Shown one piece after another: positions 1 through 64,000 of a stretch of DNA of 64,000 nucleotides. Source of the DNA: Pegea sp. RAD2-039 (taxonomy: Eukaryota > Chordata > Thaliacea > Salpida > Salpidae); contig JAQGEQ010000349.1 of NCBI GenBank assembly GCA_034620365.1, positions 62,001 to 126,000 on the forward strand, in the 5' to 3' direction. The translations under genes were made by a program, and so were the position numbers. The notes beneath the pieces are model-generated. The model did no database searches, was not told the DNA's origin, and saw only the letters and a program-made list of their open reading frames with translations. Every line of letters begins with the position of its first letter. The stretch's first letter is position 1.

Positions 1-599
1 AACATATCGTGACGTCATCAAATCATGAGGTGAATATAGTCAGAACACATGACGTCATCAAGAAAAAGTTGTTTAACTCAAAAAAGTTGAAACAGAGTTC
101 ATCTGGAATAATTTAGAAAATGAATCATCAAAAGAAGGAATATTTGAAGATTTTGAAATCATGATAATTACTTCAGTCAATTTCCGATTTAATCTTTAAA
201 CAAAAAGTTCAAAAGTTTAATTTTCTTTTCAATGACGTCATCAGCGATTTATTAAGTGGAAGTTGACGCTTGAGTGATTTTGTAGAAAGCGAGATTGGGT
301 TTAAAAACTGATTCCAATTTTAAACTGAAATCATCACTGTATTGATGATTCATGATTCCTTTCGCCTAAAATTTGAATTTAAATTAATTTAATTGAAGAA
401 AATCAGGTTCTGGAACGTAAATTGTGAATGAAGTTTCAAATATCTCTGTTCAAAAGTTAACAAGTTGCTTGTAGCAACAATTTTTCATCACTTTTATTTC
501 AACAACAAAAATGTAAATAAAAAACAAACAGAAAGATAACAAACTGTGAGTTTAACAATAACAAAAAACTATTGTTTCAACAGTAAGTAAGAAAAACAG

Positions 600-1172
600 A
601 TAAGTTGACAGCAGCGTGGTCGACAGAACTTAAATGGTTGAGGTCACAAGGACGTGTCCTAGAAACTGTTCAAAGAATTATACTGGCCACTATTTTGGTC
701 CATGTGGTTTCCCCGGAAACCAAAATCGCAATAACTGGTCACATTAGCTAAACGTAACCAGAGTAACCCCAAAATTGATGACGTCATTCGTGGTCTCACA
801 TATTAGATGATTTCGGGAAAGTCCCCCAAAACAGGGACTGTTGTTTCCCACCGTCCTGGTCCTGATCTTGTGATTACTTGGGACCTCTTTGAAGTCCTCA
901 TCAACTTCAATAGAGACGATCACTGATGACGTCATCAACGTCTTTAGATGTTTTTGTCGAAATATTTGCAAAAATGAAATTGAAACTTTTGATCTAAATC
1001 GAATCTGAGATATTATCTATGATGACGTCATCAGTTTTCATGAGTCAAGATAATGACCATCGCTTTGGTCAGCGCGATATATCCATCGGGACAGATGACG
1101 TCATAAAGTTTGAAGAGATTGTTGAGATCAAATACAGAATCAAATACAGAAGAATCAACATCTATTAGTAAT
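600..1172 (-). pseudogene. Possible Vps62-like membrane-gene remnant or 3' part
   Basis: On the minus strand an open segment after an acceptor-like TAATAG (about 1172) reads ...LYDVICPDGYIAL..., closely matching ...FYEIICPDTYVALGV... in the neighbouring gene at 1520-3176. A phase-0 join (donor ATG|GTCATT near 1050, acceptor TCTCAG near 1006) would link it to an open segment running to a stop at 744. The same 5' segment also reads, in another frame, as a hydrophobic signal-like peptide starting MLILLYLILYL. No complete structure or membrane segment was found, so this is either a decayed paralogue or a gene I cannot assemble. The flanking 1-600 holds palindromes but no gene I can support. Confidence 0.3.
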
Positions 1173-1519
1173 CAGAAAGTTTTATAAATTTCTAAAAATC
1201 AAAAATTGTTTAGTTTAATTTCACTCGTTAACAAGAAAGTCTGAATAAAATCAACTTCTTAAGATCCACCAGAAGCACCTTACTGATCTCTAAGAAGTAT
1301 CTTACTGATCTCTAAGAGCTCGCTTCAAGTTTAGATCAACTTTTCTACATCACTAATAAATAAAAAAAACAATCTTAAAAAAAAATTGATTTATTTACTA
1401 AACACTTAAATTTCAATAAAATTTGAATTCAGTGAATTTCAACAAAAACTTTTTTATAAAAAAAATGTTTCCAAATTTATCTTTAAAATTGATAAATTGA
1501 AAAAAAGGACATTAAACCC

Positions 1520-3176
1520 TTAAACATAAATAGGTGCGACTGGGACAGGGTCCTGTGGTGCCGATGATGAAACCAAAACATGATTTCCGAAATGATTTAA
1601 TCGAAAATAATTGATCTGATCTTCATCTGAGCTGATTGTTTGATAGATTTGCTCCATGCTCACTTTATCTTCATTTTTACAACGAAATCGAAAGTTTTTA
1701 TCAAATTTTTTGAATATGAAATAAAAAGAGATCACAAAAACTGTCGCTACCAAAACAGGGATCAAAATTTTAAGATAATCATGATGATCTTCATCTTGAG
1801 ATTCAATTTGATTGGATTTATCTTCTTTAAAAGTATCTAAAGATACAGGACTCCATTTTAGGGCATAATATTTGATGATTCTAAAAGGGAATCTCACAAC
1901 TAGGAATTGAGATTGATGAAGCTCATACAGATCTGTACTCTTATAATCAAATCTAGAAATAGAGATGGGTAATGACGTCATCAACGCGATTTTTACTCAC
2001 ATGACCCTCTTTTGAAGCGTGGTTGTCTGTACCAAACTTTTATGGACACATTTGTATTTGCTTTTTAAAGGTGTACTCAAAATATCAGCTGATGCCACAC
2101 CTAGGGCCACATATGTGTCAGGGCAGATAATTTCATAAAACTTCATTTGAAGTGGCAGGGCAGAAACGGAATGGTCCAACTCGAAACCAATGTCCTTGAA
2201 GCCAGACGGTGACGCCAAAAAGTCTGGATGATTTCTGTAACAAACCATCAGATGTTTGAGTTTAAATTACTGATGACGTCACCTAGCTATGACGTAATCG
2301 ACTTCGTTGCCATGGTGACAGCTTTTCGTTGAAGCGACTACTCCAAGATGAAAAAAATCCCCTTCTTCTGGTAAAGTTGCTTCCCAGACGGAGCCTAGAC
2401 TCAATTCTCCTAAACAATCCCCTCCTTGGACTTTCACAAACGTGCCAACATCTATGACGTCATGATGACGTCATCAACACGTGATTACAAACACTTGATT
2501 ACCTTCTGATGGTAATGGATGACAATTAAGAGCGAAGACAGGATTTGATTCGATTTGAATGAAAGATGAATTTTTCCAAATCGAAGACGCTATTTGAAAA
2601 ACTGGAGGTCTGGAAAAGAGGATAAAAAAAAAGGGTCTTTTCGATCTTCATCTTACTTGATCAGTCTTCCAATAACTGTCTTTGTGACTAGGTCTTTGTT
2701 GATACATCGGTATTCAGAATCATCTTTTTTATACAGATCACTTATACTTACGTAATTATTTTCACATTTCATCATATAACCTCGCGGAAGACCTTTTTGA
2801 ACCAAACTTGTTGTCTTTAATCTATATCTCTTCGATGTGACGTCATCACTGTCTCTAAGGATCGAAATAATTGATAATTTTTGTGAAGTCATTACTTACT
2901 TGGCAACTATTAAATTTGTTGGTGTGACGTCACAACTTTTAGGACTGAAGATTTGTCCTATATTGACGTAATCACTTGTAGGTGAGATGGCGACCCATAA
3001 ACTTCCGGAGTTCCCCGGAAACTGATGGATACATTTTCCTCTTCGTACTAAGACGAAGTTATCTTCATCAGTTAAAGATCTTTCTGTAAAAATTTATGAT
3101 GAGATTTTAAGAAGATTTTAGGTTTAATCTTACTGATGAGGATGAGGAAGATTAGGATTATTTTCAACAATTTCAT
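1520..3176 (-). CDS. Single-pass membrane protein with tandem Vps62-like repeats
   Basis: Seven exons join with consistent phases: 3134-3176, 2900-3083, 2657-2854, 2503-2609, 2283-2451, 2001-2234, 1520-1952, giving 455 residues. The first exon encodes a hydrophobic signal peptide (MKLLKIILIFLIL) and ends in phase 1. The ectodomain has two tandem modules: SLWVAISPTSDYVNIG and LPRGYMMKCENNYVSI, then SVWEATLPEEGDFFHLG and IICPDTYVALG. Each module ends with a Cys-containing strand such as YKCVHKSLV. This W-x-A-x-x-P...LG pattern resembles Vps62-family beta-rich domains; that call is inference. A membrane segment LKILIPVLVATVFVISFYFI and an acidic cytoplasmic tail of about 55 residues follow. Introns are 45-75 nt, and several contain the CRE palindrome. 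Function unknown; cell-surface location inferred. Paralogous to 3884-5023. Confidence 0.72.
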
Positions 3177-3883
3177 TTTATATCTTCTTTTAAAGTTCTT
3201 GAAAGTCAGGAATTTATAGAAATAAAAAAATCAGATTTTATAAGAAATCAAAAAATTGAATAAAAAGTTTTATGGTTTGAAATAAAAAGTTCAAAAGTAC
3301 AACAAAATAAATTTGAATATTTTGTAAATGTTTTTTTATAATCTCTTTCTGATATATTTTATTTAAATTCAGTAAAAAAAAGTTTTCATATTTTCAAAAT
3401 TTTATATAAAAACGAAAAACTAAATTATCAAAAAGATGTTTTGAAACACTTTTAACGAATCTAAACTATTTTGTTTCTAAAACTTGAAGAATCATTTTCT
3501 AATGATTTATAGAATTAAATTTGAAACTAACAACCAAAAGATTCTTATTTTTCTCGATATAATTCTATTAAATCATTTATTAAAATGCAAATAAGGTAGT
3601 AAATAAATAACTTCAAATAATTGAATTAAAAACTCATTTTACTAAAAACTATTAACTTCTGTTTTCGATTATCTGAAACTTGACACTATATCCATCTAAA
3701 ACCAAATATCAATTTACATTCAAAGTACATTTTATATCTTTTTTACAGCCTTAGGGTTTAATTTTCACACCATGACAAATTACAAGATATTCTAGAAACT
3801 GTTTTTTTTTTCAGTTTTACGAAACGTGCCAAAAAAACCCAAAAATTCATAAAAACACCGAAATAAATAAAAAAAACAACTTT
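3177..3883. other. AT-rich intergenic spacer
   Basis: Lies between the start of the first Vps62-like gene and the stop of the second. It is strongly AT-rich with no convincing exon, and it contains none of the CRE palindromes that fill the flanking genes. It should hold the promoter of the 1520-3176 gene and the 3' UTR of the 3884-5023 gene, but no specific element could be identified. Confidence 0.6.
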
Positions 3884-5023
3884 TTAATGAACGTGAAAAT
3901 TATTAAAATCTGGAATGCTTTCAACGGAAGCATCTAGATAAGGATTCACAACTGCTGCTTTTGATTCTCTATGTGACGTCATACGATCTAACATGACGTC
4001 ATCATCATGAGGTCCGCCAGTATATGAAATATTAATATTGTCGCATCTTATTGCTGATGACGTCATCGCAGTTTTATTTAGAGCGCTGAGTGAATCGTGG
4101 TCGGCAGGTGGCGCTGTTGAGGCTTTTCTGTGAAAATTTTAATGATTAATCGAAATGAATGACGTCAGTGATGACGTCACGAACCGTTGACGTCGCATCC
4201 AGTAACTAGTAAGTCCTACTATAAAGATGAAGCTTGTGACAACGGACAAGGAAATTGTTACGTTCTTCGTTTTCGAGTTTTTAGGAGATTTAGGATCATA
4301 AGATGTTATTCGAGGGCTTCTAGGTTCTATTACGTCATCGCTTTAATTATTAGTGACGTCATCAACTACTTACTTGGATCGATGATTTGAATAGTAGTAT
4401 TGTAGTTTGGAAAGCTTTTTAAACAGCGCGCGTATTGAGTCGTGACGTCATCATCGTTGTTAAACACAAAGAAAAATGAACTCGAAGTTGACTTTAGCTT
4501 CCAGATGACGTCACTAAGATGACGTCATAATTATTCCGCAGATATATTGTGATGTTTACAAACCTAGGGACTTTTTCAATTTTTACCATTTTGGTTACTT
4601 GAGTAGCTACACACCAAAAGCTGTTTAGTTGAGGCGCTTGATTTGATGACGTCACTACCGCGCTAATAGATGTAAATGAAGGCGGGCACAGTAAACGCCA
4701 AAATACAAAAACTCCATTTTGTCGAACTTTGATAAATTTTATTGGTTCTTTTAGAAATTTATTTTTCCTGAAAGTTTATTTCTTCGGGATTTTTGTCAAA
4801 AAGCCACTTTAGTAACTGACCTGGCAATTGGTATCATTACAGTGGTAGGAATGACGTCATCATTGACGTAATACTGCCCTAGAGCGACAAACTGTGAGCT
4901 GAAGTTATCTGCTTGATAGTATTTTGGTAATATTGGTTTGCTTTTAAAAAGTTTTGTGGAAAATTGTGAAAAAGCCAAATTAGTCGAGCTCCAAAAAATA
5001 GAAAATAGAAAAAAAATATTCAT
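3884..5023 (-). CDS. Single-pass membrane protein with one Vps62-like module
   Basis: Five exons keep one frame: 4821-5023, 4587-4767, 4374-4491, 4185-4326, 3884-4127, giving 295 residues. The chosen Met (MNIFFLFSIFWSSTNLAFS) begins a typical signal peptide. The ectodomain contains FSSQFVALGQYYV and then FWRLLCPPSFTSISAVV with WCVATQVTK. These match the repeat pattern of the upstream gene at 1520-3176, so the two look like tandem paralogues; the Vps62 likeness is inference. A membrane segment (VTISLSVVTSFIFIVGLTSYW) is followed by MRRQR as stop-transfer signal. The tail of about 85 residues is polar and carries MTSS and DDDV from in-frame CRE palindromes. The weakest boundary is the acceptor before 4491 (CTAAAG). 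Ligand and role unknown. Confidence 0.68.
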
Positions 5024-5333
5024 TTTTGAATCTACAGGATTTGTGACAAAAGTCATGAAAAAGAAAACTTCTAATCTTTCTCTAATTTTAAATAAACTTT
5101 TTGAATAAAAAAAAAGATCAAACTGAAAACCTCTAAACTTTTTCAAAAATTCAATTATATCTCATCTAACTAAACATTTTCAACTAACAACTTTGATGAC
5201 GTCACACGCCACATTTACTTGTCATATCCTCTTTCAATCATAAGTTGTGACAAGTAACTTTATTGAGCAATTTCAAAACTGCTAATGACGACATAAAGCG
5301 ACGATGACGTCATCGAAACAACATTTTTCTCAT

Positions 5334-6236
5334 TTATTCACTTTCAATATCAAAATGCTCATCAATTGTAAAAGCTGAAAACGCTGGACTCGGATTTCGC
5401 GAGATTTCTCTTGGATTCAAATTGGTGACGTCATCGTTCGGCGTCTCGCGACTGAAAACGAAATAATTAAAAATCGAAGTTTGAAGAATCAAATTTTTCT
5501 CAACTGAATTTTATCTCTTCTGAAAATTACCAGGAACGAAACCGCGATGGTTGCTAGCGCAAAAATTGAACCAATCAAAACAGCCATCCAAACTGATGTG
5601 AAAAACTTCCCTTGTGACGTCATCACTTTGTCTGTGAATCCATTTTCAATGACGTCATCTTAAAAACTAAAATGGTTTTTTACCTTTATGACATTGAAGT
5701 GTTTGGTATCGAAGCGAAAAGTTGCCACGTGATCTGATGACGTAAGACCACGTGATGTTGACGTCAGATCCACGTGATTTTAAAGGGATGACATAACGAG
5801 GCTTAGTGACGTCACAAATGTCACGTGAACGAAAAAGTACGCAATTTGATGTTTTGGTGATTGGTTTACGATAGAAAATGTAGCACCAAAATGGATTCTG
5901 TAAATTTATGGCCCCATCTGTTGACAAAATGATAAAAACCCAAAAAATCTCTGAATATTTTCACTTACTTATAACAATGTTATCTGTTGATAAATTCAAA
6001 TTAAAATCGTTAAAACTGAAAATGATAAATGTGTCTGACGTCATCAGCACAGTCTGATTTCGGCTTGAATTTGCTGATGACGTCACTGCCTCTATTTTGC
6101 TGACGTCATCAGCTGTGAATCAAAACATAAGAACTGAAACCTGTAAAAGCTTCTAATTTAAACTTGTACCTTTCAAATACGTCACTGCTGACGTCATCAG
6201 CAGTATTTTGAGAAACTTTGTGTAAAAGCTGAACAT
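5334..6236 (-). CDS. Small single-pass membrane protein, CUB-like ectodomain
   Basis: Five exons (6170-6236, 5969-6112, 5684-5917, 5505-5631, 5334-5451) give 229 residues with matching phases 1-1-1-2. The signal peptide is MFSFYTKFLKILLMTSAVTY. The ectodomain has FIIFSFNDFNLNLSTDNIVI, several Cys (FWCYIFY, NCVLF, DICDV, TLQCH) and a late strand NITWSYVIRSRGNFSLRY. The 'F-x-x-F-x-L-x-x-x-x-D-x-I-x-I' string resembles the central strands of CUB domains, but this is a weak structural guess. Several N-glycosylation sequons are present. The membrane segment is FFTSVWMAVLIGSIFALATI, followed by FRRDK and an acidic tail of about 45 residues. The donor at 5505 (GTTGAG) is non-ideal but the only one keeping phase. 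It is packed head-to-tail with the gene below, about 310 bp apart. Confidence 0.68.
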
Positions 6237-7269
6237 CAGAAGATAATTAATTAATTGTTTATTAAAAATAAGATTAGTTTGAATAATAATCAAAAGCCTA
6301 CACACTTTTATCACGTGACGTTTTTAGAACAATTATTTAAATTATTTAAATTGTTTAATTGTTTAATTTTTTAATTTATTGTTTAAATGGATTGCGTTGA
6401 TTGGATAATTTTTTAATCGTTTTTAACCAACTATAATTGGTTTTGGATTCTATTTTTTCTGATCTAGTGACTTGCTTCATTATTTTAAAAGTTTTTATTT
6501 TTTTATTTTAAGTAAAAATTTGAGTTATTTTTGACTTTTAAAGTAGCTCATTAGCTCCATCTAGCGGTTGATTAATTTCGTATTTTAGATTAGAAATTTG
6601 ACTCATTTTTTTAGCTTTGTGTTTAATTGACGACATCTTTTAAATTTCAAAGACATTTGAGACTTTAATTTTTAAGATTTTTAAAGTAAATAGCGAAAAG
6701 TTTACTTGTAAAAGCTACACCTTTTTAAGATTTAACAAATTTTTCCTCTAGTTTGAAAATTGTGTAAAACTTATTTACTTTTTTGCTAATGTTGATTTTG
6801 AAATCTCTCTTTTTGGTAATTTAAGAAATATTTTTCATATTTCGATTGATTTCACTAAAGTTTTAATAAATTGATAAAATCATTTTCTGCTGAGTCATCT
6901 TTAACAAACTCTAATCCTATAATAAAGTCACGAATTTAATGAATGAAGTTTTTCTAAAATTTGCTGTAGTTGAAATATATTTGAAAAATTTCGAAACGTC
7001 AAAGAATTTTCAGGACTTTATTTTATTGAGAAATTTTAAACATTTAAACTTGAAACACAAAAATCTTATCTTATCAAAATCAAACAAAAAATATTTCAAG
7101 CAAAAAACGAATAAATCTTAATTGACTATTTATCCAGAGATGCATATAAGATAAACAGGTGGAATGCTTCACACAATCATAAAAAAAACCAAATAACCTA
7201 AACTTTCAATGCTGGTTTTTCCTATAAAAATATTTGAAATTATTGAATACTGAGATTATATGATTTAAT
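6237..7269. other. AT-rich intergenic region without recognised gene
   Basis: Between the start of the CUB-like gene and the 3' end of the mucin-like gene. Open segments here are short and of low-complexity composition. The CRE palindrome, dense just before it (last at 6189-6196), is absent. One CACGTG lies near 6312. Confidence 0.55.
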
Positions 7270-8769
7270 TTAACTCACTAAATTGTTTAATTCATTTAAA
7301 GGAACTTGTTGTTCCTTCTCCTTATCGTCTTTGATAGTATACCCACCATTATCCCTTGCCATTCTAGTAAAAAAATATTTATTATTTAAATCACTTGAAA
7401 GTTTGGAACGTACCTTCTACGAAAGATTATTACTGTTATGACAATACCAGTAATCAGAAAACAAACTGAAGCCACTATTGTGATTGTTATTAAGCTCTTG
7501 TTGCCTATTAATCAAAAGTTTGTTAATTGTACCTACAGAAATATTAGTTTATGTAAATACCTGCTGTTTTTTGTCCACTATGTGTTTTTTCGTTCTTGTT
7601 TTGTTTAACTGTTGTTGCTTCTACTATTTTAGCTTTTGATTCAGTTGTTGTTGCCTTTGTTGTTGTTGACTTTGTTGTTGTTGGTTCAGTTGTTGTTGTT
7701 GTTGGTTCAGTTGTTGTTGTTGTTGGTTCAGTTGTTGTTGTTGGTTCAGTTGTTGTTGTTGGTTCAGTTGTTGTTGTTGGTTCAGTTGTTGTTGTTGCCT
7801 TTGTTGTTGTTGTTTTTCTTGTTTTCTTTGACTTTTTTACTTTTGGTTTTCTTGTTGTTGACTTTGTTGTTGGCTCGGTTGTTACTGTTGTTTCTTCTGT
7901 TGTTGTTGGTTCAGTTGTTGTTGTTGCCTTTGTTGTTGTTGTTGCCTTTGTTGTTGTTGTTTTTCTTATTTTCTTTGGCTTTTTTACTTTTGGTTTTCTT
8001 GTTGTTGACTTTGTTGTTGGCTCGGTTGTTACTGTTGTTGGTTCAGTTGTTGTTGGTTCAGTTGTTGTTGGTTCAGTTGTTGTTGTTGCCTTTGTTGTCG
8101 TTGGTTTAGTTGTTGTTGTTGTTGGTTCAGTTGTTGTTGTTGCTTCTGTCGTTGTTGGTTCGGTTGTTGTTGTTGTTGGTTCAGTTGTTGTTGTTGTTGG
8201 TTCAGTTGTTGTTGTTGCTTCTGTCGTTGTTGGTTCGGTTGTTGTTGTTGTTGGTTCAGTTGTTGTTGTTGGTTCAGTTGTTGTTGTTGGTTCAGTTGTT
8301 GTTGTTGGTTCAGTTGTTGTTGTTGGTTCAGTTGTTGGTTCAGTTGTTGTTGGTTCAGTTGTTGTTGTTGGTTCAGTTGTTGTTGTTACTTCTGTTGTCG
8401 TTGGTTCAGTTGTTGTTTTACTAGCCGTTGCTGCAGTAATTGAAACAAAAACACCAATTAGAGATGAAAGAAAAACTTTTTAAACTGAAATCAAATATAT
8501 TTACTTGGACATTCATAACAGTAGTCATACGATGTTGGTTTGTTTTGCCCCACGCACCAATAATACCATGCACTAGATTGGCAACCACCAGTGTAAGTTT
8601 TTCCTCTATATATAAAACTTTGAGGGCATTTACTTCCATCTTTGTAACATTGTTCTTCAGCTGCATTATAATAATTTGTTAATAATTTTTCAAATGATGA
8701 AAAAGATATCTTACCTGAAGTTATATTTATTATCTTCAATAATATACATATAAAAAAAATTATTCTCAT
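7270..8769 (-). CDS. Mucin-like single-pass membrane protein with Cys-rich head
   Basis: Exons 8715-8769, 8505-8660, 7561-8430, 7414-7504 and 7270-7363 join in phases 1-1-1-2 and give about 421 residues. Exon 1 is a signal peptide (MRIIFFICILLKIINITS). Exon 2 is a symmetric phase-1 module with six Cys (EEQCYKDGSKC...GGC...YWC...YDYCYEC), likely a small disulfide domain of unknown family. Exon 3 is a 290-residue stalk almost entirely of Thr with Glu-Pro, repeating TTTTEP, as in O-glycosylated mucin stalks. Exon 4 is the membrane segment (ITITIVASVCFLITGIVITVIIF) with RR after it. Exon 5 is a 31-residue charged tail. The first intron (54 nt) is a multiple of three and open, so a retained form is possible. 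Unlike its neighbours it carries no CRE palindromes. Confidence 0.78.
7630..8425. repeat. Coding (CAA)n-type repeat, TTTTEP units
   Basis: Plus-strand GTTGTTGTTGGTTCA units (the minus strand encodes Thr-Thr-Thr-Thr-Glu-Pro) are repeated dozens of times, with larger duplicated blocks such as the near-identical segments around 7840-7900 and 7970-8040. Length polymorphism between individuals is likely. Long open frames on the plus strand here are antisense artefacts of the repeat. Confidence 0.9.
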
Positions 8770-10068
8770 TTTTAACGTTTTCTATTTTCAAATCTGAAAG
8801 TGAAATAATTAATTCTAATAATAATTAATTTAAAAAATATTATCTTTTATCTATACTATCTATAAACTCATATCTTGCTAAGCTGTTGAGATAAATCAAA
8901 AATTCTTACTCCTTTTTATCTAGAAAGAGATTTTCTAAAAGCTTCTAGCAACTTAAAACTTTTGTAGATAATGCAGTAAGCAGTTTGTAATTTGATACCT
9001 TTATATAAAAGCGGATATCCTTTTAAGTCTTGATTCTGTTTATCAAGTTAAACTTTTAGCGCCAAATTAAAAACTTCTTTATGAGTGTAAAAAATGATAA
9101 TGTTGATTCAAAATAAAATTTAAAAAATAAAAATCTTCCTTTTATACTCACTAAGTTGCTAGTTACTAAAACTTTTATTAAATAATGATTGTTGAGAAAC
9201 TTGAATATTTTACATAATACCTAACACTACACAATATATCTTCACTACTAGTTACTTGAGAAGTCAGCTGTACTAAACTTTTAAAGTAGAAATTCTTTAA
9301 AGTCATTTCTTTTTATATAAACAATTTAACTTAAACAAGTTTTGAATTCTTTTTAAAGAAAAACATGATATATATAGCTTCAAATTATACTATAATATTC
9401 TGTAGTAAATTATCCACTATTATTAGAAATAAATTTCAAAATAGATCTAAAAATAAAAGCTTACAACGAAAGAAAAATTAACTTAAGTTAAAAACATTAT
9501 TTCAAACGAGTAATTAACATCAAAACTCCAATATTTAGTAAACTGACTTCAAAAACCGATTAGATTTCCTTTCTCTTATGCTGACGTCATCTATCTTCAA
9601 ACTTAAAGATTAGATCACGTGGTTTAACCTATAAAGTCTGGTGTACATATAAGTGAAGACAAAACTGTTAGGTTGAGGGGAAACCCCGAAATTTAAACGA
9701 ACGTTTTGATTGGTGGAAAAAAACGCGCAGATAATGGCCTGATAATAAAGTTTTAAAAAAGTTAGAAGTTTTTGAAAGTTATAAACATTGATTTTTGAAA
9801 ATACAACTTTTTGCTTTTTTAAACAATCAAAGTTTTTATAATTGTTTCAAAGTTTTTTAAAAATAAACCGTTTGAAAAGTTTTTTAAAATCACTCAAGCG
9901 GAACGACTTGATTCACCAATGAGGTCACTGATAAAGTTAAAGATTTACTCATGACGTCATCACAACGATCACATTTTTCAATAAATAATTTAACTTCAAG
10001 TAACAAGCAAGGATTTTGAAAACGTAAAAAAGAACAACAGCAAAATAACAATAAGAAAAACAGAGAGA
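8770..10068. other. AT-rich intergenic region upstream of mucin-like gene
   Basis: No convincing exon on either strand. It should contain the promoter or 5' UTR of the mucin-like gene (start 8769) in its left part. CRE palindromes resume at 9592-9599, where GC content also rises. Confidence 0.5.
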
Positions 10069-10409
10069 TTAGTTTTGTTGTTGACGAACTTCTTCGAGTG
10101 ACGTCATTTCGATTATTGGCTTTCTTAGAACTTTCTTATTCGATCGTTTCCTAAAATTTGTTCGATTACGTCTAGAACACTTGACCTGAATTCTTACCAG
10201 TGATAGCAGAGAATTAGAAGTAGTGACGTCACACACATAACAACCACAAGAACAGTCAGAAAATAGATAACTATTTGTAAGCCTGTTGACGTCATTATCT
10301 GTAATGACGTAATCAGATTAAATTTGAAAGCTTTTATTGTAAATTATACATCGTAATCTGTTGAAGATTCTGAACTCAGAGCTGTTGCTGGTGTTGATGA
10401 CGTCATTAT
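10069..10409 (-). CDS. 3' exons of a small single-pass membrane protein gene
   Basis: Exons 10350-10409, 10198-10298 and 10069-10150 join in phases 0 and 2. They encode a Ser/Thr-rich stretch (MTSSTPATALSSESSTDYD), a membrane segment (LQIVIYFLTVLVVVMCVTSL then LLILCYHW) and a basic tail ending MTSLEEVRQQQN. A Thr-rich piece near 10465-10510 may be another upstream exon, but no signal peptide or start was located, so the 5' end is unresolved. Exon 10350-10409 is open in a second frame too; I chose the frame that enters the hydrophobic segment. Architecture (secreted head, Thr-rich stalk, short tail) recalls the neighbouring membrane genes. It diverges from the giant plus-strand gene, which starts about 320 bp away. 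Confidence 0.45.
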
Positions 10410-10728
10410 CTGATGACGTATAAACAACAAAATATTAATAATAATAAAAATAATATAAAAATAAGAAACCTTTTTTTTGATGAATACTGAAATGTGTTGA
10501 TGTTGTGACTGTATCTGTTACACGAAGCTATTGTATAAAAAGCAATTTTCTAATCTAATTAATCAATATCTAAAAATGAAATGACGTCAAACAAAGTGAC
10601 AAAAAAAAGAAAAAAAAGAAGGAATTAATAATTCAGTAGATTTGAAAAAAACCTCTTTTTCAAGTACTGATCACAAAGTCAATAAAATTGAATCTAAGAC
10701 ATTTTAATCCGTTAATTGATGTCTTCAG

Positions 10729-13700
10729 AGACATCGATCAGAGATCATTGAACATCAAGAAGATTATCATCGAATCGCGCGACATTTAGAAGATTTAAGA
10801 ACCATGTGTGGGATTAATGAACGAAATATCCTTATTTCAAGGTTTGTGCCCCTAAAATCTTCCGCCCCAAATATTTCCATCTCATTCCAGGTACAGTGAA
10901 TGTACCAAGTTCTTAGGACGCGTTTGTGACGTCATATCTGCTCGAGAAGACGCGATAGAACGTCTTCAAGCGTTCAGTTCCTTTCTCAATTCTTTAATTG
11001 ATAAAATCGAGCAGATGGAAGAAAAGGTCAAGGGGCGTGTGACGTCATCAGATGTTTTGACGGAGTGGCATCTCAATTTCAAAGATTTGGAAAATATTCT
11101 CGAAAAAACTAACGAGTAGGTTGATATTTGGCGGGAAATTACGAAATTAAAATGATGACGTCATCAGAAGCGGGAAAGGACTCGACTCCGTGATTCAAGC
11201 CGCCCAGTTGACGAGTTACATGATGACGTCATCAATCGATAAGCGACAGCGGACTACCGTGAAAGGACTTCTTAATCGCTTAGATGCAAGAACAGAAGTA
11301 CTTCGTTCTGACGTCATAATAAAAAAAGACCATTTTGAGGACGTGGACAGGATGTGGCAGGGCTTCATGGACAGGTGGACAGATTAGATTTGAAAAAAAT
11401 TTAAGTTTTTACCGAAAAAATTACAGAAAAGAAAGATTGCTGAAATCTATCGAAGATTTAGAAGATAAAGCGGATGATGACGTCATCATAGAACCCTTGA
11501 ATCAAGAGATCATTCAACAATTGATTCGAAAATTTGAATCTTATCAAGTGAGGAAAAGCTCTTTTTTTTTTGGTGATTTTAAAAGATCTTGGTTTCAGGA
11601 ACAACTTGATGCAAAAAAATATGAATTATCTGCATTAGAAAGTAAAGGAAGACAACTTTATGAAACTGATTCCAGCCAAAAAGCTCTTATTCTTGGTGAG
11701 TGATGACGTCATCAGTTGGTATTCATTTTTAGATATTTAAAATGTTTTATTCAAAGTGTTTGTAACAGGATATCACATTTAACTTGATTACTTTTTTTCT
11801 ATCTCTAATTATTACATCAGATGAAGTAAAAAATTTATTACTTTAAATTCTTTAATCAATAAATATTACATTTGCTTTAACAAATCTTATCTCCATAGAA
11901 AACTTCTAAAATGAAATTTTAAAACAAAAATATTATCAAAATATTCCTAAAGACTATTTTGTAAATAAAAAATATAAAAATATTTAGATTTGAGAAAAGT
12001 TATTTTCAAATTTGTTGGGTTTTTGAATGAACCAATCAGAAGCGTTCTAGAACTTCAATTGAAAACTATTTATTTGTTTTATTGGGTTTACAGAACAACT
12101 GAAATACGTTCAAAACATGTTTGAGGAAACCCACGAACTAATTATTGAGCAATTAGAGAAGTTTGCAAGCGTGACGTCACAAGTTCGCGATTATGAACAA
12201 GTGCGTGACGTAGTCGCTCGAACTCTACAAAACGCTGAAGCGATTGTGACGTCAGCAGAAAAGCAACAAAATTTCAATGCTGATGAAGTGAAACGTCATC
12301 AAGCAAAACTAGAAGTACGTCATCACGTGATGACGTCATATATGTTGATGACGTCATGTCTACAGATGCTGAAAAAAGAACTTGAGGAGAAACAAGCTTT
12401 GATGGACAGTTTAAGTGAAAAAGGCAAAATTGCGATTAACGGGTCCAAAGGACATTTTGGGGCGCAAATAACTGGTCAGAATGTCGAGCAACAAATTGAA
12501 CATCTCATCGACAGGTATAAGCGGTGATGACGTCATCAGCTGTTTGTTAATGACGTCATCGATGTAGATATTTGGATGTTTCGGATAAAGTCGAAGAAAT
12601 TGGAGAAAGTTTTAGTGAGCAGCTATTACTTTGGAAAGAGTTGACTCGTGTTGATGACAACATCGATGAATGGATGACGTCATCAGTAAATGAAATGAAT
12701 GCGTCATTATCAACTCTTGATGACGTCATCAAGTTGCAATCAAAATTGGCTAAAATCAAAGAAGAGCTTGCTGAGTGAGTTGATCACGTGTCTTGTCATG
12801 TGATGACGTCATCATGTGTTTAGAAAAAAACAAATGTATGACGTCATTGAGAGCCAAATGGAGGAGATCCAAAAAAGTCGGAGGAGATTTGGGGTCGGGG
12901 AGATGTTAGAGATTATTCAGATCAGTGACAACATCAAATCGAAATTAGAAAAATCCGCAAACGTCTATCGACAGGTTGATGACGTCACATGTTTCGTGTG
13001 GTTGTTACGTCATCGTGTGTGTAGGCAAAGAGCAAGATGGAAGATTTTAACTCGCAGAGGACGATGTTGGAATCTTATATCGATCAACTGATTGATTGGA
13101 TGGAACATAAAAACCTTTTTCTGATGAACATCCACAAAAATCTCAAAGTTGACAACTTGAAGAAAGCACGAGTACGTCACGTGCTTGTGACGTCATCATC
13201 AATATGACGTCATCGTTTGCAGGATGTTAATTCTGAGCTTCTATCTCATCATGATGACATTGAATCCTCTAAAGAGCATCTTAACAGTCTCTGTCGGAAG
13301 TATCATATGACGTCAGAGTTGTCATCACTACAAGAAAAAGTCACTAACCTAGCTGGGCGTTATGACGTCATCATCAAATTCTCTGCAAAAGGTTGGTGTA
13401 GTGTGGATGACGTCATTATTGATGATGACGTCATTGTTTTTAGTGCTGGAAGATCTGATGAAGGATTTAGAAGAGAGGTTTAATTCATCTGTGACTGATT
13501 TTTATACTTGGCTCACTGCAGCAAAAGATCTAGTCTCGCTGTGTGTCGTGACGTCAGAAGATGACGTCATCACTATCGAAGAAAAACTAAAGGTTGATTG
13601 TGAAGATGTCTTGAGTGACATTTGTCAATCTGTTTGCTTTTATCTGATTAGAAGATGGAAGATTTTACTGATAGGCTATCTGAAGGTAAAGATATTGTTG

Positions 13701-14874
13701 GAAAGGTTGTGGAATCAGGGGACATTTGCTCCCAATCTAATCTTCAAAAAAATGAGAATGATTCGATCCAACAGCAAGTCCTGGAAGTTGGGAATTCTTG
13801 GAGGATTTTTAATTTGAATTTTCAGGTGATCTCTTAGGTGTTTTATGTTGATCTTTTTAACGTCTTCTTGATGTAGGATGAGATTGATTGCTTGGAGACA
13901 TCTTTGGATGTGATGAGGAATTTAGATGGAAGTCGGAAGGAGATTGAAAAAGATTTAAAGATGTTGGAAGCTGAATTTGATAAAGAAAATCGAAATCAAG
14001 ATTTGCTAGAAGAGAAAATCTCACAACTCGAAAATTTGAAAGTAAAAAAAATAATAAAAATAAATAAACATTAAAAAATCAAATTTGAAAACAGTTCTTG
14101 TTGTTTATACTAAAAATACAAATATTTAAATCAGAGATTTTCAACAACAACTTCTTCACATCAATTTTTTATATTTTTTCAACAAATTTCTAAAAATTCG
14201 GATTTTAAGACTAGAAATCATTAAGGGGATTAATTTAGGTCTTATCATATTATTAAAAGTCATGATATCCATTTCAAAACTAATCTGAGACTTAAATAAA
14301 GATTACATAAAAAAAAAATCCCCTAAAAAGTTACTTTATTACAGAAAATAAACAAAAATTTGAAAATGAAAGAAAAAGAAATTGATAATTTTCAAGATCA
14401 AAGTTATCAATTAATTGAACCATCTGATTCACAACCAAACAAAACATCACGACGTACACATGACGTCATCAACTTCTATCACCAACTCTGCAAAAAAGTG
14501 AAGGTAATGATGACGTAAGCAAAGACATCATTTTAAGAGTGATTGAATCATAGGAGCGATTACGTCACTGCGAGCAAGATGTTGCTGATTACCAACAATA
14601 TGAAGAAGGAGTTAAATCGTTCAGGTCGCGTCTTAGTTCAGTTGAACGCAAATTAGATGATTATGACGTCACTACGCTCGATCGCGTCGATTTAGAATCC
14701 AGGTGAATTCAGCTGGATCTGATGCAGTTATGACGTCATGATTTTTAGATCGCGAGAAATTGAAGGTTTACAACAGCGTCATCGTGAGGAAGAAGTCCAA
14801 TTGAATGTGATGTTCGGTCGAGCGGAACGAGTTAGCGAAAGTATCACGTGTGAAGGAAGGAATGAGATTTATAG
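10729..14874 (+). other. Nesprin-like gene, exons 1-17
   Basis: Exons by splice site and phase: 10729-10841, 10891-11115, 11168-11374, 11427-11547, 11599-11695, 12094-12314, 12366-12514, 12568-12774, 12824-12974, 13025-13171, 13223-13391, 13444-13592, 13652-13825, 13877-14041, 14345-14503, 14554-14702, 14749-14874. Coiled-coil/spectrin-type helices throughout. Several exons carry in-frame palindromes, such as MMTSS in exon 3 and DDVII in exon 4. The intron 12315-12365 is 51 nt and open in frame, so retention would keep the frame. Introns 11696-12093 and 14042-14344 are longer and hold only AT-rich sequence. Confidence 0.75.
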
Positions 14875-17800
14875 GTTTGTTGAAATCTTCTCACTTCGAG
14901 AGAGTTTGTATGAGAGTAGCATCCTCTAATAGTCCTGTTGAGATGAAGATAAGTCACGTGGTCATCATCACCTAGCAAAATCATAATTTTTTTGTTGATT
15001 TTTCAACTAAATTTTTGTTTATAAACAAAAAAATTGATTTATGAAAGTTGCAATTTTTTTAAAATCTTTTAGAAATTTGAAAAAATTATTTTAATTTTAA
15101 AGAATCTTGTAAAAAAAGCTTTTCTTAAAAAGTTGAAATCTTAAAAAAATGTTTTTTTAAATATTATCTAATGTTTCTACTTTAAAAATAATAAATTTAA
15201 ATATCAAAATATTTTATAAAATTTTTTTTTATCAACTTTATATTAAGAGATTGTTTATAAACTAAACGTTTACAATTTTCACAATATTTTTAACAATTCA
15301 TTTTGTTGTTTGTAAATATTCAAATTTTCAAACAACATTTTTGAAACTAAATAACTTTTTTTTAATTTTCAAATTTTCACTCAAAGAATAGAAAACTTAC
15401 ATCTGTTTAATTACATAATTTCAATTTCAAAAACCAATTTTTTCCTAAACTACAAATACTTATATTTTGTAATCAACTTTTTCATGTAATTATTTACTTA
15501 GGATTAAGCAGTATTCTAAAAACGGATTTTTAATCAATTTTTCTGTTTTTCTACATCAACTTTTTGTTCAATTTTTCCAATAACAGCCGAAGACATAAAA
15601 ACTTTTTGAAAATTTAACTCCTAATAAAATACTCTTTCAAAATTCTAGTGAAAAAAATCTAAAAATCCGTAATTTATTCATTTATTCATTTATTTATTAA
15701 TTTATTCATTTATTTATTCATTTATTTATTCATTTATTCATTTATTCATTTATTCATTTATTCATTTATTCATTTATTCATTTATTCATTTATTCATTTA
15801 TTCATTTATTCATTTATTCATTTATTCATTTATTCATTTATTCATTTATTCATTTATTCATTTATTCATTTATTCATTTATTCATTTATTCATTTATTCA
15901 TTTATTCATTTATTCATTTATTCATTTATTCATTTATTCATTTATTCATTTATTCATTTATTCATTTATTCATTTATTCATTTATTCATTTATTCATTTA
16001 TTCATTTATTCATTTATTCATTTATTCATTTATTCATTTATTCATTTATTCATTTATTCATTTATTCATTTATTCATTTATTCATTTATTCATTTATTCA
16101 TTTATTCATTTATTCATTTATTCATTTATTCATTTATTCATTTATTCATTTATTCATTTATTCATTTATTCATTTATTCATTTATTCATTTATTCATTTA
16201 TTCATTTATTCATTTATTCATTTATTCATTTATTCATTTATTCATTTATTCATTTATTCATTTATTCATTTATTCATTTATTCATTTATTCATTTATTCA
16301 TTTATTCATTTATTCATTTATTCATTTATTCATTTATTCATTTATTCATTTATTCATTTATTCATTTATTCATTTATTCATTTATTCATTTATTCATTTA
16401 TTCATTCATTCATTTATTCATTTATTCATTCATTTATTTATTCATTTATTCATTTATTCATTCATTTATTTATTCATTTATTTATTCATTTATTTATTCA
16501 TTTATTTATTTATTCATTTATTTATTCATTCATTTATTTATTTATTCATTTATTTATTAAAATCTAAAATAATTTTTCCAGATGTATGAATGAAATCAAA
16601 GAAAAGTTTGATAATATTTCTGACGTCATCAACTCGCAACAAGTCACGTGTGAAACTCGACTTTCTGATTGGCTACAATTTGAACAATCACATAATGAGC
16701 TGATCACGTGGTTGGACGAAAACTTCGAGCTGTTTGCCGGTCGTCCAATCCTAGTCAATGACCTCAAGGACAAAGAAGTACAATTAGACAAATACAGGTG
16801 AGCTCAAAGTGACGTCATCAAGATCTTGATGTAATGACGTCATTAACAGTTTAATTGCTGCTGATGTGACGTCACATGCTGACGTCATTGAGTCTCTCCG
16901 CGCTGGAGCGGAACGTTTGGGGCGCCACGAAGATTTTGAGGTGAGATTTCAGTCTATGATGACGTCACTGTCTTCAATATGACGTCATCAGATTGTTGAA
17001 GAGCGATATTGTGACGTCAAAGTAAGCGCCACTGAGCGTCTAGAAGAATTGACGTCATGGGTTCGAGAACATGAAGAATATTATGAGGCATCTAGTGACG
17101 TCATCAGCTGGATTCAATCAGCAAAAGAAGAATTAAATCGCTGGAATGACGTCACTAGTGACGAAAAGGAAGAAGTACAAAAGAAATTACAGAAAATTCA
17201 GGTTGATGACGTCATCTACATCAGCTGATTCTTATGACGTTCATCCGCAGAGCTTAAAAGCGACACGTAGTCATGGACGACAAAAGTTAGATGCTGCTGT
17301 TGATATAGGAGGTCACGTGATGGAAAATACAGCTGAAAGTGGAAGTGACGTCATCAAAGCTGAGCTGGAAAGGTGAGATATAAATGACGTCACCTAAGCA
17401 ACTTTTGATGATGTCACCATTAACCAATAAGATTCTTGATAAATTATAAATTGGTGACGTCATAGAAATTATCAATAGATGACGTGATGGTAAGCAAATT
17501 GTTTCTATGACGTCATCATAAGCTGCTGATGATTTGAAGTTTTGGTTCTGATGACGTCATTTGTAGTTTGAAATTGGACTGGAGAAGTTGGGACAGAAAT
17601 TTGGTGGAGACTGAAATTTTTTTGGAATCTAAATTTGCGCAATTAACAAAATACGAAGAGAGTTTCGGGATTGAGTTTGAAGCTCTTTCAAAATCCCTAC
17701 ATCATCTCGCATCTCGACTTGATGACGTCAACATCGGACAACTGGATGAAGAAGACTTATCTAGTGATCCTGTATCTACAACAGCAATCTTGAAAAAATG

Positions 17801-20800
17801 CCAGGTGACGTCAAAACTGATGACGTCATCTTTTTATGACTTTATTGGTAGGTTTTAAGTGGTAAGTTGAAAGACTTACAAGATGACGTCATGACGTTAA
17901 AAGCGCGATTGAATAATATTTGTCGCAATTATCAGAACGAACAAGTAAATAAATTATCAAAAGAAGTAACTTTCACAATTCAAAGGTAAAAGTTGACATT
18001 TTTCACTCCAAAAAATTAATCTTTCTAATTTGTTAATTAGATTTGAACAAGCGCGTTCCAAAGCGATTAAACGCGAAAAAGAATGCGAGAAAAGCTTGCA
18101 GGAAAACTTCGCGACGGCTGTACGCGATTTTGAAGCTTGGGTAAAAAGCAAAAAAGAAGTTGTTTACAAATACAGTGAAATGTCAGGCAACCACGAGACA
18201 GCTGTAGAAAAACTCCGACATTTACAAGTAATCACTCAAATAGCTTTCATGACGTCATATGACACGATTTGATGACGTCACAGGCGCTTTTAAATTCCAT
18301 GGAAGAGGGTCAAACGAAGATCAACTCTGTTGCAAACTCTAGTGATTGTTTAATCGCGGTTCTTGGTAACGATGGAAACGTGAAACAACAAACAAAAGCG
18401 TCACGTGATTTATGGAAAAATATGTTTTCGTTGCTGCAGGTATGTTGATGACGTCATAATCGCGTAAATTCTATATTTGAAACTACAGGAGAAGGAACAG
18501 AACTTACGGAATTATGTAGAACAGCTTGAAGATATCGATTCAAACGCGCAAGCCATGGTTACGTGGATTGATGACGTCACAGCGCGTTTCGAAGCCGAAA
18601 ACGGTTTAAAAGCGACAATAGGTCTCAAAAAATCGCAATTCCACGCGCTACAGGTAAATGATGATGACGTCACAACTGATTACGTCATAATAATCTTGAT
18701 GTAGTCGCTGATGGAGGAAATTCATGATCATCAATATAAGTTTGATCGTTTGAAACGAAAAACTCAAAGAGCGGGAAGTCACGTGGAAATATCGCGCGTA
18801 AATCAGTTGCTAACGCGATATCACGTGACCAGCAAGCAACTACAGGTTGGTGACGTCATCACGTGGTGTATCGCGTTACTATGACATCATCACATGTTAG
18901 GAGGCTGTGAAACGAAGCGAGCAATATTTGATGGAGCATCAGATCTTCCAAGAGAGTCTTGTGGATTGTGGAGAGTCTTTAGATGATCTGAATCTTCGAA
19001 TGGAATCTTATTCGAGTCTTATGGGAGGAAGAAGCATGTTGGAGCAACGTTTAAATAAATTCGATGAATTAATTTCAACTTCTCAAGATGTTGAGATCAA
19101 GATCAACTTCTTACAAGGTGATGACGTCATGTGATGTCATGTTTATGCTGATGACGTCATTTTAGGTCGCGGAGAAAAGATTTTACCTTCGACGTCATTG
19201 AAAGGACGAAATGCGATTGAGAGAGAAATTGAGAGGATTGAAAAATGTTGGAAGGAGTTCAGATCTTCATCTGAGATCAACAGGTAAAGATCAACATCTT
19301 CCGAAAGATCAAAATCTTCAGAAAGATCAGAATCTTCCGAAAGATCAAAATCTTCTGAAAGATCAAAATCTTCCGAAAGATCAGAATCTTCTGAAAAATC
19401 AAAATCTTCTGAAAGATCAAAATCTTCTGAAAGATCAAAATCTTCTGAAAGATCAAAATCTTTTGAAAGATCAGAATCTTTTGAAAGATCAACATCTTCT
19501 GAAAGATCAGAATTTTCTGAAATATAAATAATCAAATTTTATCTTACAGATCGAAGCTGACATCTTCGATTGGAGCTTGGATTGAGTATCAGGAGTGTCT
19601 TGCAGATGCTCAAGATTGGATTCAAAGGACACAAATCTTCATCAACAAAGAAAAAGAAGCGATGCGTCACGAAGTATGACGTCACCCATCTGTAGTGATG
19701 ACGTCACTGACTTTTTTGTGAGCAGAACGACTTGGGTGTGACGTCAGCATTTGGAAATTTGGAAAAGTTTCGAAATTTATCGAAGGAAGTGACGTCACAA
19801 GCGGTTTTGATCGAGCACTGCCACCAAGTGGCGACGAAGATTGGTGACATGACAGGAGATCGAAGTGGGACGCGATTGTCGCACGCCGAACTTCGAGAAT
19901 CTTATCAAGAAATCGCTAATCAAATACAAGGTGTGACGTCATCACACGATTTTCGTAATCGATTTTTTTGATGACGTCACTAATCATGATGACGTCACAG
20001 TGCTGTTAGATGAAGCAGAAGCATCAGCTGAAACTACAAAGACCTACAATGAAGCTCTTCACGTCTTCAGCAGCTGGTTTCAGGAAAAACCGCACGAACT
20101 ATTCAAACTTTCCGACCAATCAGTGAACAGAACGAAGTTAGAAGAAAATTTAAAGGTTGTTGTTGTTGTCATGGCAACCGATGACGATTACTAATAATGA
20201 TGTCATAGATGCTGCATCAGATCAAGGAAAATCTAGGCGAGGGTGAAGAGAAATTGAAGCAAGCTTTTATAGCTGGTAAAAAAAGTTCCTCTCAAGATAA
20301 AGGAATCAAACAACAGCTTCAAGTGAGTTACGTGACGTTTGTGACGTCATTCGTGACGTCATGTAATTTGTAGAATCTGAAAGAGGAATGGAACTTCTAT
20401 AAAAAGTCATTAGTAAACACGATTGATGACGTCACTGGTTGCCTTGGTGAAAATCGCAAGTTTGAACAACTTTTAAAAGAATTTGCTGATTGGTTATTGA
20501 AAATAGAAAAAGCGCCAGAAAACGATGTGAGTATGACGTCATCAGTTATGATTTGATTGTTGTCATGGGAATTTTTAGATGGAGTTGACTTGTGTTTTGG
20601 AAACTAATAAAAAACAATTAGAAAGATTTGAATGTTTTGCTGATGAAGTTGGTGAGATGAGAAAAAAGTTGGAAAAATTGAATAAAACTGCTCAACATTT
20701 GTTAGAAACTTGTCCACCACTAGATGGCAGTGTTAGCAAGGAGGTCTGTGGATTAAAAGAGTCTTTGAAAGACTTTGAAAGATCTGAATTGTTTTTTAGG

Positions 20801-23800
20801 CAACTAATTTAAGTTCTCGTTATCAAACACTATCTGTAAAATGTCAGAAGAAATTGAGGAAGATGCAGATAGGGATCAAATCTCAGATCAAGTTCCAGGA
20901 AGTCTCTGATGATTTTGATAATTGGCTCACTACTGCTACTGACCGATTCACAAATGCTCTTTCACTTCATGATGCTAAAGTAAGATCAACTTCATCTTTC
21001 TAATTCATCTTTTAATCTCTCGATAAAATTTTCCTTTTACTGATCTCTTGGTGATCTTCTTCATGTTGAGATCTGTTCTCCACTTGCCTCTTGGTAAGTT
21101 GAGTAGATCTCCATACATCAATATTTTGACGTCTACCGCGCGCGTCACTACACTACCTTGTTGCTATGGTAGAAGGAAGCCTAGACAGAAAATGGACAAT
21201 CTAATGACCTCAACATCTCTGTCCCAGGTCTTGGACCACGTCACCAATTATTAGATCTCCACTGTAAGTTGAGTAGATCTCCATACATCAATATTTTGAC
21301 GTCTATCCGATCGCGCGTCACTACACTACCTTGTTGCTATGGTAGAAGGAAGCCTAGACAGAAAATGGACAATCTAATGACCTCAACATCTCTGTCCCAG
21401 GTCCCTGGACCACGTCACCAATTATTAGATCTCCACTATAATAAAAACGAAGTGATATATGAGAGGGTAGTATGAGGTTTGTTTCAGTGATAAGATGGAT
21501 TAGAGATTAAACAGAAGAGAGTTTTGTTCGCGTGGGTTGGAAGGTGTAGTGTGTCACGAGGTAGAAGGTGCCCCTGAATATCAATAAATAGTTTTGTGAA
21601 AAATCAAGGACCATAAGAGTAAATTGAGACAGAAAATTTCCCAGGTCACAGGTCTTCTGATCTTCTTCTGATCTTCTTCTGATCTTCTTCTGATCTTCTT
21701 CTGATCTTCTTCTGATCTTCTTCTGATCTTCTTCTGATCTTCTTCTGATCTTCTTCTGATCTTCTTCTGATCTTCTTCTGATCTTCTTCTGATCTTCTTC
21801 TGATCTTCTTCTGATCTTCTTCTGATCTTCTTCTGATCTTCTTCTGATCTTCTTCTGATCTTCTTCTGATCTTCTTCTGATCTTCTTCTGATCTTCTTCT
21901 GATCTTCTTCTGATCTTCTTCTGATCTTCTTCTGATCTTCTTCTGATCTTCTTCTGATCTTCTTCTGATCTTCTTCTGATCTTCTTCTGATCTTCTTCTG
22001 ATCTTCTTCTGATCTTCTTCTGATCTTCTTCTGATCTTCTTCTGATCTTCTTCTGATCTTCTTCTGATCTTCTTCTGATCTTCTTCTGATCTTCTTCTGA
22101 TCTTCTTCTGATCTTCTTCCCATCTTTCTTCAGGACAATCACGAACGTCTCGAAGAACTCCTGACAGAGTTTGAAGATCACAAACAGAATCTGACTGAAC
22201 TTTCAGAAAAAGCCGGAAAGATGATGAGTCTTCTGGATGGGAGTATCCACTCAGAAATCCAGACTCAGATCAACTCTCAACATGACGATTTTCAGGTGAC
22301 GTCACTGATGACGTCATCATCAAATTTTCATGGAAGTTTTCTTCACAGGAGCTTTACATTAAGATTCAAAATTTCCAACGTGGTTTGAGTCGTGACTTGT
22401 TACATCACCGTGCTTACGTCACAGCACTAAAGACCCTTGACACGTGGTTAGATGACGTCATCAAGAAAGTTGAAGTGAATCCGAAAGTGAACTTTGAACT
22501 TTTTGAGAAGAAATCGGAATTATCAAGGTGACGTCATCAATATTATCAAGGATGAAGTATGAATGACGTCATCATGTAGATATATCGGACTTGAAGAAGA
22601 AGTGGGAAAATATGGTGAAAAACTGAATGACGTCATCAATAAGTCAACTCGTATCCAAGCAACTACGTCATTGAACACGTCACGTGACATTGAAATGCTG
22701 AAAGCGAAATATGATCACGTGTTAGAATTGATACGTGACAAAATCGAAGGAATGAAAGCAAAAGTTAGTGATGACGTCATTATTTTAAAGTTGCAATGAC
22801 GTCATTACGTTTTGATAGGTTAAAACTCATCAAGATTATTATGACGTCATTCAATCGGGCGAAAAATGGCTTTTATCAAAATCATCTCAAATAATGATGA
22901 CGTCATCAAAGGTAAAACAGAGTGTTGACGTCACAAGCGCGTGACTAATTTGAAATCTGTATTTTGAAGGATTTTTCAACTTCTACGGAGTCGAATTTAG
23001 AAGAGTTGGAAGAGTTGATGAGAAATTATGACGCAATCCGTAATGAAGTCATCAATTTTAAAGAGGAAATGACGTCAGCAGAAAAGCGCGGGAAAAATTT
23101 AATTGATGAATATGAGCCAGAAGATCGTGATGAAATAGAAGCTATTGTTGCTAAGCAACTAGCAAGTTTAAAAGTGAGTTTTCAGTGATGACGTCATCAT
23201 CACTTAGTGACGTCACTCATTACAGACAACTTATGAAACTGTAGAAGGGTCGGCTAGCCAATTAGTTCAAAGCTTGTCTGACGTCATCAACAAGTTCTAT
23301 GACGTCAGTTTGAAAGTGACTCAGTTGAAGACGTGGTTAAATGAAAAAAGAACAACTGCTCGAATGATGACGTCATTACCACCTACGTCATCATCGGAAG
23401 CAAGAGACAGGAGTAGAAGCTTGTCAAATATGGTTCAAGAGATCAGAGGTAATTGATTGGGGCGTATTGGGGACCCCTTTTTTTATGTTCTTATTTATAG
23501 AAAAAGAGGAAAGTGTCTTTGGGGAGCTCTCTAAATCTTCTCAAGTGGAATCACTCGCTGAAGATTTACGAAATTGTAAAGATGAAGTCTCAAACCTCCT
23601 TGATCTTTCATCTAAACATGAAGATAGTTGGAAGACAACAGACATCTTATTAACAGAGATCAAGGTATATTGTGATGACGTCATAGTGATGACGTCATGC
23701 TCTTGTAATCTAGGATTGGTTGATGGAGAATGAGATTGAAATCAGTGAAATGGAACGAACACCGAATGATGCCTCATTTGCATCCGCAAGACACAATTTT

Positions 23801-26800
23801 AATCAATGTGAAAATAAATTGAAAGAAATCGAAGCAAAAAGCGAAATCTTTGATATTCTAAAAGAAAAATTCCTTAATCTTCATCCAACAGGTTCTGAGA
23901 TTCGAGAGTTGTTGAAACTTCCAACTAAACACGTGATCACAGGTCACGTGGACGAAAACTTCCAGGACTTAGTTGTCCAGTGGCAACAGTTGGTATCTCG
24001 CGCGCGAAACCTGGAAATTTCTCGAAAAAAAAGTTTGAATTTCACTGAAAACTTCAACAAGTAAATTATAACGTGTTCGTGACGTCATCATCGATTTATG
24101 ACGTCATTCACTTTTCACTTCAGCCAACTGATAGAAGTAGATCAGATGACGTCAAACTACAAACACGAAGCTGATAAGCTTTTACGCGATTTCAGTGACG
24201 TCACAGAAACACGATTACAACGAGCAAAGGTTTGAACAACTTCTACACAAATGACGTCATTCATTAATGACGTCATCATCACGTAGGCATTAGTTGCTGA
24301 AATGGAAAAAGAAAAACCAAAACTTGAAAAATTGAGTGAAGATCTCGAAAAGTTGACTCCAAGGATGAAGTCACGTGATGCAGAAGATTGTGAAAACCGC
24401 GTTCGGTTAGTGTAGTGATGACGTCATCAGTAATGAGTCTACACGTGACGTCATCAGGCATTTGAATCAACGATGGATTGAGTCAGCGCAGAAGTTTCAA
24501 TCGCGTGTTCAAATGTTAGAATCAACAATTTGTGAATTGAAGCAATATCGTCAGCATCTTGATGTCACAAGTGTTTGGATTGATGACGTCATTGATACTG
24601 TGGTTACTATGGTTCCCATGACGTTGAGTGTTGAAGAATTGATTGCTGTTCGACAAAAGCATAGCGTAAGTGCAATCTACGTTTTAAATTAAACTCCACA
24701 AAAGCTTTTCTCCTGTTTCGTTACGCTTCAATGAACAGAGTAATCACGAAAATGCTTCTAGAAGCCAAAAGAAGTCCTTTTACGCGAAAAAGACTTCTTA
24801 GTTTTTGGCCCTTGATTGCCAAAAGTCTTTAGTTGGGCATCATGATTGTTTTCTCGTCGCCAAAAGTAGACGACTCCAAAATGTTCTTTCTAATTTGAAA
24901 CAATTGTATTCGTCTCTTCTCTAAATTTTCATCTTTTTAAAAACTTTTTCAAGTTTAGAGTTTGTGGCTTGAAAAGTTTAAATGACCTTTGACCTCTGAA
25001 ACTAAAAATTTACTTTTTAAAAAAGTGCAAAAAGTTTTTTGTTTGCATTTTTTGATATCAACAATTTTGATGACGTCAGTTTAAAAGAAGCGTAATTAAT
25101 CACGTGATGAAATGATCGCGTTAATACCACCTACGTCACTAAATTTAAAACCAATTTTCTGCAATTAGTAAGACTTGAGACTGAGTCGCGATTTTCACAA
25201 CTTCTTAACTACTTTTAAGAAATTTGAAAATGAGATTAGAATCATCTGATCTTCATCATCTTATATCACTCGAAAAAGAAGACTCTTAAGACTCTTAAGA
25301 TTTAAAAGATCAATTTGAACAGATGACTTGTAAGGAGTTACTCCAGAAGAAGGAGCACTTTAGTGAAATGAGTAGCTGTCATCAGACTCTACCTCTGAGT
25401 CTCAGCTCTTCTGAAAGAGAAGAGCTTCATGATCTCGTAACTCACATCCAAAACCAATTCAGAATTGCCCAATCAAAAGCCAACGATAAAACAAACGCTT
25501 TAAATCACGCTATTGGGCGACGAAAGGATTTATGGGCGACTTCACAACAAGTCAGTAGTTGATCCATGAATCAGAAACTTGAAGAAAATTTCTTTCAGAC
25601 TTTAGCTTGGCTTCAACATATCAAAGAAAATCTAGAAAAAGTTATTTGGAAACCCTTATTACCGGATGGAATCGCTAAGATGATTCAAGATCACCGAGTA
25701 CGTCATCACATGATGACGTCATCGCTCAATTATTGATATTTTTGTGTTTAGATCTTACGTAAAGAGATATTACGTCATAAAGACACAGTCGGTGACGTCA
25801 TTGAGTCTGGGATCAAAATCATTCATAAAGATCGTCCAGAAGTTCTCAGCTCCGAAGGTTTGATGACGTCACAAAAATGTGCGATGACGTCATTCTTGAT
25901 GATTAGGTTTGAAAGATCTTTATGAAGAAGTAGATGATCTGTGGATGAAGAGGATGAGTGATCTTCAGAAGTTGCTCACTGAACGCGAGATCTTTCAAGC
26001 AGAGATCGATCGATGTATGAGATGGTTGAAAGAGTGTGATGTCATCACGTTTCCACAGATCAATCTGTCGTCATCACTTGATCAACTTGATAGTCAGTTA
26101 TCGCGTTATGAGGTAAGTGATGTTTTGATGGCGTTGATGACGTCATACATCATCGCGTTTGAAGACGATCATCAAAGAGAAAGTGAAGTATCATGAGTTG
26201 GTATCAAAAGTTGAAGAAAAATCAAATCAGATCCTTGATGAACTCTCAGACATCGAAAAAAGTCTTCTAAGGAGCAAGATCACTAATCTGAAAGATCAAT
26301 TCGACAAGTATGACGTTTTTAATCGATGATGATGTCATGATGACGTCACTACTTATTGTAGTGTTGAGTTTGCTGCGTTAGAAAAAGCGGAATGTATACG
26401 AGAGATGATGACGTCACGAAGAGCGTATTCGCTCGCTCTGAATGAATTAGAAGATTATTTAGGTGTGGGGCAGACAATGTTACATGAATTAGATGGTATG
26501 TCCACCGGTCACACGGCTGGACAGGCAAGGACTTTATTGCACAAAAGTCAGGTTGGTAACATTTCTGATTCCATCTTCTTGTCGGTGACTTGTTACAAAT
26601 TTGATCTTCTTTTGATCTTCTTCTAATCTTCTTCTAATCTTCTTCTAATCTTCTTCTAATCTTCTTCTAATCTTCTTCTAATCTTCTTCTAATCTTCTTC
26701 TAATCTTCTTCTAATCTTCTTTTGATCTTCTTTTGATCTTCTTTTGATCTTCTTTTGATCTTCTTTTGATCTTCTTTTGATCTTCTTTTGATCTTATTTT

Positions 26801-29800
26801 GATCTTCTTTTGATCTTCTTTTGATCTTCTTTTGATCTTCTTTTGATCTTCTTTTGATCTTCTTTTGATCTTCTTTTGATCTTCTTTTGATCTTCTTTGG
26901 ATCTTCTTTTGATCTTCTTCTGATCTTCTTCTGATCTTCTTCTAATCTTCTTCTGATCTTCTTTTGATCTTCTTTTGATCTTCTTTTGATCTTCTTTTGA
27001 TCTTCGTTTGATCTTCTTTTGATCTTCTTTTGATCTTCTTTTGATCTTCTTTTGATCTTCTTTTGATCTTCTTTTGATCTTCTTTTGATCTTCTTTTGAT
27101 CTTCTTTTGATCTTCTTTTGATCTTCTTTTGATCTTCTTTTGATCTTCTTTTGATCTTCTTTTGATCTTCTTTTGATCTTCTTTTGATCTTCTTTTGATC
27201 TTCTTTTGATCTTCTTTTGATCTTCTTTTGATCTTCTTTTGATCTTCTTTTGATCTTCTTTTGATCTTCTTTTGATCTTCTTTTGATCTTCTTTTGATCT
27301 TCTTTTGATCTTCTTTTGATCTTCTTTTGATCTTCTTTTGATCTTCTTTTGATCTTCTTTTGATCTTCTTTTGATCTTCTTTTGATCTTCTTTTGATCTT
27401 CTTTTGATCTTCTTTTGATCTTCTTTTGATCTTCTTTTGATCTTCTTTTGATCTTCTTTTGATCTTCTTTTGATCTTCTTTTGATCTTCTTTTGATCTTC
27501 TTTTGATCTTTTTACAGAAAATTCAATCAGCTATTTTAGAGCGCAAGCCTGATCTTGATAAAATCGAAAAGATGAGAGATTGTCTCAAGACATCTGGACA
27601 ACCATGGCAACCTGAAGAACTTCTAAAAGGTTTTTTCCACAATGACGTCATCACTACTTCACTAATCACTCGTTTCTATAGCAACTGCCATCTACCATCG
27701 AATGACGCAACAAAGTTGTCAGCGAATTGAAAACTTCCGCGAGATGGCAGCAACACGCGAAAGATTTGAAAGACGAATGTTGGAACTAAAAGAACAAATC
27801 AGTGAATGTGAACGCGAGATGACGTCATCATCTGCATCGCGCGTCGAACTCAAATTGAGCATGTCACAGGTAATTAATCTGTATTTAATGACGTAATCGC
27901 TCCAATAATCTCAAATTAAATCTGTTTTGACGTCTACCGCGCGCGTCACTACACTACCTTGTTGCTATGGTAGAAGGAAGCCTAGACAGAAAATGGACAA
28001 TCTGATGACCTCAAAATCTCTGTCCCATGTCCCTGGTATACTCTCTAGAGATTAAACAGAAGAGAGTGTTTTGTTAGCGTGGGGTGGAAGGTGTAGTGTC
28101 ACGAGGTAGAAGGTGCCCCTGAATATCAGTAAATAGTTTTCTGGAAAATCAAGGACCATAAGAGTAAATTGGGACAGAAAATGTCCCAGGTCACTGGGCC
28201 GCATCATCAGGTAGCGGGTCTAAGAAGTTAGGGACACTCTATTATGGTCAATTTTAATGATTCTGCTTATATGGGGTCCGGGGGTCCGACTTCACCTCAC
28301 GTTGCTATCAACGTTACTTCTTCAGTTGATGACGTCAACATGATGACGTCACGTTAAAAAAATAATATTTTTATTCAAATTAAAACCGCATGTAACTAAT
28401 GACGTCATCAAACAGCAAATGGCGGCGATGTTGACAAGTTGTCAGATTGAATTGAGGTCTGTCAGTGGAATAGCTGAACTTCTCTGCCAACAAATGGATG
28501 ATCAAGATCGGGAGTTGATACGTCATAAGGTCGATCATCTTCGAGGTAATCTTCATCGATTACAAGCTACACTAGGAGAAAAACAACGTGACCTAGAAAA
28601 GAAGTAAGTGACGTCATTAGTTGAGATGATGACGTCATTGTGATGTTTTTAAGGTTGGTGTCTCGACGTGATTTAGAAGGAGATTTAGATGAAGGTTTTC
28701 AGTGGTTAGAAGAAGTGGAAAGTGCCCTTAGATGTCTCGGACCCTTGAAGTTAAACCCTCAAAGTGTAGAAGAAGAAATAAAAAAGCTCCATGTACATCC
28801 TATCATTCTAAATCGTGTCCTAATGATGAAGATTTTTGTTTAGATTATTCAAGAAGAAGCTGAATCAAAACTTCGTATTTTGGTTGCCCTTGGTGATAAG
28901 GAGCTGCAACGTAACAAGCAAGATGACGAAGACTTACCACTAGGTGTCTCTAATCAACTTGATAAACTTCATCATTTAGACTCCAGTGTCCGTGAAGCAA
29001 TTTCCGCTAAGAAGGTATGACGTCATCAACTTTTAACTCTTCTTTTTAACGAGAATAAAACTTTTCTAGAAATATTTGGAAGATTCGTTGCTAAAGCGTC
29101 GTCGCTATGACAACTGTCTACGAAAAGTACAAAGTAAATTATCGACAGCAAGTGCGGAGTTACAACTTCTTCAATCAGACACTGATCCTCAACACTCCAA
29201 ACAACTACTCATACGTCATAAGGTGACGTCATCGTTCAAATATCTTTTCACAACTCGTGACGTCACGTGGTGATGTTGAGTTGACAGATTTTATTTCTTC
29301 AGAATAACTTTGCAATGAAACTAAAAAAATTAATTTTAATAATTCGAATTAAGACTCGTTTTTTTGTGACGTAATTGTTGTAATTCAGACTTGCCACGTC
29401 ATTCATGGATTAGAGGTATTTTTAGTGAAACAATTTTGGCTTTTTAAGTTTTTGGCTTCAGTTGTAGCACTAACCAAATTTGTTCTAATCAGCTCTTGCG
29501 TTGATATGACGTCATAATGACGTCAGAGTTTTTAACAGCTTATTTTTGAATATTGATGACGTCATCAATTTGTATTTTTGTAGCTTATTTGTAGATTTTG
29601 TCGCGTTTTTCATCTTCTGATCTTCTTCTGATCTTTTAGGCTCTCTTTGCCACTGAAAGTGAAATCTTGAATCACGTGGAAGAGTTAGAAGAAGTTGCAA
29701 AAGACCTAAAAAGTCTGGACAATAACCTGACCAGGACAGCTGTGGACACTTTAGACACGACAGTCGAAGCTGTCCGCCAACGCGCTGTCTATCTTCTTGA

Positions 29801-32800
29801 ACAAGTCAAAGAGATTCATGACGTATTGAAGGTGTGACGTCATCAATTTGTAAGACAATGACGTAACTGATTTTGATGTCGTAGACGTCTGCAGTCACGT
29901 GGGAAGGTTTCGATCGCGAATTAGAACGAGTGACGTCACAATTAGAAGAAGCTGAAGAAAAACTGAAGACTTTTGATCACGTGATGCCGACAAGTTACGA
30001 AGAAGCAAATGAAAAAATTCGACTTTTTCAAGTTGGTAACATTAAAAATGTTGACAGATTTTAAATGTTAAATTTTTATAGAAAATTGCTTCGGAAACAG
30101 TAAACCTTGATGGAAGTGTCCAAGCTTTGAACGGGGTCTCAAAAGTACTGACCAAGGAAATAGGAGGGCGGGCCGCTATATCGAGATCTTTGACCCCAAT
30201 TACCCAAAGATTAAACCGAATCGAGTCAAGAACTAAGGTTTCAAAATTCTTAATTAATTTTAATTTTTTAAACGGAAACACTTTTCGTAAGAAATTCTGA
30301 AATATTTCAACTTTTATAATCGGAAACCCTTAAAATCGCAGGAAATTCATCGTTTACTTGATCGTTATTCACGTGATTGGCAGAATTATTATCACGTGAC
30401 TTCTACAACTGAGAAAACAATAAATGAAATTTCTAAGAAGTTACCTAAAGACAAAATCGAAAAAATGACTTCTAAAGAATTAAACGATCAAAAGTAAGAT
30501 GTAAATGACGTCATCATCAAATTGAAACGTCATCTTAATAACAGATTGGTTTTAAAATCACTAAGCAACGATATGACGTCAGTGACTCGTCGTATGAGTC
30601 TCATACATGAGTCATCAGAAGCAATTCTATCTCGTCTCTCATCTTCTGAAGATCAGATGAGGCTGAAGATCAAAACTAATCTCATTAACTCCCGATGCAA
30701 CGAGTACGTCGCGTGCGTGACGTCATCACATGCTGACATCATCATATACAGATTATCGAACGCGACGAAGAGCAAAATGGAAGCAGTGAAGCGTGAAATG
30801 AAATCACGTGACAATTTGAATGCTGAATTACGTGATATGTTGTCATGGATTGATGACGTCAGTGATGACGCAGAGCGGACTTTAGACCTTTCAGCAACTC
30901 CTGCTTGTGTCCAGGATCAATTAGATACTTTACGTCAGGTTTGTGACGTCATCATTGTAGTGATGACGTCATTTGACAATCTACAGCTGAAAGAGCAAAT
31001 TAGTCGCAAAGAATCTCACTTCAATCAGATCTCAGAGGAGCAAAGGAGTAAGTATCTAGCGAAGATGACGATTCTACCAACTGAACTGTCATCAATGATC
31101 GCAAGAATTCGTGTCGCCATGGCAACCTTACATCAAGAAATTCGTAGCAAAGAGAAGGTAATGATGACGTCATAAGTGTCTGGTGACATTAATTTGATGA
31201 TGACGTCACATATATGATGATATTTCTAGGATTTAGAAAATGCTTGTGAATTACGTAGCGACTATCAACACGAAATGTTGGAAATTTCTCAAATGCTCAC
31301 TCAAGTGGAACAAAAACTCTTCGCTGATGACGTCACTATTGATCAACAAAAGGTTTGTGTGACGTCACTCACTAACAGATGATGACATCATCTTCTCATT
31401 ACAGGATATTAACAACGCTTTGGATAAAATCAACGTAAAACTGGTCAATTTAGATGCTTCTGCCCAAGAAATTGCGGACCAGACCAGCCACATGGCCAGT
31501 AAAAGGTCACTAAATGCAGCGGTCAGTACTCTTAACGAACATTATGCCCGCGTACAAGAAATGGCCGAAGCAAAAATCCACAAATCGAGTCAAGTAGGTC
31601 ATCTGACAAAAATGTCTTTTTTTAAAAATTGTTTTAAAGGCGACTATCTTATTGGACGAATTTCAAGAACTTAGTGAATGCTTTGATGCGTATCACATGC
31701 GTGCTACGTCATCACTTGCACGCCCGCTTATCGTGAGTGACGTCACTGACGCCCGTAAACAGCAACACGAAATTCAAGTAAGCTGATGACGTCATCAAAC
31801 ATTTTAGTGCTGACGTCATCATATGCAGACGATGTTGATTCAATTTCGTCATTTACGTGATGAGTTAAAACGGAAGCGTGACGTCATGCCGAGGCAGCTT
31901 CCGGTTAGCTTGATGGCGTCTGGTTGCTTGGTAACCAACTTTAATATTATGATGAGTAAAAGCGGGAAGATTGAGAAAGAATTGGAGTCACGTGATGCAG
32001 AGATTACGTCACAAATCAAAAACGCGGAAAAGATGAAAGAAAAAGTTGCAGAGATTGGTCAATGTAAGTTGATGACGTCATCATGATGTTTCTATGTCGG
32101 AAATTGAAATTTGCGTTTTGATAAATTAATTTGGAAACATTCTGAATTCTGGTATCTTTGCAAAATCCTGAAAATCCCTGATCTTACGAAAATCCCTGAT
32201 CAGGGGTCCTCCCTTTGAAATGATTTTATCTTTTTAATCTTCCATTTCATTTTGGAATATCAAACCAACCTCTAAATATCAATTTCTCTATTAGTTTCGC
32301 CCCAAAACCCAGAAAGCCATCAAGGATATTTTCTCCAAAAGGCACATCACCTTGTGTCTTCTTTTTTCCATTTTTTGATCTTCTCTTGGAGTGCTTTCAG
32401 GGTTTATAAACTTTTTTTCATAGAAATCTGACACTTCAGCCACGAATTCTCTTAGTGGCTTTGAGGGTGTCCTGCTTTTATGCCCATTTTTGGCAGAGTT
32501 TTCCAGCTTTTTGGGCCCAGAAACCCAATATAAGGTCCAAAGTCCTTTTGTATCCCCTTTTATTTGCCCAACAAGCAAGTTTTGAAGGGCCCCTGTTTGA
32601 TTTTCAGATAAGGGAGCACAAAGTCCCTGTTTGGTTTAAGATTTAGATGATTTTAAGATCTTTCTTCAAGGATTTCAAATCTGAGATTTTTAACTGAAGA
32701 TAAAAACTAAAGATGATCGTGTCTTTCTGCATCTTTTAACTTGAAATCAATCTTGCTTCTAGCTCTTCTGAAACTAAACTCCAAATCGATGCAAGAGATC

Positions 32801-35800
32801 ATCCAACAAACTCCAATCTCAGATAGGATCAAATCCAAGAAGAAGCTCCTCCAAGATCTTCAGGAGCACAAAGATCAACTTCACAAATTCAAACTTAATT
32901 ATCCTTACATCACAGGTGAGTCGATGACATCAATGTGACTATGACGTCATCACTAAGTTTACAGATTTATTCAAAGAATCTGATGACGTAGCACAAATGA
33001 TTGATGACGTAGAGCTTTCGGTCACGGCTGAGTTGTTGCAGTTAGAAGCACTGAAGCGTGACGACGACGCGTATGAAGGGGAAATCGCGCGGCTGACGTC
33101 ACGTCTTAACGACGCGAAAACGGCTTTGGAGCAAATTCGTAAAGGTAGATGACGTCATAATTTTGGAAATGATCACATGATCAATTTTATAAAAGATGAC
33201 GTCATCTCGAGATCTGATGACGAAGAAGATAAACTGGAAGCTGATATTCGAAATTATGAACAACAACTGAGAGATCTGAAGAACTCCGATCGACGTATGA
33301 TGACGTAATCATCGCGTGATGCTGTTATTTAAAAGTCTTGTGATTTAGAACGCCTCTCTCTCAGTACTGTATCAAGTTCGAATGACGATGACGTCATCAC
33401 AGCTATTGATGTTCGAAACAGTGAAAAGCCACGTGACAAAAAGTAGTTTCGGCCAGAAATGAAAAACGCCAAAAAAGTAATTAATGAAATGCAGATTTGT
33501 TGGTGAAAAAGATGAGTTGTTAGAGTTACTTGGAGATGATTTAAAACGACATCTAGTGACAGATTTATCATCTTCCAATCTCCATGGATCACAAGAGAGA
33601 ACAACTTCCAGTAAAATTCATATTTGAATCTCGAAAAAAATTACTCTTCGAAATTTTCAGTGACGTCATCAACCGGAAGTACCGCTTCACTACTTGAAGC
33701 TCAAATCAGTTTCCCGGATGTAGAAGATGAACTTAAATCCATCTCTAATTCGATTAATGACGTCATCAGCACTCCACAACCAGTTGCTACGTCATCACCA
33801 TATCTCCAAAAACCTGCTAATGATTCAATGACGTCATCACTTCCTACAACAAGTTTTGACCAATCGTGGAACGCCCTTAAAAACCAGGTTAGATTCACCT
33901 CCTGATGACGTCATTCACTCAAAACATTGACGTCATAGTTGGGTGAGCGAGCAAGATCTTTGGAGACTGCTCTTCAGAAGCAAGAAGAGTTAAAGATGAA
34001 GATCACGGAGATCACCGAAAAATTTGACGATTTTCAAAATCAAGTTGATGACGTCACTAGTGACGTCACTGTAACCAGAAAATTAGTGGCTGAAATTAAC
34101 TCAATGGCAGACCAGATTAGTGAAGTAGAGCGTGAAACTCAGATGACGTCACAATCGAAAGGTGGTGACGTCATCAACGCGATTTCGTCAATTTTATTCG
34201 AGCGTTGGGAAACCTTAAGAATGAAAAGCGCTTCAAAGTTAACTAATCAAGAAGTGAGTCGATGACGTCATCTACTACGTCATCATCTGATTACGTCATC
34301 AACAGATGCTTAAAATGGAAGATCAAGCTCATCTTCAAACAGTAGAGGCTTATAAAAAAGAATTAAATGATATTAATGATTGGATGACGTCACGACAACT
34401 AGAGTTGTCGACGATGACGTCACAAACATCAGATGATGACGTCAGTAACTTACAACGTAATTTAAATAAACATGAAAAAGTTTCTGAAGAAATTGAACGG
34501 AAAGTTGAATTGCTTGAAGAACTTGCTGGTTAGTTTTGATGACGTCATAGTGACGTTTTAAAGATATAATTTTGATGACGTAATTTCTTTAATTTTCGAA
34601 TTCGATTTAATATAGAGACCTACAAAAAGATTAATCTTCATCATCAAGAATTTAATAAATCTTTTGGCGTTGCTATAGGTAACAGTGACGTCATCTCGTA
34701 GATATGGGGTTTTGGTGTTTCGTTTTTAGATTTTCAATCAAAAATTAAGTTTTGATATCACTGTGTGACGTCATCATTCACTCATCTAGAATCTTTTTTG
34801 CGTCGTTGGTGACGTCATCAGTTAAAATCATTTTTCATTTTGTTTGAACTTTGTAAAAATTTATGTAAATAAATTTCAAAAATCAGCTGGAAACACTTTT
34901 TTACAGAAAATATCTCGAAAAACGATCAACAACCAGAATTAACAGCGGAAATTGATGACGTCAAAAATCGATTGTTTATTTTACAACAAAAAATAAACGA
35001 ATCACAAAAAGTTTTTCAGGTAATTCCCCCGAAATGAAAAAATTAAAAAATTTTCAAATCCGAAATTTCAGAATCAGTTAAAGACTCAAAATCAAGACTC
35101 GTTGAAAAACTACGAATCAGAATCAGAACGACTTCAACGTTGGCTACAATCAATCCAGGTATGACGTCACTACTGTGATGACGTCATTGATTTTAACAAA
35201 AATAATTTTCAAAGCCACAAATGAAATTGAAAGAAATATCAAATCAATTTTCGGAAGATTTCCAAAATCATCAAGATCAGCTGGATGCTCTTTCCAGACA
35301 CGGGAGCAAGATTGATACTGGTTAGTGACATCATTCGGGATGACGTCATCATGGTGACGTCATCAATTTCTAGCGAGTCTTGCGTCGACTCTTGAGGATG
35401 GAGATGTTTTAATGACGTGGAAACAGCTGCGTCATCATTTAGAGGAGTTGCAGATGGAATCAATGACGTCATCAACTAACACGTCATCAGTGGTGATGAT
35501 GGTTGGTTGTCATGGTAACCGACAAAAAGAAAAAAGCTTAAACGTAATTCTATGAAAGAAACAAATAATTGAATTTTAATCCAAATTATTTGATCTTTAG
35601 AAGAAACTGGAAGATTTGATAAAGATCTGGAGAAGAGGATCTAAAGATGAAGATGTTGAGAAGAGATCTTTGAAGCTGATGAAAGTAAATCTTCCCAAAA
35701 AATCCTTTTTTTTCTGTCAATTATCTATTTTTTTGTAGAGAATATCTGATTGGCTACAACATCTTCAATTCAATCATCTAATTGTTGATTGGACAAACCA

Positions 35801-38800
35801 AAATGACGTCATCTCTAAATTAGATGACGTCATAAAAGCTCTAGAAGAACCACTAAGCGAGAAATTCAATGTAAAAATATGATGACGTCATCTTTCAAAT
35901 AATTGTTTTCTTCTTTTTTTTTAGTTTTGTGAACGCTTATCGGATGATAGCGATGACGTCATCGGTTGCGTCATTAGTGTGAAAAATCGCGCGGAATTAG
36001 TAAAGAAAATTATGAATAAAGAAGAAGAAAGATCAGAAGTTAAAAGAAGGGAATGGAAAAACTGTCAGGTTTCAGGGTTTCCAAAATTATTTTTTTAAAT
36101 TTATTTGGAAATAAGTGTTTCTAAATAAAAATTTAAAATTTAATTTTACAAAAATGATTTTTAATTTACTTTCAGATTGAACTTAAATTACTTTTGTCAC
36201 GTGTTTCCACTGTACAAAGTGACGTCACAGCGATGACGTCACGTGATCAGAATGATCAATCTGAGCTTGAACGTTGTTGTGATGACGTCACAAACTTACG
36301 AAAGAGTTTTGATAAAAATGAAGAAATTGTTTTAAAGGTTTCCAAATTAATTTTATATTTTGAAACTCTAAAATCGGTATTGACGTCACAGTTTGCTGAT
36401 GACGTCATCCCTCATCATACAATCGACGCAATTCAATTAAAGAAAAATTTGAATATCTTGGAGAAGACGGTTATGAAAGTTTCTCAAGTTTACCGACATC
36501 GGAAAAATGATTCTAATAAATTGATGCAGGTAAAACAGTGTTTCCAATTATAAAATAATTAATAAAACTTTTTAATAAAATTATTATTTTTAATTAGATC
36601 AAGAATAAACAAAATTAAATTAAAAGTATTTAGTTTCGAACAAATACTTTAATTTGAAATTAAATTTTTTTGTTTTGAAACACTGTTTCTAGATGCTTAT
36701 TGATCACGACAACATGATGAAGATCGCTGAAGATAAATTAAATCAACTTCCGATAAAAATTGAAGGTGACGTCATAGATTTATGTGATTACGTCACAAGT
36801 TTCAAGGTTTGAAGTAAAAATTCGAATATTTAGAAAATATTGAAAAAAAAATAATTTTTAGAAATTTTTTCAACTTCTTCATCGGCAACACTTAAATTTC
36901 AATCAATTTGCAACAAATTTCAACTCGAATTTCACTGAAAAAGCGACAAAGAAAATGAAATATTTGAACGAACGACAAGAACGAGTTGACAGAAAGTGGA
37001 ATGACGTCATCACGCGCTTACAACGCGATTTAAAAGTAAACTTTTTTCACATTTTACTTGTTTCAAATTAAAATTTTTTACAGACACAAAAAGAGATTGA
37101 CTCGAAAAGATTACGTCAGAAGACTATCATAAGTGACGTCACAAATTTCATAAAATCGCCAGCAGGAAGTGACGTCACAACCAAAATTAATGAGTTGGAA
37201 ACAAGTCGAGAAAAATTGATTTTTATTGGAGCAGGTTCTGACGATTTATGATGACGTCATCACTAATACTGATTTTTTGCAAATTTTCAGATATTGATAG
37301 AATGTTGGAAAAATCAAAATCGTGTAGTCACGTGACTAGCTCTCCGCTTTGTAAACAGCTTCGAGAGCTAGTGGACGACCACACGCGAGCTCGTTGCCAT
37401 GCCAACTGTCAATTAGACAAATGGGTCAAAGTTAAAAGATTTACAGAAAAGTAAAATCTTTAAAAGTAGAAATTTTATTCTCAAACTTCTGTTTTAAGAT
37501 TCCATCGAATCGCTGATGACGTCATCAGTTGGTTACATGATGTAGCATCACCGAATCTTAATCAAATATCAAACAATATGACGTCAAACAAGTAAAACTC
37601 ATGATGACGTCATAAACTTGGCCACTTAACTTGTTTTTTTAGAATTTTAGAATTGTATGAAGAACTTCAATTACATCAGCTCAAAGTTGATGACGTCATC
37701 AAATTCGTAGAAACACTTAAAATGACGTCATCATCAACTAACAACGCTATAAATCGAAAAATCAATCAGTTAAAAGAATTGAAGTCTTGCGAAAAGCAGA
37801 TGACGTCACGCTATCAGCAAATACTCAAGGTGAGAAGGTTTTTATCTTGCCGGTTGCCATGACAACCGATATTTATTTGCAGGAAAAAATCGGGAAGTCC
37901 AAACATACAGATTTGCAAATAAGCTCTGAAATCACTGCTTGTGACGTCATCATTAAAAAGCTGATGATACAATTAAGTGACGTCATCGGAGTAGAAGATC
38001 TAGGTCATCAGCTAGTATCAGTGAAAAAAGTCCGATTGAAGATCGAGTCTTTAAGAATCTTTAGTGATTTCGATCAAAAGATTGAAGTAGTGAGCAGCAA
38101 AGTGAGTTTTGTGGTTGCTATGGTGATTGTGGTTGTCATGTGACGTTGCTATGACAACAGGTTGATGATTTAGAGGTGAAAATTGAAGAAGATTTGAAAA
38201 CATGGAAGAAATTTGAAGAGGATGCTGAGATCTTGAAAAGTTGGATACTCAGAGCAAAAAAAGTTTAAAAAAAAACTAAAAAAAAGTTTATTAATTTGTT
38301 TCATTTACAGATTTTACAAATAGAAGCTTCTCTGTATAACTATGATGACGTCATCACTCATATTTCAGTCATTAAAAAACAAGAGAAAAAAATGAAAGAA
38401 AAAAATCGAAAATTATTAAAAATGGAAAAATATTTTAAAAGTTTGTTTTCTTGAGAGAAAATTTCAGGAAAATTTCAATAAATTTTCGCGCAGAATTAAT
38501 TTTGGACAAAAAAGTCGCTGATAGATGTTTATCTTCAGAACCCGGATGTGGAAGTGATATCCTTGCTGAGTTGAGTCACATGATGATGACTCTGGAAACA
38601 GATATTTTTGATAAATTTAATAAAATGAAAAATTTATCAAATGATTGGAAAAAGTAAAAATTAAATTTAAAAAAAAATTTGAATTACTTAAAAAATTAAT
38701 AAAATTAAAATTTTTTAAATTAAAATTAGTTTAAAAGAAATTGTTATTTAATTCTGCAGTGTTTCTAATTTTTTTTTAGTTAATTTTTTCTAATTTTATT

Positions 38801-41800
38801 TCTAAATTAATTAAATATAATAGAAAATATTTACAAGAATGTGTTAGCGAGAGGTGCTTTCTTCAGGCACCCTTCTTCACGTTTATTGTAAAAATAATAA
38901 TTATTATTATTTAAATTTTTTAGATACTTTTCAGTTTATCAAAAAACTGAAAACAAATTGGCTTTTTTCGAAAATGAAACCGAAAAAGTGAAAACAGAAA
39001 ATTCAACTCTAAAAAACAAAATCTCAAAATTAAAATGTAATGACGTCACTAAACTTCGATGACGTCAAACTAACCTCTTGTTGTCATAGTGATGATAGAA
39101 GATCTCAGAAAAGCTGAGATTGAAAAGAAATTTCTGTTTATAGAAGGTGAAACGCTAATTTCCACCACAACATCAAAAGTTGAAGATTATGTAAGACGCG
39201 AATATGAAAATGTCGAGAAGAGGTGACGTCATCAAGTTTTAATTGAAGTCTTGTAAGACTTTGATCATTAATAGATGGAACAGCGCAAATGAGTCGATGA
39301 CGTCACTCATAAGCTCTTATGACGTCATTCTAAATCAGTTTAACGAATACGAAATAGTCGAGAAGCAAATTGCGTCAATTATCTTTCAAGTGACGTCACG
39401 ATATAATTTGATGACGTCATCAGATGATCAAATGAGTGATGACAAAATTCTTCATGAATTAGAAGTGATTTTTTCAATTTATTAAAAAAGAAATTAATTT
39501 ATTTTTTTTAGTTTCTTCAAAATGATTGTGATGAGTTAAAAATTCAATTAAAAAAATTGGAAACACTTTCTGTCGTTGAATTTGACGCTCTTGAGGGTTT
39601 CCAAATGGTTTCTAAAAATTACAAGTTCGAATTAATTCGTAAAACTCAAATTCTAAAATTTAATTTTGACAGATTGTCACGTGACATTCGAACTTTAATC
39701 CAACATGTACAACATTACCTGATGACGTCACAAGATTTGATGACGTCAAATGCTGAATTCAATAAAAATTATAATTTATTAGAAAATTGGTTAAATAAAG
39801 TTGAAAGTTTCAATAAAACTGAATTATCGACCAATAATCGTTTAGCAATTGAAGTAAGTCATCGATATTTATGACGTCATCATCATGACGTCATCTTATG
39901 ATTAACAGAAAGCTTTGATGGATCAACAAATTCTGCTGACTGAATTTGGTGAAAATTCGAAAATGATGAATCAGCAGAATTTATTAATTTATCAAATTTT
40001 GATGAATCAGCAAAAATTGAAAAAAGTTCAAAAGTTAAATAAAAAATGGAAAAAAGAATTTTTAGAAACGAATCAAAGGTAGAAATATTTTTATTCAATT
40101 TATAAATACAAAATCAAAATATTTATTTTACAATTTATTATTTTCTAAGTAAATTTTGATAAATTTTCAAAAGTTTTTTGGAAACACTTTTCTCAAATTT
40201 ACATTTTCTTTTCTAATTTTTTTAACTAATTTTTATACAAAATATAATTATTTATAAAATAAGATTTTATATTTACAAATATTTCCCAATTTTTTTTTAA
40301 ATAAAACTTTTTTTAGTTTAAAAACTATAAAATTTAAAAGATTGAAAAAATTATTTTAATTTTTAGAATGTTTTTGTTACAATCAATGTTGACTGGATTA
40401 TTTTCATTTACTGAAAAATGTACAAATTGGAAAATTTTTGTTGAAAAAGTTGAAAATAATCTCACAAAAAGAACAAATAATATTTTCGAAAATGCAAGGT
40501 TCAAAATTTTATAAATTTAAAAAAAAAATTTGAAACTCTAAAAAATTTTTACTAATTAGCATAATAATCACGTGTTTATGACGTCACAGAATTCTCGATC
40601 TTATTCTTGTTGAGATTGGATCACGTCATCAACTACTCGACTCGATAATTCGAGATAGTGAACTTCTAATTAACGACGATGACGTCATTGCTACAAGGTG
40701 AGCTTATGACGTCATCGAATCATTTTTTTAACATCTTGACTTTCAGTCACCAAAAACTTGACCATCAATGGCGACGTGTTCTAAATGACGTCATCTCACG
40801 ACGTAATGACGTCATGAAAAAAGTTGATTTATGGAAAAGCTTTATGACGTCATCACAACGTCTAAACTACTCAACCAGAACCATTCAAATCCATTTAAAC
40901 ATTTTTGATGACAGTTTTCACGCTTCAATGATTACTGATGACGTCACAGCTTTACTGGTAACACTTTGAAGATAAATTTTGAAATTTTTAACTTTTTTTT
41001 TTAGAATTTAGAAAAAAGTGGATTTTGTGATGACAATCAATGTCAAAAGATGTTAGAAAAAGGTCATGACGTGTTGATGACGTTGTTCGAGAATGATCAT
41101 GACAAGTTAAAGCAGCAAATATCAAAAGATCAAATAGTTTGGAGAAATGTAAACTTATCGATTCGATTATTGAGGTTGTTAGTGACGTCATCATCAAATA
41201 TTTTCAATTTCTGATAATATTTATTTATTTATAAAAAATATTAAATTGGATTTTCTATGACATTTTATTTTCAAATATTTCAGTTTTCTTAAATTAATTT
41301 TTACTTTTTTTATATTTCTGTAAATTTGAATAATGAGAACAGCTGTTACATCATATATATGACGTCACGCTAATATCAGAGGTTAATTATTTGCATTCAA
41401 ATCACATATGGTGCCCTAGTTAGCTATCCGGGTTTTCCCCTGTTTAGTAAATCATCTCTGTGACGTCACGAATTTATTTTTTTTAGTTTTTTGAATAATT
41501 TTTTCGAATTTCAAACCACGTGACAACTACGTCATCAATGACGTCATTCTGTTTCATCAGACGCAAACTTCAAGATCTTAGCAATGACGTCATAGAATTT
41601 GACGAAACTATTAATGACGTCATCGTATTAGTCATGGAAACACGCGCGATGTTTATCACAGAATCGATGACGTCATCACCATCACAGTTACAAAGTGACG
41701 TCATCAAGCTGCGCGATCGTCAAATCATGTTTGAGTTAAATTGGGATCGTATCGAGTAAGTGTGACGTCATCAAACCAACATGACGTCATTAAAATTGAT

Positions 41801-44800
41801 GATGACGTCATAGGAAGATGAAAAGATCATTTGAAATCTTCATGAAGAAGATCGAACGTCCGGAAAATCTGATGATGGAAAATCGACTCAAAGTCGCGAT
41901 TCTTCTCTGGAAGACGATGAAAATGATGACGTCACAACGTCAATACGTCATCAACACAATTTTAGGAGAAAGTGAAAAATTCAATGAAAATTATCGTCGC
42001 CTTTCTGATTGGTTGAATCGAAAAGAAGCAGAAATCGCGTTGATTAATGAACACAACTGTGACGTCATCATGAGTAAAATGCGTGACGTAAGCATCTTTT
42101 GATGATTGATTCGTTGTGATAATTATTTGATGACGTCATAGGATTTCGCGATTGGAAATGATCATCGCGCGATCTTGAGAGATCTTGGTGAAGATTTGAG
42201 ATCTTCAGGAGCCGATGAGGTTGAGATGAAGATGAGAAGGATTGATGAGCGATGGAGTTATTTAGAAGAGTTGCTTCGCGCGAGGTTGATGACGTCATTA
42301 GTGCGAATTAGGAAATAAATTTCAGTTTTTTTGTTTTAGGTCGAAAAAAGTGAAAGGAACTTTGAAAGCTGTCAATCAACTGAACTTGTGTATGATGGAG
42401 CTTCGTCATTGGCTGAAAGCAATTGAAGATAATTTGAATGAGCCAATCAGATTTGAGAAATGCTCAGATGAAGATATCAAGTTGAAATTGAAAGAACAAC
42501 AAGTAAGCGACTAATTTGGCTTTTTGTAGTTTTTTATTTTCGGAAATTATGGTCAGAAAACGGTTCAAAATGGTTTTAAGTGGGTTTTGGTGGTTGAATT
42601 AGGAAAAGTACTTAAACCAGCACTTAAATTAGAAATTTTGAAGCATTTAGACGATAAAAATAAAATTTTGAAATAATATAAAATTAAGAAAAGTTCTAAT
42701 CGAGCGCCAAAAACCAACTTTTTGATTTGGTGAGAAAAATTTAAAGTATTTCAAATTATATAATGAGAGAAAGAGGAAGAAAAAGTTGAAATCACTCATG
42801 CGGAACGATGCATTTATCAGCTGTTATTTCTTGAATGTCATTAGAAAGTATAAATTTGAGATAGAAGTTTGTTTTGGTTTACAATTTTCTTAGTTCAGAA
42901 AATATTCTTGATAAATTTTGTGGCTTTAAAAGTTACTTTCAAATAGAATTGATTTTCTTGATTCGAAAAAAAAGGAGTATTTATTGATTATTATAAGAAT
43001 CAGGAATCAGTTTTGACTTTAAGTAAAAAACTTGACCAATAATTTAAGAAAATTAAATTTTCAAACTTTACTAATAAATAAGAATATTTCTATTTTTATA
43101 AAAATATTAAAAAAAATAAAAAAAAAATAAAAAATAATAAATTAATTTTTAAATTTCTATTTCTTCAACAAAATCAGTATTAATTAAAGTCACGTGGTTT
43201 TAAAAAAAAAGGAAGTTAAACTCTCGGCTTCTAGTCACGTGGTTCACTGTTTGCAGTTACTTATGACGTCATAATTACTTCGATTCGTAAAATTGTAAAT
43301 CAGTCAAAGTTGTTGATGACGTCATCGCCGTTCACGGTGAAGTTTTAAATTTGATCACGTGTTAAAAATGATTTTAGAATAAAAGAATTTAACATTTTTA
43401 AATTTAAATTATTTTTTGTTTAGATTGAAAAAAGTTTATTCTTTTTTTACTAAAAGTAATTTATTTTTTTCTTATTTTGATAAAAATAGAAGTTTTATGA
43501 AAGTTTTTTTTTCATCAAAATATATTTTGTAATTTCTTACTTAACTATATTTAGAAAATAAAAAAGAAACTTTTTTAAAACAAACTTTTCCTTGTTTGAA
43601 AAAATTCTTTTATTTCAAGATATTAAATTATATCTGATGACGTCATGATTATATTATTTAAGATAAAATTTAAAATTGACTTTTTATTTGATAAATATTT
43701 TCTTGAAGTTTAAATCTGAAATTTTTTGTTTTTTTGAAAGTTGGTTTTTTACTGAAAATGTTTCAAAATTAAATTTTAATTTTTTTGTTTAATTTTATTG
43801 TATTTACTTGTGTATTTAGTATTTCTATAAATTTATAATAAATATTTGTTATATAATATATATAAATATTATTTATATTCAAATTATCATAAAAATATAA
43901 TTAAATTATAATTTAATAAACTGAAAATTTTTTAAATTTATAAATCAGCAAAAATGAAAAAGTTTTTTGGTTGCTTAGTAACTCTCCTCAAAGATGCTAA
44001 CCGGATCAACAATTAAAGACGAATCAAGCATCTACATCAACACTCTTCAAGATCTTCTAAATGAGGAAGACTCTACTGATCTTATAGATCAGATCATTTG
44101 TAATTTTTGTTGTAATTCCGAATTACGTCATCATTACCATGACAACCAAGGTCCACAAAAATGGTTCAACAAACGGTCCAGATCTTACAGTATGCCTAGT
44201 AAAGTGACAGTGATGACGTCACCGTATGTGACGTCATCAGTACGACGTCAACATTCGGTTCATGACATGTACTACAGTTTGTCGTTAGTGGATATTCCTG
44301 AGAAACTGTTAGTTGATGATGACGTCATTGATGACGTCACAGACGATTCGTCACTTGATGGCGCTCTCGAGTACTTTCGCGTACTGACACCTAGTGGTGG
44401 AAGTGAAGAAGGTTTTATGACGTCAACACCAAAGCGAAATAGTGCTAAGATGATGACGTCATCAGTAGTTAGTGAAGATTGTGATTTTACGTCACATGGA
44501 TACTGTACTTGTTCTTTCTGTCAAGGGGAATCCCCGATCAGGGAATCTTCAGTTGAGGCATCAGAACAGAGTTCAGGGTTTTGTTTATGTAATGAGGTTG
44601 GAAAAAAGGGCTTCCAATTCAAATTTCTAAATTTTTAATTTTTTTGTAGATTATTCAAGAAGAGATCAGTTGTCATAGCAACGGCGTTTCGTCTGTCATC
44701 AATCTTTGTGAAGTTCTTCTTCATGATACAGATGCGTGTCCGGAAGAGAGAGATCGTGATGAGATCCGGGGAGCTTCCAGTAGCCTCTCGAGGAGGTGGA

Positions 44801-47800
44801 AGTCGATTTGTGTCTCGTCGGAAGAAAAAACAAAAAAGTAAAAAAATTTTCTAAATAAGGAATATATTCGGGGTTCTTCTTCTTCCAAAGACTTTTACGG
44901 AAGATTATTTTATTCCGAAAATTCACTGAAAAGTGATTTGTAACACTTGACTCGATCACGTGATGATCTACGAGAAGTCCTGATTATTTGAGATTCTTCT
45001 CAAAGACTTTTTCAAGATTCTTCATCAATTTATAGAAGACTCTTTTAGTTTTCAATTTATTTTTGAATTGAGAAAAATCTTCATGTAACTGCTTGCTTGT
45101 GATGACGTCACTGATGACGTCACTGATGTTTCAAGCACGTTTGATCTAAATGAAGATTTTAATAAAAGATTATTGAGATGTAAATTAAACTTTTGATAAG
45201 AAATCCACCAGAAGCAGGATGCTTTTAAAATCAATAAAATTCCAACTTTTGTGAAATCAACAAATTCTTAAAATTATTCATTCTGAAGTTTTTGGGGATT
45301 TTTTTAATTAATCTATTTTATCTACTAAATAAAAAATTCTATAATTAGTTACAACTTTTTCATCTTTAGCTTTTTTCTGTTTCCGTTTTTGTCTTTGATT
45401 AACTTTTTTAGTTAAATTCTATTTTTGTTGAAATCTAAAAATTTTTTTGAAAATTTTATCGTTTATTTGAAAAAGAAATTATTTAAAAAATTTCTTTAAT
45501 ATTTAGAAACTTTTAAAAAGTTTTGTTAAAAATTTTTATTATAATCAGATGTCAGTTTGATTATCATATCACTTTCTAGTATTACTCAGTAAATGACTAA
45601 TATTAGCTTACTAGTTGCAACTTAAGTAATAAATTATCATTATATGATTAAACATGTTTAAGATGAAACATAACATGACACCAAAATCATATTTGATATT
45701 TACAAGTTAAAAAATTAAAAATTGATCTTTGCTGCCATCTAACGGATGAAAAATAAATTTTCTAAAGTTGATGAAATTATTTGAGACATATTTTATTTCA
45801 ATTTTTTATATTCTTTTTAAGAAATTGAAATTTTATTTTATTATCTATTTGATAAGATTTCTTTAATCTTTAAATTTATTAAACTCCCAAAATCTATATA
45901 AATATGATTAAAAACTAAATATTCAAAATATCTTTAGAATTGAAGATACTAAGTCACAGTGGGAGATATTCTTTAAAGATCACTTGATCTTTTCAAACTG
46001 GTTACAAGAAGCAGAGAAGAAGACAGAAGACTCCAACATTCAATTGATAAGCTACAAGAATGCTAAAGATCAGTTGAAGTCATATGAGGTAGGCCAAAAT
46101 CTCAAAAAGACAAAAAAGTCGAATTTTATTTAATTAAATTTTTGAAACTAATTTTTTTGGATTTTGAATTTCTTGTAGTTTGCAAATTTATCATTTTTGT
46201 TTCTATCATTTGATGTCTTTAAGATTAAATTAAATAATTCAAAAGTATAATTAATACAAATCTTATTAATTTATTAGATAATTATTATTATTAAAAATCG
46301 CAAAACGAGATACACTTTTCTAAATATTTTAAATTAATTTCAATTTTCTAAATTTAAAAGTATCTTTGTTTCAGAACCTTACATCTTTTTTAATTTTTAT
46401 AATCCTAATTTTGATCTTCATCACTTGCAGACACTCCAACATCAAATCCACAACGAATTGAACCAATTAGAGGCAGTCAACAAACAATACAGAAAATTAA
46501 CTCGAGAAAACCGAACTGATTCATCAGAAGAACTCAAAAATAAAGTAAGTTATCGGTTGTCATGGCAACCGACTTATATGACGTCATCATCGTAGGTACA
46601 TGATGCTAACACGAGATGGGACTTGCTGATGAAGAAAGTATTTAACATCATACGCCGCTTGAAACACGTCATCCAGCGCAGAGAAGACTTTGAGTCTCAT
46701 CGCGAGGAGTTGATGGTCTGGTTGACTGAAAAAGATCTTCTTCTAACTCATATGGAGCATCTTAGTCCTCAGAAGATCACAATTTCGAGAAAATTTAATG
46801 ATTTATTGGTAAATATTCATTTAATAGTCTCTAAAACAACTCTGACATGTTAGATTGTTTTGAAAATTTGTGTTTTTTGGTGTTTAAAAGTCTTAAAGTT
46901 AATTTATAGTTTTATTTGAACGGATAAAATGGTCGTTTTTGAGATTGGGTTATGATCGTAAAAAAAAGAAAAAGTCGTTCCGCTTGAATGATTTTCACTA
47001 CCCGAAATAATAATGAAAGAAAATTTGGAATTGTAAATTTGTTCGTTTCGAGTTTTAGTTGAAATGCTTTTTGAGTGTTTAGTTGAAGAACTTCAAATTA
47101 TCACTTGTTATTTAGATGTAAGTCTTTTAAAAGGTTGATTTTTTTGTTTATTTTTGTGAATTGTTGCAAATTTTGTTGATATATTTAAATATTTACTTAA
47201 AAAATTGACATTTTTTTATCTGCTTTTCATGAAAATTTATTTTAATTTTTTTTTTGAATTAAAAAATTAAAAATTAAATAAAAAATTTCAATTTTCAAAA
47301 TTCAATCTGAGAAACAAACGCCCAAAAAATAAACAAATTTTCCCGAGCTTAATAAAAACAAATAAAAATATCCACAGAATTTTAAAGAGAAGATCAATGA
47401 AAAGTTAGATGACTTCAGGATCTTGGGATCGGATGCAAGATCCCTTCAACAATCTTCAGATACTTCAGATATTGATGAAATTGAAGCTGAAATGAAAGAA
47501 ATTTATGATTATTGTTGTGACGTCACAAAACGCTTATCGCGTTACAATGAAAAGCTTCAACGTCTTTCTGTAAGTTGATGACGTCATCATCGATGTTTGG
47601 TAATCTTTTGATCTTTTTAGGATCATTCTTCTCGTCTCAATCTTCATCTTGAAGATTTTGAACTTCCAAATTTTGATTGGTGGAAAAATTGTCGGAAGAT
47701 GACGTCATCACTACCACAAGTGGACCGCAGGACGACTTCTAGTGGAGTGTCCTTAGAATGGGACCCTTATCCCAACAAACATGAAGTAACACTTTTTAAC

Positions 47801-50031
47801 ATCGACAACGTCACAAACAATGACGTCATCGCTTCTCGATTACACGGTTTGTTTAAATAAATCAAGAGTCGAAATTTGATGACGTCATCATTTTAGGTGA
47901 CTTTTCTGAAGGAAGAACCTCTCAGCTAAAAATGGTGAAAAAAAAATTAATTTTTTGAAAATGATTTTTACGATTTTATGCAAATTAGTTCGATGACGAA
48001 ATAGCATCGAAACGAAGCTCTCCAATCAGCATCTCTCAACTCCACTCTGGTGAACTAGGAATGACGTCATCAGCTTCGACTACGTCATCAGTCAATCAGC
48101 AGCTACAACATGACGTCACTGCAGTGATGAGTTGGTTACGTGGCGCAAGTCAAAAGATACAAAGAAATGATGACGTCATCAATAATCGCAACGTCACTGT
48201 GAATGATTTAGAAGAAATTGTTCGCGATTTGAAGGTGACGTCATCATCACCATGGAGATAGGTTTCATTTTTGGGGATTTTTTTTAATAGGATCTTCAAC
48301 GCGAGATCGAATCGAGAAGATGTCTTCATACATCAATCAATCTGATGATGAAGTCTTCAACTGATCAGAAGATCAATACTTTAAACAATAAGTGGACTGA
48401 TGTTCGGGAAATGATGACGTCACAGCGTGAAAATTGTCGCCGAAGTTTATTGGAATCAATTGTTAGTTTTTAGAGGATTTTTTAAAAAGGGAAATTTTTG
48501 ATGATTTTTTTGATTTTTAGGATTTTCACAACAAAATGGCTGAAATCGAAAAGTTTTTAGAATCTCAAAAGATAAAAAGATTCCTTGATCCTCCTCATCT
48601 TCAATCAACTGATCTTAAGATGATGACAAAACCAAAAGTGCAAAAAGCCAAAAAATCTTTCAAACAATTCCGATCCGAAACACTTGGCTACCTCCTCCAA
48701 GTAACTTCAACTCACGTGACATCCCAAAAAAAACTCCCAATTGATCCTTAGATCAGCCGGATGCAAGACATCTCGAACGAAATCGTGTTAAACAGCGAAA
48801 TACGTCATCCGAGACCTCCCGACGGAGCTGTAGAGATCTGTAACAAACTCTCTGATACATCTGAAGGACTCCGGATTCTTCTCGAATCTTTAAATCGTCA
48901 ACTTGATGTCTTTCAACGTCATTTACAACACACTACGCGACAGGTAGTGACGTCATCATATCTACACGATGATGACGTCATCATCTTGCAGAGAAAGTCA
49001 AGCTCCGAAGATTCGAGTGTTGATACGTCTCTTCATGCTACGTCATCACCGTTGAAGTTAAAGATGCTACGTCATAAGGTGGGTAGTGACGTAATAAGTG
49101 TTGTGACGTCATCAGAGTTGTTAGAATCGAAGTTAATTTTTGAGTAGTTGAAAATTGAAATTCTCTTTTTTTGTTTTTTTTCTTCTGATCTTTGATGATC
49201 AGATGGATGATCAGGTAGATGATGATCTTGTTACTATGGAGATCTCACAAAGGTTGGTTGGTTGTCATGGAGTCGTTTGTGTTGTCATGACAACAAGCAT
49301 GATTGGTGGATTAACAAACACACAAATTAACAGACAAATTAACAGACAAATTAACAGACAGAAAATAAAATATTCTTATTTTGTTGGCTTTTTTTTTTGC
49401 TGAAAAATTTTGTTTAAAACTCCAAAAAAAACTAAAAAAAATTTTAGTTAAATTTTAACAAAACTTGACAAAAGAATTTGGGAAAGTTTTTCATAAATGA
49501 TTAATTTAAATTGTTTAAATCTTCAAAAAATATTTAGTTTGGAAATTTCATTTTGAAAGTTTGAAAAAAAAAACATTTTAAAATTTTAATTAAAGTTTTT
49601 CAACATCTTAATTTTCTTTCTAAACTTTTGGTTTTTAAGTTTTGTTGATGACGTTGATGTTAGATGACGTCATCACTGAACGTTGACATTTTGTTGTGAC
49701 GTCATCACGCTTTTGTGAAGCATGAGAAAGTTTTGACAGCATGTTTCCAATTTTATTTTTCAAAATTTTAATTATAAAAATTTTTTACAGCTTCGACAAA
49801 GACGAAACCAAAACTACTAACTACGTCACCGATGACGTCATCACTTCGAAAAAAGCTTTCTGGAAACGCTCCTGTTTGGCTGCATCACTTTTTTATCTAT
49901 TTTTTTTCCTTGTCAGTATAGTTTGTTCAATTCAACCACGTGACCCTGTAGCCACGTGTTTGAAGACCAATAATTTGTACTGGTCCGTTTATCCTACTCT
50001 CCAATGGTACCACGGTCCTCCTCCTATTTGA
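10729..50031 (+). CDS. Giant spectrin-repeat KASH protein (nesprin/SYNE family)
   Basis: About 127 exons totalling about 21 kb of coding sequence (about 7,000 residues) follow one another in consistent phase. The product is heptad-rich, Glu/Lys/Gln/Leu-rich helical sequence with regularly placed Trp (for example DNWLTTATDRF, SGEKWLL), as in spectrin repeats. It ends in a membrane segment and a KASH peptide finishing in PPPI. In this family the KASH domain sits in the outer nuclear membrane and binds SUN trimers in the perinuclear space, while the rod reaches cytoskeleton. Length is comparable to nesprin-2. The first exon found (10729-10841) enters in phase 0 from an acceptor-like TTCAG; an ATG at 10804 could start a short form. 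No CH domains were seen in the window. In-frame CRE palindromes insert DDVI and MTSS throughout. Two boundaries are unsure (20743/20800 and 38430-38460). Confidence 0.9.
14875..16581. repeat. Intron with (TTTATTCA)n satellite
   Basis: This 1.7-kb intron is AT-rich to about 15670 and then consists of about 890 bp of an 8-bp tandem unit TTTATTCA (15671-16560), very homogeneous in the middle and degraded at both edges. It ends just before the acceptor TTTTTCCAG at 16581. The homogeneity suggests recent slippage expansion or active homogenisation. Confidence 0.95.
16582..20979 (+). other. Nesprin-like gene, exons 18-36
   Basis: Exons: 16582-16797, 16850-16940, 16992-17201, 17251-17372, 17567-17804, 17852-17985, 18041-18227, 18284-18439, 18489-18653, 18705-18845, 18901-19117, 19166-19283, 19550-19673, 19726-19930, 20001-20155, 20209-20322, 20374-20526, 20579-20743, 20800-20979. 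Spectrin-type helical sequence. The 20744-20799 intron is optional: its sequence is open and coding-like (LKESLKDFERSELFF), but reading through would hit a stop at 20811, so I infer it is removed. Most introns are 45-60 nt and many have two CRE palindromes. Confidence 0.72.
19284..19549. repeat. 18-bp minisatellite in intron
   Basis: Tandem copies of GAAAGATCAAAATCTTCT with variants (CAG/CCG, GAA) fill 19284-19525. The unit is quasi-palindromic (AGATC...GATCT-like halves). Open frames on both strands (DLSEDFDLSED on minus, LLKDQN on plus) are products of the 18-bp period and are not genes. Confidence 0.9.
21094..21437. repeat. Tandem duplication, two 170-bp copies
   Basis: The segment starting GTAAGTTGAGTAGATCTCC and ending CAATTATTAGATCTCCACT occurs at 21094-21263 and 21264-21437 with few differences (CCGCGCGCG versus TCCGATCGCGCG; CTTGG versus CCCTGG). 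Near-identity shows a recent duplication. Both copies include the left part of the dispersed element. Confidence 0.92.
21120..21655. mobile_element. Dispersed non-autonomous element, copy 1
   Basis: From TTTTGACGTCTACCGCGCG to GACAGAAAATTTCCCAGGTCAC, matching 27925-28195 over about 270 bp apart from the inserted 170-bp duplication and flanks. It is GC-richer than its surroundings, has internal GACAGAAAATG repeats and no coding capacity. Presence at two unrelated introns of one gene argues for transposition. Class (MITE, SINE or other) is not clear; no convincing inverted termini or tRNA-like head was recognised. Confidence 0.7.
21655..22120. repeat. 11-bp minisatellite TGATCTTCTTC
   Basis: About 42 nearly perfect copies of TGATCTTCTTC. 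Eleven bp times three gives the 11-residue antisense repeat KKIRRRSEEDQ, an open frame that is an artefact of the repeat. The array abuts the acceptor of exon 37 (22134) and could serve as its pyrimidine tract. Confidence 0.95.
22134..26551 (+). other. Nesprin-like gene, exons 37-53
   Basis: Exons: 22134-22295, 22349-22527, 22580-22763, 22819-22911, 22970-23173, 23226-23448, 23501-23664, 23714-24060, 24124-24229, 24287-24405, 24458-24665, 25323-25550, 25599-25697, 25752-25857, 25907-26112, 26165-26307, 26362-26551. All junctions keep phase. Spectrin-type helices with Trp near the first helix (TLDTWLDDVI, EKWLLSKSS). Exon 44 (23714-24060) is the longest here. Confidence 0.75.
24666..25322. other. 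Intron without recognised feature
   Basis: 657-bp intron. It contains single CRE and CACGTG palindromes near 25068-25105 and imperfect repeats of AGCCAAAAGAAGTC/GATTGCCAAAAGTC around 24765-24870, but no exon or identifiable element. Confidence 0.6.
26552..27517. repeat. Intron filled by 11-bp minisatellite (TTTTGATCTTC)n
   Basis: After a short unique start, 26602-27508 is about 82 copies of an 11-bp unit. The first block is mainly TTCTAATCTTC, the rest TTTTGATCTTC, with a short TTCTGATCTTC block near 26915-26960. It is the same family as 21655-22120 and again runs into the acceptor (TTTTTACAG). Ordered variant blocks indicate stepwise expansion. Confidence 0.95.
27518..32063 (+). other. Nesprin-like gene, exons 54-70
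   Basis: Exons: 27518-27629, 27682-27869, 28416-28603, 28654-28792, 28844-29014, 29070-29222, 29640-29831, 29885-30031, 30082-30237, 30342-30493, 30545-30703, 30752-30938, 30987-31157, 31230-31352, 31405-31593, 31640-31777, 31829-32063. Continuous spectrin-type sequence. Exon 70 carries an in-frame X-box-like string at 31923-31935 that also contains a GTAACC donor-like site, so a shorter form is conceivable. The 417-bp intron 29223-29639 holds AT-rich sequence with CRE palindromes near 29513 and 29556. Confidence 0.75.
27925..28200. mobile_element. Dispersed non-autonomous element, copy 2
   Basis: Begins TTTTGACGTCTACCGCGCG and ends GACAGAAAATGTCCCAGGTCAC. It aligns with copy 1 with substitutions such as TAATGACC/TGATGACC and GTTCGCG/GTTAGCG. 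A further GC-rich stretch to about 28310 (GGGTCTAAGAAG, GGGGTCCGGGGGTCC) may belong to the element or to its target. No open frame. It lies in intron 27870-28415. Confidence 0.7.
32064..32762. other. Intron with atypical GC-richer segment
   Basis: About 32150-32640 differs from other introns: GC-richer, apart from one CRE core next to the donor it has no palindromes, and it has moderately long open frames on both strands (minus 32291-32578, plus 32455-32646). Phrases such as CTTATTTGCCC and CCCTGATCAGGGG suggest an inserted fragment of foreign origin, for example an old element or retrocopy. I do not recognise its protein. Confidence 0.4.
32763..38653 (+). other. Nesprin-like gene, exons 71-98
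   Basis: Exons: 32763-32915, 32965-33144, 33196-33294, 33349-33442, 33495-33610, 33661-33887, 33939-34252, 34306-34528, 34616-34678, 34907-35019, 35072-35158, 35215-35320, 35374-35543, 35601-35684, 35739-35872, 35925-36068, 36176-36337, 36392-36529, 36693-36806, 36862-37035, 37084-37234, 37291-37450, 37499-37591, 37643-37829, 37883-38101, 38161-38262, 38311 to about 38440, about 38450-38653. The last internal junction is unresolved: the apparent gap would be only 17 nt, so a frameshift or unusual splice site is possible. Exons 74-76 (33349-33887) are Ser/Thr-rich and look like a flexible linker between rod segments. Confidence 0.7.
38834..38911 (+). mobile_element. LINE 3'-end fragment in intron
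   Basis: AGAATGTGTTAGCGAGAGG, a short hairpin (GAGGTGC...GGCACCC), CACGTTTATTGTA and a tail of AATAAT/ATT repeats match the 3' terminus of the LINE at 63728-63801. Only the last 75 or so bp are present, so this is an extremely 5'-truncated insertion. It lies inside the intron 38654-38923 and ends about 10 bp before the acceptor of exon 99. Confidence 0.85.
38924..42502 (+). other. Nesprin-like gene, exons 99-112
   Basis: Exons: 38924-39036, 39090-39222, 39275-39464, 39512-39853, 39909-40078, 40367-40498, 40590-40697, 40747-40957, 41005-41174, 41487-41519, 41561-41755, 41814-42087, 42142-42284, 42340-42502. Spectrin-type helices continue. Codon use shifts to more Asn/Lys/Phe with lower GC in 38.9-40.5 kb. 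The 33-nt exon 41487-41519 is inferred only from phase (donor GTGACA) and is the least certain. Intron 40079-40366 and intron 41175-41486 are AT-rich with no other feature apart from CRE cores in the latter. Confidence 0.7.
42503..43993. other. Large AT-rich intron
   Basis: 1.49-kb intron before the non-spectrin exon 113. Very AT-rich. CRE cores at about 43263, 43318 and 43638 and CACGTG sites near 43193, 43236 and 43356. No exon recognised. Confidence 0.6.
43994..44837 (+). other. Non-spectrin Cys/Ser-rich linker, exons 113-114
   Basis: Exon 43994-44596 (201 residues) and exon 44650-44837 join in phase 0 and sit between spectrin-type blocks. They are not coiled-coil. They contain Cys pairs (ICNFCCNS, GYCTCSFCQGES, GFCLCNE, EEISCHSNG), a Ser-rich basic stretch (KRSRSYSMPSK) that looks like a phosphorylation site cluster, and acidic DDD runs from in-frame palindromes. 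Three short CxC or CxxC motifs could bind metal, but no known finger is complete. A non-helical interruption before the last repeats is known in other giant nesprins; homology of this one is not established. Confidence 0.65.
44838..45937. other. Large intron, AT-rich
   Basis: 1.1-kb intron. The left part (44870-45060) contains imperfect GATTCTTCTTC/AAGACTTTT repeats, there are two adjacent CRE cores at about 45103 and 45115, and the rest is AT-rich without a recognisable exon. Confidence 0.55.
45938..49252 (+). other. Nesprin-like gene, exons 115-126
   Basis: Exons: 45938-46088, 46431-46544, 46596-46808, 47379-47569, 47621-47846, 47897-47934, 47989-48234, 48291-48461, 48521-48700, 48752-48943, 48992-49078, 49203-49252. 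These encode the membrane-proximal rod, with clear Trp positions (VMSWLRGASQKI, EELMVWLTEKDLLL). Exon 119 contains a non-helical stretch (SSGVSLEWDPYPN). Exons 125-126 are short and polar, forming the juxtamembrane linker. Intron 46809-47378 is AT-rich without other features. Confidence 0.72.
49253..49790. other. Intron before KASH exon
   Basis: Contains an X-box-like palindrome at 49281-49294, four tandem 12-bp units ACAAATTAACAG at about 49318-49365, CRE cores near 49662 and 49697, and otherwise AT-rich sequence. Confidence 0.65.
49791..50031 (+). other. KASH domain exon (gene 3' end)
   Basis: The last exon enters in phase 2 and encodes an acidic linker with DDVI from a palindrome, a basic KRS stop, a membrane segment (LAASLFYLFFFLVSIVCSI) and a 30-residue luminal tail ending SVYPTLQWYHGPPPI before TGA at 50029. 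The terminal PPPx is the SUN-binding end of KASH peptides. A Cys (VATCLKTNN) lies 23 residues before the last residue, the same spacing as the Cys that forms the intermolecular disulfide with SUN proteins in vertebrate nesprins; that role is established for the family and inferred here. The SVYPTLQWYHG block parallels the family SFHPMLRYTNG. Confidence 0.95.
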
Positions 50032-52217
50032 CCTCACGTGTTTATGACGTCATAATCAGTATTTAGTTGTCTAGCAACGGCCTTTTATTAAAACTGTGTT
50101 TTTTTGTGAAATTTTTGTAGTTTAGATAAAACTTCGCTTTTAATACAAAGTAGTCGATACGAAGTGCTGATAAAAAAGTTTTTTTAATTTAATTTAATGA
50201 AAAAATGATTTCGAAAAAAAATTTGGAAACACTAATTACAACTTTTAAATTAATCAAATTCTAGCAAATGCCTAAAAAATTTTCAAAACTTTTTAACACT
50301 TAAAGTTAGTTTTGTAGTTTTAAAAAAGTTTCTAAGTTTTGTTTTTTTGAATTAAATTTCTTACAAATGATTATTATTTCATTTAGATAATTTGTAAAAA
50401 ATACATTTAAAGTTTCATTAATTCTAATTTTAAAATTATTTTTCTTTTATTCACTACATGACTGCAGCAGACAAGTTATAGCAGAAAGATTCAGAAGATG
50501 TAGAGGACATGTGACACAAACATTGTGGATCAAAATTTAATAAATTAAGTAAAGGAACTGACATGTATATATGACTTGTTACTTGCATCTATGTTTATTT
50601 TATGAAAATATTTATTAGTTCACTAGATGTTATTAAAGCTAAGAAGTGAGTTAATTTGAAGAAGATCTCTAAAGGTTTATCCAGGATTTTTATAGAATTC
50701 GTTGAAGTTGAGATAATTTTCAGTGGAGGTAGCAAGTCAGAATTGTTTATATTTTAAATCAAAACTAAAAAAACTTACTGAGATGTATAGATAACTTCTA
50801 TTTACTTCACAACAAGCTTGTAGTTGATTTCTAAATATTAAACCTTTAAAAAATACTTTAAAATACCAACTGGTTGCTTTTACTATTAATCAATTAACTA
50901 ATTACAATAATCAATTGATATTGTAGCTGATTTAGACTAAGAAGGTTTTGAGTTTGATATTTTATTTTAATTAGCACTTGGTTTTGTTGTTGGTTTTTTG
51001 TAGTTCTGTTGTTTTTTACATCAGTAACTATTCCGTTGTATAAATCCTTTAGAGAGATATGAAGGATGTGATGTAAGACACAGAATCTACAAAGTTTTAT
51101 TGGTTTCTTTGCTTTCTTCTTTATCCTTCAGTTGTTTGTAGAACAGAAAGCGCTCTTCAGAGCGACAGTTAAATTTTTCTGATGTAATAAAATAATTTTG
51201 TTAAAAAAAGAATTGTTTTAAAACCTTTAGAAAATCAAGCAGCAAGTTTCAGTGTTTCAATAAAAGTTTTTAATAAGTTTCTTTATTTAAAAGATTAATA
51301 ACTAATTCCATAACTGGCACAGCTATTCTTATAATCAATCTTTGTGGTGCAACTTAAAACTTTCACAAACTTTTGTTTCGAATCTCAGTTTGCTAAATTA
51401 TTACCAAAAAAATAGACCAAGTTATATCAGAAAATGTAAACTTTTTGATAGAAATCCAAACCTTTTAAAGTAATTGAATAATTTTTCTTAACAAAACCTT
51501 TTAAAACTAAAGTTTATTTAGGTCTTTTGTAAATAAAATAGTTTTGTATAGACAATATAATAAATAAATATATATATTAATATAATATATATATAGTATA
51601 TTCATGATTCCAGTTATACTTGAAAGAAATTTAATTTAGAATTTTAAAATCACAGAAAAAAAAATTAAACTAATTTAAATTTTTCATGATTTAATTTTGC
51701 AAATATAAATGTTTCCTTGCAAAATTTTTAACATGGTTTGATTTTTTTGAAAAAAAAGTTTAAAATAATTTGGCAGAAACTAAAAACATTTGTAAGAATT
51801 AAAAATGATATTTGGATAAATATTTTATTTTAAATAAGTATATTTCAATTACTTGCAAATAAAAATAAAAATATATTTTTGATAAAATCTTATTCATTTT
51901 AAACTGACAAATTTCAAACTGTTATAAACTTTCAAATTTATAATTTAATAAAAGTTTATTTACAAATTATTTATTTTCTATATACAAACATTTTAAACAA
52001 CAATTTAATATTTGTAAAGTTTGACTTTTATTTAAACCAAAATTTTGCAGAATGTCTACGGTTAGCATTTTAAGAAAGTTCAGATATTTTAAGTTTTTAA
52101 TATTTTAAATTCTACAAAACAATTTTTGAAACTCTAGATTTTAAAAAGGACTTTGAGTTTTAAAACAAAATATATCAGCAGAGTGAACAATTAAAGATTA
52201 TTAGGAAAAATTATTGC
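50032..52217. other. AT-rich intergenic region
   Basis: 3' UTR of the KASH gene should lie at the left edge; the last CRE core (50045-50052) is 14 bp after the stop codon. The rest is AT-rich with no exon recognised. Around 51140-51175 an imperfect hairpin (GCGCTCTTCAGAGCG) is present. Confidence 0.6.
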
Positions 52218-52286
52218 TAAAATGTAGCTGAGATGATAGAGCGCGCGTTTAATATAAACAAATCGATTTCCGGCACCTTTAATTAG
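52218..52286 (+). pseudogene. Decayed tRNA-Ala
   Basis: AATGTAGCTGAGATGATAGAG followed by CGCGCGTTTAATATAAA and CCGGCACCTTTAA aligns with the three tRNA-Ala genes downstream, but the acceptor stem, anticodon loop and T-arm are disrupted. It is a dead copy just outside the present array. Confidence 0.75.
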
Positions 52287-53281
52287 ATATTTAAAGTAAT
52301 TTCAAAACAAGTCTTACAAAACATTTGAAACTGAATATTCGACTTTAACTTGAAAATTAGTTAGATTAGTTTTCAGTGAAAAATCAAATGAAGTAAATAG
52401 TTTTTATATAAACCAATAAATTAAATTCTATTTAACATAAACAACTAGTAACTAACAATTATCAATTAATTAGTTAATATTAATCAGTTTTCTAATTTAT
52501 ATTTACTTAATACTAAAGAAATAATTTCACAATAAGTTTTAATTTCATTTAAAATAAACAAATAGCCTCTAGATCATATCATAATAAATACAAATAAATA
52601 TTTTAGATAAACAAACATGATTAATATCAAAATATATTTGAAGTTAAAAGTTATAGATTCAAGGTTCATAATTTTTATGAAAATAAAAGCTACAAAACTA
52701 CAATTATTTAAATTTATTTTTTCAAATAATTATTCTATAAAAACAAAAAAATTATTAATTTATAAAAATAATCGTTTACCAAATAATTATAATCAAATCA
52801 TTTTTATTAACTTTGTAAACTTTATTAGAAATTAATAGAATTAAATTTTTGTGAGTTTTCAGTAAATTACTAAAAGTTTCAGCTTTTGACCGAAAGCTCC
52901 TATGTAAGTCGAATAAATTATCTTTTAAGACATATATTAATTTGGAGTCGTCTACATGACGACAAAGCTAATAGAAATATTGAACTACTGGTAACCAGGC
53001 AACCACAGATTGGTTTACAAGTGTTCGACTTTATTATAAGCATAGAGTACATAGATGCAGCAGCTATTTCATTATTATTTTTATTTCTATTCTAAAAAGT
53101 CAAAATAAAAACTTGCAGACTTTTTCAACATTGACAGAATCTAAATATTCTTTAAATTAAAAATTTTGAATTACAAAAATTTTCTGACAAATAAAATTTT
53201 TTTGTACTTTTTCAGAATTTGTTAAAAGTTTCTGTTTTGCAAAGTTATCATTTTTTAAATTATTTTAAAATTTTAATAATG

Positions 53282-53365
53282 TCCTTCGAGCCGGATTCGA
53301 ACCAGTGACCTATGGATTTCTATGTACGCTACAGTCCACCGCTCTACCAACTGAGCTATCGAAGG
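53282..53365 (-). tRNA. tRNA-Tyr (GTA) with 11-nt intron
   Basis: Minus strand. Acceptor stem CCTTCGA/TCGAAGG, D-loop AGTTGGTA, anticodon loop CTGTAG interrupted one base after the anticodon by an intron of about 11 nt (CGTACATAGAA region), T-arm GGTTCGAATCC. Discriminator A. Divergent from the tRNA-Pro 237 bp downstream. This copy has GTCACTGG where the others have GTCGCTGG. Confidence 0.95.
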
Positions 53366-53602
53366 TGATAAGAGAGTTTCAGAATTACCTGATTGTTCAT
53401 TATTCTAGATATCAAGAAAACAAACTAGTGAACTGCTCTTAAGCTATAAAATGATCAGTTTAAAGTGTAATAGTTGAATTTAAAAATCTAACTTTAATCT
53501 TTTGTGTTGACCAATTGAAACTATGTAATAGGACTTGAGTTATTAAGAGTTGGTTCATCAACAAAGTTTGATTTTCAATAATATACTTTTCTAATTATCA
53601 GT

Positions 53603-53674
53603 GGCTCGTTGGTCTAGGGGTATGATTCTCGCTTTGGGTGCGAGAGGTCCCGGGTTCAAATCCCGGACGGGCCC
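53603..53674 (+). tRNA. tRNA-Pro (TGG)
   Basis: 72 nt, starting GGCTCGTTGGTCTAGGGG, anticodon loop TTTGGGT on stem CTCGC/GCGAG, T-arm GGTTCAAATCC. The acceptor stem closes with ACGGGCC, one G-U pair. Confidence 0.95.
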
Positions 53675-54108
53675 TTTGTTACTAACATTTTTGCTGTATA
53701 CTCATTAATTATCAAATGAACAAAATTTTTCGAACAATTCTTTTACTAAAGCTTTGTCAAGAAATTATTAAAAAAGTTGTTAGGTAATGGGATATTTAGG
53801 TCAAGTGCTTTTGAAAGGCAGGAAGATAATGGTTGATAATCACCCGGTATTTATATTTATCATTAAGCCAGGTGTAGTTTTAATGGATTAGCTTAAACTT
53901 TATTAAAACGTAAGAAAATAAACTTGACTCTGATCTAATATTTGAAATTTTCTCTTATAGTCTTTTATTTAGTTTGTTTTTGTTTAGTGCAGTAGAAACA
54001 CTGTTAAAAATTTGTACGTTTATATGTTAGCTAAATTCAAACTAAGCAACTAATTATAGGAGTGAAAATTTGAATTTTTTGAATACAACGTTGGCCATTG
54101 TTTTCATC

Positions 54109-54181
54109 GGGGGTGTAGCTCAGATGGTAGAGCGCGCGCTTAGCATGTGCGAGGTACCGGGATCAATGCCCGGCACCTCCA
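54109..54181 (+). tRNA. tRNA-Ala (AGC)
   Basis: 73 nt, starting GGGGGTGTAGCTCAGATGG, anticodon loop TTAGCAT, T-loop GATCAATGC, acceptor closes with CACCTCC, discriminator A, and a TTTT terminator follows at once. Confidence 0.95.
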
Positions 54182-55239
54182 TTTTGTTGCTAACAAACTT
54201 TTAGCTTGAAAGTTTAGAAGAAAGTTAAATAAGTTCATTTATCCTTTTAAGTTAAGACTATCTATCTAATTTTCAAGTAATATTATTCCTTAACTTAAAA
54301 CTTTAAGAACAACTTGACATCATCTTGCAATCTACTTTTTGAGTTACCAAGACACTCTCATAAATGATATTAGAACAAAACTCAACATTAAATATCTACT
54401 GAAGCTTTTTAACACTAATAGTATTTAGGTTTATTTTTCATCAAGCTATTAGTCATTAGGATTTGTTAATGATAATTTACCAAGCTATTGATAAACATCA
54501 ACAAACTTATATGTTACAATTATAATGTATTCTATTAGAGCAAACGTGATAAAAGAAAAATGTTTTTATAATTTCATTAATTTGAATTTTTAAATTTAAA
54601 AGTTTAGCTGATAAATTATTTAAATAATGAAATTCAAACTGAGTTTTAACTTTCATAAAGTTTCTTAGATTAAATTATATTAGACAAAACAACATTTAAC
54701 CTATTAGTAAATGATTTGAAAAGTTTCAAAAAAAGCTAAAACAACTTCTTAGTAATATTTGAATGATTTAACTTGAAAGAAACTAATTTCTTCGTTTGTG
54801 AATCCTTTAAAACTGTCCAGAAAAAATCATTTTGGAACTTACAGGCTTTGTTGTTCGTCTGTTTATACAAAAAAAATATTAACTAGAATCAATTTGAATT
54901 TAGTTTTAATTTAATTCCCTAAATAATTTATTTATTTTTCGAAATTTTCATATTTCTTTTACTCAGTCTAATTTGTGACTAGCAAATTCTTTTCAACAAT
55001 TTCTAATTCCTTCATTTTAACAAAGAAGCAATTCAGTAGAAAGAAATTTAAATGAAATTCTAAATTATTTATCTTAGATTTTAAACGTAACTTGACTTGT
55101 ATTTAATTTTATTGTTCTTATTATATTTTTGTCATTTTACAAACAAGCATATATCCTTCACATTTATTAAAATAATTAAATAAATTTTCTGTTATATTTG
55201 CAAAGTTCATTCTTTAATTAATTATAAAATGTAATAAAA

Positions 55240-55323
55240 TCCTTCGAGCCGGATTCGAACCAGCGACCTATGGATTTCTATGTACGCTACAGTCCACCGC
55301 TCTACCAACTGAGCTATCGAAGG
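55240..55323 (-). tRNA. tRNA-Tyr (GTA) with 11-nt intron, second copy
   Basis: Same structure as the first Tyr gene, with the standard GTCGCTGG in the T-arm region. Starts the second Tyr-Pro-Ala trio. Confidence 0.95.
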
Positions 55324-55629
55324 TGATGATGTAATTTTAATTGTTGTAAACTTTGCAAAAACTTGTTAAAAAATCGTTTTCTTAAGTTTTAACACATACT
55401 TATGCATTTATTTACTGATTACAATAAATGCAAAGGAGATTGCCTGATAGAGCACCTATCGCTAATACAAATTCTCACAAATACTTAAAAGGAATTATAA
55501 AAAGGATATGACAATCTGGAATTTCAGTAGTTGGCAAAAAATTAAAAATATGGAATATCACATGATTTCTTACGAGCAGGTTCATCAACAAAGTTTGATT
55601 TTGAAAAATATACTTTTCTAATTATCAGT

Positions 55630-55701
55630 GGCTCGTTGGTCTAGGGGTATGATTCTCGCTTTGGGTGCGAGAGGTCCCGGGTTCAAATCCCGGACGAGCC
55701 C
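55630..55701 (+). tRNA. tRNA-Pro (TGG), second copy
   Basis: Identical to the other Pro genes except ACGAGCC in the acceptor stem, which replaces the G-U pair by a Watson-Crick pair. A long T-run follows. Confidence 0.95.
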
Positions 55702-56126
55702 TTTTTTGGTAACTTTGGTGTTGAATAATCATTTAACTTACTTTGCTGAAAATTTTTATTGTTTTTTTAGTTATTGCTTTGCCTAAGAACTTGTTAAAAC
55801 CTAGTTCAGAAAAAGTAAAATTAGAGTGGAGTTCTTTTTAAATGCAAAGATGATAAGATTTCATAATCGACAATTACATTTATCTTGCAGCAAAAGTGGT
55901 ATCTTAATGTGTTAGGTTATAGACTGACAAAACTGCCTTAATGACATTTAACTGTAGTTCTAATATAGATTTCTTTTATGGCTTTATCTGTTTGTTCTAG
56001 GTTTTGTGCAGAATCTTGAAAATATTGTTAAAAAGTTACGGGTTTTTATTTAAACTAATATTGGATTAACTAACTAAATAATGTTTTAAAAATTTCTAGA
56101 ACATAATTTTGGCCATTGTTTTCATC

Positions 56127-56199
56127 GGGGGTGTAGCTCAGATGGTAGAGCGCGCGCTTAGCATGTGCGAGGTACCGGGATCAATGCCCGGCACCTCCA
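56127..56199 (+). tRNA. tRNA-Ala (AGC), second copy
   Basis: Sequence identical to the first Ala gene, followed by TTTTT. Confidence 0.95.
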
Positions 56200-57107
56200 T
56201 TTTTGCAAACAAACTTTGTAACTTTTTACACAATTCAATGAATGCTGGTTCACAGTTTGAAAATTGAAATGCAATAGTTCGTTGAAAGGGTCTCAAATAA
56301 ATGTAAGAATAAACTTTCGATGTACAAGTAGAAAGTGATTTTCACTTTTGAAATTTTTACTTTCTGTTGATTAAAAGAAAAAATGGAGCAAATTTCATCA
56401 TAATTTTCAGCTGATAAAATTTTTGAAAGTGAATCTTTATTTGACGTTACAGATAAACTTTATAAGATTAAATTTGTTAAAAGTTAATCAAACGTGAAGC
56501 AAGCTAGTTAATAATATGAAAACTTCAAATAAAATTTAAATAATTTTTAAGTAATAACTGAAAGATTCGATTAAACAAATTATTTCTTCTATTATGATTA
56601 GTTTCTGTAGATTGCTCGAAAATATTGTTTTTGAAAAAACTTGTTTCAAAGTATTTGAACTCATTAAAAGTTGGTTTAATATAAACATTTTTAATTTGAA
56701 ATCTTTGTTGCATCATAAGCAGCTGGTTCCGTTTTCTATTCTAGATGGTTACAGGTTCAAATCTACATTATTACTGTTTTTTGGAAGTTTATTAAATCAT
56801 AAATTAGATTGAAGAGAAAACCTTAGATCTTCTCATATAATTCAGATATACATTAGGTTTGTATGAATCAGTTGTTTTTATCATTATTTTTGATTATTAA
56901 CTTGATGATATTAGTTATCTATTATACAAAGATGTTTAGAATTTTCAAAGTTTAACAAATTCTATTTTAACAATCTCTTTCTCTGCTTAAAACTAGATTC
57001 TTTCCAAACCTAAAAAAATTAGTTTACTTCTAATGCGATTACAATAATCAAATTTAATAGAATCTAAACTGCAAACTTTAATATTTCTTTCAAAAATATT
57101 GAAATTA

Positions 57108-57191
57108 TCCTTCGAGCCGGATTCGAACCAGCGACCTATGGATTTCTATATACGCTACAGTCCACCGCTCTACCAACTGAGCTATCGAAGG
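57108..57191 (-). tRNA. tRNA-Tyr (GTA), third copy
   Basis: Same as the others apart from one change in the intron (TATATACGC for TATGTACGC on the plus strand). Exactly 3,826 bp after the first Tyr gene. Confidence 0.95.
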
Positions 57192-57428
57192 TGATAAGAG
57201 CGTTTCAGTATTACCTAATTGGTCATTATTCTAGATATCAAGAAAACAAATTAGTGAACTGCTCTTAAAATATAAAGTGATCAGTTTAATGTGTAATAGT
57301 TGAATTTAAAAATCTAACTTTAATCTTTTGTTAGGACCAATTGAAACTTTGTAATAGGACTTGAGTTATGAAGAGCAGTTTCATCAACAAAGTTTGATTT
57401 TGAAAAATATACTTTTCTAATTATCAGT

Positions 57429-57500
57429 GGCTCGTTGGTCTAGGGGTATGATTCTCGCTTTGGGTGCGAGAGGTCCCGGGTTCAAATCCCGGACGGGCCC
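57429..57500 (+). tRNA. tRNA-Pro (TGG), third copy
   Basis: Identical to the first Pro gene and exactly 3,826 bp downstream of it. Confidence 0.95.
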
Positions 57501-57937
57501 TTTGTTGCTAACATTTTTGTTGTATAATCAATAATTATCAAATAAACAAAGTTTTTCGAACAATTCTTTTACTAAAGCTTTGTCAAGAAATTATTAAAAA
57601 TGTTGTTAGGTAATGGGATATTTAGGTCAAGTGCTTTTGAAAGGCAAGGAAGATAATGGTTCATAATCACCTGGCATTTATATTTATCATTTAGCCAGGT
57701 GTAGTTTTAATGGATTAGCTTAAACTTTATTAAAACGTAAGAAAATAAACTTGACTCTGATCTTATATTTGAAGTTTTCTCTTATAGCCTTTTATTTAGT
57801 TTGTTTTTGTTTAGTGTAGTAGAAACACTGTAAAAAATTTGTACGTTTATATGTTAGCTAAATTCAAACTAAGTAACTAATTATAGGAGTGACAATTTGG
57901 AAACTTTTTGAACACAACATTGGCCACTCTTTTCATC

Positions 57938-58010
57938 GGGGGTGTAGCTCAGATGGTAAAGCGCGCGCTTAGCATGTGTGAGGTACCGGAATCAATGCCC
58001 GGCACCTCCA
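57938..58010 (+). tRNA. tRNA-Ala (AGC), third copy, mutated
   Basis: Carries three changes against the other Ala genes: GGTAAAGC for GGTAGAGC (breaks a D-stem pair), GTGTGAGG for GTGCGAGG (anticodon stem, G-U), and CCGGA for CCGGG (T-stem). The anticodon and acceptor stem are intact. Possibly a functional variant, more likely a decaying copy. Confidence 0.8.
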
Positions 58011-59064
58011 TTTTGGCGCAAACAAGCTTTTAGCTTGAAAGTTTAGAAGAAAGTTAATTAAGTTAATTTATCTGTTTAAGTTAAGATTATCCATCTAATT
58101 TTCAAGTAATATTATTTCTTAACTCAAAACTTTAAGAAAAACTTGACATCATCTTACAATCTACTTTTAGAATTACCAAGACACTCTCATAAATGATATT
58201 AGAACAAAACTCAACATTAAATACCTATTGAGAAGTTTTAACACCAATAGTATTTAGGTTAATATTTCATCAAGCTATTAGTCATTAGGATTTGTTAATG
58301 ATAATTTATCAAGCTATTGATAAACATCAACAAAATTATATGTTACAGTTATAATGTATTCTATTAGACCAAACTTATTAAAGGAAAAATGTTTTTAAAA
58401 TTTCATTTAATTGAACTTTTAAATTTAAAAGTTTAGTTGATAAATTATTTAAATAATGAAATTCAAACTGATTTTTAACTTTCATAAACTTTCTTAGATT
58501 AAATTATATTAGACAAAACAACATTTAACCTAACAGTAAATGATTTGAAAAGCTTCAAAAAAAGGTAAAACAACTTCTTAGTAATATTTGAATGATTTAA
58601 CTTGAAAGAAACTAATTTCTTCGTTTGTGAAAACTTTAAAACTGTTCGGAAAAAATCATTTTGGAACTTACAGGCTTTGTTGTTCGTCTGTTTATACGAA
58701 AAAATATTAACTAGAATCTCTTTGAATTTAGTTTTAATTTAATTCCATAAATAATTTATTTATTTTTCGAAATTTTCATATTTCTTTTACTCAGTCTAAA
58801 CTGTGACTAGCAAATTCTTTTCAACAATTTCTAATTCCTTCATTTCAACAAAGAAGCAATTCAATAGAAATAAATTTAAATGAAATTCTAAATTATTTAT
58901 CTTAGATTTTAAACGTAACTTGACTTGTATTTAATTTTATTGTTATTAATATATTTTGGTCGTTTTACAAACAAGCATATTTCCTTCACATTTATTAAAA
59001 TAATTAAATAAATTTTCTGTTATGTTTGCAAAATTATTATTCACTATTCAAAGATACAAAATTA

Positions 59065-59148
59065 TCCTTCGAGCCGGATTCGAACCAGCGACCTATGGAT
59101 TTCTATGTACGCTACAGTCCACCGCTCTACCAACTGAGCTATCGAAGG
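59065..59148 (-). tRNA. tRNA-Tyr (GTA), fourth copy
   Basis: Intact, same as the second Tyr copy and 3,825 bp after it. No Pro or Ala gene follows, so the array is broken here. Confidence 0.95.
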
Positions 59149-60799
59149 TGATGAGGTCACTCTTATTCAATCTGATTTTGATTATTTTCTGATTGCTAAA
59201 AATTGTTGCTTATCTATTTACTATTATTCTTCAAATATAAAAAAATTGTTCTCCGTTTAGAGTAGAGCTAATTATATCTAAGACAAATTATAGAGTTAGT
59301 AAAAGAAATGAAATAATAACCAATTTTACTTTGATATTAACTTTTTTTATATCTTATATTCATAGTAGAACTTTAATGAAACTCAAATATTATCATCCTA
59401 AAGAGTAAACAAATAATCAAACCATGTAAAAACTTTCTTCGTCATCAGTATCTTTCTCAAGAAAATATCAAAGATTTAAATAATAAGTTAGCCTCCAGCA
59501 CTTCAATTTTCTTCAAACTATCATCAACCTTTCCTCTGTAGAAGGCTTTGTAAGAGTACTGCTCCTGACTTGTAAAGCAAGTCCAGTAAGATGTGTCCTT
59601 ATGGTGTTCTTTGACAGAAACTAAAGTAAAATGGAATGAAGAGTTTTCTTTGTCGATGTACACAACACTTACTGCCTCTGGTACCATCTTCTAATAATCT
59701 TTTGCTGGTTGTTTTGTGGACTTAATTGACACATCACTGCCTTTTAAACTATTCTCTTCTTCTGCTGACCTCTTGAGTAGTAAGGAGCTGTACTACTGCT
59801 TGAAACATCTTTTCGTTGTAAATAATCCTTCAGTTATTGAAACAAAGAAGCCTTCGACTGGTCTGAATGGATACTGCAAGTTCTAGAAAGTGAAAAAATC
59901 CCAAGATGCTAGTTCTATCTTCCAACTCAGGACTTTGGTATTTGTTCGACTTCTTTTTTAAAGTTCAAGATAAACACAACCGACTTTGAATCAGCTATAA
60001 TGAAGAATTCATCGCACAAATAACTGACTCCACTTTTAAACCAACTTAATGGGAGTAGCCTCCTTTTCCACTACTAGATGTGACAACCACGACTCTTGCA
60101 TAGATCTGTACAAAATGGCAACTGTACTTGCAGTTTGATTGAAAGTTGATACAGCTACATCACTTGCATTCAACCGAGAATGATGAAGATTCATAAATAG
60201 ATTGTAATGTTGATTTGGAAGTATCTTTCATGAGTTGTTCAAGTTTCTGATTCTCTATTTATCTTCAACGGATCTGAGGAAAGTTCTTTAATCGTTGAAT
60301 TTTATCTGAAAATTGCAAGTTGGTATTAGGTGATAAGCAAAAAGTCTTGATGACTTTGCATTTGCAGATGACTGAAGATTCATAAGAAGTTTCCAAATCT
60401 TATTAATTTGGGGTTTTTACACGATATCCTAGAAACCAGAGATTTTTTTTGATTTCCCTATACAGTTTTATTGGTATAAAGTGATTTTTCTGTCTATAAA
60501 CGATTTAAGAAACCTTTTCGATTTATAAACCTTATACTGAGATGACTGTAGAATAATTTTAATGAGAAACACTAATGTATTTTTAAGCTTATTGCTTGTT
60601 ATTAGTTTAAGTCATTTTACTTTCAAACATTTCCATTTGTAAATACAATCTCAATACATTTTCGAATACAAATATATTAAATTTACCTCAACAGTCGCAA
60701 AGGTTTAGTCTCTCTTGAGTTGGTCCCCAGTGGTAGGCTGGTTATAACCATAAAAAGCAAAACAACTAACAACTATCTCAATTATCTTCAATCAATGTT
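59149..60799 (-). pseudogene. Possible decayed coding segment
   Basis: From about 59450 to 60400 the base composition is less AT-rich than the tRNA spacers. The minus strand has an open stretch (59457-59687, with HKDTSYWTCFTSQEQYSYKAF) and further interrupted open pieces up to about 60060. No complete frame, splice pattern or known family was recognised. It might be an old gene fragment or transposon relic inserted into the array. Confidence 0.25.
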
Positions 60800-60915
60800 A
60801 ATGTTAGTTTACCGAGCTATTGATATAAATAAACAAACTTATTAAAAGAAAAATGTTTACAAAATTTCATTTAATTGAACTTTTAAATTTAAGACTTTAG
60901 TTGATAAATTATTTA
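60800..60915. repeat. tRNA-array spacer copy, left of LINE
   Basis: Matches 58295-58455 (AAAATGTTT, TTCATTTAATTGAACTTTT, AGTTGATAAATTATTTA) and breaks off where the LINE begins. Confidence 0.85.
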
Positions 60916-63801
60916 CTGGATGACAGTGATCTTTTTCGTGCTTTGCGCTGTGATAGACTGTCTGATAGAGGCGGCGGTGTTTGTGTAATCTATAAAACAT
61001 TACTGGCACCCATGATTTCAAGAATTAAGATAAATACCATTGATTGCCCAGGATTTGAGATTATTGCTTTCAATTTTCATTACTCAAAGTCTAAGTTTTC
61101 CCGCTTTATATGTACCTACCTACCACCGTCTAAAGTTAACGATGAGGCTACTATTAAGGCCTTTTTGAAGGTTCTGAAAAGCCTTGTTTGTCCTGAGATG
61201 TATATTCTCGGGGATTTTAATTTTAGTAGAATTGATTGGAATAACCCAAATTTAGCATTCAATGGAAAAATGTTTAATTTGAATGGAGACAAAACTAATT
61301 TAGCCAATCTGAGTCATGTCTTTGTAAACTTCCTTGATGCCAATAATCTATCTCAGATGGTTACTTTTCCAACCCAAGTTAGTGGTAATACTTTGGATCT
61401 TCTCATCACATCAAAACCTGATAACGTTATCTACGTTGATCAAAATGAACCTTTTGCTCTGACATGCGATCACAACATGATTGAATTCAAGCTCCAACAA
61501 ACTTTTTCTACGAACGTTAAAACTCCAAGCATACGGAACTTTTATCGTGGAAATTATAACAGTATAAACAAGTTTTTATCAGGTGTTGACTGGATTTCTG
61601 TTTTCAACTCTACCGAAGACATCAATGATATCTACTCAAGGTTTACTAACATTGTTAATGAGTCAATTAAGTTCATACCTTTATATAGAGTCAACAAAAA
61701 ACCACACTTGCCAAGATATTTAAGGAATTTACAGCATTTGAAAAACCTCTTATACAAACAAACTAAAGCAGATCCTTCCATCAAACCTCTATACAAAGAT
61801 CTTTGTCTAGTCTACAAGAAATCAGTTTATAGCCTCTATTTAGGAAAAGAAAGTGCAATCTTATCTTCACCTAGCAAGAAAACGTTTTTTGGCTTCATTA
61901 ATCACAAGCTTAAGGCGAGATCTCATCTACCTCCCTTGCTTGATAACGCCAATCAGCTGGTGATGGAACCAAAGAATAAAGCTGAATTGCTAAACAAACA
62001 ATTTGAAAAGGTTTTTATAACTGATGATGGCAATACTCCTACTATTTCCTTCTCCAATATCCTTTCAAATATCTCTGAGATGGTAGATCTAGACATAACA
62101 GTTGATATAGTATCTAAGGCTATTTCTTCTCTAAAATCAACAGTTTCCAACACCCCAGATCAAATCCCAGCTTTGTTTTTAAGAAAAAGTACTTCTTCTT
62201 TAGCGCTACCCTTATCGCTACTCTTTAACATGACTCTTAAGCGGGGGAGACTTCCACAAATTTGGAAGAATGCTATTATTACTCCAATTTATAAGAAGGG
62301 TCCTAGAAACACTGCACTTAACTACAGACCAGTTTCGCTTACTTCGGTTATCTGCAGAACTCAAGAACACATCATTCACAACTATATAACTAGCCATTTG
62401 ACGGAGCATCATCTAATATCTGATGCCCAGCATGGCTTTGTTAAGCAAAGATCTTCTTTGACTCAACATCTCACGTTTTTCAATGAGCTTACAGCTCATT
62501 ACGGAAGTAATACTCCATGTGACATCATATACCTTGATTTTGCTAAAGCGTTTGATTCTGTTCCACACAACAAGCTCATTACTGTATTGAAAAACATAAA
62601 AATCAGCAACTCTATCTTAAAATGGATTGAAGATTTCTTATCAGGTAGAACCCAACGAACCCGTGTAGAAAGATCTTTATCTACTCCTAGTAAAGTCACC
62701 AGCGGCGTTCCTCAAGGTTCCGTCCTGGGTCCACTTCTCTTTTTGATTTTCATTGAAGACCTCATCAGAAGACTAATAACAGTAGACAATGTCAGTGTGT
62801 TTGTGTATGCAGATGACATCAAGCTATTATCTGGTTCTCACTCAAAACTCCAAACTGCACTTAATATTGTAGAAAACTGGTCTGCGAATTGGCAACTTAA
62901 AATCCAGCCAACAAAGTCTGAAGTTATAACATTCTCCCGTAAGCCAGCGGCCAACTTCAGCAACCAATACTACATCAATGGATCCATTCTTGAACGAGTA
63001 TCCTCAGTCATAGACCTCGGCATTACTCTGACATCTGACTTCAAATGGCACAGTTATGTTTCCAGAATCTTTGGAAAATCTATCAAGCTTGTCCACCTCA
63101 TCATAAAGACTTTTAATTCTAAAGATCCATGGTTTTTCGTCAACCTTTTCAAACTGTAGATACGCCCTATTCATGAATACAATATCAGTGCATGGATGCC
63201 ATATCAAGTTGGTGATATCAGAAAAATCGAATCTGTTCAGGCAACATTTACGAGATTGGTTTGCAGGAAACTTAATATCAAATACGAGAGTTATAAGCAT
63301 CGTCTCAGCTTCTTCAATCTAGATACTTTGGAAATCCGAAGAATTAAATACGACCTTATTCTGATTTTTAAAATTATTCACAACCTAATTGATCTTCAGT
63401 TTGATGACTTTTTCTCCATTAGTCCCTCCCTCAAGTTATATCAACTTAGAAGACATAAATTACATCTTAATAAGCCCACTCCACCAGCTACGTTAACCAG
63501 ATTAAGTTTTTTCTCATACCGCACAATCAGTACATGGAACAATCTGCCATCAGAGATTGTCATGTCAAAATCACTTATGCTGTTCAAGAAAAAGCTGAAT
63601 TGTTATCATATCGCCAACATTGCCATTTCTAAACTGTGAATTTTTCTCTTTTACAATACTATGATTCTGTGCAATTCTTCATTGTCATATGCTTTTTCGT
63701 TTACACGTCAAATAGATCTAATTTGTGAGAATGTGTGTTAGCGAGAGGTGCTCTTTTTAGGCACCCTCCTTCACATTTATTGTAATAAATAAATAAATAA
63801 A
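60916..63801 (+). mobile_element. 5'-truncated non-LTR retrotransposon (CR1/L2/Jockey-like)
   Basis: One frame runs from the left junction to an in-frame TAG at 63157-63159 and continues in the same frame to 63639. It lacks the first part of the endonuclease domain. Visible are GDFNFSRIDWNN and CDHNMIEF of the AP-type endonuclease, and the reverse transcriptase blocks NYRPVSLTSVI, DIIYLDFAKAFDSVPH, SGVPQGSVLGPLLFLIFI and the catalytic YADDIKLL. After the stop comes the usual C-terminal region (RRIKYDLILIFKIIHN, FFSYRTISTWNNLP). The 3' end has a short hairpin (GAGGTGC/GGCACCC) and an (AAAT)n tail. A single nonsense mutation plus truncation means it is probably not autonomous, but decay is slight, so insertion was recent. 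Family assignment is by motif style only. Confidence 0.92.
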
Positions 63802-64000
63802 TTTAAATAATGAAATTCAAACTGATTTTTAACTTTCATAAACTTTCTTAGATTAAATTATATTAGACAAAACAACATTTAACCTAACAGTGAATGATTT
63901 GAAAAGCTTCAAAAAAGCTAAAACAACTTCTTAGTAATATTTGAATGATTTAACTTGAAAGAAATTAATTTCTTCGTTTGTGAATCTTTTAAAACTGTTC
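63802..64000. repeat. tRNA-array spacer copy, right of LINE
   Basis: Continues the spacer interrupted at 60915: ATTTAAATAATGAAATTC onward matches 58450-58650 (and 54620-54820) almost base for base to the window end. Only about 5 bp (ATTTA) is shared at both LINE edges, so any target-site duplication is very short. Confidence 0.92.

Follow-up and report, generated by a model that had tools for sequence, protein, structure and literature searches.

Abundance of the palindrome in the window, the contig and the genome

What force could iterate one exact eight-base palindrome hundreds of times along the body of an animal gene? The window, that is, the whole 64-kb stretch of tunicate DNA analyzed here (bases 62,001–126,000 of the 158.5-kb contig C24), contains 290 copies of TGACGTCA, the consensus CRE core. 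They form a dispersed, unstranded field at positions 10–50,052, with the first copy at 10 and the last starting at 50,045, and a count over the whole window finds no copy at 50,053–64,000. The 14-mer TGATGACGTCATCA, also unstranded (for example at 11,153–11,166), occurs in 27 full copies. The original prediction of an excess orders of magnitude above expectation was upheld, with a first-order Markov simulation of bases 1–50,052 yielding a mean of 1.05 and a maximum of 5 copies of TGACGTCA (20 runs), and 100 dinucleotide shuffles a mean of 0.00 full 14-mers. The predicted density of about 12 copies per kb, in contrast, describes the densest stretches only (with maxima of 14 per kb inside the window and 16 per kb on other parts of the contig), as the mean over 1–50,052 is 5.8 per kb. 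Window and sample sites also bear out an exact core with varying flanks and a dispersed rather than tandem arrangement, with a few local exceptions, such as a 25-bp unit in one intron.

Genome-wide (105.7 Mb), TGACGTCA occurs 27,792 times (mean 0.26 per kb) versus 969 times for the reversed word, a control 29 times lower, and the 14-mer TGATGACGTCATCA 1,972 times versus 0 for its reversed word, so that the k-mer count proposed earlier as a check puts the octamer well above background outside this locus. Among 8-mers with at least 20 both-strand counts in a tandem-masked sample of 192 kb (C24 plus six chosen 10-kb pieces), TGACGTCA was the most enriched, with 535 sites at 239 times the dinucleotide expectation, a value that reflects a dense-biased sample, since the 10-kb pieces (L027–L032) were picked from dense places in the first site listings. 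On C24, the field occupies much of 2–112 kb, with a gap at about 34–49 kb, and continues upstream of the window; the 46 kb that follow it (112–158.5 kb) contain no TGACGTCA. Sites are clustered, with 13 pairs less than 10 kb apart versus 2.6 expected among 167 sampled sites, which comprise 100 of the 136 places of one flank variant and 67 of the 78 of another set (three reverse-strand doubles and eight of nine rows on contig C58 were left out of the latter). The 100 places listed for the first variant sit on 54 contigs, and thus the excess extends beyond this locus and does not stem from a fault in local assembly. We therefore regard an artefact of composition, repeats or assembly as having a negligible chance of being the explanation: the region does contain many tandem arrays, but the 239-fold excess persists after tandem masking, copies lie on many contigs with distinct flanks, the reversed word is far rarer, and a 97%-identical protein from a separate source (P0001, JGI; see below) has the palindrome-encoded peptides. 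As a separate observation, one flank variant occurs nine times at C58:845,685–923,794, always on the minus strand and at distances of 4–18 kb, and these copies are probably a large repeat array carrying the palindrome.

Genes carrying the field

Whereas the field had been predicted to lie inside one 40-kb gene, it does cover such a gene but also extends over minus-strand reading frames at 1–6,500 (for example 1,520–1,996 and 4,796–5,161), where 35 palindromes start, and over the upstream contig. The gene is nesprin-like, with spectrin repeats and a C-terminal KASH domain (10,581–50,031, plus strand; a home-made model of 129 predicted exons), and its span holds 248 palindromes, 120 exonic and 128 intronic by the predicted exon borders. 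It is closed by the KASH domain (PF10541, E = 6.3e-07; 49,858–50,028, plus strand), and the last palindrome starts 17 bp past this domain. Long near-perfect 8-bp and 11-bp tandem arrays that are open in several frames also occur in the nesprin span (15,672–16,558; 21,653–22,131; 26,600–27,510), and a mucin-like TTTEP-repeat reading frame without a Pfam match lies at 7,544–8,479 on the minus strand. The motif-free flank (50,053–64,000) holds a repeated tRNA cluster (53,267–59,154), in which Pro (TGG), Ala (AGC) and a further 84-base tRNA recur in order and a 2-kb stretch is duplicated at 93.5%, and a palindrome-free non-LTR retrotransposon (60,901–63,639). This element has an endonuclease and a reverse transcriptase domain and stays open for 752 aa, and part of it recurs in genome piece L027 at 78%.

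Beyond the nesprin-like gene, sites occur in a single-exon RBM25 gene on C24, whose best named relatives are from Ciona, Styela and Ciona savignyi, with Clavelina lower, and whose closest match overall is P0001 (97% identical). These relatives put the genome among the tunicates, perhaps as a pelagic thaliacean; a nematode origin, which the intron ends had hinted at, is rejected on this ground, as a search for SL1 gave no signal and was uninformative. A further dense gene encodes a HECT ligase resembling UBE3C (match to PDB 6k2c, E = 3.5e-119), and two more were assigned from reading frames judged by eye, one as a calponin-homology/spectrin gene and one as tankyrase-like; a weak presenilin match under the cut-off was disregarded. 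Twelve loci with bZIP matches carried 0 to 3 palindromes per ~3.1 kb (13 in total), near the genome mean. In a low-power proximity test (<10 kb), the 167 sites formed 2 pairs with 64 homeobox loci versus 2.0 expected, and 1 pair with 86 helicase loci versus 2.7 expected; the homeobox set kept 64 of 71 matches and the helicase set 86 of 93, those dropped being mostly second matches near ones already taken. Neither the drive nor the selection reading weighed below accounts for the choice of genes, which counts against both.

Exon and intron assignments come from our home-made splice model, in which in-frame stops are forbidden by construction and borders are predicted rather than taken from transcripts. 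By this model, nesprin exons hold 120 sites in 21.3 kb, introns shorter than 120 bp hold 95 sites in 5.4 kb (17.5 per kb), and longer introns 33 sites in 12.7 kb (2.6 per kb), with introns of ~50 bp carrying about one palindrome on average. In the calponin-homology gene, the predicted exons (5.4 kb) hold 36 sites and the short introns (1.4 kb) 33. For the UBE3C region, the counts of 28 sites over 3.2 kb of exon and 21 over 1.0 kb of short intron include doubtful model stretches, as this part of the model is wrong at either end, and one of the faulty stretches is a site-rich repeat tail that may be non-coding. Together, these predicted structures support the view that exons and introns are both affected, the exons at lower density. 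The RBM25 gene, for which no splice model is needed, has seven sites in one open frame, five in phase 1 and two in phase 2, and the 184 exonic sites of the three models likewise occupy phases 1 and 2 only; since phase 0 would place a TGA in frame, which the model bars, this restriction is not an independent finding.

Sites gained by substitution

How the copies arose can be read from the sequence around them. Among 141 predicted introns shorter than 150 bp, 44, 47, 47 and 3 carry zero, one, two and three sites, with median lengths of 53, 52, 52 and 70 bp, respectively, and the flat length for zero to two sites indicates that palindromes arise by substitution (the three-site class, with a median of 70 bp, comprises three introns). 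Left and right flanks vary independently, as 60 of the 535 sampled sites have both TGA and TCA where 68 are expected from the margins. At the protein level, alignment of the HECT domain to UBE3C (6k2c) shows NDVI replacing QMLV and DDVT replacing YDET with no gap in either site, although shortly after NDVI the tunicate sequence is one residue shorter than 6k2c. At a third site, 6k2c itself already has DDV, which adjoins a one-residue gap at a doubtful model junction. Sites in this domain thus add no residues, which again argues for substitution over insertion. Lastly, among the 18 units of an array with a 109-bp repeat, 15 carry TGACTTCA, one carries TGACTTTA and two carry TGACGTCA, such that sister units differ by point changes.

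These observations support a gain of sites by substitution, and they contradict the earlier suggestion of a selfish micro-element that inserts, i.e. a 14-mer inserted as a unit whose flanks decay later. The many copies with the same core and the few local tandem units would suit such an element, but intron length is flat, flanks are independent, the HECT-domain sites bring in no extra residues, sister repeat units differ in single bases, and an insertion of 8 or 14 bp into an exon would shift the frame. Copies as inserted blocks, the mark of a transposable micro-element, were not found in intron lengths, flanks or the HECT alignment, and we judge this origin extremely unlikely.

Imprint on coding sequence

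Across RBM25 and the three splice models, the peptide NTG-Thr-Ser is encoded with ACG TCA in 69 of 80 cases, and Asp-Val with GAC GTC in 123 of 160, where codon shares outside the motif would predict ~6% in each case. Such exact codon use at coding sites indicates that the force acts on DNA. The peptides MTS, DVI and DDV are correspondingly 37, 25 and 19 times more frequent than expected, and a practical warning follows, namely that in these predicted proteins they are DNA signatures and not protein motifs. An example is the long open frame at 43,982–44,638 (plus strand) in the nesprin region, whose several MTS, VTS and DDVI peptides are the coding imprint of the palindrome.

In terms of retention, all seven RBM25 sites keep motif-compatible peptides in P0001, as judged by protein comparison only. 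Motif residues changed in 1 of 19 and other columns in 11 of 112 between RBM25 and this closest relative, and no excess retention was demonstrated, a point against the occupancy reading discussed below. One pair of alleles was compared (L015/L016, 99.25% identical), and all three sites were shared.

A bZIP-like signature

The CREB/ATF bZIP consensus palindrome is RTGACGTCAY, and its flank preference is found at the sampled sites, where position −1 is A in 0.71, G in 0.23, C in 0.04 and T in 0.02 (94% purine, symmetrized over 535 sites). Four one-mismatch words are raised above expectation, TTACGTCA (41 versus 6.4), TGATGTCA (49 versus 9.9), TGACGTCG (13 versus 1.9) and TGAGGTCA (11 versus 3.8), each such word having the same count as its reverse complement, whereas the remaining changes stand at 0 to 1.6 times expectation. 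The excess of TTACGTCA fits a tolerated variant of a putative bZIP site, and that of TGATGTCA may be simple CpG decay. Flanks in the nesprin stretch are symmetric between strands (88/89, 115/109 and 64/61), but half-sites are uneven (26 TGACGT without the C versus 43 ACGTCA without the G), which counts against a bZIP explanation. Genome-wide on unmasked sequence, with expectations from flank preferences alone, abutting cores are nearly absent, with one pair at spacing 8 versus 269 expected and one at spacing 9 versus 33, whereas a center spacing of 10 is not avoided (6 pairs versus 2 expected) and spacings of 12–14 comprise 233 pairs. Avoidance of spacings 8 and 9 is the pattern expected if dimers with a footprint of ~10 bp occupy sites separately.

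The genome contains 12 matches to PF00170 (bZIP), among them what we take, from their basic regions by eye, to be CREB-, JUN- and FOS-like factors. The palindrome is thus a putative dimer site for a bZIP of the CREB/ATF/JUN kind, and of the candidates in the original prediction, a bZIP platform over gene bodies fits best, given the palindromic form, near strand symmetry, flanks, TTACGTCA variant and near-exclusion of abutting copies, from which we infer the binding itself. No period of 2–40 bp between copies exceeds jittered controls, so short-period phasing in this range, including as the nucleosome code once suggested, is disfavored. The dense stretch (10–32 kb and 47–112 kb of joined sequence starting at C24:2001) is also rich in CACGTG (63 sites, 10-fold) and CAGCTG (28 sites, 5-fold, and 2-fold in motif-poor sequence), and CGCGCG is raised 9-fold there but far more in motif-poor sequence. 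The excess of CACGTG and CAGCTG counts against both the drive and the selection readings, and several factors, or some more general property of the sequence, may play a part.

Comparison with known iterated motifs

The closest known parallel is HIP1, the highly iterated palindrome of cyanobacteria with the word GCGATCGC. Both are perfect 8-bp palindromes with an exact core and many dispersed copies, in coding sequence too, that spread by substitution, and the tunicate octamer likewise lies far over expectation. The differences are an animal host, the word TGACGTCA, gene-body clusters that are densest in short introns, bZIP-like flanks and the near-exclusion of abutting copies. With the HIP1 word at 6 both-strand counts in the 192-kb sample and a tunicate as host, this is not HIP1; the palindrome works like a highly iterated palindrome yet is a different one. 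The uptake signals of Haemophilus and Neisseria (USS/DUS) are also short words found genome-wide that owe their number to a per-site bias and are visible in peptides, but they are bacterial, non-palindromic and dependent on natural transformation. Among animal systems, known CRE and homotypic CREB-ATF clusters share the 8-bp core and the bZIP-dimer flank preference but are of promoter or enhancer size, in contrast to the tens of kilobases of exons and introns here, and the germ-line PATCs of C. elegans are a dispersed DNA signal along gene bodies but are intronic, A/T-based and periodic at ~10 bp. A limited literature search that included TGACGTCA found no report of such iteration, which does not imply its absence from print.

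Proposed mechanisms: occupancy drive or regulatory selection

Mechanistically, we posit that the sites accumulate one by one through point substitution, driven by bZIP occupancy over the bodies of particular genes, and give this reading a probability of about 0.4. In this scenario, a bZIP dimer of the CREB/ATF/JUN kind would bind the palindrome in the germ line, and an occupied site would be kept or favored, either because it is shielded from mutation or because repair or conversion is biased toward the bound allele, such that the ancestors of this tunicate would have gained sites singly across certain gene bodies. A drive by biased repair or conversion may thus be at work, as in the site-converting variant of the micro-element named in the original prediction. 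Confinement to gene bodies would require an extra assumption, such as germ-line accessibility or transcription. The sequence supports the substitutional gain, the action at the DNA level, the involvement of both exons and introns and the near-exclusion of abutting cores, whereas we infer the bZIP as occupant, the occupancy in the germ line and a per-site bias in place of a benefit to the gene. An occupancy drive acting per site would account for dense short introns, coding invasion and hundreds of sites per gene, but the site-poor long introns speak against a uniform drive unless those introns are young. More tentatively, we suggest a fully site-autonomous form, in which germ-line occupancy by a transcription factor biases repair or conversion to its own site, so that this site fills the gene bodies that are accessible and alters many residues of the encoded proteins while the genes gain nothing. 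If the overall picture holds, the sequence preference of a DNA-binding protein can mold the genome of an animal, and the proteins encoded there, to an extent otherwise known only from bacteria (HIP1 and uptake sequences), and germ-line transcription factor occupancy that biases mutation or conversion becomes testable, as does gene-body selection for one factor.

The main competitor is direct regulatory selection, in which dense gene-body bZIP occupancy is itself useful (through open chromatin, aided elongation or germ-line expression licensed against silencing) and weak selection acts on every site, given a very large population size. The binding-site evidence fits this reading equally well; within the window, the field stops where the nesprin gene does, with none in the next 46 kb of tRNA genes and retrotransposon, and the seven of seven RBM25 sites with motif-compatible peptides in P0001 (protein only) would also suit it. 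However, a single gene carries ~250 sites, some of them in coding regions, where the protein pays for them, and with diminishing returns the last of these would be hard to select, which, as an argument only, favors a per-site force over a gene-level benefit; there is also no short-range period, nor a gene-class pattern in the low-power helicase and homeobox test. Selection is thus a serious though doubtful contender, and we lean slightly toward occupancy drive over gene benefit. A target of a DNA methyltransferase or other DNA modification, with the central CpG modified, is in our view unlikely. A link with methyltransferases has been proposed for cyanobacterial HIPs, and the genome has 11 matches to the DNA_methylase family, several in long open frames; a specificity of 8–10 bp, flanked like a bZIP site, would greatly exceed what is known of animal DNMTs, however, CpG observed/expected is 1.15 in the dense stretch (motif masked) versus 0.73 in motif-poor sequence, and CpG-transition forms are few (49, with ~10 by chance, versus 535 intact). 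Very unlikely, too, is an element acting in RNA, whose self-complementary copies would pair in pre-mRNA, for example joining intron ends. Exactly two copies do occur in 47 of the 141 short predicted introns, but complementarity between neighboring flanks (122 of 300) is below that of shuffled pairs (144.1, sd 6.8), so that copy-to-copy complementarity below chance sets the palindrome apart from intronic pairing elements; moreover, the wobble-tolerant TGACGTTA is not raised (9 versus 6.4) although TGATGTCA is, exonic copies would have no such role, and flanks are symmetric between strands.

Separately, the genome contains long intronless reading frames of the DNA-methylase family (832–873 aa) on contigs C57 (two), C249, C32 (three) and C52. 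They could represent retrocopies or the expansion of a DNMT1-like family; by eye, the PCQ motif is present in frame L036 but lost from L039.
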